Positions 1-64,000 of a stretch of 64,000 nucleotides of DNA are shown piece after piece. This stretch comes from Bugulina stolonifera (taxonomy: Eukaryota > Bryozoa > Gymnolaemata > Cheilostomatida > Bugulidae). Every line of letters begins with the position of its first letter. Positions within the stretch are counted from its first letter, which is position 1. The position numbers were made by a program, and so were the translations under genes. Below the pieces are notes generated by a model. That model saw only the letters and a list, made by a program, of their open reading frames with translations. It had not been told where the DNA came from and ran no database searches. The stretch covers positions 3,498,876 to 3,562,875 of the forward strand of contig OW285194.1 of NCBI GenBank assembly GCA_935421135.1. Direction: 5' to 3'.

Positions 1-2148
1 CTTAGCATCTTGTCCTAATACTGCAATTTTACAGCAATCTAAATCTTGCACTATACAATAATTTTATACCGCTACTAACATTATACTGCTTGAAAACTGT
101 AGGTTGTTACATGGATTTTTACCCCTTATTTACATGTACATGTGCATTTAGATTAGCATTCATGTTGAGATGGAACCCTTAGCGCTTTCTGTACTTTCAC
201 AGGTCTAATTTGTAATGTACATGTATTACATAACAGATAGCTGAAGAGGTGAATGAACTGTAGGGGGAGCAGACAAATTCATAGGCCTAGACTTGGTTCA
301 ACTGCTGGAAGCACATTGTACATGTACAATGTAAGTTCAATCCCTTGAATAATTTTCAACAATCTCACAGTTTACCCAGCTATGGTAACTTTTTCACTCT
401 TGACAGCATTTTATGAAGGTTTAAGGAGTGTCGCTAATCTCCCATAGAGATGCTATTTGGACAACTTTATGGAAAAATGTTGCTACAGCAATAGACAAGT
501 GAAATGTTCTGTATTTTAGATATATGAAAAGGGAATTCGCTCTGCTCAAGAGAACCGCCACCAGTGATGAAAAAGATGCGGAGGCCATGGGTGAAAGAAA
601 TCCAAAACTATGTAATTGTACATTGACTTGGTTATCAAAGCTTTTAACTGGTATTACAAGACAGTGCCTTAAAACTGTTTTAATAAACTGTATAATGTGG
701 TGACCGGCTGCCCTTGACACTGAGGCCGCCCTTGACACTGAGGCCGCCCTTGACACTGAGGCCGCCTTTGATACTAACGCCTTTGACACTAACGCTGCCC
801 TTGACACTGACCGCTGCCCTTGACACTGACCGCAGTAGGACCTACCAGACAGCTCTATGTTAATCTGTGTCTGTGACAGGACACTAAGCAGGCCAGGCCA
901 AGTGGTTAGATGGCTATCATCCATATTAATCTATTATGTAATTGTTATGCAATAATCACCCATTATCTTATCTGTGATATTTATATTATTATACTTACTT
1001 GTGTATTCTCGTCTCAGTACTACAGAGTATAGAAAAGGACAATTTCATTGTACAGAGGAATCATTGTTATACCTAGATAGTGTTTTTCACACAATACACT
1101 ATTCTACTTAAACTACTAAATACCACTGAATAGTTGATCTGGGAGCACATAGGATAGCAGCAAACCCAGTACCTACTTAGGGTGGCTTGAACCAATAAGA
1201 AGTTATCATCTCTCTACTCTTACAAGTTAGCAGTGGCTGGCCTGTGGCGCACAGCCATTACAATAAGTTTTATTATTTCACTTTATGATAATTACATCAC
1301 CCAATGATGCAATGTTTCCCAACTACAGGTTATAGGGTGCCCAACACTACAACATTAACTAATGCAACAGTATCACTAAAATGCACAATAATTAACATTG
1401 CCAAACAGAGTGAATTTTGCTCTTGAACGTAGGCACAATCTCATTCGCTAGCTGTTCATTGTTAGTAGGAAATAGCAGTTCATGTAGTTAGACCTTGGTG
1501 TATTAGTAGTTGTCCTCTCTTCACACACTGACCATCAGCAGTACAGACAACACCCAGCCTTGCATGTGCATTGTCTACTGGGCACTCATTAGCTATTTAT
1601 TGTAATTATAAATTAGCCTTTCTCAGCCAGTTATGTTCAACTTCTACCAGCAAAACACAAATGGTGAGAGAGAGGACAACTTCTATTTATAACAATTCTC
1701 TGATGAATGAACAAAATCTAGGAGTATCAACTTGATATACATGTTGCAATTCTAACTAAATTTGTAATCTAAATAATAATTATTCTTCAGGAGCAAGGGC
1801 CTTCATTTAATAATGATCATAGAGAGAAGTTATCCTCTCACTTTCCATCTGTCTCCTACTGGTAGAAATGAAACAAAATAGATTGAGAGAGGACGACTTC
1901 CAACTGCAATCAATAGTTTTGTGCCTATGAATTGTATTTCTCCAAAATACATTCAATATTAATAAAGAATCTTCCTGAGAAAGGGTTAAGTTATGATTTC
2001 ATATTTTTATGTGTAGCCTATTCACAATTCACTGTATTATAAATTATATTCTATACGTCTGTGTGCATCTAGTATGTACATGTAGGATGAAGCTCCCTGT
2101 CTGTATTCTTCAACCAAAACAAGAGCAGCAACATCACAGCAAAACAGG
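1..2148. other. Gene-poor AT-rich DNA, 3' of the membrane-protein gene
   Basis: No exon or RNA gene is convincing here. The stretch holds scattered TACATGTA/ACATGT words, a GC-richer 18-bp minisatellite near 0.7-0.83 kb, and twice-occurring short GAGAGAGGACAACTT-like words near 1.66 and 1.89 kb. A long minus-strand open frame at 421-924 runs through the minisatellite and is best explained by it. Confidence 0.5.
704..834. repeat. 18-bp minisatellite (CCCTTGACACTGAGGCCG type)
   Basis: About seven tandem units of 15-18 bp built on CCCTTGACACTGAGGCCG are visible, with variants ending in AACGCTG or ACCGCTG. Reading it on the minus strand gives a repeating SVSRAA peptide, an artefact of the 18-bp period. 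It is markedly GC-richer than its surroundings. Confidence 0.85.
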
Positions 2149-5100
2149 TTAAAATGACAGCTCAAGAACTCTCTGTTTAGGTTTTGGGGCACCACTGTTC
2201 ATGCTGGGTTTAATGGGCAGTGACTGAAGAGCAGTAGTGAAAATGTGGTGAAATCATACACCACCATTAATAGATGAGAAACAGCTAAGCATGTGATACA
2301 TGTACATTGTACATCTACCATGTACGTAAATGTACATGTACAATGTATATGAAATGACACAGACTTATTCTGTCCCATCCTTACATTGCACTTGCATGTA
2401 TTGAGAATATTAGGATTATGTGATGTGCATGTAGACAGGTGTACAATTATACATGTCATATAGAAGTTAATAATATTAAATATTTTAGCTTCTCAAATTG
2501 AAGTGTATTGCAATACCTGCTTGAAAGGGCTGCAGTTGCAGTAACACATTTACCTACGTGGTACTATTAGTTAGAGTAGGCTAAGGCATGAAAGTACATG
2601 TCATTCCTTTCTCTTGCACTACCTGTTGCCTTGCTTGCAAATAATTGAGAACGAGGAAGTACTAACAGCAGTTGGTCTATCAATATTATTACATGTAGTT
2701 CAACAAAGGTGGCCAGGGCTGATCCCTGCTCCTCTTTGATATACAGTATATCTACAATTTATTAGCCACAGGGGCCCTTGTGACATGTGTTCTGCACTTT
2801 TTCTCTCTGCCTTAGAGATCTTTGTTGTTGTTGAGACAATGAGTTGAAGAATTACATACCTACATGTTGGATTATAATACTCTTATACATTAAATAACAA
2901 CACCAGACCTCTCAAAATGTTTTACATAATATACAATGTACTGTACATGTACATGTATAACATGTACATGTACATCACATATTGTTAATAATAAGAGTCA
3001 TGTACTAGCAGTGTACATGCATAATATAAAACATACTGTGTACAATTATCTAACAATCTAACAGACTATCCAAACTTATGTTCCCTGCAGAACCGAAGCA
3101 ATTAGGGTAGTTAGAATAGACAGACAGAGCCGAATCTATCACACAGATCATAACCATGTTAATGTGAGAGACATACGTACATTGTACATGTATATCGGAC
3201 ATAATAATTATTCTAGTGAGACCAGCAGCAGTAGGTCATACATAAACAAAAGATTGAAGGTTCTCTCAGTGTTTATTTTAGCATATTGTATAGCTTCAGG
3301 TTGTGTACTACCCATGAACGCAATTTTTAGTACATTCTTCCAGCAGACAACGACTAAAGTAAGCCTAATCTACCAAGAATACCTACATGTACATGTTGAT
3401 CAATCCATTAAAACAACAGAAAAATAAAATTATAGATGTCACATACATGTAAAGAGAATACAACTTCAGTTCAGAATATACAAATGTACATGTGCATGTA
3501 TCTTGCTAGCAGCTCTAAGAGGAACACCATGGATGCATGAACGCAATACCATACATGTACATGTATATTATGTAAGTTACAAAAATGTAGTAGGAGATGC
3601 ACTGTTTTTGTAGCAACTGTGTTTACTCAGCTGTGTAAAAGAGAGGGCAACCATTAGTGTAGATGGGACATACTGAAAACCAGCATCTAATATTATACTT
3701 GCTTTCTGTAGGAGGCTTTCAATTATTTCATGTATATATTTAGTAGTTGTCCTCCCTCCTCCACAGCTGAACAATTGCAGTATACATACACGTAGCTGCT
3801 GACACGTGCATTGTAAATGATATTCGTACTAATAGTAGTTGGAGCATTTTTGTACTTGGTCAAATATGCATGTTAAATCCACATAATTTAACACTTGGAT
3901 GTTTTATTCCCTGCATAACATTTGAGAGAGGGGAGACAACCCAGAAACATTGTGAAAAATAGCACATGCATTAGCCCAGAAGCCTATAGCATTGACACTT
4001 GTATCATAGTACTGCTGTGTCATGATATTTAACAACATTATCAACTATGGCTTGGCTTCTGGAGTCTTGTTATGCTCCTACTGTAGAATGAACTTGGTAG
4101 AAATACTTTACTTACATGTACATTCAGAAAGACTGATTCTAGAAGCAATTCAAATTTAAATTGGTTATGAACTCATGATCATGACTTGTGGAGAAGTCAC
4201 TAGTGGTTTGGGCTAGGATTGGCAATGTTTGTACACCATAGTAGCTAGCGTGAAAAAATAAACTCTGCTATCCTTAATGCTCTTTCACAGAAGGCAACTG
4301 TTTTGTACATATTTTCGACACCTGCCTAGTAGTTCCAGCTGTAGTATAAGTCTAACATACATGTACATGTAAATAAACAGAGAAACATAATTTGTATTGA
4401 ATACTTGTTTTATTACAACCTGTTTATTACAATAATTACATAGATATAATTGAATTATTATACTTCTTTCCTTTTCCCTTCCTCTGTAATCTCTTCTTAT
4501 TCTGCAAATGAAAATCAGAATTTTATTACTGCAATTTGCAGAAGAAAATCACAACTTTGTAGAGGCTATGTTGATGAATGTTGGTGCAACATTGGCAGAA
4601 TGACTACTGCTTACCAGCAGAACCCTTTTACTGACACTAAATAATACTAACTAATTACATGACTAATTCTACCAGCTTCTTATTGATTGCAATTACATGG
4701 GTTGAGGATCAAACAGGTGACTGGGCCCCCAAGCTAGAGGCCAGGTACATAGCGGCCAGGTGCATTGCCAGGTACTAGCGATATTACATGTACATATAAT
4801 ATGGCTGTGTGTTCACATGCATTTCAGTTTGTAAAACTGCATGAAATGTGGTTGAATACGACATTAATGCAGCACAAATGCAGGCATCAGTCGCTGAAAT
4901 TTTCAGATTGCTGGCCAAGACTATGAATAACAATAAAACACAATAAATGATTGCTAAGCCAGGGACTTGCACATGCATGTACCAAACATACATGTACATT
5001 TATTAAAATTTGATTTGAATACCACTGATTTAGGACCTACATTGTACAAATATATCATTTATTTTAATTGTGACATACAGTACCTGTAGTTGAATCCATT

Positions 5101-7325
5101 AGTAGGAAAGGGAGCATAGGAGTGAAGTATCTTTCTTCTTCGTAAGCCCATCATTACTGAAACATAAAACAACAAAAGGTTGATCATCATTACTTATGCA
5201 GACAGTTCACCTGGCCACTAGGATTAAATGTAGAAACAGTAGAAATAAAATTATACAATAGGGCTAGTGCTACCCTCTATCATTACATTAATTAACCCAT
5301 GCCAATATCTTATAATAAAACTAGGGGTTCTATCAAAATATCTATTTTTAAACTCTGCGGCATCATGGAGCATGGTATCTCATAATTTTGTAGAAAGATA
5401 CAATATTAATGACTGAACTGACATAAATACTCGATCAGAAATATGTTACACGGGACTGCTTGATTGTTAGAGACTATTTGTATGTGTCAACAGAGATCTA
5501 TATTATTGTGAATACATGAGAAAGGCAATCATCTAAGTATGTGTATAAGCTAAGTTGCAACTGTGAGAGGTTGTTGTGCAAACAAGGTGTAGTTGACCTG
5601 CAATCTAAACTAATTTTGTGCACCCATAACTATGACAAGAATGGTAAAACAACCGGCTACCATTTTTCTATTAAGTTCATTAGCCAAATTTTCACTTACT
5701 AACAAACAACCCTGCGAAGAGCATGATAGACATAGTTAGCTTTTCTCTAAAGTCATTAGAAGATCTCCCATGTATCTAAATAGAATCAGAGTAGTCTCTC
5801 CCCCACATGCTTGTGTTACCTAGAAATACATATTATACAAAGACATGTGTACTATGATAGCAGGTTTGACTATTTGATACAATGTACAGCGTGAAAAAGT
5901 TGAGAAAATCGGATACAATTTATGCGAATTGACATTATTAGTAAGGGTGGGTAACTCTCACTGCAAACATTATCATGGAAATTTTAACCATTTTTGATTA
6001 CTTTTCGTGCAGTTTAGCATGAGATAGTTACTCCACTAACAGTTTAGATATGATTATAAAGCTATGACAGCCATGGTGCTAAATAGTGGGTTTGCAAAGA
6101 AGGTCAACTTTAACAATCAACTTAATAATCTTAATTTAATTGAGACTGTACACCCCATGACATTGAAAAATCCACTGAAATCAATTAAAGTTAATTCGGA
6201 ACTGGGAAAGAGGTCTATTTATTTTACTGCCGCTAATCTATTTGGTGAGCATGCGTGGGACCTACGAGGCCTCCGCGGTGGGGTCTATGCGGGACACCTG
6301 GCTGCTCATCTCTGGGAGCTTGATGCATAGTGGGTGGGCGCAGCGTGTGTCCCTGGTTGCATGTGTCAGCCTTCTGTGGCTGGCGAACCTCTGGAATGGG
6401 GCTGTCACAACTCTAGTTTCGAACTATCTGATTAGCCCCATGTTCTATTACCTTATTTTAATATCACTACTATTTGAATAATGATGACATAAACTAATAT
6501 AAATAAATGAAAAAAAACATGACTCTGTCAGAAATGCCATGATGTTCAATCACAACCCAAAGTAGTTTGACAGCATGCATGTTCTTTACAAATATATACT
6601 ACTAGGTGTAAATTTATACACTTTGTAATACATGTTGGTTAGGGCATTGCGTGGCTGAAATGCAGGTCAAGTAGGCCTATCCTGTCTGTTTACCTTAAAC
6701 AATTTTAGTCATATGTGACACATTTAGCCTACTATTATAGGTTTAATCTAGTTTTGACCAACCAGGCAGGCATCCTAAGTACAATAATACACTAGGGAAT
6801 TTTTGCTTACAGCTTCATAGGATTTGCTCCCACATAAGTCTGACTCTTCCTTTGATGTTGGAACCACACTTTCTGGTAGCTGCCAAGTGTCTGCATCTTT
6901 CTGTCTTTTCCTTGCATCAAATAAAAATCCTGAAAATGATATGGAATATAATATTATAACTACTAGTTAATGCAATAATGGTTTGAGCAGATGAAGTTTT
7001 GATCAATCATTTACATAAATATAAATAATGTTATTTAGGCCTATATCTACATGACTGTATAATAAGCACCGGTCTGAATTGATTGTATGAAATTTACTGG
7101 GCTGTATTTGGTCTTCTAGTTGGTTGTAGTAAAGCACTGCAGCCTACATGGTTTTGACAGTTGGTTCAGTTTTGGAGTTCAAATAACCTAGGAAAGTTTA
7201 AGTTTTTTCTTCATCCCTTCACCTTTTCACCTTATCCTTAGCTAACCTACAGCAACAAGCAACCGGGTACAAAGAAACCCTTGTCTTCACTCACCAAAGT
7301 TTATGAAGATAAGGGTTGCAGTCTT
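2149..7325 (-). CDS. Spliced gene for an unrecognised membrane protein (3' part)
   Basis: I do not recognise the family. Minus-strand exons, in order: 7295-7325, 6811-6929, 5700-5775, 5084-5156, 4420-4501, 2623-2661, 2149-2223 (stop TAA). All are flanked by AG and GT, and the phases join without a stop (0-1, 1-0, 0-1, 1-2, 2-0, 0-0, 0-stop). The best three are 6811-6929 (opens with FLFDARKRQKDADTW), 5700-5775 and 5084-5156. Together these carry one likely transmembrane helix (MSIMLFAGLFVIMMG) followed at once by LRRRK, so the C-terminal side would be cytosolic by the positive-inside rule. The next exon is Arg/Lys-rich (IRRDYRGREKER). The last exon ends in a Lys/Pro-rich tail. Exon 7295-7325 has a perfect GTGAGT donor but a weak acceptor; 2623-2661 is only 39 nt and least certain. 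The 5' end is not established; an exon at 10406-10624 is phase-compatible. The gene is independent of the cysteine-rich array. Confidence 0.55.
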
Positions 7326-7477
7326 CTACAAGTCGGCTAGCTACCGTAAATCCGTTTATCCTGCTAGCCAATAGGTGCACAGCTCCTTGGCACAGTCTCC
7401 TATGGGATGCGTAGGATAGTTGTAGTTCACTACATAACAAAGCTAAATTTAAACTTCTTATTTCAGTCTCTATCCAA

Positions 7478-8391
7478 CAGAGCGGGATCTAAGTCAACAG
7501 GTCGACTCATTGTAAACTTTTGGAGGCAAGCCAAGTTGAAGTCAAGTCAGAGCTGCTTCAAGTCAGTGTACAATGCAAGTCTCAAGTCAAGTGGGAGACA
7601 ACTTCAAAAAACATTGACAGGTTTTTTTACAAAACATCGCCTTTTTAATAGACATTGCAATCTATTGCATACCAGAGCTGGGTCCAAGTCATAGATTGAC
7701 TTGCTAAGTCAAGTCATACGTCGACTTGACTTGGACTTGTCAACACGCTGACTTGATTTGAATTTGACTTGCATATCAGTGTGACTTGACTTGGACGCAG
7801 CAATGACTTGTAATTTTGACTTGGGTTCTGTCAAGTCAATGTGGAGAATAAAGTAGTGCAAGTAGTATGGTGTAAGTAGTGAATACAATGCACAATGCAA
7901 TAATTAGTCAATCAAACTACAATACGTAGACTGGAATTGCAGGACTGGCCAGTGGACACTCTGTACTGTCCCATGTTCTGTTTATATGCTATGTAACACA
8001 GTATCACCGTCACCAATACTGTATATAATACTACATGACCAGTCTCAACTGTAGTGCCAATATTGCTACATACATAGACTAGTTGCCATAATTAATGTCT
8101 AGCATACATGCCCATCCAACTACATTTTGGCATGGTTTTTCATGCATTGGAATGTCTACTAAAAGAAAAAAAGTGATGTTTGGAAAGATGTACAATAATC
8201 TTGAAGTTGTCTCCCACTTGACTTGCATTTCAACTTGCAAGTAGACAAGCGGCCTTGAACTTGACTTGTGACTTGCATGACAGCTGACTTGACTTAAGGT
8301 AGCACTGACTCGACATGGACTTGACTTGCCTCCAAAGTTTTAAAAAATGGCTTGACTTGTTGACTTGCAAGTCGACTGGGACACAACTCTG
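7478..8391. repeat. CAAGTC-rich inverted-repeat element A
   Basis: The left end starts CAGAGCGGGATCTAAGTCAA and the right end is an imperfect reverse complement finishing AACTCTG. Both arms are packed with AAGTC/GACTT words, and the GTGGGAGACAACTTC block near 7.6 kb recurs inverted at 8.2 kb. The CAGAG termini resemble hAT-type ends, but I see no convincing target duplication and no coding capacity. The element overlaps element B in a staggered way. Confidence 0.5.
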
Positions 8392-8913
8392 TTTCAAACC
8401 ATGCAAAAGTTTAGCCGGGTATGCATGCCATTCAACTATGATAAAGAACCAGTCTATAGATGATGTAATGAATGATATTGGCACTGATATCTAGACTGGT
8501 CATGTGGTATTGTACATTAGTAATGGTGATACAGTGTTTAATCGGACGTAAGCAGCACACGATAAGGGGGTGTCAACTAGCTACCCTGTAATTCCAAACT
8601 AGTTCATATTGTAGTGCATAGTCTCAAACCCCTAACCCTGATATACTCTGAGGAAAGTGATATGTGGGCAGACAATTAAGACTTGTTTTTTATGTTGGCT
8701 AAACAGTGTACACAATTTTATCCGTCACATTGACTTGGTATACCCCAATTCAAAGTCCTAAGTCACAAGTAATTCAGATTTTCAAATTAAGTCAAGTGAA
8801 GTCACATTGATGGTGCAAGTCAAAGTCAAGTCACCAAGTTGGCAAGTCCAAATCAAGTCGACTAGTGAATTAAATTCTTGTCAAGTCAAACCTATGACTT
8901 GGACCCAGCTCTG
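7673..8913. mobile_element. CAAGTC-rich inverted-repeat element B (non-autonomous, hAT-like ends)
   Basis: Termini CAGAGCTGGGTCCAAGTCAT and its reverse complement form a 22-bp near-perfect inverted repeat about 1.24 kb apart. The interior near both ends is dense in AAGTC/GACTT words. It encodes nothing recognisable. A duplicated 8-bp target is not clear (TTGCATAC against CTGCCTTA), so mobility is inferred from the terminal repeats only. Confidence 0.5.
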
Positions 8914-10405
8914 CTGCCTTACATGATAAAACTTAGGCCTACTACAACTTGGAAACTTTCAAAAAATTGATTTGCACGATTGGGAGGGATTTTGTGACTG
9001 TTTGAAAAGGACAGTTCAAAACAGGACCTTTCGAAACTGGACAGTTCAACACCAGGCAGTTTGAAACCTCTAAACCCTAGACTTCAAATAATTTCTATTT
9101 TCAAAATTATCTTTTATTTATTTGAAATTAATTGTATGTAAGTTGTGCTCCTCTAAAAATAACCAAAACAGTTTCGAACAGTCCGGTAGTGAAATGTCCT
9201 GTTTTATCTGTCTTTTTGAAATGCCCCTTTACCACTGTAAGGATAGGGCTTACACAGTAAAAGGCCTTATTAAATACTCAATTAATATTACCTTTAAAGT
9301 TAGTTTTCAGCATTTATGTTATTAACAGGGTAAACAATTTAATAAAAAATTAAAATTTAATCACATTTTATTATTTACTATAATTTGTTTTTATATAACT
9401 ATGCTGTAATTAGGCCTATTACCAATAATAATTTAATTTAATTATTTGTTCATACGAGTATTACATTATTAAATTTTATAATACTAATAGTACGCATAGG
9501 GACCTATACCATATGCTAGTATAAGAATTTAAATTAGTAATATAATGTCCGCATTCATATGGAGATTATTGTGTCTGCTTACTTCTTTTCAGTTTTTAGC
9601 CATTTACGATGTTGGCAAATGAAAACAATAATAAATTCTAATTCAAAAATAAAATTGGTAGACATTTAGGCCTAAAATATGATTGTTATAATTATACTTA
9701 TTTTACACTATTTTATATTAATTTAAACAATATCAATATGAATAATTGTTAAAATCATTTAAACTATTGACTATTTATTTAATTATATTATAATGATTAT
9801 TATTATTATTATATTATTATAAATTTAATTTATATTGAAATTCACGCATTGGATTGATTATCTTAAAGTTATGTAATAATATTGCATAAATTATTCATAT
9901 GTCATACCACATCATATGGCTTCTATAGCATAATTATATATGATAATGACTATGGGGAATTAAAATCACATGTAGTTTAGTAAAAGTATAGTAATAGTGT
10001 AAGTATCAAGTAGGTCTAAAATAAAAATAAAAATACTCAACAGAATAGAATATCAATATTACTGAATATTATATATAATTATCATTATAAATGATTGCAA
10101 TTTGCACTAAAGAAATACTACACAGTGATAGTCAGAGTTTGAGAAGTAAGTGATTTGTGAAGCTAATGCTGAACTTCTCCCTTTTCAGCCAACAGCTGGT
10201 TCCATTCTAAAGTTCAAGCAGTAGGACAAAGAAACAAACTGAAACTGAAGCAGTCTGCATAATATGCAAGATGGAGGTTGGAAAACTCATTTCAAGAGAA
10301 GACAATTACATTATTAATAATAAATAGCCTTTAGGTCCTTTCCACTTATTTATAATGGGCCTCATGGTTGATGCCCTATTCAAAAGAGCATTGCTTCTAA
10401 GAAAC
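8914..10405. other. Very AT-rich intergenic or intronic DNA
   Basis: No coding signal is visible. Around 8.98-9.23 kb there are degenerate GGACAGTTTGAAAC-like words in both orientations. From about 9.3 to 10.1 kb the sequence is extremely AT-rich with long runs of TTA/ATT. If the exon at 10406-10624 is real, this is intron of the membrane-protein gene. Confidence 0.5.
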
Positions 10406-10624
10406 CTGAGCTAAAGCATGCTTGCTGTTGGGGGTAACATTGACAAAATTAGAAGTTACTGCATAGACTATGGTCAACATACCAAAGGTACTGCAAATGT
10501 GAATAAGATATAGAAGAACATCAAAACTACTTGTACAAGAGAAATATGAATTAAATTTAGCCATATTATCATTTGAGACCAAATAATCAGTTGTCCACCC
10601 CCACTCAAAGCTGATCCAACTGGC
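10406..10624 (-). CDS. Candidate upstream exon of the minus-strand membrane-protein gene
   Basis: A 219-nt frame is open between an acceptor (GATTGCAG) and a donor (CTCAG before GTTTCT), phase 0 to 0. That matches the phase needed by the exon at 7295-7325. It encodes a hydrophobic stretch (SFDVLLYLIHIC then MLTIVYAV) followed by possible N-glycosylation sites (NVT). The donor is weak, and a second frame is open with an ATG just upstream, so the exon and its frame are uncertain. Confidence 0.25.
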
Positions 10625-10868
10625 CTGCAATCAATAGACCGTTCATTCATGACGCAATGTACTTGTAGCTATATAATAATATAACAGCCACAGTTGTCAT
10701 TTTACAAAAATGTATTGACACTGTGGTTGTTCTAGGGTACCCCCCTAGAACAACCATATTTTGCATCGCCTTTCAATCCTTCGATAACCTATATGGTAAT
10801 TTTCCTGAGGGATGTACTGCAATTCTACATGAATGTTGAGATATATTGTTTGAAAATGTGTTGCACCA

Positions 10869-10969
10869 GCTGACCATTCTTCAGGAAGGAAGAGCAGGTG
10901 AGGAAGAACAGCCTGTGCAAAGGACCTTATGGATTCTGGAAGACGTACTGTGGGTGGGAGAGAATATAA
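10869..10969 (+). pseudogene. Decayed exon-2 relic of the cysteine-rich peptide family
   Basis: The 3' half of an exon 2 survives: a frame reading LCKGPYGFWKTY then a TAA stop, closely matching the family's post-Cys6 tail. The Cys5 position has become Ser, an in-frame TGA lies just upstream, and the first four Cys are gone. The flank downstream (11.05-11.27 kb, with AATAAA at 11174-11179) matches the downstream flank of the gene at 16.3-17.5 kb, which supports an old duplicated copy. A long open frame on the opposite strand is only its antisense. Confidence 0.6.
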
Positions 10970-13453
10970 TATACGGAAAATCTGTTGTATCTGTATGATG
11001 GTAGTGCTTGTATTGTACATTTGGACAAATCACATGCATACATACATGTAGGGCAGGCCCGTGTACAGTGTTACTATATTATTACCCAATGATACAATTT
11101 TTCGTTAGCTAATTATTTTCATGGAGCGAAGTCACTTCTGATACACTTGTAAATGATACATTGGCCATATGAAAATAAATTGGTTCATCATCCAGCAAGA
11201 ATCTTTTTAGCACCAGTACCGTATTAGCACAAAGTGATTGACTTCAGATGCCAACCTAGAAAAATTGTTTCTACATGTACATGTACGTACATGGGCATGT
11301 ACTGTAGCTATTACTATCCTGATTCTAATGCTCATATCACAGGTCAGTGTCAAACGTTCAAAAACTGCAAGTTGTACCAGTTTGAGTTTTGATAATTGGA
11401 ATGCAATGTTTTCAGGTAAAATGGTTGGTTTCATTATTTTGGAGCAAAATTCCTGCTCACCCAAACTTCATTATTAGACAATCTTGTTTTTACATGTGGC
11501 TTGAACAACATAATTATCCTAACTATAACCTGAAACGTGTTAAAATCAATTCCAAATATAAACATGGTTAAAGCTTAAAATCACAGGCTTCTGGCTTTCT
11601 ATCAATGGCTGCGATAGTTGGAACAATAACGAAATACAAATTGTACCAATAACAATACAATTATTGTGTTGAGACTAATTATAACCAATTGTTTGGTATA
11701 ATAATAATTAATGATATTATTGTTCAACCTCAAGTAGGCTTACCATTGTCTAGTAACAACTCCAGCAAAATGCTTAGTGAAGTGCAGTTTAAATGAAACA
11801 AACATACGGATTTGTTTGCTCAATGCAGCCACTTTTCCACCATGTTACAGGACCAAGGTGCTAGTTTGGAATTTACAGGTATTATCTTTGACCTATGGCC
11901 TTATCTTCTATCTCTGTTTATAGTCCGAATGCTTACTACATGTCCTCATAGATTTACTAACCACTAGTAAGATGTTTTCCAGCAATAATCGTTAGATTAG
12001 GCCACTGAGTAAAACCTGCTCTGGAAACTATTGCTGGCAAACATAATAATATTATTATTATGTTATTTTGTTTGTAATAGCTCTGAAAACCTACAGGATG
12101 CATTACAACGCATAAGAAATGAAAATGAACCCGGGGTTACATATTCACTGGTACTAAAAGGTACCTTCTAATAGTATTGTCGAAAAAGTATCATTGACGT
12201 GGAACAAAACTTCAAAATCAACAATAACCGTTTACTCAACTTTTGGCAGTCACCATGTTTTACAATACAAACTAACAAAGGAGTGCTACAGTAGTACTAT
12301 AACCACATTATCCAACACTTGTGGTAATAAATGGTATTGTTAGTCCACTCTTAGAAACAGTTTAAGGATACCACATAAAATGTAATGTACATTTCTTTAA
12401 AAAATTGGGTGAGCCAGTAATTTAAATGTTGCTTTACTATCCTTCATGCACTTGATAATGTTCGGTACAATAATGTACGTAATTGATGTTGACAGTTCAG
12501 GTTCTTCACAGCAATGTTTGCTTGTCACTAAAATATTGAAATAGGTTACATGGACATGTACAGTGTACAAGTACAACACTGTACATGTGATAAACTGCCA
12601 CATACATGTAGTGTGATGATTTGCCGTACACTCTCATACAAATTATACAAACAAACAGATTCATATACAACATTTCAAATCTATATTTTGCCGATTCATG
12701 CACAATTACTGGTATGTAGGAATTATAAAGTTTTTGTATCTCACTAAGAACTCTGGCGCACGATGTGTGTGTATACTCTACCAAACTTGTGAGATGGTAT
12801 CTGGAGAATTGAGAACAAATATGCCATTTACCTTTTATTGGCCATATCTGTCCTCCCTACACCTCGGATATACAGTGTGGTAGTAATGGAACATAATCAC
12901 ATTACTATTCGATGCGTTAAAGTCGTCATGTACGTGTAGAACGTAACAGTTCCAGTAAGTGGCATCATAAAGTCAAGCATGTTAAGTAAAAAGTGAAGGA
13001 ATATTAAAATACTTTAACAGGAATACTGACTAAAACAGCTGGCAACAAATGAATTTTTTGTCAATTCAGATGTTGTAAATGCAGTCAGTCAGTATAATCA
13101 TAAACTGAGTAGCATGCAAAATAAAGCTTGTTATTGAAGGAGTCAAGAGTCAGCGATATGATATAAATCGGGAATGGAAGCCTGTACTATGATATACATG
13201 TAGAAGAGAATACATTACGAATTGGCATATTATGGTCAAATAGATGAGATAATCATGGACCCATTGTAGAGGCGTTTGCGTTGGGCAATTGGTTAGTGAG
13301 CCAATTTTTTCAATTGTTTTTAAACCATTAGGCAAATAGTGCAGGGATACATTGTATGTTCATGAGTAAATTTTTACAATGAATAGATTCCAGGAGTAAA
13401 CAGGCTGAAAGATCCGAATTGCAAAGTATACAGAAAACAAAATTCTCATCGCA

Positions 13454-13827
13454 ATGAACATCAATATATTGTACAATGCAGCAGTTGCGAGAGTCTTACT
13501 GCATATTATGTACATACTTTATGTGTCAAATAATTATAATATATACTACATGTATTTTATGACCTAGTCATGTATACAATATGTGGATATATGTATTATT
13601 GGGATTTCATAGCAGTATCTGTATTGATTTCAGGTAGCGTTGAAGGAGATGAAAGATGTCCAGTGGATGACAGGAAGTGTGATCAAACGTGTCGTGATCT
13701 GAGCCCTAAAATGACTGTAGCTTGCCCTAAAATTAGAAGAAAGGTCTGTCTGTGCAAAGGACTTCCTGGACACTGGATGGGGTACCGTCTGTTGAAAAGC
13801 TTGACCAGGAATGAACTTCCTTGTTAA
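13454..13827 (+). pseudogene. Cysteine-rich peptide gene, copy 1: intact exon 2, damaged exon 1
   Basis: Exon 2 (13634-13827, after a TTTCAG acceptor) is complete. It has six Cys spaced C-x6-C-x3-C-x10-C-x7-C-x-C, then KGLPGHW, and ends in an extra terminal Cys before TAA. An exon-1 homologue starts at ATG 13454, but the donor region is altered and no phase-1 GT remains where its relatives have GTGAGT; the upstream TATA box is also missing. An ATG at 13570 is in frame with exon 2 through the intron end and gives a hydrophobic N-terminus, so an unspliced product is conceivable. I favour a gene that has lost normal first-exon function; the coding exon itself is not decayed. Confidence 0.6.
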
Positions 13828-16224
13828 CACATAATGTATGTTACATTTGTGTACATGTCTACTGCAATTGCTACGGGAGCACTGTTAGTCAGTGTAGTAG
13901 CATGCCGCTATGCCCTGATCTTACAGGTTTTGTGAGTGTGATTTTATGTAATGGAACTGCATTGAACATTTACATGTATGTAATTGCACATAATTGCATA
14001 ATATCAATTATGACATATTATGTTGGTGTTACAAAATATAAATTAACGTTTGCAAATAGTTGTTTATTAACTTTGCTGATTGAGAGAGAAAGAAATATAT
14101 TGGTAAGAGTGATTGTATGTGATGAACCAAAAATTACTAGCAAAGCGCTGGTGCTATTGTAATGCTGGGCACACAAGTTCCGGTTTAGAAAAACCCTTGA
14201 GAGGGTATGTTTAATGCTAGGGTAGAAATTTGGGGATTCAAGGCTCAGCGGAAGCGAGAGCTGGAACTATGCTATTCTAGGAAAGAAGCCTCTATCTAGT
14301 TCTACAATATACATGTACTGTAGATGGGTCTTTATTGGAGTCAAAGCATCTACAGATTTCCAATGAAAAAACACACACTTTATAATATAGTATGGCATTT
14401 CCAGAGAGTTCTGGTAAAAGTACGATATAGTATCGGCATGCAATGATAAGTATACATATATGTACACAAGTGATTACACAATATATTATGGTATGAATAA
14501 AAGTACTGAATTAAGATAGACAACTACCAAAGAACTAGTGTGCATCAAATGTTAGACCAGCGGAGATTGAGACTACAGGTATGTTACTAGTGCAAAGGAA
14601 TTTCCCGCCGCACCACAAAATTCAGTCTTGGCGTGATTTACTGCTAAGGACTAAACTCACCGGCTTTACTTCTTGGCGTGACCAGCCTGTTGCATCTTGC
14701 ACTGCCAGGGGTAGAGGCGTTGCCTTGAAGTCATGCTGGCTTGCATGACCTCAAGGACTTCTATATAAAGCACATGAGCAATTTCGGCTAGATGCTTTTC
14801 TTAACACAGCTAAGATCTAGAAGACTATAAAATAAGAAAGTAATGTACATATATACAGGTATATGCATATAAAACATTCACTGTTATCCCATAAATAGTT
14901 TAAATGAAACAAAACATATGAGTTTTTCTGCCAAAGATAGTAATTGTATTGTGCACCATGTTACGGAAGAAATATGTCAGTTTGGTATTTAACTCTTTAA
15001 TATATTTTAAAGAATTTCCACAAGCGTCTTGCAGTCTTATTGTGGAAACAGTTTCATTGAGGAAACATGGATTCAAACACGTAGTCAAACAGCTTCCTTA
15101 ACTCTTTCACTACTACCATGTTTTACCAAATAGACTGCATTGCTCCAACCGCATTATCCAAGGCTCTTAGTGATACCTGGAATCATCAGCGTGGTTTTAG
15201 AGACAACGCAAGGAGTTCTTCTCCAGAAACACATGTAACAATGCTGTAGATTCTTCTATCAATCTGGATGAGTTTGCAATTGGAAAGTTTCTTTACCATT
15301 CTACACGCACCTGATAATGCTTGGTACAAATGTTCATGTACTATATTTGTATTGCCTTACCTAAGACAGTATTCAGGTGCTTCACAGCAAAGTTGAATGT
15401 ACTGTACTTTAGTGGCGCTAACACTTTTGTCACATAACAGATTAAGTTATGAGTACACATGCAGTAAAGTGACGCATAGTGTGATAGTTTGCTGCATACT
15501 CTCTTACTTATTGTAGAAATAAACAGCTCCAAGTACAACATATCAAATATATTATACTGTGCTGATCCATTCAACATTACAGGTAAGTATGGATCAGGAA
15601 GTTATTTCTTTTTACTAAATATCTCTGGCATGCAATGAGTGCGTATACTCTTCTACACTGGGTAGATGGTTTGGAGATGCTGCTGTCTTGATGATTGAGA
15701 ACAGATTCCTTTAGCATAAAGCTACAGACATAATTATATTCACCACACCATGGCTGCGCGGTGTGGTAGTAATAGGACAGCAAGCTTTGAGAGTGTAAGA
15801 CGATATATATAAAAAGTAGCAGCTTAAGCCGGTGGAATCTAAGAGTCAAGTACAGTACGATGTATAAAGTGAAGGGATATTAATAAAATTTTACCAATAA
15901 TATTAATTAGAGCAACAATACTAGCAACATCAGAGTCTGCTGGCAATCCAGATGTCATAAATGGAGTGAGAGTAACCATAACATTGGATGGGGTGGGGTA
16001 GGGCGGACAAGCCCTGGTGTGGATTGAGCCAGGGTCTGCTTTATGTCAATGAAAAAGAGTGGCGGACTGAAAAATATAGGATTGAATGATTTAAGCGCTG
16101 GCATAACGTCAAACAAATGAAAAAAGTATAGATGCATTGCAAATGAGTTTGTATTGGAGCATTTAGTAAATAAGTGCATTGTTGTATTGTTCCCAAGACA
16201 ATAGATAAAGGATAAACAGACATT
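13828..16224. other. Intergenic part of segmental copy 1
   Basis: No gene is seen. The 14.9-16.2 kb part is the upstream region of the next peptide gene and is related to 11.7-13.4 kb and to 36.7-37.2 kb. The stretch at about 14.63-14.77 kb is GC-richer and has no match in the second copy, so it is probably an insertion. Confidence 0.5.
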
Positions 16225-16232
16225 TATATAAA
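16225..16232 (+). promoter_or_regulatory. TATA box (TATATAAA), peptide gene copy 2
   Basis: TATATAAA lies 78 bp before the ATG at 16303, followed by a conserved GCAGTCTCTAGAATGG block also present in copy 3. The same spacing recurs across the family. Confidence 0.75.
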
Positions 16233-16302
16233 GCAGTCTCTAGAATGGTTGAACAGTTGGGCGGTTCAACTCTTACAGAATAGAAGACACCCTTCCATCA
16301 AA

Positions 16303-17508
16303 ATGAATATCAATTCATTCTACTATGCAGTGGCTGTCGGAATCTTCCTTTATATGACTTGTGGTAAGTACATGTAGATATATGCACATCATATCTGTGC
16401 GAATGTGTACTATTGGGATTTGACTGCGTGGATACACATTTACCTAAGTAGGAGGCCTACTCTGGATGATAACTGAAGCGTCAGAATACTATCCCATGGT
16501 TTGGAAAAATTAGGTTTGGTCATATAGCGGTAGTGTATAACTTGTAGCTTGCACTGAGTGTTTGCTGTGCTAAGAGTTTCGAACAACGATGACTGATTTT
16601 TAAACTTGGTCAGCTTGACTAGACTTTATTAAATACTTTGGAAGAAAGGTTTAAATCTATTGATAAAAGTTCACATTGTGTGAGTTTATTTTATAAATAG
16701 ATGAGAATTTCTAAATGTATTGCACTAAAAGTGCATCAGATTCAAACTCTTCAAATATTATTCAAACCATTTAGTGAAATGAATGATGAAGCTTTTTGAC
16801 CGTGTTTCTAGCACAAAAACTTGGCCATTAGAGCATGTACATGTACAACCTAACGTTAGGTCGATATCTTTCCTCGGTGTAAAGTTCATCAGCAGAAAAT
16901 GAAGGACACATGTTTTGCTTGTATCAACTATTTCATATTGTGTCTAGGTGACATACATATGGGTACATGAGTCACCCGGTCTACAAGGCATTGTATTTTC
17001 ACTAAAGCTTGGAAAAAATAAAAACTACACATGTCAAGAAAACTGATCAGAGGTGTTTCTATTTGCCATTGGTCGGTCGGTCGGTCGGACGGACGGACGG
17101 ACGGACAGACAGTCGGACAGACAGACGGACAGACAAACGATCGGCAGTCAGTCAACCGGAAAGCTGCTGAAATAGCACTTTGTTTCTTTGCCTTGGGTAC
17201 AGTTTAGGTTAACGATTGAACACAACACTATTGATTTCAAGATGCATGTAATGTTAGTTCACCAGATGATGATATCTGTGTTGGTTCCAGGTAGTGTTAA
17301 AGGGAATGAAGGATGCCCAGGTGATGACAGGAAGTGTGATCAAGCATGCCGTGACCTAGGACGAGACTTGACTGGGGGTTGCTCTCAACTTGTAAAGAGG
17401 ATATGTTTGTGCAGAGGACGTGATGGAATCTGGCAGGGCTATCGTATATGGAAAAATGAAATATTGAGAGAGCTTTTAAGTGTTTTTAGTTATCCAAATT
17501 TGGGTTAA
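16303..17508 (+). CDS. Secreted cysteine-rich (CS-alpha-beta defensin-like) peptide, copy 2
   Basis: Exon 1 (16303-16363) encodes a 20-residue hydrophobic signal peptide beginning MNIN. The donor GTAAGT splits a Gly codon (phase 1). Exon 2 (17291-17508, acceptor TTCCAG) encodes the mature peptide: a short linker, six Cys spaced C-x6-C-x3-C-x10-C-x7-C-x-C with TGG before Cys4 and CLC at the end, then a tail with GIW and a hydrophobic end. The CxxxC and CxC pairs with Gly-x-Cys are the hallmark of CS-alpha-beta peptides. By analogy Cys1-4, 2-5 and 3-6 would pair. This fold is used by antimicrobial defensins and also by some ion-channel peptides; activity cannot be read from sequence. AATAAA is at 17592. 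It is a close duplicate of the gene at 37310-38469. Confidence 0.85.
17071..17137 (+). repeat. GGTC/GGAC tetranucleotide microsatellite
   Basis: GGTC units switch to GGAC units and then to a degenerate GACA/GACG tail, inside the intron of peptide copy 2. The equivalent intron position in copy 3 (about 38.08-38.12 kb) has a much shorter, interrupted version, so the array expanded or contracted after duplication. Confidence 0.9.
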
Positions 17509-17591
17509 CATGGCTGATCTTACAGCTTTGTTCGCGAAAAGTATTTGTTTGAAATTACACACAATGTATAATGCTATGTTGGTGTTACCAA

Positions 17592-17597
17592 AATAAA
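17592..17597 (+). terminator. AATAAA polyadenylation signal, copy 2
   Basis: AATAAA lies 84 bp after the stop codon at 17508. It is conserved in sequence context with the signal at 38565 after copy 3. Confidence 0.7.
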
Positions 17598-17979
17598 TCC
17601 GTTGACAAGGCACACAATACCTTCCAAAGAGAACTTATGATATCATCACCTTATTGATAGCAAAGTGATTACATATACACGTACATCTACAAGTAATCTC
17701 AAATTATCATTAACATAGAGCAGGCCCGAGTACAGTGTTACTACTGTATGTCTACAGCAGTGAACTATTATTACCTGATCCTACAACTTTGCGCGAGCTT
17801 ATTATTTTCATGCAGCCAAGTCAGTTTCGATGCACTGGTATAATCATAACACCAGTAACATATTAGTGTTATAAAAATAAATTGGTTCTCAAAGGAGGCA
17901 TTCATCAACCAGAAAGAATCTTTAGTATTAACACAAAATGATTGACTTCATATTTTGTTAACCTACGAAAAACATTCCA

Positions 17980-18520
17980 AAATTGTACCATGTACAGTAT
18001 ATACACATACCATGTACAGTATATACACATACCATGTACAGTATACACACGTACTATATACAGTATATACACGTACCATGTAACATATATACACATACCA
18101 TGTACAGTTTAAGACACATACCATGTACAGTATATACACATACCATGTACAGTATATACACATACCATGTACAGTATACACACGTACTATGTACAGTATA
18201 TACACGTACCATGTAACATATATACACATACCATGTACAGTATACACCCGTACTATCTACAGTATATACACATACCATGTACAGTATATACACATACCAT
18301 GTACAGTATACACACGTACTATGTACAGTATATACACGTACCATGTAACATATATACACATACCATGTACAGTATACACCCGTACTATCTACAGTATATA
18401 CACATACCATGTACAGTATATACACGTACCATGTAACATATATACACATACCATGTACAGTTTAATACACGTATCATGGGCAGCATATACACATACCATG
18501 TACAGTATATACACGGACAT
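17980..18520. repeat. 22-bp minisatellite with 132-bp higher-order period
   Basis: About 24 units of ACCATGTACAGTATATACACAT with a few fixed variants (ATGTAACATATATAC, ACTATCTACAG, CACCCGTACT). The variant order repeats: the block starting CACACGTACTATG occurs at 18179 and again at 18311, a 132-bp (six-unit) super-period. Open frames on both strands here are artefacts. Confidence 0.9.
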
Positions 18521-18756
18521 CCAACTATTGTCATCATGGTTCTATGCTCATGTAAAAGTAGAAACTAAACTTGATCTAACAATAATCACATGCAGTATAC
18601 CATATTGCAATGTTTTGTGCTACGGCTTTCCCACGGGTGCCAATGTTATAGCACGGGTGGGGGAAGCGCTTGGTAGTGGTAATGGGCTGCCAAGGTAAAC
18701 TTCCACACATTACATAAAGAGTGAACAGTTAGGTAAGCACTTGCAGTTATTGTAGA

Positions 18757-18940
18757 GGACATAGGCCGATGCTTGGACTCATTAAAGAGTCAATGGCCGA
18801 CGTAGGTCCGGTGGTTTATAGTCCGTAGGAGTGTAGAAAGTACATGCAGCTGTGTTGAAGATGGGACGTAGGCCCGATGCTAGATTCATTTAAAAATCAA
18901 GGATCAACCAAGGTCTTAGGTTTATACTCATCAAGAAGTG
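18757..18940. repeat. Tandem doublet of a ~105-bp block
   Basis: Two diverged units begin GGACATAGGCCGATGCT (18757) and GGACGTAGGCCCGATGCT (18863). Both continue through a TCATT(T)AAAxA(G)TCAA element to a GTTTATA(G/C)TC motif. Confidence 0.6.
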
Positions 18941-19493
18941 CAGTAAGAAACTTATACGAGTAGGAGGACGAGCTCGGGCGCTAAAGGTCCAAGGACCAAG
19001 GCTGGTGCTGACTGCCTGCAAGAGTAAGACTCCGTAGGTTGAGTTAGGAGATTTTGCTTTATTAGAGCACAATCTTCAATTGATTTAGCATAGAAAATGT
19101 GCTGGCTTTTATATGATACAAACTTTCGGCTAAAAGGGTCGACAGGGGGTCGGGCTGTCCAATAAGGTATCGTCCCCGGAAATTGCATAACAAGATGGCT
19201 GAAAATGTCCGACGTCTGATCACAAAAGGGTCGGCCATACAAATAGTGCTTGAAATAGTGAGAAATGGATTATATAATAACATAAAATACATCTATGACA
19301 TCCGTCATCAATTAGAATTTAGTCAAAAACACATAGCATGTAATCAGATAATTGAAGTACTTGCAATTAATAGCGTAATTAGATACAAAAAAATACTGAG
19401 ACCTGATTGGTTGAAAGATAACAATAATGATCATTAGCCAAGCAGTTATTGACAATAAGTATCATATAACAAAAGGCAAAGCGGTCTACGGTC

Positions 19494-19960
19494 AGAGGTC
19501 TGCGGTCTGCCGTCCTCCAATCAAATTCGAGGTCAGAAATTGGGATAATTTACATATGTTGCAATGCTGGCGGTCAGGATCTCGGCTCTGGGTAGTGCTA
19601 GGACCTTTGGACCAGGTCTACGGACATCGCTGCTGGGGTGGGTCCGTAGCATTAGGCCCCGACCTTACCCAAGGCGGGGTAGGTGCTCGAGCCACTCCAC
19701 CCGCCGGATGGGTGTTGGAACTTGGGCTATGCGGGCTATGCGGGCAGAGGAGATTTTCCTGGACCCGTGATTTCTATATGTTACAATGCTGCCGGTGAGG
19801 ATGTCTGTTGCGGTTGGTGCTAGGAACTTGAGATCGAGTCCTCAGGCATCGCTGCCGGTGCGGGTTCATAGCCTTAGGCCCTCAACCCTGACCAAGATCG
19901 GGGTGGGCACCTGACCAACCTGACTTATTGGTGTTGGAACTCAGGCTACAGACTTGGAGT
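19494..19960. repeat. GC-rich dispersed repeat, two tandem copies
   Basis: The blocks at 19.49-19.79 kb and 19.79-19.96 kb are related to each other. Both are related to 40.18-40.46 kb, inside the intron of peptide copy 4. Shared words include TTGCAATGCTG, GGACCAGGTC and GGTGGGTCC. No coding sequence or clear ends are seen; probably a short interspersed or transposon fragment. Confidence 0.65.
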
Positions 19961-20273
19961 TGTATTCCCAATGCAAGGGTACGCAACTCCTCATGGAATC
20001 ACTGTAACATGCCTGTGCCCTAAGAGGACATGCAAATGCATGACCTGAGCATATGAACCCAAGCCATCATTAAATGCGAGCGAAGCGAGCAACTAATGCG
20101 GTGAGACTTGCGTCGCAGACCAAGCACAAAGTGCTTGCATAAAAAGTATATGTAATAGGCATGTGTAATGAGAGTCATGCATAATAACTGGGGCATGTAG
20201 AGTTAGTTGTATGTGTGGCTGTCCAGGAGAGACTGGATAGGTATGCTGGAACACCCAAATATCACGGGTTAGG

Positions 20274-20396
20274 TTAGTTTCACTCGACAAAAATAAATAG
20301 CCTAATACCTATCAATCCTAACAAAAAAACCAATTCGATGTAGAGCTCTGCTCCAAAAAAATAACCCGCCTTCTAGCTGCTGTGCCAGCAGCTATA
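20274..20396 (+). repeat. Left 123-bp terminal direct repeat (mini-LTR candidate)
   Basis: It begins TTAGTTTCACTCGACAAAAA and ends in the hairpin AGCTGCTGTGCCAGCAGCT plus ATA. The copy at 29206-29328 differs at only a few positions (for example CTAACAAAA against CTAATAAGA). Confidence 0.8.
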
Positions 20397-20488
20397 GTGA
20401 AACTCATACCAACCACTATATAAAATTATCTGCTGATGGATCATACATGTATATGGAGATCTCCATATCAATTACACCATATCAACGC

Positions 20489-21082
20489 TGTCACAATATT
20501 CTGAAGTATACTAACTCATACCTAACACACTTGTCACAAATACTGAGATGTTATATGTTATGTACGATACCAGCTAATACATTATATTATTTTACTACTA
20601 CTATATACTACATGTATATAATACAAGGTATGAGGAAGAAGCCTACATACCAATATATGACATCATTACTTTATGTCAACAATATTTAGTACTGTTCTAA
20701 ATATAGTGTGACTCAATATGTGATTGTGAAATACATAGGGCCTACTAGAATATTCTTATTACTAAATAATCATGTTATACTATAATACTGTTTTCTGGAA
20801 CATTCTTACATGACAACTTTATTATGGAATTTATGCAATATGTTTCTGGAAAGTTCTTTCTATTTTTACCCTTGGAATATTCTAGATTATAATGTTTACT
20901 ATATAAGCAGTTCAATTATACAATGCAAGGCAGTTATAGTTCAATTACAATAAAGGATCTACTACACACAGCATACTAGCTATATACACTACAAGGGACA
21001 GTCTCGTCAGCATAAGAAGTAGCTGCAGAAAATTACCTTGGCAGTACAGGCTTTTCGAACCTGTCACAACATACGTGTGACA
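20489..21082 (+). repeat. 5' LTR of the gypsy element
   Basis: 594 bp, starting TGTCACAATATTC and ending GTGTGACA. It contains a TATATAAGC promoter-like motif at about 20.9 kb and AATAAA about 50 bp further on, so U3, R and U5 can be placed roughly. Confidence 0.95.
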
Positions 21083-21101
21083 ATTGGGGGCTGCTCCGGG
21101 A
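21083..21101 (+). other. Candidate primer-binding site
   Basis: Immediately after the 5' LTR comes AT then TGGGGGCTGCTCC. A TGG start close to the LTR is where a tRNA 3'-CCA end would pair. I cannot name the tRNA from memory. Confidence 0.4.
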
Positions 21102-21172
21102 AGCCTCAAGTTCAAGGTATAACAGTTCGCACTAATTCTTTTTGTGGACAGAAGTAGACAGTCAGTAGCACA

Positions 21173-24100
21173 ATGGCTGGCATGCAAAGAGCACTAGATA
21201 TGGGCAAAGAACTAGGACTCAGTGGCAAAGAATTGCAAGACTTTGTCAAAGAAAATGAACAGAAGTTCACCTCAGAAATATTAGCAGCAGCAGAAAGGGA
21301 ACGAGAAGAAAGACGAATAGAAAGAGAAGCGAAAGCTGAGGAAATTAGGCTAAGAGAGCTGGAAATACAGCAACAAAAAGAGACAGAAGAAATGAGACTT
21401 AAAGAAGTCGAGTTAAGATTTCAACACGAACTCGAAATAAGAAAGATCGACAATCAACGACCAGGTACACCTAGCCATGACACTTCTGCTATTGAGGCTG
21501 CATTGGCTAAACCAAAACCTAGGATCCCAGTCTTCGATGAACAGAGTGATGATATGGACAGCTACTTGGAAAGATTTGAATGGGTCGCAGAAAGTTATAA
21601 CTGGGAGAAAGCTGATTGGCCATACCACTTAAGTCAGTACTTGAAGGGAAAGGCGACCGAGGCGTACACTAGGCTAGCAAATGAAGACCGGAAAGATTAT
21701 GATAAGGTAAAGGAAGCACTTCTAAGGCGATATAATCTAACAGATGAGGGATATCGAAAGAGATTCCGAGAGAGTAAGGCAGGAGAAGACGAATCTCCAC
21801 AGCAGTTCATGGTGAGGCTCAGAAAGTACTTAGCCAAGTGGGTACAACTATCCGAATGCAAAGACCTCAATGAACTTATATTGATTGAGCAGTTTGTAGA
21901 AGCCTGCCCACCTGATGTAGCAGTCTATTTGAAGCAATCAAAGATTCGAGACGCTGAGACGATGAGTGAAGATGCTGATAGATTTCTAGCCGCCCATGGG
22001 AAGAGATTGTATATTGCTAAGCGTCAACAAAATTATCAGAAGGAACCGACCTTAACAATGCCAATAACTTGTAACATATGTAACGAAGGAGGCCACACGG
22101 CCAAATACTGCCGCAAGGGAGGTCAGAAGTACTGCAACCATTGCAAGATTCGTGGGCATGTTATATCTGAGTGCCGAAGGTTACAGCAAAGACAACAGCG
22201 ACATGTACCACAACCTCAACACAAAGCAGGAGTAGCACAAAATGTCAGGACTGACACAGCAGTGAATTTAGAAAAGAATGAATTAGAGATTGAACTTAAT
22301 GGCAGGAAGTACATCCCTGTTGGCTGCTGTAAGAGCACCGGACCCACCGCAGGTGAGTTAGTAACAAACCGCGCCTACGTAAATGGCAAAGAAGTTGAGA
22401 TGGTTAGAGATACTGGATGTACGACAGTAGTTGTCAAGAAACCCTTTGTAAACCCTGAACAGTTGACGGGTGAGCATGGATATCTCAAACTAGCTGATAA
22501 TACGGTGAAGAAATATCCCCTGGCAGAAATAACTATCCAGACACCCTTTTATAGTGGAAATGTAAATGCGATGGTACTTGATGACTCAATTCATGACCTT
22601 TTATTGGGAAACATTCCTAATGTAAGAGCACCGACCGACCCTGACCCCGCATGGCAGGAATGTGGAGTGCTTACCAGAGCACAAGCTAAGCGTGAAACTC
22701 AGAGTCTAACACCGCTTAAAGTTGCCGAAGTTAGTGGACAACCGGTAGACCGAGAAAAGCTAATTCGACTACAAGGAGAGGACAAATCCTTACAAAAACT
22801 ATTTAACGCAATGGAACCCATGACTAAAGGTAACCAAACAACAAAATTCTACTTGAAGAATAACATCTTGTGCAGGGAGTACCAACATAGACACTTTAAC
22901 AATAATTCACCAATCAAACAGATTGTCGTACCCACCAAGCTTAGGGAGGTTGTGATGCAACAGGCCCACAATTCTTCATTTGGAGGACACTTGGGTATTA
23001 GGAAGACTACAGATAGAGTCCTCAGCCAGTTTTTTTGGCCTGGAATGAATGATGACATAACAAGATACTGCCGATCGTGTGACGTCTGCCAAAAGACAGT
23101 GAGCAAAGGATCTGTGAAGAAGGTTCCTGTACAGCAGATGCCATTAATCGACACGCCATTCAAACGATGCGCCATCGATCTGATAGGACCTATCAATCCT
23201 CCAAGTGAGAATGGACACGGATACATATTGACTCTGGTAGACTACGCTACACGCTATCCAGAGGCCGTCCCATTGAAGGAAATAAGTTCACCCGCAGTTG
23301 CTGAAGCACTGATGGATATTTATAGTCGCGTAGGAATTCCCGAGGAAGTCATAAGTGATCAAGGAACACAGTTTGTATCAGAATACATGAAAGAATTCTG
23401 TCGACTGCTAGGATTAAAGCAGATGCCTACCACACCTTACCACGCTATGGCCAATGGGCTAGTGGAGCGATTTAATGGAACACTAAAGAGTATGCTACGG
23501 AAGATATGTAGTAAGGAGCCCAGACAGTGGCATAGGTTCATCAATGCTGCGCTGTTCGCATATCGGGAAGTCCCTCAAGAGTCAACCGGATTCTCGCCAT
23601 TCGAGTTACTCTATGGCCGGACAGTTCGAGGACCCATGAATATACTCAAGGAGTTGTGGACGAGGGAGAACCAAGATGAGGAAGTGAAAACCAGCTATCA
23701 ATATGTACTTGACCTTAAGGAGAAACTGGAAGATATTATGGAGATTGCACATGAAAACTTGGAGAGGAGCCAAAAGAGATACAAAGCGCAATTTGACAAA
23801 AAAGCGAAGCCACGCCACTTTGACGTTGGGGACAAGGTTCTGGTTCTTCTACCAACCAATACCAACAAGCTACTGATGCAATGGCGAGGTCACTTTACCG
23901 TTATAAAGAAGGCTAATATTAATGACTACACTCTTGATATGCGAGGTAAATCAAAGACCTTTCACGCAAACATGCTTAAAAGGTACTATGTGAGAGAAAG
24001 CGATAACACCAGGGAGCTAAAAGATATTTTTGAAACAGCAGCCCTAGGCGTGATCACACCTGAAGAGAGTGAAGGTATAGACGACTCGCTAGAAGAGTTA

Positions 24101-25534
24101 CCAGCCATAAAGCCGGAGGAAAATAGCGATCATGTGACGCTAGGGACACACTTGGATCATACACAGAGAAAAGATATCGAGCAGATCTTACAAGAGTTCT
24201 CGAAAATATTCACGGATAAGCCAGGACATACAAGCTTGATTGAGCACAAAGTGAACCTCACCGATTCGGACCCAATTAGATGCAAACCCTACAAGATTCC
24301 ATACATCACCAGAGAAGGATTGAAACAAGATATACTAGACATGCTGAACATGGGAATCATTCGAAAATCAAACTCACCATATGCGTCACCAATAGTGCTT
24401 GTCAAGAAACCCGATGGATCTAACCGTGTATGCGTAGATTACCGTAAGTTAAACAAGATAACACAATTCGATCCTGAGCCTATGATGACAGAAGCCGATT
24501 TAATGCAGAAATTGACTGGAGATCGTTTCTTCACAAAAGTCGACCTTTCGAAAGGATACTGGCAGATACCAGTCCATAAAGATGATGTTCAGAAGACTGC
24601 ATTTGTTACACCAGATGGCCAATATGAATTCCTACGAATGCCTTTTGGAATGGTGAATTCGGGTGCTACTCTCGTCCGAGGAATGAGAAAGTTGTTGAAT
24701 GACCTTGACGGAGCTGATAATTACATCGATGATATCTTAGTCCATACCAAGACTTGGCAGGAACACGTTATGGTGTTAAGAGAGCTGTTCTCACGACTAC
24801 AGAAAGAAGGATTCACGGTACGACCGTCCAAGTGTTCAATTGGAGAGAGAGACATTGAATTTATTGGTCACCGGATATCAGATGGTAGACTACAGCCGCT
24901 TCATACAAACGTGGAAAAGATAGAGGCGGCTCCCACACCCAAAACCAAAACACAAGTTAGGTCATTTCTTGGACTGACGGGATACTACAGAGATTACATG
25001 CCAAACTATTCAGCCGTAGCTGCCCCACTAACAGATCTTACCAAAAAGGGTAACCCTACTATTGTGAGATGGGAGGATGCACAAGAAAAGGCTTTCAATG
25101 ACCTAAAGAGGATGATAACGCAGAAACCTGTGCTGAAGATTCCCGACATAAACAAACCATTTGTATTAAGAACAGATGCCTCTGAAATCGGTCTTGGAGC
25201 TGTTCTACTACAAGAACATGATGGGAAGCTATTCCCAGTTAGTTATGCGAGTAGAAAGTTATTGTCTCGAGAGAGAAACTTCTCAACTATTGAGCGTGAA
25301 TGTCTAGCCATAGTATGGGCCGTCAAGAAATATCTACCTTATCTATATGGAGCCAGATTTACCCTACAGACAGATCATCAGCCATTGGTTTATATGGACA
25401 GAGCCAAGTATGAAAATAACAGAGTGATGAGATGGGCAATGCAATTACAGAACTACAACATTCACGTAGAGTCAATCAAAGGGAGAGATAATGTTGGAGC
25501 CGATTATTTAAGTCGAGCCAGCTCAGAATATTGA
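21173..25534 (+). CDS. Gag-Pol polyprotein of the gypsy (Gmr1-type) retrotransposon, 1453 aa
   Basis: A single intact frame with domains in order. An N-terminal coiled-coil-like Glu/Arg-rich region (about residues 25-95) is followed by a gag capsid-like region (110-290). Two CCHC zinc knuckles follow (Cys300-Cys313 and Cys321-Cys334), then an aspartic protease with DTG at 413-415. The integrase zinc-binding domain has His599, His606, Cys636 and Cys639. The integrase catalytic core has Asp669, Asp729 and Glu765, with exactly 35 residues between the last two. Reverse transcriptase follows with VDLSKGYW (Asp1124) and YIDD (1184-1187), then RNase H (RTDAS, Asp1335). All catalytic residues checked are present, so the copy may be active. 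Gag and pol are fused without a frameshift. There is no envelope-like frame and no chromodomain that I can see. The start ATG lies 90 bp after the LTR. Confidence 0.95.
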   Translation: MAGMQRALDMGKELGLSGKELQDFVKENEQKFTSEILAAAEREREERRIEREAKAEEIRLRELEIQQQKETEEMRLKEVELRFQHELEIRKIDNQRPGTPSHDTSAIEAALAKPKPRIPVFDEQSDDMDSYLERFEWVAESYNWEKADWPYHLSQYLKGKATEAYTRLANEDRKDYDKVKEALLRRYNLTDEGYRKRFRESKAGEDESPQQFMVRLRKYLAKWVQLSECKDLNELILIEQFVEACPPDVAVYLKQSKIRDAETMSEDADRFLAAHGKRLYIAKRQQNYQKEPTLTMPITCNICNEGGHTAKYCRKGGQKYCNHCKIRGHVISECRRLQQRQQRHVPQPQHKAGVAQNVRTDTAVNLEKNELEIELNGRKYIPVGCCKSTGPTAGELVTNRAYVNGKEVEMVRDTGCTTVVVKKPFVNPEQLTGEHGYLKLADNTVKKYPLAEITIQTPFYSGNVNAMVLDDSIHDLLLGNIPNVRAPTDPDPAWQECGVLTRAQAKRETQSLTPLKVAEVSGQPVDREKLIRLQGEDKSLQKLFNAMEPMTKGNQTTKFYLKNNILCREYQHRHFNNNSPIKQIVVPTKLREVVMQQAHNSSFGGHLGIRKTTDRVLSQFFWPGMNDDITRYCRSCDVCQKTVSKGSVKKVPVQQMPLIDTPFKRCAIDLIGPINPPSENGHGYILTLVDYATRYPEAVPLKEISSPAVAEALMDIYSRVGIPEEVISDQGTQFVSEYMKEFCRLLGLKQMPTTPYHAMANGLVERFNGTLKSMLRKICSKEPRQWHRFINAALFAYREVPQESTGFSPFELLYGRTVRGPMNILKELWTRENQDEEVKTSYQYVLDLKEKLEDIMEIAHENLERSQKRYKAQFDKKAKPRHFDVGDKVLVLLPTNTNKLLMQWRGHFTVIKKANINDYTLDMRGKSKTFHANMLKRYYVRESDNTRELKDIFETAALGVITPEESEGIDDSLEELPAIKPEENSDHVTLGTHLDHTQRKDIEQILQEFSKIFTDKPGHTSLIEHKVNLTDSDPIRCKPYKIPYITREGLKQDILDMLNMGIIRKSNSPYASPIVLVKKPDGSNRVCVDYRKLNKITQFDPEPMMTEADLMQKLTGDRFFTKVDLSKGYWQIPVHKDDVQKTAFVTPDGQYEFLRMPFGMVNSGATLVRGMRKLLNDLDGADNYIDDILVHTKTWQEHVMVLRELFSRLQKEGFTVRPSKCSIGERDIEFIGHRISDGRLQPLHTNVEKIEAAPTPKTKTQVRSFLGLTGYYRDYMPNYSAVAAPLTDLTKKGNPTIVRWEDAQEKAFNDLKRMITQKPVLKIPDINKPFVLRTDASEIGLGAVLLQEHDGKLFPVSYASRKLLSRERNFSTIERECLAIVWAVKKYLPYLYGARFTLQTDHQPLVYMDRAKYENNRVMRWAMQLQNYNIHVESIKGRDNVGADYLSRASSEY

Positions 25535-25568
25535 TTGTCTGACTCTGAAATTCCCAGAATTTCATCTC

Positions 25569-25579
25569 AAGAAGGGGGT
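25569..25579 (+). other. Polypurine tract
   Basis: AAGAAGGGGGT immediately precedes the 3' LTR at 25580, the expected place for plus-strand priming. Confidence 0.75.
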
Positions 25580-26173
25580 TGTCACAATATTCTGAAGTAT
25601 ACTAACTCATACCTAACACACTTGTCACAAATACTGAGATGTTATATGTTATGTACGATACCAGCTAATACATTATATTATTTTACTACTACTATATACT
25701 ACATGTATATAATACAAGGTATGAGGAAGAAGCCTACATACCAATATATGACGTCATTACTTTATGTCAACAATATTTAGTACTGTTCTAAATATAGTGT
25801 GACTCAATATGTGATTGTGAAATACATAGGGCCTACTAGAATATTCTTATTACTAAATAATCATGTTATACTATAATACTGTTTTCTGGAACATTCTTAC
25901 ATGACAACTTTATTATGGAATTTATGCAATATGTTTCTGGAAAGTTCTTTCTATTTTTACCCTTGGAATATTCTAGATTATAATGTTTACTATATAAGCA
26001 GTTCAATTATACAATGCAAGGCAGTTATAGTTCAATTACAATAAAGGATCTACTACACACAGCATACTAGCTATATACACTACAAGGGACAGTCTCGTCA
26101 GCATAAGAAGTAGCTGCAGAAAATTACCTTGGCAGTACAGGCTTTTCGAACCTGTCACAACATACGTGTGACA
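25580..26173 (+). repeat. 3' LTR of the gypsy element
   Basis: 594 bp, the same length as the 5' LTR and identical to it by eye apart from one A/G difference. It is followed directly by the AACGC target duplicate. Confidence 0.95.
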
Positions 26174-26178
26174 AACGC

Positions 26179-26781
26179 CATACCGGACGTAACTACAGAC
26201 CTCTGTTATAACAGTAGAAGCAAGAGCACAACATCATACACTACTGCTGCTCTCCATTACAACACCAACATCTTAGACACAGAGTGCACTACCATACTGA
26301 CAACTACCGTCATCAACAGACAACCTATCTTGGCTGCCGGTATCTGCATCTACCCTGCCTCCCTGTATTTACCCTGTCCTCATGTGTATGACTTGATGAT
26401 TCAACACCTGCTGACTTTTCGGAATCTGAGTGGTGAAAATTGACTTTACTAAAAATTTACTACTCACTATTATAACACTACCCAGTCTAACGTATTTTGT
26501 AATTGCAATTATATATTTTCTGTTTTTGTTCAATTCATATATTATTTTTAGTCACTTCAGTGTTCCGTACTTAGGGTTTATGCTAATTGAGCTTGCACTG
26601 AAGGACTTGGCCCTATGGTGCGCACTGTTCCCCTTGCATTGTTGGGCAGTGTTTGTCTGGTCTCTGTGGTTTGCTCAGTTGCCATTGCGGGCATCCTTTC
26701 ACTGTCCGGCTTGGGTGGTTGTGCCTGTTGCTGCTTTCCCGGTGTTGGCTGGGCTTGCCCTGGCTGCTGACCTGTCGCATT
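26179..26781 (+). other. Leader region of the gag-only element
   Basis: This is the sequence between the gypsy insertion and the gag-like frame. It ends with a GC-richer block at 26.58-26.78 kb. Open frames here are short, and one does not begin with ATG; I assign no product. Confidence 0.4.
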
Positions 26782-28614
26782 ATGACCACTCAGGTGTATT
26801 CTACCGAATATTTTATGCAGTTAAGAGTACCTGAATTACAGGATCTCTGCAAAGCCTTGTCATTACCAGTCTCCGGACTAAAGTTAGTCTTAGCTACTAG
26901 ATTGGCCTTACATTTTGATAGCATAGGTCATAATCAACTTGCAACTATCAATCAGGAAATATTAAATCTAGAGAGCGAGATTTTTGAGCTTGAGTCTGAA
27001 ATTAGATCTAAGGAATTAGCAGGGCTAGAACATAATATTTCTAGTTATTTGCATAGATATGTTGAATCTGGCATACTCCATTTTGTAACAAGCAGTAAAC
27101 ATGCTCGCACTATCAAAGCACGAGCTAATGAGCCCTTCATTACGCATAGGCACAGGCATAGGAATCCACGGGATGACAACCCTGATGATTCTATATTGCA
27201 TTCATTGCTTGTAAACCAGTGTAAATACACCACCCATAGATGATGATTTACAGCTATCTAGCTTTCAGAGAAGCAATAGCCGTGCGAACACATATAAACC
27301 TACCTTTTTACTTGAGTTATTACCGCAAAAGCTAAGTACACCCCTCAGCATGCAACCTAGCCATATTATAGCTGCTAATCTGCATGCCACACACAAACCA
27401 GTTGATAGCTCAAAGGTACATGAGCGTAGCCGTACCCGAAATAATAGGGTACCCCATGGAATAAATTCCTATTCCTTCCAATCAAATTATGATATGCCAT
27501 GTAATTTACTCAATAATACAAAGTCATACTTACCTGCAAGAAAGCAGGAATCTACAATTTCAAATTTATACAAACATGATTCCAACGTAAGACCGAATAT
27601 CAATACTACTGATGATGTTCCATTGTTATTATCACTTTTACCCCCAATAGAGTTCAGAGATTGTTCGAACACAACTCTAAATGCTGGTGCTAAGTCATTG
27701 AGTTTTGCCACTATGGAACAACCTATTTTCATATGCCAACCACCCCCTCACCTGACTCCATTCGTGGCGCAGTATAGCATGCCTCCTCCAGCATCATATA
27801 GGGCACCATCATGTTATGCCAATGATGGGTCCCATGCTTTACATACCTATAGTGAGGCAATAGCTTGTCAGGTTTCTAATGTACCCAAGCTTCTGGGTCA
27901 TACGATAGAGCAACCAAGTGCTAATATGAGTCGTCTACCTATTGCTTACATTTCCAATCCCAATATCTCGAAATCTCACATGTCAGATACAGTGAACCCT
28001 TCTAATTTCTGTGCCAGGACTATGCATACGATTGAGCAAGATGCCATAACATTGGCACATGCAATAAAATAAACAGAATGCCTACGCCACAGCCAATGGT
28101 GTGCTCTGGATATGTGTGCGAGTACAATGATTGGAACAAATCGTTCAATAGGTTTATTGACTGCAATGTGGCTCTAACCTCAGATGAGAAGTTATTTTAT
28201 CTTACGAAGTACACAGCTGGTGATGTATTGGATATGGTCAAAGGCTATAATGCCTTGGAGGAGGCAAGTGCCTATGAGATGATTCGTGGACTCATACACG
28301 ATAGATATGGAAATCCCTATAAGGTCTCACAAGCGTTTCAGAGTCAACTGGCATCATGGAACAAGATTCCACCAAATGATCCAAAGGCTCTTCAGAGACT
28401 GGTTGATTTCCTTAAGAATATAAAAACAGCCCTGATTTGTGTTCCCAATCTTGCTCATCTGAATCATCCCCAAGAGAATACCAAACTTAAACAACTGCTG
28501 TCTCTGTGGTTGAAGCATAAATGGAAAGATCGTGCAGTGAAGCTCAATCAAGATCATGTTGGCTCATTTCCACAATTCTCACAATTGCAGTTTGGTTTGC
28601 TAGACTATGAGTGA
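26782..28614 (+). pseudogene. BEL/Pao-like gag, broken into three frames
   Basis: The first part (ATG 26782 to TGA at 27243) has a SAP-like motif (VPELQDLCKALSLPVSGLK) followed by a Glu/Leu-rich coiled coil. The second (27350-28072, another frame) is Ser/Asn/Pro-rich. The third (28078-28614) has the WNKSF...DEKLFYL...YGNPY pattern of the DUF1759-type gag domain found in BEL/Pao elements. Since the second part stops just before the ATG of the third, the pieces may be frameshifted remains of one gag or, less likely, separate products. No protease, polymerase or integrase follows. Confidence 0.55.
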
Positions 28615-29205
28615 ACCCCTTTAAACACAAACTTTATTTTTCTCATTTCTTTCTTTTCACTTTGTTAACGTATTGAACATGGATCCGACTGAAAATTATA
28701 TAATGCAGGCAAATTGGCACCATTGACTTGTTTTGCTGAGGTTAAGTACGGAGGATTCAAGGGAGTGCCGTGGTGTGTCTGGTCTTTTGGTGGGGGGAGT
28801 GTAGCTGCCGCTGGGACCTGGGGTGATTGGTGTGACCACTGTTGTGTTGGATAAGGCTTGTGTGCCTAAGACAATGATGGAAAAAGCTTTCATCATTGTC
28901 TGAAGCGGTGGCTGTTGGGCTTGCTGCAGTGGCTGGACTGGCTGCTTGGCTTGCGTGGGGGTATATGGGTTCCAGTGGGTTGATTTCTTCAGTGCGGGTT
29001 CAGTTCTTTATAGACACACAACCATAATATTAACATCAGTATCAATATTAAATATAATTATGTAGAAATATTGGAGCACTGAGGTGAGTGTCTTATATTC
29101 TTTTATGTCATATTTTATTTGGTACATGTCTTATTCAACTTTATTTTTTGTAGTATAATCATTCCTTTCTATTGTAATATGTATATCATTAATCCTTTGT
29201 TATTT
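28615..29205 (+). other. 3' region of the gag-only element with a hairpin
   Basis: Non-coding. Positions 28871-28899 form a near-perfect stem (ACAATGATGGAAA pairing with TTTCATCATTGT around AAGC). The flanks are GT-rich, and an AT-rich tail runs into the right direct repeat. Confidence 0.5.
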
Positions 29206-29328
29206 TTAGTTTCACTCGACAAAAATAAATAGCCTAATACCTATCAATCCTAATAAGAAAACCAATTCGATGTAGAGCTTTGCTCCAAAATAATAACCCG
29301 CCTTCTAGCTGCTGTGCCAGCAGCTATA
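29206..29328 (+). repeat. Right 123-bp terminal direct repeat (mini-LTR candidate)
   Basis: Partner of 20274-20396; it starts TTAGTTTCACTCGAC and ends with the AGCTGCTG...CAGCAGCT hairpin and ATA. Confidence 0.8.
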
Positions 29329-31259
29329 TTGTTCATCAGCTATGGTGTAATATTAACTAAGCTACGTATAACCAATATATTGTCATAGATAAACAATGTG
29401 CATTGATTTGAAGTACACTCTACATGTACAATGTCAAAAAATTACAATGGTGTCCATTGACAGACTTTAATGAGTATATTTGGTGACAGTCATAGTTAGA
29501 GCTAACATGTATTATGAATAGTCATTCTTCCAGTGATAATACATTTATTGAGCAGTTCAGCAGATGAAATAAAGTCGCTACTTACAGTAGTAGACTAATA
29601 ACCAATTGTGTGTTATAATAATATGACAATATCGTCAAACCTCAAGTAGATTTGCTATTATTTACATGTAGTATTGGCTACAGTGAGATGGTTAATGAAG
29701 TGTACTTTGAATGAAACAAATATACAGATTTGTTCGCTCAATAATTCACTTTTCCACCATGTCACAGGACCAAGTTGCTAGTTCGGTATTTAAATCTTTG
29801 ACCCATTGGCTTCTCTTCTATCTCTCTGCATAGTCCAAATGCTTACTATGTCCTCATAGATTTACTAACCACTAAATAAGAGGTTTGCTAGCAATAACCT
29901 TTAGATTAGGCCATTGAGTAAAAGCTTGCTCTGGAAACTATTGCTGGAAAACTTATCATTATGTTATTTCGTTAGTAAACGCTATGAATGCCTACAGGAA
30001 GCATTGCAACGCACAAGAATAAAAATGAACCCTGGTTAAAGATTCACCAGTGCATGTGTCTTAAAATCTCGTTGTCAAAAAAGTGTCACTAATGTAGAAC
30101 ATAAATTCAAAATCAAAATTAAACCGTTCACTCGACCTTTGGCAGTCACTATGTCTAACAACACAAACTAACAAACTAGTGCTACTTTACACGCATTATC
30201 CAACACTTTTGGTAATAACTCGTATTGCTAGTCTACTCTTAGAGACAGTTTAAGGACACCACATATACTTGTACATGTATAATGTACATATCCTGTAATA
30301 AATCTGGGTGAACTAATAATTCAAATGTTGCTTCACTCATCTGTGTCTAAGTTTACACAAATGTTTTTCGACAGGGTAGATTTGTGGGGGCTATATCTCT
30401 GAATATACTAGGCAAAGCGAAGACAACCAATAGCTCCAGTTGAAGCTCAACATCTCTAAATTGTGAATTTATACTTGCCTGTGTGAAGTAGCTTCCTTAA
30501 TGCTTTAATTGATGTTGACAGTTCAGGCTCTTCACAGCAATGTTTGCTTGTCACTGAAAATACAGTGTAATATTGAAATGAGTCACATGTACATGTACAA
30601 GTATGATAAGCTGACAGATAGATATAGCGCGATGATTTGTCTTACATTCTCATACATATTATACAAACAAACAGCTTCAACTACAACATTTCAAAATGCT
30701 CTGCCAATTCATACACAATCACTGCTATGTAGGAATTTATGAAGTTTTTATATCGCACTAGGAACTCTGGCATGCGATGTGTGTGCAATGGTACGCACAG
30801 TCATCTCTTACACCTGCCACTCATTATTATGTGTGCTTACATGTATATACAGTGGTGTGCGAAATAAACTGGACCCCTTTCCTTATTGAATGCGTTTTAT
30901 ATGCTTTTTGTTTCTTACTAAATTCCCAGCATTCTATGTGAATAACAGGTACAATTTATATATCATTAGAATGGAAATCTTCTCAGGATTCTGAATCTGT
31001 CTTCAAATATTGCATTCACCTAACCTAAATTAAATCGCAATGCAATTACTCATCCAAACCCATGTCGGAAAATTGGCTGCAAAGTGTACTATTTTCGGCA
31101 GGGCTTATCTGGACAATAATTTGTGTTTGGACACATATTGCCTAGATGCAAATTACGATAACACTCTGTAGATGTTGTGTTTGATGTAGTGTGATACACA
31201 AAAGTTAACTTTTGGTATCCTTAAATGCCCAACTACTCAGTTCTCGGTAGTCTGTTTTA

Positions 31260-31975
31260 ATCATGGCTCGACTCAGTTGACAGCAACAAAGTGTAATAGT
31301 ACACCTGCACAACCAAGGAAAGTCTAACTCTGCAATAGCTAAAGAGGTTAAATGGTCAAGAATACTATTGCTACAACTTTGAACCGATATAAAGAGACAG
31401 AATGCTGCCTCCTGCCAATCATAAAGAGTCTCACTTCGGTAACGATTTGGGAATGCATATCCGCAAAAGTGTCAGACGCTTAACGGTGACCGATGGCATG
31501 ATTAACGGAGACAAATACATTAATGCGCTAGAGAATAAGCTACTGCCATGTGCCAGGGAACTCTAGATTTATGAATGGTTGATTCAGGATGACAATGTGC
31601 CTTGTCATCGTGCTACAAAGTCAGGAAATGCATCAATAACAGCAGTGCTAGAATGTTCGAGTGGCCGGCTCAAAGTCCTGATCTGAATCCAATTGAAAAT
31701 CTTTGGCACAGAGTTGGTGTGCAATTCAGCAGAGACAACACAACACCACTAGAAAGAATTGTTTATGCCTGGCACTACATTATCATTCCAGAACCTGGTT
31801 ACCGGTGTGCCCAGAAGAAGCCGAGCGGTTCCGAAGACCAAAGGCTGGCCACCTAAGTACTGGGTCTGCAATACCTTTCAAATAGCACCCAATGGCACCT
31901 TTCAGGACCACTCAATGATTTTTCTCAGAGTTGTTCTAACAAAACATGCTAACTCAGCAGATTAAAGCCCTCGTA
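31260..31975 (+). pseudogene. Tc1-type transposase, frameshifted
   Basis: Recognisable pieces: a helix-turn-helix-like start (IAKEVKWSR), QDDNVPCHRA (the second catalytic Asp block), and FEWPAQSPDLNPIENLWHR (the DE-end signature). Stops and frameshifts separate them, and the C-terminal end drifts. No functional product is expected. Confidence 0.85.
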
Positions 31976-31995
31976 ATGCACTAATTCATTACAAA

Positions 31996-33431
31996 TGTAA
32001 AGAATGACAAACATAGCTTCATAAACATTATCTTACAGGAGAGAATAACTCCAAAATAACACTCCAGAACAGACAACTCCAAGCCAAAAGAATGAACATT
32101 ACAGAACAGAAGTTATCTCCTCAAAAGTGGAAACAACTCCTACTATCAAGAAGCAAAGCTCTTCAACTACCAGTACAACAGAAATAAAGAGGACTATAAC
32201 TACAGAATAATATACCACAAGTCATGCCCCTACATTATATTATAGCCCATACAGATAAGCAGAACTAACAGTAACAATTATCTAATATCCTGCAGTGTTT
32301 TCTTAGCTAGCCAATAGAAATTAAATAGACAACTGAGCTCCCTATGACAGATTGATATAACTATTGTATATGAATATTTTAGCCAATAGGAAAGGCTTTA
32401 TATTGTAATAGAGTATCACAAAAAGTATAAAAAGAAAGAACATTATAGATTATGCGCTCGCTAGCTCGCTAGCTCGCTAACTCGCTAGCTTGTCGATTGT
32501 TCACTTACTTAGTTAGCGAGTCACTTATTGTGTTTACTATTCTAGTTGTTTACGGATTTAGTATTTTTCTCTAGTACAGTAAGTCATGAATATTTTATCT
32601 AGTTAGCTTTATATTTTAATATGTGTATTTTAAGTATAATCCCTGTTCTCTCGTTAAATAGATTGTGGATTGAATAAGTAAATAGAACAAGGGATATGAA
32701 AGGAAATCAAAGTGGAGTTATATTGAATATATAATATGTATAAGGTATAGATGAACGTGAAACGTGAAGTAATACATTGATGCTTGAGCTAGCGATATGT
32801 TGAGATAGATAAATTGACGGGATATTGGTATATTGTAAGTGGATATAAATGTGGATAATTAGTAACTGAACTTGGAATTCTTGGAGACAAATTGTATGAT
32901 ACTTGTTGAAGTAATTGTGATAATCTTGGATATAAATGGTATTACGTGGCGTTGCATTGTGTAAAATATTGTGGATAATTCAGTGGATAAATTACGTACA
33001 GCGAATTGTGAATTGAGTACAATTGTAATAGTCTTGAGATATATATATTTTGGTTAATGATACATGGGGAATAGTACAGTGAGATTTACACGTGAATAGA
33101 GCATACAGTCATATCATAGTTGCACGTTCTAGAATAGCTTATTAGTTGGGCCAGTGAGCCGTTATCATATTATTTAGAGTTACTCAGTTAGTCATACAGG
33201 TTGCTGGTCGTCCTTCAGTTGTCCCATCTTGTCATATATAAATAGTATTGTTTTAATATACATCCTGACTTGTGTGACCGCTCGGACCTCCTAGAGAACC
33301 CACGCAGATAACCCCCTGGCCTAATTGATGGAGTGAGGGTGGTGCGATACATCAGACCTACAACGACACATATAGCTTACATACATAACACATATATAGA
33401 ACGACGAACCTGCACCCCTGCTCCCATCACA
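31996..33431 (+). mobile_element. Second solo LTR (1.4 kb) inside the Tc1 element
   Basis: It starts TGTAAAGAATG and ends CCCATCACA, with CAAA duplicated on each side (31992-31995 and 33432-33435). A TATAAAAAG promoter-like motif at about 32.42 kb is followed by an array of GCTAGCTC units (32455-32500), then a long AT-rich stretch. There is no coding sequence. The length is large for a solo LTR, so the call rests on the ends and the 4-bp duplication. Confidence 0.5.
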
Positions 33432-34917
33432 CAAAGATTATTTCGTCAATAAACAAAATGGGAGGTAGTAAGGTTTAGAGCTAATAAAGTGTTAATAAAA
33501 CACTTTATTACAAACTCATACTTTACATATTTCAGTTCAGGAGCCTTTGGGGATTACAATGATATATAGTTTGTCTATATTTTATGCAAATGCATGACTC
33601 CAGAAGGCTTTGAGCAGCAAATATGCCATGTCAACATAGGGGTCCAGTTTATTTCGCACACCACTGTATCTGCTTGCATTCTACCTAGAGTAACTTATAC
33701 ATCATTGTATATACTTGTATGATTATTACTAAGTCTTTTAGTGCCTTTTATACCCATGTACAGAGGCCTGACCTCTCAGAGTTACTTGATATTCATTTTG
33801 TACATGAATTGGATCATTATAAGCAACTTTTGTAAAACCCGACCCATTTTGGGTCGGCCGTCGAGCTTCCGGCGGCCATGTTGTTGCGCAACTTCCGGAC
33901 GACCCTATGTCGTCTTTTCCCGACACTACGTCGGGCGGAAGTCCTTATACTATATAAAGGGCATTGTTTCACTGTTCATTGTCTCAGTCTTCACTTGGCT
34001 TTCAATAAAGACACATCTATACTTGGTACAGAGACTTTCACTTCCTTTTGTCAGGTCATTCGCTTAGCGAACCGCCTACTAGGTCGGATCACTCTCTTTC
34101 AACGTATAGTCTGAAGGTCAGACTTGGGACCAGATGGGTCGTCTCTGGTAGTTATTGGGCTACTGAGACCGCTCGATCTTTCATGTAATGAGAAGGCCTA
34201 GCACCACTCATAGGCACTTCAGTTTTTGGTCGGTAGTCGTCCAAGGACGACCGCACACATTTCCAGAAACCATTACATGTGTACATACATGTACTCTATT
34301 ACTGTACACCAGACAGATAGTATCTGGAGAATTGAGAACAGAGATGACTTTTGCCTATAATTTTTGGCCATATCTGTCCTCTCCACATCTCGGATTTACA
34401 GTGTGGTAGTAATGGAACAGTATGTCATTGCTATTAGATTTTTAAAGCTGTGATGTGGAAAGTAGCAGTTCTAACCAGTACCATCAAAAAGTCAAGCACG
34501 TTAAGTGAGAAGTGAAGGAATATTAAAACAATGTAGCAGAAATATTGACTAAAACAACAGCTGAGTTTGTTGTCAATTCAGATGTTATGAATGTTGTCAG
34601 AATAATCATAAACTGAGTAGCATGCAAAATAAAGCTTGTAATTGAGTGAGTCAAGAGTCAGTGATACATGTATGATGCGAATCGTGAATGGAAGCCTGTG
34701 AGATATACAGATGTAGAAGTGAATACATTACGGATTGGCATATGGCCAAATAGATGAGATAATCGTAGATACATTGGTTAGCTAGCCAAATTATTCAATT
34801 GTTTTGAAATCATTAGGGAAATAGATGCATGTTCATAAGTTGCTCTTTAGAATGAGTTGATGTGGGGGAGTAAACAGGTTGGAGAATTTGATTTGCAAAG
34901 TACAAAACTTCACCACA

Positions 34918-34980
34918 ATAAACACCATTTTATACTGCACCATACAGTAGCTGTGGGAATCTTACTTTACGTGACATGTG
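34918..34980 (+). pseudogene. Orphan exon 1 of the peptide family, start codon lost
   Basis: The sequence aligns through GTGGGAATCTTACTTTAC to the first exons of copies 3 and 4, but the ATG is ATA and the donor GT after ACATGTG has become AC. The counterpart of exon 2 (13634-13827 in segmental copy 1) is absent before the conserved flank resumes at 35.2 kb. Confidence 0.75.
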
Positions 34981-35419
34981 ACAGTGAATAAATGTACATG
35001 TTTTGCATGTTGCGTATAACATAATTATACTACATGTAGATATACATTGCACATCCAGTATTGAGGCAGTTACAACTGGCTCCAAGGAATTACTCAATAT
35101 ACATGTACATGTAGGTGAATTGCAACAAATTATACATGTATGTACACAGGATAGTGTAAATACAAAACTAATTGCGCAACATAATTATGGTATAAAATAA
35201 CAGTATGAATTAAGATAGACAACCGCCAAGGAACTAGGGTGTATTAAATTTTAGACTACATGTAGTTGGGGCTGAGACTATGTTGCTAGTACAAAGCAAT
35301 ACCCTGCCACACTACAATATTTAGTTCTGGTGTGATTTACTGCTAAAGATTAGAAGACTACAAAATAGGAAAGTACACGTGTATATATAAAACAATCACT
35401 TTTTTCCCATAAGCAGATA

Positions 35420-36443
35420 CAGAGATGTGCAAAATAGTTGGGACGCTGTAATGCAGTAGCCAAATTCCGAGTGCACTTTTAGTTCTACCATTATATCAGT
35501 TGTTTTCCATCAAAAGGTGTAAATATATATATCATTTGGATCCTCTCACCCTAAGGAAGCCATTTATATTTATTACAATTGGTTATCACACCTCCAGGAA
35601 AGTTAAAATGCATTATACATTCTGAGTCAAGTTCTGCATACACGACCAAAAGTCGCCCCCTAAGGGATTGATTTATGTCTTAGACAGATTTGTCTGCTAG
35701 CAATGGGCTTCAAAAGATTTTCAGACTTCACTCAGAGCATAAGGTCTTCAATCGTTGCATAATTTTTTGCTCATTTACCTGCAATATTTTTATAAATTGG
35801 TTGTAAGCTGCAGTTAAAAGAATCGCTATTTCATGAAATGGCCACACTTCAGGACAAGAAGTTGACCACTCCACTCTTGCATATTGATAAGACGATCAGA
35901 GAAAATTCTATTAAATAGTGCATTCTAAATTATACTGTGTAAACTTCATCAGAAGGTGGAAGGAAATTGGTACTATGAAAGATCTTAGAGCTGGAATAGA
36001 AACTCCCTGTCTTGAAGCGCGGCCGTTACGAAAAAACAGTAATTTTTCTAACTGCTTACAACAAATTTATGCAAATGTTGCAGATAAGTAGACAAAAAGT
36101 TATGCAAAATTTGAATACCTTATGCTCTGAGTGACGTCTAAAACTCTTTTGAAGTTCATTGCTAGCAGAGAAACTAGTGTAAGACATAGATTAATCCCGT
36201 AGGGGGCGACTTTTGGTCATGTATACAGAACTTGACTCAAAGTGTATAATGCATTGTAACTTCACTGGAGGTGTGATAATGTGATTGAAACAAGCATAAA
36301 TGGGTTCTTTAGAGTGAGAGGATTCAAATGATATATATATTTATACCTTTTGACGGACAACAACTGGTATAATGGCAGAACTAAAAGTGTATTCGAAACT
36401 TGGCTACTGCATTGGGGCGTCCCAACTATTTTGCACACCTCTG
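35420..36443. mobile_element. Long palindromic TA-flanked element (foldback MITE)
   Basis: It begins CAGAGATGTGCAAAATAGTT and ends with the reverse complement of CAGAGGTGTGCAAAATAGTT, flanked by TA. The two arms are inverted copies of each other for roughly 420 bp with scattered mismatches, leaving a short unique centre. The terminal motif resembles the CAGTGGTGTGCGAAATAA end of the Tc1 element at 30850, so it is probably a non-autonomous Tc1/mariner relative. No coding sequence. Confidence 0.9.
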
Positions 36444-37231
36444 TAGTTCCTCTGATATATTGCTTGTTACTGTCATTTGTTCCATTGTTTTAAACATGTC
36501 AAGTTTCCGAAACTTATTGAATTATAAAAGTGATGCTCATGACACACAGTGTGTTTATCCGGTACTTATATGGGAAACCAGGCATTATTTTTGCGGCATG
36601 AATATGAGGATATTTTTTTGATAGTCAGTTAGAGCTATATTGTGAATAACCATTGTTTTAGTAATCATACATTTATTGTGTAACTTGCTAGTTAAAAAGA
36701 GTTATTAATCTTAGCTCATTAGATTAAATGCACAATTACTTACCATTTATGACATTTTCACAGCATAAGTAGACTCTCATTTATCAAGTGACACTTGTGG
36801 GGAGATGCTTAACTGAGTGTAGTTTAAGTGAAACAAAACATATGAATTTGTCTGCCCAATATAGTACAATGTGCATCATGTTATAGAACGAATATGTCAG
36901 TTTGCTATTTACATGTAAATTTTTAATCTTTTCCACAAGTATCTTGCACTCTTATTGTGGAAACAGTATTATTGAGGTGAGAAAATAGCACTGGATGTGG
37001 TGGCGGTGGGGGCAAACCCTGGTGTGGATAGAGCCAAAGTCGGCGTTATGGCAATAAACAGGAATGGGGGGTAGAAAAATATAGGATTGAATGCATTAAG
37101 CAGTGGCATGACGTCAAACAAATTAAAAAAGTATATATGCAATGCAAATGAGTTTGTATATTGGAGAAATTGGTAAATAAGTGCATTGTTGTATTGTTCC
37201 CAAGACAATAGATAAAGGATTAACAGACATT

Positions 37232-37239
37232 TATATAAA
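37232..37239 (+). promoter_or_regulatory. TATA box (TATATAAA), peptide gene copy 3
   Basis: 78 bp before the ATG at 37310, identical in sequence and spacing to copy 2. Confidence 0.75.
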
Positions 37240-37309
37240 GCAGTCTCTAGAATGGTTGAACAGTTGGGCGGTTCAACTCTTTCAGAACAGAAGACATTTT
37301 TTCATCAAA

Positions 37310-38469
37310 ATGAACATCAATTCATTCTACTATGCAGTGGCTGTGGGAATCTTACTTTACATGACATGTGGTGAGTAAACCTTTGTACATCATGTTTAAA
37401 TGAATGTGTATTATTGAGATTTCATTGCATGGATGCACATGTAATTGGGTAAGAGGCCTACTCAGGATGATAACTGAAGCATCAGAATACTATGCTATGA
37501 CTTGAGAAATATTGAGTTGTATCATATAGCGGTAGTGTATAACTTGTAGCTTGCACTGAGTGTACGCTGTACTAAGAGCTTAGAACAACGATGGCTTAAT
37601 TTTAAGTTTGACCAGCTTGACTAGACTTTATTAAATACTTTGGAACAAAGGTTTCAATATAATTACTGATAAAAGTTCAGATTGTGTGAGTTTATTTTAT
37701 AAATGGATGATAATTTTTAAATGTATTGCATTACAAGTGCATCAGATTCAAACTCTTCAAATATTATTCAAGCCATTTAGTGAAATGAATTATGAAGTTT
37801 GTTGACCGTATTTCTAGCACAAAAACACGGACTCTAGAGCATGTACATGTACAACATAACAGTAGGTCGATGTCTTTCCTCGGTGTAAAGTTTAACAACA
37901 GAAAATGAAGGACACATGTTTTGCTTGTATCAACTATTTCATATTGTGTCTAGGTGACATACATATGGGTAAAGGAGTCACTTGGTGTACAGGGTATTGT
38001 ATTTTCACTAAAACTTGGAGAAAATAAAAACTGCACATGTCAAGAAAACTGATTAGAGGTGTTTTCGTCTGCCATCAGTCAGTTGGTCGGTCGGTCAAAT
38101 GGACGTACGGACGATCGGGCAGTCAGTCGGAAAGCTGCTGAAATAACATTTTATGTTTCTCTGCCTTGGGTGCAGTTTAGGTTCACGATTGGATGCAACA
38201 CTATTGTTTTCAAGATGCATGCAATGTTAGTTCACCAAAAGATGATATCTGTGTTAGTTCCAGGTAGTGTTAAAGGAAATGAAGGATGCCCAGGTGATGA
38301 CAGGAAGTGTGATCAAGCGTGCCGTGATCTAGAGCGTGACTTGACTGGGGGTTGCTCTCAATTTGCAAAGAGGATCTGTCTGTGCAGAGGACGTCATGGA
38401 ATATGGCAGGGCTATCGCATATGGAAAAATGAAATAATAAGGCGACTTTTAGATGTTTTTAGCTCCTAA
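37310..38469 (+). CDS. Secreted cysteine-rich (CS-alpha-beta defensin-like) peptide, copy 3
   Basis: Exon 1 (37310-37370) encodes a 20-residue signal peptide and ends in a phase-1 split Gly at GTGAGT. Exon 2 (38264-38469, acceptor TTCCAG) gives six Cys with C-x6-C-x3-C-x10-C-x7-C-x-C, TGG before Cys4, CLC, and a GIW-containing tail that ends sooner than in copy 2. The intron is 893 bp. Promoter, exons, intron and 3' flank are all paralogous to copy 2. Differences fall in exon 2 (for example near Cys3 and Cys4) and at the C-terminus. All splice sites are canonical, so this is one of the safest functional members. Confidence 0.87.
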
Positions 38470-38564
38470 TTCGGGTTCACATGCCTGATCTTACAGCTTT
38501 TATTGTGAAAAGTATTTGTGTGGAATCATGCGCATAATGCATAATGCTATGTTGCTGCTACCAA

Positions 38565-38570
38565 AATAAA
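38565..38570 (+). terminator. AATAAA polyadenylation signal, copy 3
   Basis: About 100 bp after the stop codon, in the same CCAAAATAAATCC context as copy 2. Confidence 0.7.
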
Positions 38571-38685
38571 TCCATTCACAAGGCACACAATACCTTCCAA
38601 CGAGAACTTATGACACCGTCACCTTATTGATGCAAAGTGGTTACATGTACATGTACATCTACAAGTAATCTCAAGTTATCATTAA

Positions 38686-39961
38686 AGTGGTTGTAAGTAG
38701 ACTATGTCAAGACTAGAACTGGCCAAAACTGACAGCATGATGAAGGTGGTTGCGTATATATCTAATGGTTGGCAGCTGTTTAACGTGTTGTTGGTAAGGA
38801 ATATGACTGGTATTTACTTCTCCCTAGACACTGCACAGTCAAGGACTGATGAACAGTGTGAGCTAACTCAGTCACCAATGCATGTGGGATCACCTGTTAT
38901 TTGAGAATTATTGCGACTTCATACAGGGATAACTCAGAATTACCACAGTAAATGTTTATTATAATAGCACACGCGTTTATTTTTCCTTAGAATGTTCTTT
39001 AACACATTTTCTATTTTAACATCAATCAATGAGATTTCTTACAAACATACAGTTCATGGAGTTTTCCAAATGGGTTGCTGGGAAATAATTCAGGTTAGAC
39101 AGTAAATTAAATACCTACATTTGTTCACTGATGGAATTTTTTGGTGATCCACAAAGTAAGAAGCAAGAGAGTAGGTATTTTTGTGCGAAGGTCCTCCCAG
39201 ACACTGCAAATTTCAACCTTTATGCAAACAGATAAAAAAAAAGGCTAAAGAAAACCGATTCACTGAAGGAAAATCATCCGTTGTCTGTGTAGTTTGGGCA
39301 AATATTACAAGTACATTGTACATGTATCTAGGTTAGCTTCTATTTACTCTGTGCATAGACCCGTCTGGAGAGAAGCATGTGTCAGTTTACTTGAAGCATA
39401 AACAAACTTTTGAACTTCAACAATGCAGGAAGACATATTTTGAGTTAACAATGGGGGATCAGCCATGAATGACTATTGTGTTAGTAATTGTAATAATTAT
39501 CTGTATTGTCTAATCAAGCAATAAAAATAAATAAATAATTTTGCGCAGTGTAGCAACAACCCATTGTGTGTCATACTATTATATTGCTGTATCTCAAGTA
39601 GTCTCTCCATGTTGAATTGACAGTGGTTTTGGTACAAACAAAAAGTTTGCCAATACAGCATAATTATAATATATAATAATAAATAATCAACATAACTACT
39701 TGGCAGCATCTTAATGTTTAACAAGTCAGCATGTACAATGTGCCTGTCTCTGTGAAAGCAGTATTACATGTATCATGGGAATTATTATGCTAATGAGAAT
39801 TAATTATGAAAAGCTGTAAATATATTATGATTATGTTTGCACAAAGTCTGGTAATTGAGACAATTATGTATGCGCTGTTAATGGGTGGATAGTTTAGCAG
39901 TTGACTAATGAGCCCAATTGTTTTATTGTTTGTAACTTATTAGGTTAATGGTTCACAGAGG
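38686..39961. other. Intergenic region without recognised features
   Basis: AT-rich; there is no credible exon in either direction. The last few hundred bases should contain the upstream control region of copy 4. Confidence 0.5.
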
Positions 39962-39969
39962 TATATAAG
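39962..39969 (+). promoter_or_regulatory. TATA box (TATATAAG), peptide gene copy 4
   Basis: 69 bp before the ATG at 40031. Confidence 0.75.
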
Positions 39970-40030
39970 ACTGATTCTAGAACTGATTGATATTCTCAAC
40001 TCAATTCTTAAGGGACTGAAGACCAGGACA

Positions 40031-41464
40031 ATGAATAATAATATATTGTACTATGCAGCAGTTGTGGGAATCTTACTCTATATGAATTGTGGTGAGTGGA
40101 TCATTGTATTTATGGATTATGACTGTTTTACATTGTATATCATCATCATATGTTACATGTGTATAAAAAGATGAAACGGTCCGTGGTGTACGATCTGTCG
40201 TCTTCCAATCAGATTTGGGATCAAAAATTGTTGCAATGCTGCCAGTCATCATCTGGCCTCCGGGCCGTGCTATGACCTCGGGACCAGGTCCCCCAACATT
40301 GATGCCGGGGTGGGTCCCTAACCTTAGGACCTCGGGCCTAACCCAGGACGGGGTGGGGTGGGTACTCGACCCACCGTACCCGCCAAGTATGTGATGGAAC
40401 TTTAGCCATTATGACAGCAGAGACCCTCTTGGACCCATGATCTACATGTATATAATATGTTGCAATGAAATTCAATGTTAAATTCTTCAATTTCCAGTCA
40501 TTTTGGCTAAGCACTTAGGAGGGAACATTCCAATATTTTGAGAAAGCTTGATATATTGTTTTGTCAGTTATTTTTTAGATTCTTCAGCATACGTAAATTA
40601 ACTGGGAAAACAATGCGTTGCCAATGAATATCCATCCAAAGATGAGCAGCTCTATTGAATAACTCAAAGTCAGTGGTTATGGCATGGGCTCTGTTATGCA
40701 ATCAGGTTTCTATTGTTAAACTAGAATGTGATGCATTGGTTTGCCAGTTATTCTGTTGGATTTTGGTCAATACATTGTTTTCTCAGTTAAACTACATGTA
40801 TTACAACATTTACCCAATGCAGTGCTTCATCTGACTGTTGATGACACTCTTTGCAATTGGAATTCAAATTCAATATTTCGACACATAAAACTGTCGGTTA
40901 TGAACATTTCATAAATGCAAAAATGTCAGAATCAAAAATTTTGGTGATGCATTTACACGTACATTGTTTTGTCAGATATGGGCAGAATTGGTATTGCATT
41001 TTCACTAATGCCTGGACGCGGCAGAAAAAATGAATTTACACTGTAAATCATAAAAAGATAAGCATAGGTGAAGTGCATACATCCAGTGTATGATTGAAAC
41101 TAAAATTCCTGCTTCCTTGCTTAGAGTACAATTCAACTTACAATGATGAGCACACCAAGGAGGTGGCTTTACGTTGCATACAGTTTGCAATTGCCAAATA
41201 ATGACATCTGTATTGGTTTCAGGCTGTGTTAAAGGAGATGCAGGATGTCCAGGTGACAGCAGGAAGTGTGATCAAGCATGTCGTTATCTGAGTCATGAAT
41301 TAACCGGTGGATGTTCCATGATTGTAAGGAGGAACTGCCTATGCAGAGGACCTCTTGGATTCTGGAAGAGGTACAGGGCCTGGGTAAAAGTTCACCAGAA
41401 ATACACGCATGTACCTGCTCATTTTCCAATGGCTGGGACAGTCTGGCGGTATGGGAAGCACTAA
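40031..41464 (+). CDS. Secreted cysteine-rich (CS-alpha-beta defensin-like) peptide, copy 4
   Basis: Exon 1 (40031-40091) gives a hydrophobic signal peptide beginning MNNN, with a phase-1 GTGAGT donor. Exon 2 (41223-41464, acceptor TTTCAG) has the six-Cys pattern (x6, x3, x10, x7, x1) plus one additional Cys at its second residue, so the mature peptide would have seven and might dimerise. After Cys6 comes RGPLGFWKRY, then a His/Lys-containing tail longer than in the relatives. The 1131-bp intron contains a GC-rich dispersed repeat. AATAAA is at 41556. Confidence 0.85.
40175..40460. repeat. GC-rich dispersed repeat in the copy 4 intron
   Basis: Related to 19494-19790; shares GTCTTCCAATCA/GTCCTCCAATCA, GTTGCAATGCTG, ACCAGGTC and CGGGGTGGG words in the same order. 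Confidence 0.7.
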
Positions 41465-41555
41465 TTGGGCTATTATATTATGTCTAACAGTTTTCTAGGT
41501 GTAGAAGATTTACATTTGCTCACTTGTGTGATATAAATTATGTTGGTGATATTAA

Positions 41556-41561
41556 AATAAA
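41556..41561 (+). terminator. AATAAA polyadenylation signal, copy 4
   Basis: 92 bp after the stop codon at 41464. Confidence 0.65.
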
Positions 41562-42014
41562 CTGGTTCTCACAGCATACAATTCTCTCCGGCAGGAATCC
41601 GGTATCCTAGTGATTGGTTTTAGATGTCAAATGCAAAAAAAATCACATAATGGCATACAGAGTTCCTTTCCCCACCAGGCCAATCAACTACATGTATTCT
41701 TCAATCACTGCAAGACACCAATAGATTGTCAGATCGTCAGATGCTGCATTGATAGTAAAACACCTTACATGCATTTTTGTTAGCTTTATTTCATCAAGCA
41801 CCAGGGATTATGTTTTGCTATCTAGAACAAGTACACAATATTTATTATTTATTGTATACTTAGAGAAAGAGTGTGTTTTATTTCGCCATCGGTTATACAT
41901 GTACACAAGGTTGACTTGACACTAACTTCTCAAAATGTATAAATGCATAAAAATGCAAAGAACGTACAAATACACAGAAAACTGCACAGACAACATCTGC
42001 AGTAGTAGTACTGT

Positions 42015-42225
42015 TTCTTTTTTGGAATAGATGAATGCTCTCTATCACTAGAACGACCATGTAGAGACTTGAATTGAAAACTCATTTTAAATCATTATTT
42101 ACAATTTGTCAAATGATCAACCTCAATGCAGACACGCTAGGAATGATAATTACTGACGGCCAAAGGCTGTATAGTTTTAAGATATAAATCAATCAAGTAT
42201 CTACAGTGTACATACAGAAAAGCTT
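42015..42225 (+). repeat. Duplicated block upstream of copy 5 (partner 49890-50100)
   Basis: Both blocks share CCATGTAGAGAC, AATTTGTCAAAT, ATCAACCTCAATGCAGA and GACGGCCAAAG in order and orientation. It looks like part of the array's own duplication history rather than a mobile element. Confidence 0.7.
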
Positions 42226-42463
42226 TTACTTGAATAGTAATGATTTACTAGGGTAGCAAAATGTCAGTTTACTTCAACTAAATATTTAGAATGGGAAGGC
42301 TGTTATGTGAGATATATTATTATGAGACACTTGGCGATAAAACATCAATAGTTACATGTACAGCATAAACAATTGCATCAATTTGTGTTGACAAGTTGCC
42401 AATAACTTCCATTGTTTTGATACATTCTAGTATTAGAGACCTACATGTATAATTGTATCCCAG

Positions 42464-42470
42464 TATAAAA
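42464..42470 (+). promoter_or_regulatory. TATA box (TATAAAA), peptide gene copy 5
   Basis: 74 bp before the ATG at 42538. Confidence 0.7.
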
Positions 42471-42537
42471 GCAATGCTCATTAGTAAAATGGGTAGACAA
42501 GTATTTATCATGAAACGCAGAACCATATTTTAACGCT

Positions 42538-44111
42538 ATGAACATCCAGATACTGTTCCTGTACTTTGCAGCTATTTCCGGAATCTTCATCTACATGTTG
42601 GGCGGTGAGTGTGTTGACAGAATATGCTCGTAATATTGTTAATGTAACATACTGTTCCTGGCATAGCATGCCAGGGCATTGGTTTAACATTATGTCAAAA
42701 TATTGCACTATGGACACGATTTGCTTGGAAAAATACTGGTAGCTTTGTAAAACTTGGCTGGAGATAATACATGCATAACTGGTATATATTATTTTTTGCC
42801 AAGCATTAAGCAGGTAAAGGTCGATGCACAGTATGAGTCTATTCTATCACCATTGAACATGGGATGACATTTTATTTCAAAATGCACTGCTTCATACAGG
42901 TGAAACTTGGAGCTTTGACTGCTACCACGGGTAGACGTTTATATCAGACACATGCTTTCTATTCCTTAGAAGGTATAAACCTGGGCCAATAAGCTTTTTT
43001 TACATATAATAGCAGCTGTGAATGTTTGCCAAAGTCTGTTGCTGTGCTATCAATATTCCAGGTTAAGCAGGAAATACTTGCTTGCACCTATACATACATG
43101 TAATACCCAAACGCTCACTGACCGAACCTATTTTAGTTACGTGAGGTAAAGAATGAGTGTAGTGTGTCAATTGAATTCATTCTGTTCCCTGGACAAAGTG
43201 ACGAGCATGTGACATTCGCCCATCAATGCAAGAACCACGAACATGTTCTGGTTTACAAATGAAAGCGCAGGACGTAGATGAATATGCAATAATAACATTT
43301 TTCATCTAAACAATTTCATTCAACTCATTATACATTTTTGAATGTTGTGGTGTTTTTGCCAATCTTTGCTACTGTTTTAACAGACTTTGAGCATCTAAAG
43401 CTTGCTTAGGTATATAAGGGATATATAATAACTGAATATAAACCAACATTGTTCAGAAGCGACTAGTCAATACTCTACCACTATGGATGCACAAACATTG
43501 CGCTTATACAGTGTTATAGTTGTCAGTTTGTTGTGGAATATTTGTTTACATGCTGTCTGGTGAGTGAACCGGTGTAGTTTGATCAATATAGTGTACACGT
43601 CTTATGCATTACATATAAATGTGATGGTTATCAAATAGCAATTCTGTTTAACCTTCAATGATGAAAGTAAATATGCATTCTACAAGTTCCTTCCATCAGA
43701 AGTGCGGTTGATATACACATACATCTACATTACCTGATATTATGATTGTGCTTCAGTGCTGTAATTAGACCTGCTATTTCTGTTTAGTAGGTTATGTGCT
43801 ATGTACATTGTAAATGCGCTGTGTAATATGTCACTACATGTACAATGCACATGAAAATATGTCAATGTATGCTAGTCATTCTTACTGAGAATCTGAACTG
43901 TTTAGGTCAAGTTAAAGCCGATGTCGGATGCCCGGACGCTGAGGAAGATTGTGACCAAGCATGTCAGGATTTAAACCATGGTTTGACTGGTGGCTGTTCT
44001 ATGATTATAAAACAGGTCTGTCTGTGTAAAGGACCTCGTGTATTCTGGATAGCATACCATATCTGGCATGCATATAGCAAGGTAGTGGACTCTATGACAT
44101 TCATTCCTTAA
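42538..44111 (+). CDS. Secreted cysteine-rich (CS-alpha-beta defensin-like) peptide, copy 5
   Basis: Exon 1 (42538-42604) encodes a signal peptide (MNIQ... with a hydrophobic core) and ends in a phase-1 split Gly at GTGAGT. Exon 2 (43906-44111, acceptor TTTAG) has six Cys (x6, x3, x10, x7, x1), TGG before Cys4, CLC, and a KGPRVFW tail. Its first loop is acidic (DAEED) where others have DDRK. Joining these exons skips a second, frameshifted exon 1 with its own TATA box at 43.4-43.6 kb, so which promoter is used in vivo is unknown. The pairing is inferred from frame and order. AATAAA is at 44183. Confidence 0.75.
43411..43418 (+). promoter_or_regulatory. TATA box (TATATAAG) before the frameshifted exon 1
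   Basis: 72 bp before the ATG at 43483; spacing as in the intact genes. Confidence 0.6.
43483..43559 (+). pseudogene. Second, frameshifted exon 1 upstream of the copy 5 exon 2
   Basis: It starts ATGGATGC and aligns with family first exons up to a good GTGAGT donor. A 1-nt shift relative to relatives makes the exon end in phase 2 and read into TGA. In the corrected frame there is no ATG (a TAG lies upstream). It could not feed the phase-1 exon 2 at 43906 as it stands. Confidence 0.65.
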
Positions 44112-44182
44112 CCCCATAATGATGACAAATCGAGGCTCGTAGAGTATGGGCGTTGCTTATGTGTGTACATCATTGGATTTTA

Positions 44183-44188
44183 AATAAA
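44183..44188 (+). terminator. AATAAA polyadenylation signal, copy 5
   Basis: 72 bp after the stop codon at 44111. Confidence 0.65.
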
Positions 44189-44527
44189 ACAAAATTTTTT
44201 GCTGCTGAGATATTTTTAATGAAAAGGGAATATTCGTACTGTCTTCAGTGGGAACTTTTCACAAAATAAATGTACACACATGCATGTAGGCCTATAACTA
44301 ATGCTGCTGACATTTGTACCTGCTAGTTATTACAAACAATAATATTAGCCTTGCAATTTATACCTGCATAAGTATACAATGAGCTACAGCACAGACTAAT
44401 TATATCTACTTAAAAGCAACGCTTGTTTAAGCAAAAAGAAGAAATGCACTGTTTAGGCATTGTTTTTTTTTGGGATTTCAAATTGTATGTCTATTAATTG
44501 ATTAATGAACTGGAAAATTGAGAATAT

Positions 44528-45234
44528 TGTAATGGTTTTTGGGGAGTTGTGCTGTCGTCCTAATATGGCTCTCTTGTTCAAAATGAAGTGCCTATGAGTA
44601 GTGCTAGGTCTTCTCATTACATGAAAGATCAACAGGTAATTATAATAGTCCAATAACTACTCAAGTCGGCCCATGTGGTCTCGACCCGATGCTTGTTTAC
44701 TATACTGAGAAAGAGAGTGATTCAACCTAGAAGGTGGTTCGGGAAGCAAAGTTGAGGACCTTGACTACTGGAACGACCTATCTACGAAGAGAAAGTCTCT
44801 GTACATGAGTATAGATGTGTCTTTATTGAGATCCAAGAATGAACTGAGACAATAAACGTGAAAACAATGTGCTTTATACAGCACAAGGAAGTTCTGGTAA
44901 AAAGGCTGACATACTGTCATAAAAAGACGACACAGTGTTGTCCGGAAATTGCGCAACAAGATAGCGACCGGAAGCCCGATGGCTGACCCAAAATAGTTTG
45001 GGTACAACAAAGGATGCTTAAAATTATCTAATAAAATCAATATCATGTAATTCTGAGAGGTCGGCCCTATTTACATGGGTATAAAAATGACATATTGCTC
45101 AGTAATGAACATTATAATATAGCATGTAAGTGAAAATTTACTACATAGACAATTAATACAAGCATTTAATATGCAAAGTAATGTAGGTATAGTGTCATGC
45201 AGTCCGGCTGGGTCAGAGTTACATTTACCATACA
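44528..45234 (-). mobile_element. Solo LTR, family L1
   Basis: On the minus strand it runs from TGTATGGTAAATG to AAAACCATTACA, about 707 bp. It has AATAAAGACAC at 44.82 kb and TTTTATACCCATGTAA at 45.07 kb shared with the copy split at 30784-34277. No internal retroviral sequence flanks it. Flanking 4-mers are ATAT and ATGT, one mismatch. Confidence 0.75.
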
Positions 45235-45385
45235 ATGTGATGTTTAGAAAGTTGTAAGAAAAAATCTATTTAAACAGCGGCTTATATTAAAAACTCCTGA
45301 AATGTGATATGCAGGCTTAAATGAAATGCACCATTATAATATTCATGTATGCAGCAGGTTGAGTCTTCAAAGAAGATTTGTGGAT

Positions 45386-45457
45386 AGATCTACATGTACA
45401 AGTATGTTCTTCCGAACATGTAGATCTACTTGTACAAGTATGTTCTCCCGAACATGT
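45386..45457 (+). repeat. 36-bp tandem doublet
   Basis: Two units of AGATCTAC(A/T)TGTACAAGTATGTTCT(T/C)CCGAACATGT. Each contains the inverted repeat TGTTC-4-GAACA. Confidence 0.85.
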
Positions 45458-45829
45458 AGCCTATGTGGAGCGCTAGAGGAAGGAAATCAACACACTGGAT
45501 GACCTTGACTCTGGTTGAAGAATGTCTCCAAATGTGAGATCGAGGAGCTCAACATTGTGAGCTTATATGTACATTCTAGACCAACCTCTTCAGAGATTAG
45601 TGTGTCTGGAGGTCTAACCTACATTGTAGATGTACACTGCGTGTACATCTAGTTTAGACTCCACACCTGCGATAAGTGTGCATTGTAATGCATACTATAG
45701 AAAATAAATTTAAGGGGAACGTATTGTGGGCTAACCTACATTACTTACATTATTATGTTTATCTCTCATGTTATACAAGAAAGTATATACTATACAATAT
45801 GGCTCAAGTAGTACAAAGTGTATACTTAC

Positions 45830-45890
45830 AGATCAAATTGCAGAGCAACACCCCAAATACACTCACATATTATATTATCTGAATTATCAT
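45830..45890 (-). pseudogene. Orphan exon 1 of the minus-strand subfamily, nonsense mutation
   Basis: 61 nt aligning to the first exons at 47300-47357 and 51611-51668 (shared TTTGGG, CTCTGCAATTTG and T-GTAAGT donor). Codon 7 is TAA. No exon 2 is found downstream on the minus strand before the LTR at 45234. Confidence 0.75.
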
Positions 45891-46028
45891 AATGACATGA
45901 TTGCTTTAAACCCACACTCCAAAGTTGTCTTCAGAATATCTTTTAGCTTCCCTACATCACCCTATATTTACCTCTTTACTTTTTAGCATAGGTGCCAGAA
46001 TGACCCTGTGCCAATCATTACTTATTAG

Positions 46029-46242
46029 GCACCGTGCAATCGCAATCTCCGAGAATAACAATATAATACTTTATTCAATAATATAGCACTAGCTATAACG
46101 ATAGGTTAGGCAAGCCTAGTAATAATATTTATTGTAAACAAAGAGAAGCCCCTTCAAATCAAGCATTAGTCACGCCTGAACACTCAAGTTGTGTTCGGAT
46201 AGTTTAGAGCAGTCCAGTACCAGTTTCCAAATACGCCTATTG
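46029..46242. repeat. Dispersed ~215-bp repeat (partner 51224-51451)
   Basis: Both copies start GCACCGTGCAA and end TTTCCAAATACGCCTATTG, sharing TTATTCAATAATATAGC, AGTCACGCCTGAAC and TTCGGATAGTT. One lies 3' of gene copy 6, the other in the intron of copy 7. The copy 6 intron lacks it, so it moved or was lost independently of the gene duplication. Confidence 0.75.
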
Positions 46243-46693
46243 GATATTATTCATGGAAAAACCTGTAGTCCTTTAATTACTACCAGTTAGTAAAATATTT
46301 GCTATTAGCATATATATAAATTGCATTTCTGCAGGTAAAATCTATTTATTCTTTTCAAATAATAACAGACATGCATTGGATTGAAGCATTCATTGAAATA
46401 ATGCAATCAGAGAGTTTGGCACACCAAATATTCATTTTACTAAAAAATGTGAACGAAGAAAACACAAATAGTGCCGTCTATTTGACTATGTAGCAATTTC
46501 AGTGAATTAAAACTTTTTAAATAGCTGGTTGCTCTACAATGCATAAAGTATTGTTCAATCTAATTTATTGAAACATGAAAAAGAGGATCTCTACAACTTG
46601 TTTGAGAATCCTACAGTTTTACGCAGTGTTTAGTGTATTGTAAGCAATCAACAATAATGTGATACTTATCTAACCTAGTAGGCTTAGTTTATT

Positions 46694-47357
46694 CTAGTGA
46701 TATTCTATGTAAAGGTAAAAGAGCTCAACCCATGTTAAACTTGACCATGTGTGCCAGAAGCCTTTGGGTCCTTTGCATAAGCACTTCCACTTTCTGACCA
46801 TTGAACATCCACCAGTAAAATCTCTGTGTTTTAAAGCACGGCATGCTCTGTCACACTCATCGCCATCACCTGGGCAACCAGCATCTGCCATGATTGCTCC
46901 AGCTAAGGTTAGAACCACATCTATATATATTTATTCAGACCAAGTGACTTCGTGGTTCTATCCATTAACCCACTGCAGGTTACAGCTACATGTATATTGC
47001 AGGTCGCTAACCAGGTACAGGTTACACTGTGCAGGCACTTTTGACTCAACAATGAAGGGCGAAGTTCAGCTTGTAAATTGATATCCGTTTCGAACAAACA
47101 GTCTTTGAGGAGAACAAATTGCTCAATGACCCATACACACTGTAGGCTTAAATATAGAGATTGTATATAATTTGTTATCCTAAACTAATACAATAGTACT
47201 GTATGTTTCTCTCTCATGATTTACAAAAAGGCAGATTATGCATGCATATACACTATACAATGTAGAATATGGTTTAAGCAGCACAAAGTGAATACGTACA
47301 GAACAAATTGCAGAGTAACATCCCAAATACAGCAACATATAATACCTGAATCTTCAT
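46694..47357 (-). CDS. Secreted cysteine-rich (CS-alpha-beta defensin-like) peptide, copy 6
   Basis: Exon 1 (47357 down to 47300) encodes a 19-residue signal peptide beginning MKIQ. The phase-1 donor is T-GTACGT. Exon 2 (46902 down to 46694, acceptor CCTTAG) has six Cys with C-x6-C-x3-C-x11-C-x7-C-x-C, TGG before Cys4, CLC, then KGPKGFW and a Trp/Tyr-rich hydrophobic tail. The 11-residue Cys3-Cys4 gap and the MADAGC lead-in mark the minus-strand subfamily. The intron is 397 bp. An AATAAA overlaps the position just after the stop codon. Exon 1 is nearly identical to that of copy 7. Confidence 0.83.
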
Positions 47358-47430
47358 GATGACAGGACTTCTATACGCTCACACTCCTTGAATATTTTCA
47401 GAATATCAGTTATATTTCCTACACCACCCC

Positions 47431-47438
47431 ATATAATA
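47431..47438 (-). promoter_or_regulatory. TATA-like box, peptide gene copy 6
   Basis: Minus-strand TATTATAT, 74-81 bp before the ATG at 47357, at the position matching the clearer box of copy 7. Confidence 0.5.
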
Positions 47439-47639
47439 CATGTATATGCCTTTCTACTCATTGGCATAGATACATGATACTCTGGTACCACTACTGTTTC
47501 CTCCCAATTTACGTATTAGGTATTGTATATAATATTACCCAAAGGACAATCAGTCCTTTACAATGTATGACTGTTGGCTTTAAATAGTTATTTAAAGCAA
47601 CTCTTCGAAACTATGTGCTGACCTTGAAAAAGGTTTTTG

Positions 47640-48690
47640 GGTTTGTGTGTGACCTAGAATCTTGGTGGGCAGCCTTTCTGATTCAATCATGGTGTAGCAG
47701 CCTCCGGGCATAACATCATCAAGGGCGTTGAGGTGTTCTAGTGATCCAAATCAATACTAAGGCTGAGTTTTCAGGTGCTTTGGTCTTCTGATGTTTGCTG
47801 TCTTGTCTGTAGATAGAATTTCTCTAGTGGTTATTGATATATTTTCCTTAGAGTTCAAGTCAGGAGGCGGTACTGCCCAAAGAAGGACTTGGACATAGCA
47901 GTCGTTTTATCCACTTATTGTCAAGCCGAGCTGTGTGGCAGGCTGTGTTACCCTGTTTCTAGATCCAATCATCACTACAGAGCTGCCTGGCAGCTGGCAG
48001 CACTCCTGTTTCCAATATATTGTAGCATTTGATAGAGTTATTTGCCTCATTAGCCTAATAAAGATTTCTCGGACCAGATAGGTGGAAGTTGCCTCGCACA
48101 CAGACAGATGTGAAATGTTTGATGGGTGGTGCTAGGCACCTTTGTCTGAACTCCTCACCTGCATCTCTCATATTATTGGTCCTACTTTGGTTTAGGATGT
48201 CAAAAGTGCTCTCATCACCAAAAGGCACCCTCTTGCATTAGTCTCCTGTCCAATAGACGACGTGTTCCTTGGTCAGTTTCAGTTTTGCTCAGCTTGGTAT
48301 TTCTGTCTGCGGAAGCTTTCCTTGAGCTTTGCACCCGAAGGTGAGTCTTTTTCCCCAACACCCCACAAACAGTGAATGGAGTCGGTCTACAGTAGTACCA
48401 GCAACTACTCAGAGCTCTCTGGGCAGTTGGGGTTCAGTGAAATGCCTGTTGACTAGTCAGATGCGTGTACAAGTTAACTTGCAACTTCGTGTTACCAGCT
48501 TCCTTTGCCCATGATCTTGATATTGCTTCAGGTTACCACCCTCTTTTCACCACCTAATTGTTGCTAACACTCCCTCATTAAGCAAGGAAGTTCCTTGATC
48601 ACCTCATGGTGTTTTCCCTCAGTTATGCAGATGGATAATGATGGCATGCTTTTCGTAAGAAAGATGAGCGTCATGACGGCAATGAAACTG
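47640..48690 (-). pseudogene. Old Tc1/mariner-type transposase relic
   Basis: On the minus strand, broken frames contain GDESTFDI (about 48.2 kb) and, after a spacer, LLWAVPPPDLNSKENI (about 47.85 kb), a degenerate form of the Tc1 WPxxSPDLNPIENxW signature. Stops and shifts are many and I cannot find the terminal repeats. Confidence 0.6.
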
Positions 48691-48829
48691 AACTGAAACT
48701 TTTCTGTTGAAACAGACACTTCATAGCAGAGTTATACACCACACAAAGTTGACACACCATCTCATTATGAAGACTTCGACTGTTACAATGCAATAACAGG
48801 GAAAGTGCAAAATACCCTTTGTAAAATCA

Positions 48830-49160
48830 AAGGGCTTAAGATGTAATCTTGAACTCGCAAATTTTAGTAAAAATGGAGATTTCAGAGTTGGTTCAGTTAA
48901 AACTCTCCAAATATCCCCATCTTTTCTCAAATAATTTGAAAGAGGGTGTGGAGAATAAGGAGAAAATTTGCTTTCAAGTGGTGTATAACTTGAGTATATA
49001 GCAATGAAATATAGAGATAGAATTCATGCTCAACTGCAAATAGTACATATTTTCAAAGGCGGTCCCATTATTTCCATTACCACTGTACATGTAATTATGC
49101 GAAAATATGGTTCCCCAAGTCCTGTGACCTGAGTTAATTCTCACTACCTTAACAGATCAA
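48830..49160. repeat. Array flank block, copy a (also 53010-53550, 61270-61680)
   Basis: Three blocks share a GAGTTAATTCTC/GGGTTAATTCTA-type stretch and a segment with AATTTGAGAGAGAGTGTGG-like sequence. They lie beyond the first exon of each minus-strand gene (copies 6, 7 and 9), so the minus-strand genes were duplicated with several kb of flank. Confidence 0.55.
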
Positions 49161-49624
49161 TATTGTACTATATTTTATAACGGGGCAGTAAAAACACAAA
49201 TGGTGCGATTCCTTTGAATATGTAATACTTTTAACTCAATGAAGCATTGCTAATAGGTACTTCCTCTACAATGTACACTATCAATTTTCCTCTAATTTCT
49301 TGAAACATTAAATAGCTCATTACTACAACCTCTTTGACAATATCCTACAGTTTTATATGTATGTGCAGGTAGTGCAGGGATAAACGTAACTCTATAAACT
49401 TAGCCACTTGTACTACATTGCATTGTCATGAACAATTCATACCCAAATTATGTATATTGACCAGCCTGTGAAGAAACATAATCTTCTTTGCACTTAATGC
49501 ATGCATAACTGAGCAATGATGCCCTTCTAATACGCTTGTAGAGTGTGCCAACATCTCGGATATACATGTAGCTGCAATTGATTTTGCACTTGAATTTCAT
49601 GATTTTAAGTGATTTTTTGTTATT

Positions 49625-49811
49625 GCCGACCTATTTTGGGTCGGCCCTCGGCCTTCCGGCAGCCATCTTGTTGTGCAATTTCCGGACGACGCTATGTCGA
49701 TCTTTCACCGGGGCTATTCTCCGGAATTAGAATACTATACATATAAAGCAAATGGTGTTTGCTATCATTGTCTCAGTTGACGCTTGGATCTGAATAAAGA
49801 CACCACTGTAA
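49625..49811 (+). mobile_element. LTR fragment, family L1
   Basis: Contains GACCTATTTTGGGTCGGCC, TTGTGCAATTTCCGGACGAC, a TATAAAGC motif and AATAAAGACAC in the order of the LTR right half at 33.8-34.0 kb. Truncated at both ends. Confidence 0.75.
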
Positions 49812-49889
49812 ATGCATCGAAATGTAATAAATATACACATGCACATAGAACTGTCATACATCGCAAATGATAAGTATTATGTATAGTTT

Positions 49890-50100
49890 TGGAAAAAATG
49901 GATGTGATCATCTATCATTAGAATGACCATGTAGAGACCTGAAGTGAAAGCTCACAAGAGATTAGTATCAGCAATTTGTCAAATAATCAACCTCAATGCA
50001 GAGACACTAAAAATTATGATCATTGACGGCCAAAGACTGGTGGAAAACAATCTTTTGTCTGTATAGTTTTAAGATATAATTTCAGTGTCTACATGTAGAA
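49890..50100 (+). repeat. Duplicated block, partner of 42015-42225
   Basis: Same order of shared words as the upstream region of copy 5. The first exon expected after it is not present here. Confidence 0.7.
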
Positions 50101-50377
50101 CAACTTCTCTACAGTGGTATATTAATTATATTCCAGTTTCTCGTCTTAGGAAGTCTATAATATATTTATTATTACACAGAGTTCCCTTGAACACCGTGCA
50201 CATTAATCAAAAAGATGTACATTTATGATTTTTAAAAAAGTCAAAGAAGAACTTTCTTGAAAACTACAATTGTGAATAATTATGGTTTTCTTAGTTACAT
50301 ATACTATATTTTATTGTATACTTCGGCAGTTAACTTAGCCCTGAAATTTAATTGCATGATTTACGTCAATAGAGATG

Positions 50378-50500
50378 TATGTACACGTATGTATGTATGT
50401 ACACGTATGTATGTATGTACACGTATGTATGTATGTACACGTATGTATGTATGTAAACGTATGTATGCATGCACACGTATGTATGTATGTACATGTATCT
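50378..50500. repeat. 18-bp minisatellite (GTACACGTATGTATGTAT)
   Basis: About six to seven units, the last ones diverging (GTAAACG, GCACACG). It generates a spurious repeating open frame. Confidence 0.9.
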
Positions 50501-50726
50501 ATCTAATTTGTATTCCTGTACAGTAGGTATTAGATTGGCTAGTGGCTAAGGTTCAGTTCTTTGGATGAGACACCACTCAACATTACGTCAGAAGAATGAG
50601 GTTCTCCGAAATGACATCACTGTTTATTCCATATAAAGTCTGCATGTAATAACAATCCTTGTTTGTGTATGTTTGATATCAATTAACACTCACAATTACA
50701 TGTATAGACGTCAAATGAGTAAAAGA

Positions 50727-51668
50727 TTACTTAGGAGGGGCACATCTACCACCTTTGCATACCGTCTCAAACCATCTAAGATGTGCTAATAAGTACCATC
50801 TACGGTTGGGTCCTATGCATACGCATTTCGAATTATCCCTCCTTGAACATCTACCTCTAAAAGTCTTCCGCTCCAAACCACGGCATGCCCTGTCACACTC
50901 GGCGTCATCACCTGGGCAACCAGCCTCTGCCATCACTCTGGCTAAAATGACCACAATCTGCATGTATTTACTTATTCATACAAAATGACTGTGCAGTTCT
51001 ATTCCTCAAGCCACAGCAGTTTAAGCTAAAGCTAGCTAACCAAATTCTGGTCCCACTATGGATGCACACTTGACTCAACGATTAAGTGCAAATTTCGGCC
51101 TGTTGATATTCTCTTTGAAATTCACATCTGATATGCAATGTACTTTGCCTGGTAAAGCATAATACACTATAATACAATATTTAAGGAGAACACATTAGGC
51201 ATGTTCGGATATTGCACCGTGCAAGCTTATTAATAGCAATCTGCGGCAATAACAATATATTTTATTCAATAATATAGCGCTAGCTTCAACGCAAGGCAAG
51301 GCGTGCCTGGCAATAATAATATAAAGAATATTCACTTAGCGAGAGGATTCCCCTTCAGAGCAAGCACTAGTCACGCCTGAACGCTCAAGTTGTATTCGGA
51401 TAGTTAGACCAGTGCTATATGAACCAGTACAGTTTCCAAATACGCCTATTGTTGACTGACCTACATACACTGTAAGCGTAAATTATGGAAATTCAATATT
51501 TAATTGTCTAATCTAAAGACTAATATACACTAGCATGCTTCTCTCTAGGTACATGCATATACACTATACAATGTAGAATATGGCTTAAGCAACACAAAGC
51601 AATTACTTACAGAACAAATTGCAGAGTAACATCCCAAATACAGCAACATATAATATCTGAATCTTCAT
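50727..51668 (-). CDS. Secreted cysteine-rich (CS-alpha-beta defensin-like) peptide, copy 7, with extra Cys pair
   Basis: Exon 1 (51668 down to 51611) encodes a 19-residue signal peptide with phase-1 donor T-GTAAGT. Exon 2 (50941 down to 50727, acceptor TTTTAG) has the six-Cys core (x6, x3, x11, x7, x1), with CVC replacing CLC and RGR replacing TGG before Cys4. It is more basic than its relatives. The tail adds two cysteines five residues apart (VCKGGRC) before APPK and the stop, suggesting a fourth disulphide. The 669-bp intron carries the repeat at 51224-51451. A TTTATT (AATAAA on this strand) lies at 50623-50628. Confidence 0.82.
51224..51451. repeat. Dispersed ~215-bp repeat in the copy 7 intron
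   Basis: Partner of 46029-46242, in the same orientation on the plus strand. Confidence 0.75.
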
Positions 51669-51742
51669 GATGACAGGATTTCTACACACTCGCACTCCTT
51701 GAATGTCTTCAAAATATATGTTGGCTTCTCTGCACAACCCCA

Positions 51743-51751
51743 TATTTTATA
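51743..51751 (-). promoter_or_regulatory. TATA box (TATAAAATA), peptide gene copy 7
   Basis: 75 bp upstream of the ATG at 51668 on the minus strand. Confidence 0.7.
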
Positions 51752-53009
51752 CCTTTTTTCACTCATTGAGACAGATGCAAGTGGCTCTGTTCCAATCGTT
51801 TCTCTATTCAAATTCAATATTATTTCATTGTTTACATGTACATGATATGCAGAACAATCAGTTTGTGTGTCACTACCTGTTTTAAATGGTTAAAACAATT
51901 CCAAATTAGTGGAAAATATACATGTATTGCTACAATATTATTACGTCATGTACAGTGTATTTATTCCTTGCAAGTAATAGCAGACTGACATTGGATTGAG
52001 GGATTAATAGGCGTCACACAGTCAGTGAGCATGTCACATCCCAAAATTACATTACATTACTGGAATTGGAGTAAGAAAGCAAATTGTGTCCCCTGTAACA
52101 TGTAAATTTACTGAAATAAAACGTTGCTACATGTAATAGCTGATTACTCTAGGATTGAACTTTGTTCTAATTTCTTAGACGTTGAAGAAGTTCATTAGTC
52201 CCCATTAGTTATCCTTTGAATATCCTACAATCTCATGTGTTATTAATTGTGTTAACAGCACTAACTCTAATAATTGTATCTGATCAAACGTTTTTTGCAT
52301 AATTTCTGATAATCACAGCAAACTCCTTCGCCATATCTCTAACAGCTCATTGTACAGCGGCGTGTATATCTTTGACTGTGAGTTAAACACAACTATTTGA
52401 CTATGGATGAGTGCTTAAAGGAAGTCCATGGTGTGATAACAGCCCTCTAAGATTAAACTTTCCAAAACTAGTGCATCTTAGTCATTCGCCGGGTAACTTG
52501 CTAACTTTCACTGACAGTACAACTCTCTAAATTTATGTTTTTGAGTACTGGATACGCATTTCCCGCTACTGCTTTACAATGCAAGCCACATTAAATTTTA
52601 AGAGATTTTCAACAAACCATTAACATTCTATGATATTTAAATAAATTTTGTGTAATTCACAATTACTTCTACTCCCTTCATTGTGAGGCCTCAACAAGAA
52701 AGAAGGAAATTTTAGAGAGATTTCATATACATGTAAATTTAACCAAGATATACACTTCCCACCAATTTACCAAAGAGCAAACAATGCTTATTTATTCACA
52801 GGGTGACAACCATTATAAAATGCATTGCCAACATTAATTTGATCTACAAGTGCATTTAATAATCAGTTTAATATTACAATTTACTTGACAACTGATTGTA
52901 AGAACTGCTCTTTTTATGGAAGCCAATAATAGTAAGTAGTGTGTCATTGTATATTGTACTCTTAATTTCAATTGTACTATGTATACTAGCTATTATAAAT
53001 ACTAATGCA

Positions 53010-53550
53010 TATAATTATATGAAAATATTGTTCTCCAAGTGCTGTGACGTGGGTTAATTCTAGGCTAATTGTGGGTAACTTAACACAGTAAAGGTTCCAA
53101 GTAGTTGCCAGATAACTTCTTTGTCTGCTCTCAATTGATTCCTAGCTGTTCTGTGTATTAGAACAGGAAATCATCTCTTACCACTTGACTGAGTATGGGC
53201 AGCATAAAATCAGTTAGAGTTTCTCTCTGTGAATTTGAGAGAGAGTGTGGGCTGTAGAAACGCAAAATAAATTGCATTCCTACAAGGTAATGCGATGCAA
53301 GAACACTCTTTAGAGACTGCAGTGTCAGTGCCACTGAAACTAAAGCAGCATGGATCCAACCAACATCAAAAGCTAGTGCTCTGCTATTTTTCAACCTTTG
53401 TGCATCTATTAAATACTTTTTTCTTAGTAACAATCTCCTTCTCTCTAGACTTATAGCATTGTCACTGGGAACGCGTGGTACAAAGCTTCCAGAAAAATAA
53501 TGGTTTCCAAGATGTTGGCACCACCAAGGCACATGTATTAGCACACACAT
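53010..53550. repeat. Array flank block, copy b
   Basis: Related to 48830-49160 and 61270-61680 by shared CTGTGACGTGGGTTAATTC-like and GAGAGAGAGTGTGG-like stretches. Confidence 0.55.
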
Positions 53551-54215
53551 TATACATGTAGTATTGTGCCTGTATCCTTAATTCACAGCGAGTATACATC
53601 TGTACTTTGTCTCGAATTTTTTTAGTACATGTAGTTCTCCGGGCTTGGGTTCCTTAGACGAAGAGTATATGCATTCTTTCATGACTGTGAATTCTACTTT
53701 TGATGTCTAAACTGTCCAATCTAAAGTCAAACCCAAGTTTATGATGTAACCAAAATTACCAATAATGACTATTACAGTAAAAGTCAGGTGGCCGCTTTCC
53801 CAATGGCTGGTAGTCTGAAATGAAATTGATGGTATAATCTTAGTAATTATGAATGACTTTGCAATATTGGCTTGCCACAACATTTGCCATGACACCTCAG
53901 TGGCTTCTCTATTTCAGCAAATACTCATCGCTCACATCTCTGTATTTTACCTCACAATCCCAAAGGTAAACATGTGGTCAGATAGTTGTGCTGTCGGTAT
54001 TATAGATCAAAGCACCAACTCTACCACATATCCAAAGTCTTTGGTACATATTCTAAAATCTCTCATAATTCCCTTGCTACCCAGTATGGGAGATTTTGAG
54101 TTGACTTATCTGAGCCAAAAAATAGATATTTTACTACTTTTTTGTAGTGTAAGTGTTCAGTGAGCTCAGTGCATCAGATGTTCTTGGCGGATCTAATAAG
54201 CATCATCTTCATTAC

Positions 54216-54300
54216 CTTTGAAACGTAGAACATATGAGGCTAGAAAGGTTTTTCCAAAATGGAGACCAGTTCCCAGCACCAGAAGTAGAATACAACACAT
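54216..54300 (-). other. Exon-like segment with signal-peptide-like start
   Basis: An ATG is followed by MCCILLLVLGTGLHFG and a GTAATG donor in phase 1, the same phase as the family's first exons, but no TATA box is at the usual distance and the sequence is not a family match. A phase-compatible acceptor (GGCTCAG) near 54.11 kb opens only 14 codons before TGA. Unassigned. Confidence 0.2.
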
Positions 54301-55064
54301 TTTTATGAATTTCTAACTACATGTAAATGTAGCATTGTTTTTGAGATTTGTTTTGCTACTGCCTGATTCAGTCATGTCCACATCAGCAAAACGATTGTTC
54401 AAGTTTTGACTATACATGTATAATTCCTTAGTTGCAGTATTGCAGTATTGAGTGCTTGTCAATTCCTAGTTTCAAAGTGTATTTTCATACTACAATTATT
54501 TTTGTTGGTACAGCAAGACCAGCAAGCCTTCTACCACATGCTAAAGCTTTGATGATTTGATTCTAGCTAATCAGGGTCAAAAGAGGGCAACAACATGTAA
54601 TGTAACTCTACTTAATTTGTTTGTTATTAATGTTCAAACTGCAATGTTGTTTGAATATTAGTGTATGTCATGGACGTTGCTTTCGAAAACCCAACACTTG
54701 TCCTTGTTTTACCAAAATTTATGCTCCACTATAAAAATTTGGCTTAAAGATTAGATTATCCTTCCTTTTGGCTCTGCTGTGAAAACTACAATTTTGTTTT
54801 GAGGCAAACTCCAGTAATCCCGCGTGAAAACTGATTAAGGTTAGTCAACATTCTTCTTTCCATAATATATTTCAACTAAGAGCCATATACATGTATTAAC
54901 CTAGTTACTTCTATTTACCTAATATCTTTTAGTAATGATTATAATTATCAATAGTAGCATTGTGTCATTGTTTCATTGTAAACATATATTTTCTATGATG
55001 TATGTGGTTGATTATTAAACTAACTACCCTACCTGTTTACTTTATATTCACCACATGAAATTAC

Positions 55065-55072
55065 TATAAAAA
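55065..55072 (+). promoter_or_regulatory. TATA box (TATAAAAA), peptide gene copy 8
   Basis: 120 bp before the ATG at 55185, further than in the other copies. Confidence 0.5.
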
Positions 55073-55184
55073 GGGATACTAGTTTCTACAAGCAAACAGA
55101 AAGCTGGGGGAGAAGTATATCTACAGTCAGCATACTACCAAATATCTACTGGGTTATTCATAGAGCATATTAGAGTGCCAAATA

Positions 55185-57245
55185 ATGAATTCCACTATGC
55201 TATCCGCAGTTGGGATCGCAATCATGTGCGTCATGTGCTGTAATTTGGCTCACTTTGTTTTTTTTTAAATTGGTTTTTTGACAAAACATAATGCATTGCA
55301 TTTGCTATTTTATATTCATATTTTAAGGTAGTGTTGGCCTATGTCCTGTGCACAACGTTTAGCTTCACAAATTTTGCTGTTGTCGTTTTTATTTCTCATT
55401 GAGCGAATACTTAAGGGTAGTATGACAACTTTCTCTCCCATAGGAAAAGTCTGGAGACGTGTATATACATGCATCTTACATGCATCGATACTCTGGTTCA
55501 TGTAGCTGATAGAAAGATACATGTATTTATTCAGTATAAAATTAACTATAATCTCATCCAGTTTCTCATGCAGTTAGATATTACATTATCAATGCAAGTC
55601 TAACCTCAGGAGTTGTCTACTCAGCACTCATTTCTAAAATATCTACAATGTAGTTCTAATTTTAATTTGTATCTAGTTCTAATTTTGATTTGTCAGCTTT
55701 TGTTGTTCATTCACATAATGGTTTGTTGACAGTTAAATGTGCTATGTTCTATAGGCTACCCGCTACCCCTGTTCACCCATGAGAGTTTCTGGAAAACATG
55801 AAAAAGTTTTATTTTTATTGAAATATACCCTCAAACAAGTGAGAAGTTTTCTTGCTAATTACGCTACCTTGATGTTTGAAATAAAAAAGACAAGTGAACC
55901 TATGTAGCTAAGGATCATGTTTTTAAAAGTGTAGAAAAAATTTACAAACAAAGTTGTTGAATGAAAATATTTTCATGTGCTTAACTGGATTACTCAGATG
56001 ACATAGACTGCCTTTGTTTGAGATCAATTTGTGGCAGATTGCATCATCTACTGCAGTACCTTTGTACCGACAGGATTTTTTGGACTACTCTAGCTAAGCA
56101 CTACCCAACAAGCTATTCGGCTTTTTGACTGGTTTTGGTCAATTTTGGAAATTTTCCCTCCGAACGAAGTATACGCATTGTCAGGCTCCAAAGTGTTAAC
56201 TGTAGTGACGACAAACGTCACAACTGTCACAACACCGACAAACGTCACAACAATTTTTCGACAAACGTCACAGCACCGACAAACGTCACAAAAGTGCACC
56301 GACAAACGTTACAAAAGTGCACCGACAAACGTCACAACACCGAAAAACGTCACAATAATTTTTCGACAAACGTCACAACACCGACAAATGTCACAACAAT
56401 TTTTCGACAAACGTCACAACACCGACAAACGTCACAAAGGTTCAACGACAAACGTCACAATGCCAACAAATATCACAAATTTTTAATAAAATAGCACCAT
56501 AACACCAAAAAATAATGCTTTTTGCCTTGATTTACCCTTCAATTCGATTATTTTTGTTTAAAGTATTTTCAGAACTGAATAAAACCGAAGATAGTTAAAA
56601 GCAGAGTGTGACAACTCCCAATAGAGAACATGAAATTGGCAATTCAATTTTTTCGTCAAAAACCAATACAACTGAGAAGAAGTAGATCTGCTTCTGCCCA
56701 ACCGTCTTGATTTTTAGCGAATAAATCCAATTGTTAATTTAGTATCCTCTATTAGGAGTTGTCTCACTCTGCTGTTAACTATGCGGCCTATATAATTAAT
56801 TCATTTAATAAATTATAATCACTCAATACTACTGTAACCACACGTATTTTAATAATATGCATGTACATGCATGATATAAGTATAACATGTCAATAAAGAC
56901 TGAAACAAGTCATTACTGAATGGCAACAATGATTGTAGCAAAATATGAATGGCAAGGATCTCTCAATAAGGATGAAAACACCAGCTATTACCAGATATGG
57001 GCAAGCCAAACGAAATATCCTTTAATGGCCATTTAACTACATGTCCATTTAGAGCTAATGGTGGATGTCCACGGAACTCCAGTGAATGCAATAGACAGTG
57101 TCAATCACTGCATCTCAAGCTAGAAGGTGAATGTTCCCAAGTAATAAAGAGAAACTGTCTGTGTCAGGGACCATACGGCTTTTGGAAAAGATTGTCCCAT
57201 TGGCAAAAACTAGACAGAAAAGGCTATCTCCCTAGTGAATTTTAG
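55185..57245 (+). CDS. Secreted cysteine-rich (CS-alpha-beta defensin-like) peptide, copy 8
   Basis: Exon 1 (55185-55239) encodes an 18-residue hydrophobic Met/Cys-rich signal (MNSTML...) and ends T-GTAATT, phase 1, with a weaker donor. Exon 2 (57055-57245) follows TTTAGAG; only the second AG keeps the frame, because the first would create TAG with the split T. It has six Cys (x6, x3, x10, x7, x1), EGE before Cys4, CLC, then QGPYGFWKR and a Lys-containing tail. The 1815-bp intron contains the ACAAACGTCACAA minisatellite. AATAAA is at 57348. Confidence 0.75.
56211..56479. repeat. ACAAACGTCACAACACCG minisatellite in the copy 8 intron
   Basis: About 12 units with an invariant CGACAAACGTCACAA core and spacers that alternate between CACCG, AATTTTT and AAGTGCAC. 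The core contains ACGTCA, a CRE-like half element. The open frames reading TNVTTPTNVTT are products of the period. Confidence 0.9.
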
Positions 57246-57347
57246 AAAGTTGGTTAAACAATATTGAATCTACTGATTGGTGCTATCATAAATTATATAA
57301 TGGTACACCACTCTGCTCTAAACTGGGTTTGGTGTGTCATAATGTGA

Positions 57348-57353
57348 AATAAA
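57348..57353 (+). terminator. AATAAA polyadenylation signal, copy 8
   Basis: About 100 bp after the stop codon at 57245. Confidence 0.65.
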
Positions 57354-58909
57354 GTCCTACATGTACATGGGAATTACATACACAATGTCATAGGGTACAT
57401 TGTAGCGCAAAGCATACATAATGATAGCTACATGTAGCTTAATGGTCAAAGTGCATCCGCTTCTGTTTTGAAACGAACCAGTCATCTGGGCAAAATCAGT
57501 GCGCTGTCCATTAATAAATGTACACATATAATCGTGTTATGTGAGGTTCATCATAATTCAGCAAACTAATTTGGGAATTGTCTACTCATATTTCTGGGTA
57601 TCAAATGATATATTATCACGGCTACTGAGTAAACCCTAATGTTGAGGTCTTATGCAAAATTTACATGTAGTTGGCTTCAATTCGCAATTCACCAATCTGG
57701 GTCCAGAAAAGTTTAATTTTCACTAAATACATCTAGAAATTATTATATATTTGAACACAACTATGAACTTTGAGCACCAATCATTACACGGCTTCACTGT
57801 GAAGCAAAGAGCACGCAATACAAACTATAATATCGATCTAACCAGTGTGGCGATGTACTCGTTTCATCCATAATATCTATTGAAAGTTACCTATCCCAAA
57901 AATAGTGATGTCAAAGAATATTCTTTCGCCAGTGTTTTGACACGTCAATATAATTTTGGTAATTGCTACTTGCATGAACTAGAATGCAGTGAGCTCAGGT
58001 AAATTCTAGCAAAACAGCCTTGTGAAATTGCAACAATGTTATTAATTTATCAGTGTTTAAATAAACGCATACATGTGGTTCACAATAAAGGCTTGGTTCA
58101 CAGCTTTCCTGCCACTTTGTTGCTTGTGTTAGTGTGAGTTTTTGGACACTACCCATTTATAACAGAGGGTCAACTGAATATACGTGTACAATCATATATT
58201 CATGCTAGATATGTTACAGTCATACTAGCGCAGTGTGACCCGCTGGGACTCTGTGGTGGTATGGCATTAAATGCAGCATGTGAACAACATGGATACAGAT
58301 AGCATGTAGAAGTTAGGCAATGCTGGGCTGTTAGCAATACACTGCATAATGATAGTATCAGGCTAGCTTCGTTTTTACGTTGTGCCTTTTAGCTGCATTT
58401 CTATGGGGCTCTACTAGGATGTGCCTGTGGCTGAAATCTTCGTTTCTCTACCAATATCTTATATACATGACATATACCATAAACTTTATAATACTAGCAT
58501 TATTGACACCGTTATGATTTTGTGTAGCTAGTTACGTCAGAAAATTAATTTTCGACTTTACATCATAATATAGAAGATTGATTTTGAATAATAATATTGG
58601 TTACTGTTAGCCAACTATTCACTGGTTACACGTATGTACTACATACAGGCTAAACCCTTCAAGTGCTAAGACTTGTCGATTCTGAAATGTAGGCGGATGT
58701 ATAGCTGTATCAAATTAGCATTAATAAAATTAAAGGAAAGTACATGACGTGTATGGTATAGTTTATTCCATGAAATAGTCTACAGGTACACAATAACCCC
58801 CTTGTAATAGCTCTGCCAGTTCAAAAAAGACTCAAAGCCCACAAATGAACTTGAAAAAATAAAGTAACTACTTTGGATAAGGGCAATGTTTTCCTACAAT
58901 ACATTGATT
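57354..58909. other. Intergenic region, 3' flank of copy 8
   Basis: No gene is seen. The stretch 57.7-57.95 kb is related to 62.0-62.2 kb, extending the copy 8 duplication past the exon. Near 57.43 kb there is a tRNA-like word (TAGCTTAATGGTCAAAGTG) without a convincing B box. Confidence 0.45.
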
Positions 58910-59529
58910 TTACTTGTATTCCAGCCATTTTAGATATGACCACGTTCTCCAGGCTCCATAGCGTCCTTTGCATATGCACTTCCACCATCTGACCTTCGAG
59001 CATCCACCAGTAAAATGTCCGAACGTTATAGCACGGCATGCTTTGTCACAGGCATCACGGTCACCTGGGCAACCAGCATCGGCCATTATTTCATCTAAAA
59101 AAAAATTAGACCAGTCGGGTATCTACTTATTCAGATGATAACAGACATCACAGTTAGCGACTAATAATGCATTTGTTCATAGGCGTAGTAGGGTTATACA
59201 ATAGAATACTATGAATGCTACACCTACAACAGAACGATGAGGTTCAAAGTGCAGATTGTTCACAATGTTAATCCCAGTACTAAGATAAATGTCAATCGAT
59301 TATTTACATGTATATTTAATATAGTACTCGAAGGAATATCTAAGTAGAACACAAAATATGCATATGTGGTAAGTAGTATGCATACTACATAGTGTACGAC
59401 CTAGTACACAACATGTACATGTAAATGTACATTTACATGTGCATTTAAATGTGCATGGAAATGATGTGAGACACACAAAGCAATATTACTTACAGAACAT
59501 ACAGCAATGTATATTAATTGGATCCTCAT
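58910..59529 (-). pseudogene. Cysteine-rich peptide gene, copy 9: intact exon 2, deleted exon 1 core
   Basis: Exon 2 (59094 down to 58910, acceptor TTTTTTAG) is intact: MADAGC lead-in, six Cys with x6, x3, x11, x7, x1, TGG before Cys4, CIC, then KGRYGAW and a Trp/Leu/Tyr tail ending in TAA. Exon 1 (59529 down to 59494) keeps the ATG and T-GTAAGT context. Relative to copies 6 and 7 it lacks 22 nt of the hydrophobic core, leaving 36 nt that end in phase 0 and put exon 2 out of frame. Unless another donor is used, no secreted product results. The TATA box is still present. Confidence 0.7.
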
Positions 59530-59606
59530 GGTGATATTATCTCTCCAACCTCTCTCCTTCTCTTCTGCAGCGTCTTTTAACATGCATGTCAACCTTCTCA
59601 CATGAC

Positions 59607-59616
59607 TATTTATATA
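59607..59616 (-). promoter_or_regulatory. TATA box (TATATAAATA), copy 9
   Basis: 78 bp upstream of the ATG at 59529 on the minus strand. Confidence 0.65.
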
Positions 59617-60094
59617 CTTTTTTTCATTGGAACAGATACAAGTGGCATTGTTCCACCCATTATTCCATTCAAAATTAATATTTATAGTACACTATTACAA
59701 TGCCACAGCCTATTGTAAGTAACTAAATTAATATACTTGTTACAGTTCCTAATTGCAGACTTATATTTATTCCTTGCAAATAATAACAGACACCACTAAA
59801 TTGAAACATTATTAGATTTTATACATTAAGAGAACTTGGCACAACCTAGAAGTGTTATCATTAGGAAAGAATAACAACAAAAACACAAATGATTTGCTCC
59901 TTTTGATCGACTCCGTGATAGTACATTGTATCATTGAAAAGAAGGGTTGGTAATATCGGGTTGCTCTTTAATGTATTTCATTTTACTCACATCTATTGAA
60001 GTGGGGAGACAATTCTCAATGCTACAGATGTACTGTATGTATAACTTATTGATTCTATTAGCAGAACTATTTTAATGCACCAATTATATAATAT

Positions 60095-60493
60095 CGTAAT
60101 GGTTTCTGGGAGCTTGTGATATCGTCCTAAGACGACCTCTTGTTCAAAGTGAAGAATCTTCTCATTACATGAAAGATCAACAGGTACTACTCAAGGCGAC
60201 CCATGTGATCCTGAGTTAATGCTGGCTTACTATACTCAAAAGAGTATGTTTCGACGCAGCAATACTACGAAATGAAGACTCTGCATAATAGCATAAGTGT
60301 CTCTTTATTGAGATCCAAGCATCAACTGAGACAATGACCATAAAAACAATGTGCACAAAGCACTATATAAATATATAAGTGACAGTTCACTACACAGACA
60401 AGTTAACACAGGCAGCTTATTGCAATGCATGTTTATAACAAGACGTGTCATGTAGTCCGGAGGCCGAGTTTATAGTCACATTTTACCATTACA
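60095..60493 (-). mobile_element. Solo LTR, family L1, internally deleted
   Basis: The ends are TGTAATGGTAAAATG and AGAAACCATTA (terminal CA changed), flanked by ATAT on both sides. At 399 bp it lacks about 300 bp of the middle found in the copy at 44528. Confidence 0.75.
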
Positions 60494-61269
60494 ATATAAT
60501 AGGTTTAGCAATACTACTGTACTGACAGCCACAACCACGTTTTCATCCATTCATGTACATGTATGACAGCTAGGTGCACTGTGACATTCCTACGATGTAA
60601 ACCGTATATTTTAGACTGTGTGCACAACAATAAAATTTTCTTGTTTATAATTACATGATTAGGGTACAGTGTGACGCCAGCCCACTAAGGCTACACTCTG
60701 CTACACTAGTATCTCTTAGTCGTTTACTTTACTAGCCCTCAGGTGTTGTTGATGTGCAAATATATTTGAAAACTGAAATCACATGCAAGAATATGAGTAG
60801 ACTGATGAGCTCAAAGTTGGGCTGCTTTGACTACATGGAAACTCAGGTCGCTGACTCCCACAACCTGTATTTGCGGTGTAATAATAAAGTATCACATTTG
60901 ACAAAATGCCTGTTTGATAATTTTTACAATGCCCGATTGCCTTTGGACCAATTTAGTGAGATGAACATCAACTTGTGTGTGAGTGTGGTTCATACTAGTT
61001 TTTTGTAAGTCATTTTAGTATAAAAAATATATACTGGATCGTGAATTATACATGTAAAATCGAAACACCGCAAACATGAAACCTATTTCATTTTTTTAGG
61101 TTTCTTTAATCCAAGGCATAGTAGGTTTAGTGAGTTATTCCTCAAACGGTCAGCATATTTCAAACAGTGAGCTCTCCATGTACGTAACTCTACCTCTACT
61201 GTGTTCACTTTAAGGCATCAACATTGAATGAGGCAGTTTTGAAGAGCCTGTACCTATTTTTAGCATATA

Positions 61270-61680
61270 TTTACATTGCCCTCTAATTGTTGCAACAACC
61301 AAACAATACCCATGCGCAGAGTGACAATAATTATAACAAACACTGTCAATAAGTACATGGCTGCAGTTGCCAAATATCTCCTTTGTCAACGTTAAATTAA
61401 TTTTTAGCTCTTCTGTGTATATGTATATTGAGGTAACTTAAACAAAAACATATTACATTAGAATATATCTTACAAACAGAGACAGTGTGAGCTGAGTGGA
61501 ATGAATCACTGTTGTTAGAGTTACCCCCTGTGAGTTCCAAGAGAGTGTCTGCTGTAAAATGGAGAAGCGAGTTGCATTTCCAATGAGCTGTAAGAAATAC
61601 ATTTTGGGACTGTGTAGTCAGTGTTGCATATGAGTTACTCATGTCAATACGTATCGAAAGATTTGGCATGACTCTCTATA
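61270..61680. repeat. Array flank block, copy c
   Basis: Related to 53010-53550, including TAGCTCTTCTGTGTAT against TAGCTGTTCTGTGTAT and the GAGTTCCAAGAGAGTGTCTGC stretch. It is followed directly by the exon-2 relic at 61732. Confidence 0.55.
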
Positions 61681-61731
61681 ACCATTTCACCGTACAGCTC
61701 CAATGATGACGTAATTCTAATTACAGTGTTT

Positions 61732-61808
61732 GAGCTCATAGTGGATTTCCAGCAAGCTCGAGTGAGCGCAATAGACAATTCCAGTTGCTCTGTCTTAAAC
61801 TGCTACAG
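61732..61808 (+). pseudogene. Decayed exon-2 relic with Cys1, Cys2 and Cys3 all lost
   Basis: It aligns with the start of copy 8 exon 2 (GAGCTAATGGTGGATGTCC against GAGCTCATAGTGGATTTCC; GCAATAGACA conserved). The three codons for Cys1-Cys3 read TTT, CGC and TTC, that is Phe, Arg, Phe. The second half is missing after an ACAG and a T-run. No exon 1 was found upstream. Confidence 0.75.
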
Positions 61809-63237
61809 TTTTTTTTATTGACGAACTTCTGAGGTCCGTTAAATAGGATGGCCAAGTGGCTCGACGGCAACAAAAACAAAAACAAAAACAAACAAACCTA
61901 AATTGACAGCTAAAATAAACCAGTCAGCATTGAAACCTGCTACGTTCCTATGGCTAAGCCTGTCCTAAGCCGATACTTGGAATGTTTTTGCTTATGTAAG
62001 CACAGATTCAATTCTCATCAAATAGAATTTTATATCATTTGGACACAACTACTGTGAAGTTTTAGCACCACTTATCACACATTGTCAATGTGACACTGAC
62101 AGTATGCAATACAGACTATGACGTGAATCTAGAAACACAATCCACCCATTCCAGTGTAACTATAATGACTCCGGTATCCACATTGTATGTTGTGACATTC
62201 AACAATTAATATCAATGTATATTTGCTCAAAATATACAGTCATGTAAGCTATTGGTATTAATACAAATATGACGGAACTTTAGTTTTCACAAACCAGATG
62301 CATTGCTGTACAGGAATGTGTTGCTATGGCATGTCAAATAGATTACTGCTATGCTGCTTTGTATTACATTATAGCAATCAAACAATACCGATACCAATAT
62401 ATACAAGTATGTACATGTACACTGCATATGTACACGTATATCATAAGTACATGTGTGCATGTTGTATGAGCTTGCATAGCGCAAACTAATTGTTGCACAA
62501 TAATATATTTATGTGTTACACTCAGCGTGTACATGCTGACTCAACTATGACACTTGGAGGTACTTACAACGCAAAAGATGTTACAATGGTCCGAAAAAAC
62601 TCTGGTAACTTGGCTTTTGTTTTAACAATATCTGACACCATTATTAATAAAAGAGGTCCCGTGTGTGTATATTGTATGCAAGTAGAATAAAGATCCACCT
62701 CTACCCTATTTAATACAAGAACATCCACATCACGGTGGGACAGGTGAAAACGGCAGTACAGGCACTGACTGTTCTGACCTTGTCGCATTATGCTTCACAC
62801 TGGGTTCATGACAGACCGTGGCAGAAGAGTGGTCGAGAGAATTAGATAAGCTCACACATCACTACACACCTAAGCACATGGCATACAAAATACCACAGAC
62901 ATAAACTGCCATGACAGTCTGCAATTGTTGTCATTATAAATAACATGTTTCATGGTGATTATGCTTTTGTTTAATGATGAAGTACAATACAATCGATGTC
63001 AAAGTTCATACCCTGGAATTAACAGGGTGTATTATACTTATGCTAGTATTTGTTTCTGAGTTATGGAGCAGTAAATCTCAAGTATACTGAACTTGTAGAA
63101 AATGCTGGTTGAGTGCATAATCCCAAATCATTTGATGGTATGAATAGCTGCACTTGTATTTATATGACAAACAATATGGTATTGTAGCACTATCGACTCC
63201 CATCTACCTCTATTTGATACTGCTATGTACGAGGCAG
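61809..63237. other. Intergenic region before copy 10
   Basis: It has an (AACAAA)n tail at about 61.87-61.90 kb preceded by GGCCAAGTGGC, which could be a SINE fragment, and a flank shared with 57.7-57.95 kb. No gene is recognised. Confidence 0.45.
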
Positions 63238-63244
63238 TATAAAA
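63238..63244 (+). promoter_or_regulatory. TATA box (TATAAAA), peptide gene copy 10
   Basis: 81 bp before the ATG at 63319. Confidence 0.7.
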
Positions 63245-63318
63245 CTCAAGCACCAAGTTGGACCACACATAACTCCTATGAGAGAGACATTATACATAGC
63301 ATACAGAGTGGCAACAAG

Positions 63319-64000
63319 ATGCAGGTGCTCTACTATGCAGTACTGCTGGCAGTGTTGCTTCATGTGTTTGGTGAGTAGGAATATCGAAATTAGTAATTTG
63401 GTTTTGAATAATGTTAAAACATCCGATGGTCTTCTACAATCGTGTACATTAATTGGTACATACATTGTAGGTGCAATGTACTCTTACTTTTGCAGCATGA
63501 TTTTTATACGTGTTACATGCAATAGACATGGAATAGCCTTTCCTCCCTAACCACACAGTATACGCAGTAACACTTGCCTAACTAACAAATTCTGTGTACA
63601 GCATGTTGTATGGTCGTACAGTCTATTTAAAGAGTAGACTACAAAAGAATTTAAATATATTAGTGTAAATGGTTGAATTTTTTTCCAATAACATGCCACA
63701 AGCATTGTAATTAATGTCAAGTCTGTCTAAAGGTGGTAAAGTTCCTTGGTGCTCACAATCCTAAACCTGTTTGCGGCAAAACAATTTATGTACATTGTAT
63801 CTGCCACTAGTTAGAACGTCATTGGGTAGTAGTGAATGTCAAATCTGGTAGAAGAGATCAAGTATAGATATTATCATGATGAATTTATACATTTGGAATA
63901 CATTTGGTATGTGGGCTTATTATACATGTAGGTGATGTCGGAGCTATTGCTGGGTGTCCAGGAAGTGACAGACAATGTGATCACGCTTGTAAAAATCTTG
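63319..64000 (+). CDS. Secreted cysteine-rich (CS-alpha-beta defensin-like) peptide, copy 10 (cut by window end)
   Basis: Exon 1 (63319-63370) encodes a 17-residue signal peptide (MQVLYYAVLLAVLLH...) with a phase-1 split Gly at GTGAGT. Exon 2 starts at 63932 after GTAG and shows Cys1-x6-Cys2-x3-Cys3 before the sequence ends at 64000. The intron is 561 bp. The first loop (GSDRQ) is new. Nothing can be said about the rest of the mature peptide. Confidence 0.8.

Follow-up and report, generated by a model that had tools for sequence, protein, structure and literature searches.

A 64,000-nucleotide stretch of chromosome 8 of the bryozoan Bugulina stolonifera (C8:3498876-3562875), hereafter the window, lies in the middle of a larger tandem array that we infer, at a probability of roughly 0.7, to encode small secreted CS-alpha-beta peptides, likely antimicrobial effectors of the animal. 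The array spans ~477 kb of C8 (16,401,861 bases) and contains at least 32 open exon-2 units. By its cysteine frame and predicted fold, the family belongs to the CS-alpha-beta superfamily, and its peptides are most likely a bryozoan variant of that known group, with a presumed role in host defence. Chromosome 8 of assembly tzBugStol2.1 is listed at 16.4 Mb and 37.1% GC (PMC10213821), and the GC content of the window is likewise 37.1%.

The pattern C-x6-C-x3-C-x10/11-C-x7-C-x-C occurs in nine open frames of the window (U2-U10) and in none of 100 windows randomised by a first-order Markov model, which rules out a chance origin of the six-Cys frames. The first-pass annotation had described ten exon-2 units, the last partly visible, and this corresponds to nine complete units plus U12, which starts at 63932, is cut by the window edge and stays open beyond it (C8:3562758-3563027). 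All nine complete units carry the frame C..CxxxC..C..CxC that characterises the superfamily. The other features described at first pass are also present: units occupy both strands, a phase-1 acceptor is readable ahead of each window unit (its position in U9 being ambiguous), a signal exon is intact in seven of the ten, and a TATA box precedes six of these seven, with none found for U7. For U2 and U10 an exon-1 profile scan recovered damaged traces only, and for U9 it found no exon 1. In addition to the open units, the window contains two decayed exon-2 fragments, U1p and the weaker U11p; the array start previously placed at 10869 coincides with the first of them. The coordinates of all features are given in Table 1.

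Table 1. Array features in the window (positions counted from the first nucleotide of the window).
Feature	Positions	Strand	Details
U1p decayed exon-2 fragment	10874..10966	+	Cys5-Cys6 part and tail left, Cys5 replaced; E 1.8e-7 and 1.6e-7
U2 truncated exon-1 trace	13445..13511	+	signal-like, donor not found; E 1.3e-10, profile positions 2-68 of 78
U2 exon 2	13634..13827	+	six Cys; pattern and profile scan
U3 TATA box	16225..16232	+	-78 from ATG
U3 exon 1, predicted	16303..16363	+	signal peptide part
U3 exon 2	17291..17508	+	six Cys; predicted intron 927 nt; pattern, gene model; structure modelled
Partial exon-1 relic	34931..34980	+	exon-1 profile E 2.6e-8
U4 TATA box	37232..37239	+	
U4 exon 1, predicted	37310..37370	+	
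U4 exon 2	38264..38469	+	six Cys; predicted intron 893 nt
U5 TATA box	39962..39969	+	
U5 exon 1, predicted	40031..40091	+	
U5 exon 2	41223..41464	+	six Cys; predicted intron 1131 nt
U6 TATA box	42464..42471	+	
U6 exon 1, predicted	42538..42604	+	
Decayed exon-1 relic	43476..43566	+	exon-1 profile E 0.02, weak
U6 exon 2	43906..44111	+	six Cys, acidic member; predicted intron 1301 nt
Decayed exon-1 relic	45823..45896	-	exon-1 profile E 0.00095
U7 exon 2	46694..46902	-	six Cys; predicted intron 397 nt
U7 exon 1, predicted	47300..47357	-	TATA box not found
U8 exon 2	50727..50941	-	six Cys and two in tail; predicted intron 669 nt
U8 exon 1, predicted	51611..51668	-	
U8 TATA box	51746..51751	-	-83 from ATG
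U9 exon 2	57055..57245	+	six Cys; exon 1 not found
U10 exon 2	58910..59094	-	six Cys
U10 degenerate exon-1 trace	59470..59535	-	exon-1 profile E 0.0065, weak
U11p decayed exon-2 fragment	61734..61802	+	E 0.002, weak
U12 TATA box	63238..63245	+	
U12 exon 1, predicted	63319..63370	+	
U12 exon 2	63932..64000	+	cut by window edge, open to C8:3563027; predicted intron 561 nt

Genome searches covered the assembly of 234,951,659 bases in 27 contigs. With one window unit as the query, 35 places were recovered, 34 of them on C8 (3.351-3.828 Mb); the remaining one, on C4, is weak (E 0.008). Two further unit queries gave 31 and 33 places, none of them outside C8, and a divergent unit of locus L020 gave 12, among them the C4 place again (E 0.03). 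Scanning the contiguous 260 kb from 3330001 to 3590000 with a profile revealed 23 units whose exon-2 frame is open; the same scan of eight loci further along revealed 8 more. C8:3733593-3733769 is an additional open frame, aligned only, in which an alignment running past its end met a TGA, so that the 32 open units are 23 + 8 + 1 and the set read as sequence is 31. These counts are lower bounds because only a minor part of 3.59-3.83 Mb was read, and an open exon-2 frame is not the same as an intact gene: some open units are probably dead, and in V02, for example, Cys6 is missing and the frame of exon 1 is broken. Outside the window, partial copies are located at C8:3399358 and C8:3799411, and stops interrupt C8:3819585 and C8:3821273.

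A two-exon model, with a signal exon and a phase-1 intron ahead of the exon for the mature peptide, fits 18 of the 23 units of the contiguous 260 kb; the gene layout predicted in this way is that of invertebrate defensins. In these 18 units the predicted exon 1 is a hydrophobic stretch of 17-22 codons, and 265-1301 nt separate the phase-1 donor at its end from the phase-1 acceptor. The candidates were initially chosen by hydrophobicity and donor score, and their mutual resemblance emerged afterwards. A profile built from the 18 exons identified an intact-looking exon for V04, the nineteenth unit, and a damaged one for V02, as it did for U2 and U10; it also located orphan exon-1 copies at C8:3480648 and C8:3481312, besides the relics within the window. 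For five units outside the 260 kb, the hydrophobicity and donor scan gave exon-1 candidates for L026 and L029, which have no support from the profile (E 35 and 14), and none within ~1.5 kb of upstream DNA for L018, L022 and L027, while the profile matched upstream of one L020 unit (E 1.6e-6) and L024 (E 0.028). Signal peptides are usually cleaved according to the -3/-1 rule, and the residues at the expected site fit it in 22 of 23 units, a count made without a control set. In 15 of the 18 genes a TATAWW motif precedes the ATG by 67-99 nt, and 9 of the 18 share the word TATATAAG. A poly-A signal within 700 nt of the stop in 20 of 23 units is weak evidence, because the background is already 0.68. 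NF-kB-like sites upstream of exon 1 are not enriched (0.06 vs a background of 0.11 per 500 nt).

Of the 31 open units that were read, 29 have all six cysteines and 26 the spacing 6-3-10/11-7-1; there is a Gly immediately before Cys1 in 30 and another two residues before Cys4 in 28, and Trp follows Cys6 at a distance of 6-9 residues in 28. The residue before Cys3 is Ala (26 units), Gln (3) or Thr (2), and His occupies this position in 0/31. A net charge of +2 or more is seen in 28 units, and two are acidic; much of the charge lies in the tail, and several members have a core that is neutral or acidic by itself. The tail is also the most rapidly changing part, with a pooled pN/pS of 0.75 compared with 0.59 for the core (eight disjoint pairs of similar units) and, from seven pairs, 0.32 for the signal exon, values that refer to pairs chosen by similarity rather than from a tree, more diverged tails aligning poorly. 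Because tail pN exceeds pS in two of the eight pairs (V11-V12 and V05-V07), there may be selection for change in the tail, though pooled pN/pS is below 1 throughout.

Profile searches place the family near known defensins at low similarity. An alignment of 28 of the 31 units read (A3; L024 and both L020 units left out) matched profiles of solved structures, with the scorpion defensin BmKDfsin3 ranked best (E 6.3e-5), followed by the fungal peptides micasin (0.0025) and eurocin (0.0054). None of the nine window units exceeds a Pfam cut-off; their best score against PF01097 (Defensin_2) is 13.8 bits vs a cut-off of 20.4. Among the 28 members, 4 match PF01097 at E <= 0.1 (best E 0.024; 14 bits for the first member), and 10 touch the gamma-thionin family (best E 0.00066); the E-values imply that the remaining members also fall under the Pfam cut-offs, bit scores having been seen for the first only. 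Seven of nine window members match the actinodefensin family NF038042 of NCBIfam at E <= 1 (best E 1.6e-4), the first at 20.5 bits vs a cut-off of 65. The link to defensins made at first pass is upheld by the weak matches to solved scorpion and fungal defensins. Three protein searches gave no relative: one returned no candidate, another 64 candidates with none at E <= 10, and the one with A3 52 with none at E <= 1. Genome searches with PF01097, PF14862 (big defensins) and PF14865 (macins) gave no match, and the controls were equally silent, so this is no proof of absence.

In the literature on bryozoan defensins, immunity and cysteine-rich or toxin-like peptides, and in that naming B. stolonifera, no bryozoan CS-alpha-beta defensin appears among the titles and abstract starts of the matches listed. 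The main text of a zooid expression study of B. stolonifera contains no mention of defensin, antimicrobial, toxin or immun (PMC7534450), and the available text of a 2026 Flustra genome paper none of defensin, antimicrobial or immun (PMC13326412). Together with the sub-threshold Pfam scores and the lack of a protein relative in the searches above, these results support the earlier suggestion that the family may be undescribed. A big defensin has been reported from the transcriptome of the bryozoan Flustra foliacea (PMC7203481), but big defensins are trans-defensins of a different fold (PMC8819291, PMC7203481) and do not have the Cys frame of the array family.

In AlphaFold2 models of one unit (U3), judged by their secondary-structure and alignment tables, a helix is predicted to pack against a sheet of three strands, and the tail, in the one model made of it, to form a C-terminal helix; the mean pLDDT is moderate (70.5 and 75.1), from an input alignment of nine paralogues. 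Of the first 36 structural matches of the core model, 34 are either scorpion toxins, including kaliotoxin, noxiustoxin, tamapin and Ts3, or defensins and antimicrobial proteins related to them. The long model had no Foldseek match at E <= 0.001 among 717, with unrelated chains ranked first, and its re-alignment placed an unrelated chain at rank 1 followed by six plant defensins. Fold prediction, structural alignment and the weak profile match to solved defensins support the CS-alpha-beta assignment that the first-pass annotation had drawn from the cysteine pattern.

A comparison with known systems delimits the family further. BmKDfsin3 and the arthropod and mollusc CS-alpha-beta defensins share with it GCP at Cys1, CxxxC, G-x-C at Cys4 and CxC. 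Scorpion defensin genes consist of two exons, interrupted in the signal region by a phase-I intron, and are said to resemble those of molluscs and arthropods (PMC6435467), a layout also shared by the predicted array genes. The array family differs from arthropod and mollusc defensins in the missing His before Cys3, a Cys3-Cys4 loop of mostly 10-11 residues, a Trp-bearing tail after Cys6 and a weak or absent PF01097 match. As such, it departs at this His from the invertebrate defensin pattern CX4-15CX2HCX6-9GX1CX4-9CX1C (PMC6435467); a superfamily review finds no criterion that unifies the ‘invertebrate defensins’ (PMC5116183). The fungal peptides eurocin, micasin and plectasin, of the ancient invertebrate type, share the GCPGD start and the short Cys1-Cys2 loop, and eurocin aligns with the family over its GCPGD and CRAL stretches. 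The plectasin homologue Py4 contacts lipid II through its N-terminus, Phe-2, Gly-3, Cys-4, His-18 and Cys-37 (PMC8877149). In the array the Gly and Cys of this signature are mostly kept, the His is absent from all 31 units and a Phe two residues before Cys1 occurs in one; the missing equivalents of His-18 and Phe-2 argue against a plectasin-like grip on lipid II. The best structural alignments are with the plant defensins NoD173, NsD7 and TPP3 (rmsd 1.3-1.6 over 37 residues). Plant defensins have eight cysteines; the array peptides, in contrast, have six in the core, are modelled without the N-terminal strand and carry the extra C-terminal tail. The bacterial actinodefensins resemble the family weakly, whereas the array genes are predicted to be two-exon animal genes.

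A plausible course of events begins with removal of the predicted phase-1 intron, which would join exon 1 to exon 2, and cleavage of the signal at a predicted site three residues before Cys1. The mature peptide would then adopt the predicted fold, in which a helix lies against three strands and another helix follows at the C-terminus, its core presumably held by three disulfides (1-4, 2-5 and 3-6). Being mostly cationic, it could bind anionic microbial surfaces, and the tail, which carries Trp and basic residues in most units and is helical in one model, may add membrane contact. Birth and death of copies would keep the peptide set diverse. Several observations run counter to this account: the Pfam scores below cut-off, the His absent before Cys3 in every unit, the two acidic members, the cores without positive charge of their own in several others, the moderate model confidence, the lack of significant Foldseek matches to the long model and the unrelated chains that top its ranking, the probably dead units such as V02 and the NF-kB-like sites at no more than background frequency.

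A bolder version, which we hold only tentatively, sees a defensin class of the bryozoans' own, in which a CS-alpha-beta head is fused to a fast-changing, Trp-containing amphipathic helix and a locus of more than 30 genes supplies a two-part weapon or a tuner of resident microbes. Bryozoans are a phylum known for their chemistry and microbial partners. A bryozoan CS-alpha-beta defensin array with more than 30 open copies would open an entry to the humoral immunity of the phylum, and the predicted head-plus-helix layout would be a variation on a widely used antimicrobial scaffold. The array would also show how much of the superfamily is missed when short two-exon genes are annotated.

Large size, a tail that changes faster than core and signal exon, acidic members and one weak match to the pollen-coat family SLR1-BP (E 0.077) are features one would expect if the peptides managed resident microbes or served recognition inside the colony, like the defensin-like peptides of plant nodules and pollen coats, instead of killing pathogens; most members are cationic, however, as is usual for killing peptides, and we regard this reading as unlikely. 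Were the peptides toxin-like, using the same fold to act on ion channels or to deter, and released against competitors or grazers, this would account for the scorpion toxins among the structural matches, for the weak matches of one member to Pfam Toxin_3 (E 0.025) and of one to the long-chain scorpion toxin family PF14866 (E 0.037), and for the two tail pairs with pN above pS, as fast-evolving toxins can show. Against such a function, which appears less probable still, the top sequence profile matches are defensins and pooled pN/pS stays under 1 for signal, core and tail alike; the missing mention of toxins in the main text of the zooid-type paper is a weak point, because a comparatively large fraction of the sequences reported there lacks annotation (PMC7534450).

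The fragments within the window, the partial and stop-bearing copies outside it, the orphan exon-1 copies and the damaged exon 1 of V02, U2 and U10 could be taken to mean that the array consists of decaying or chance frames without an expressed product, but 32 open exon-2 units, the recurrent TATA boxes, signal exons and cleavage sites, pooled constraint on the coding sequence and the empty randomised windows make this very improbable. An array of secreted CS-alpha-beta effectors is the reading we prefer. Between its units, sequence distance increases with genomic distance (Spearman 0.27, reached by 3 of 2000 permutations), which is what tandem duplication would give.

The two units U3 and U4 of the array of six-cysteine, defensin-like peptide genes lie in the two copies of a segmental duplication, which are 77–93% identical in blocks and now 21 kb apart. 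Judged from its sequence, the LTR retrotransposon inserted between these units is young, since its two 595-nt end repeats are identical. Inside the element, a single frame of 1458 codons carries, in order, SCAN-like gag, protease, integrase, reverse transcriptase and RNase H domains. The polymerase is of Ty3/gypsy type and the domain order copia-like, a combination known as the Gmr1 type. The SAP/DUF1759 frames close behind the LTR element are perhaps a portion of a second retroelement, and the palindrome, with arms complementary at 85–87%, is a possible inverted-repeat element.

Repeats, adjoining frames and orphan exons in and near the window
Feature	Position	Remark
Segmental duplication	window 16005-17658 and 37010-38631	contains U3 and U4
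Minisatellite	window 17963-18536	period 22 nt; open frames on both strands
LTR retrotransposon	window 20489-26174	
SAP and DUF1759 frames	window 26602-28614	
Long palindrome	window 35418-36445	arms 226 nt and 162 nt
Orphan signal exon	C8:3480648-3480724	
Orphan signal exon	C8:3481312-3481384	with stop

Outside the window, on the same contig (C8), no exon 2 was found downstream of the two orphan signal exons, which are followed by a 200-base N run at 3483676. The lone family match off this contig, a weak one at C4:7732404-7732544 on another contig of the assembly (E 0.008 and 0.03 with two queries), is possibly a distant paralogue.
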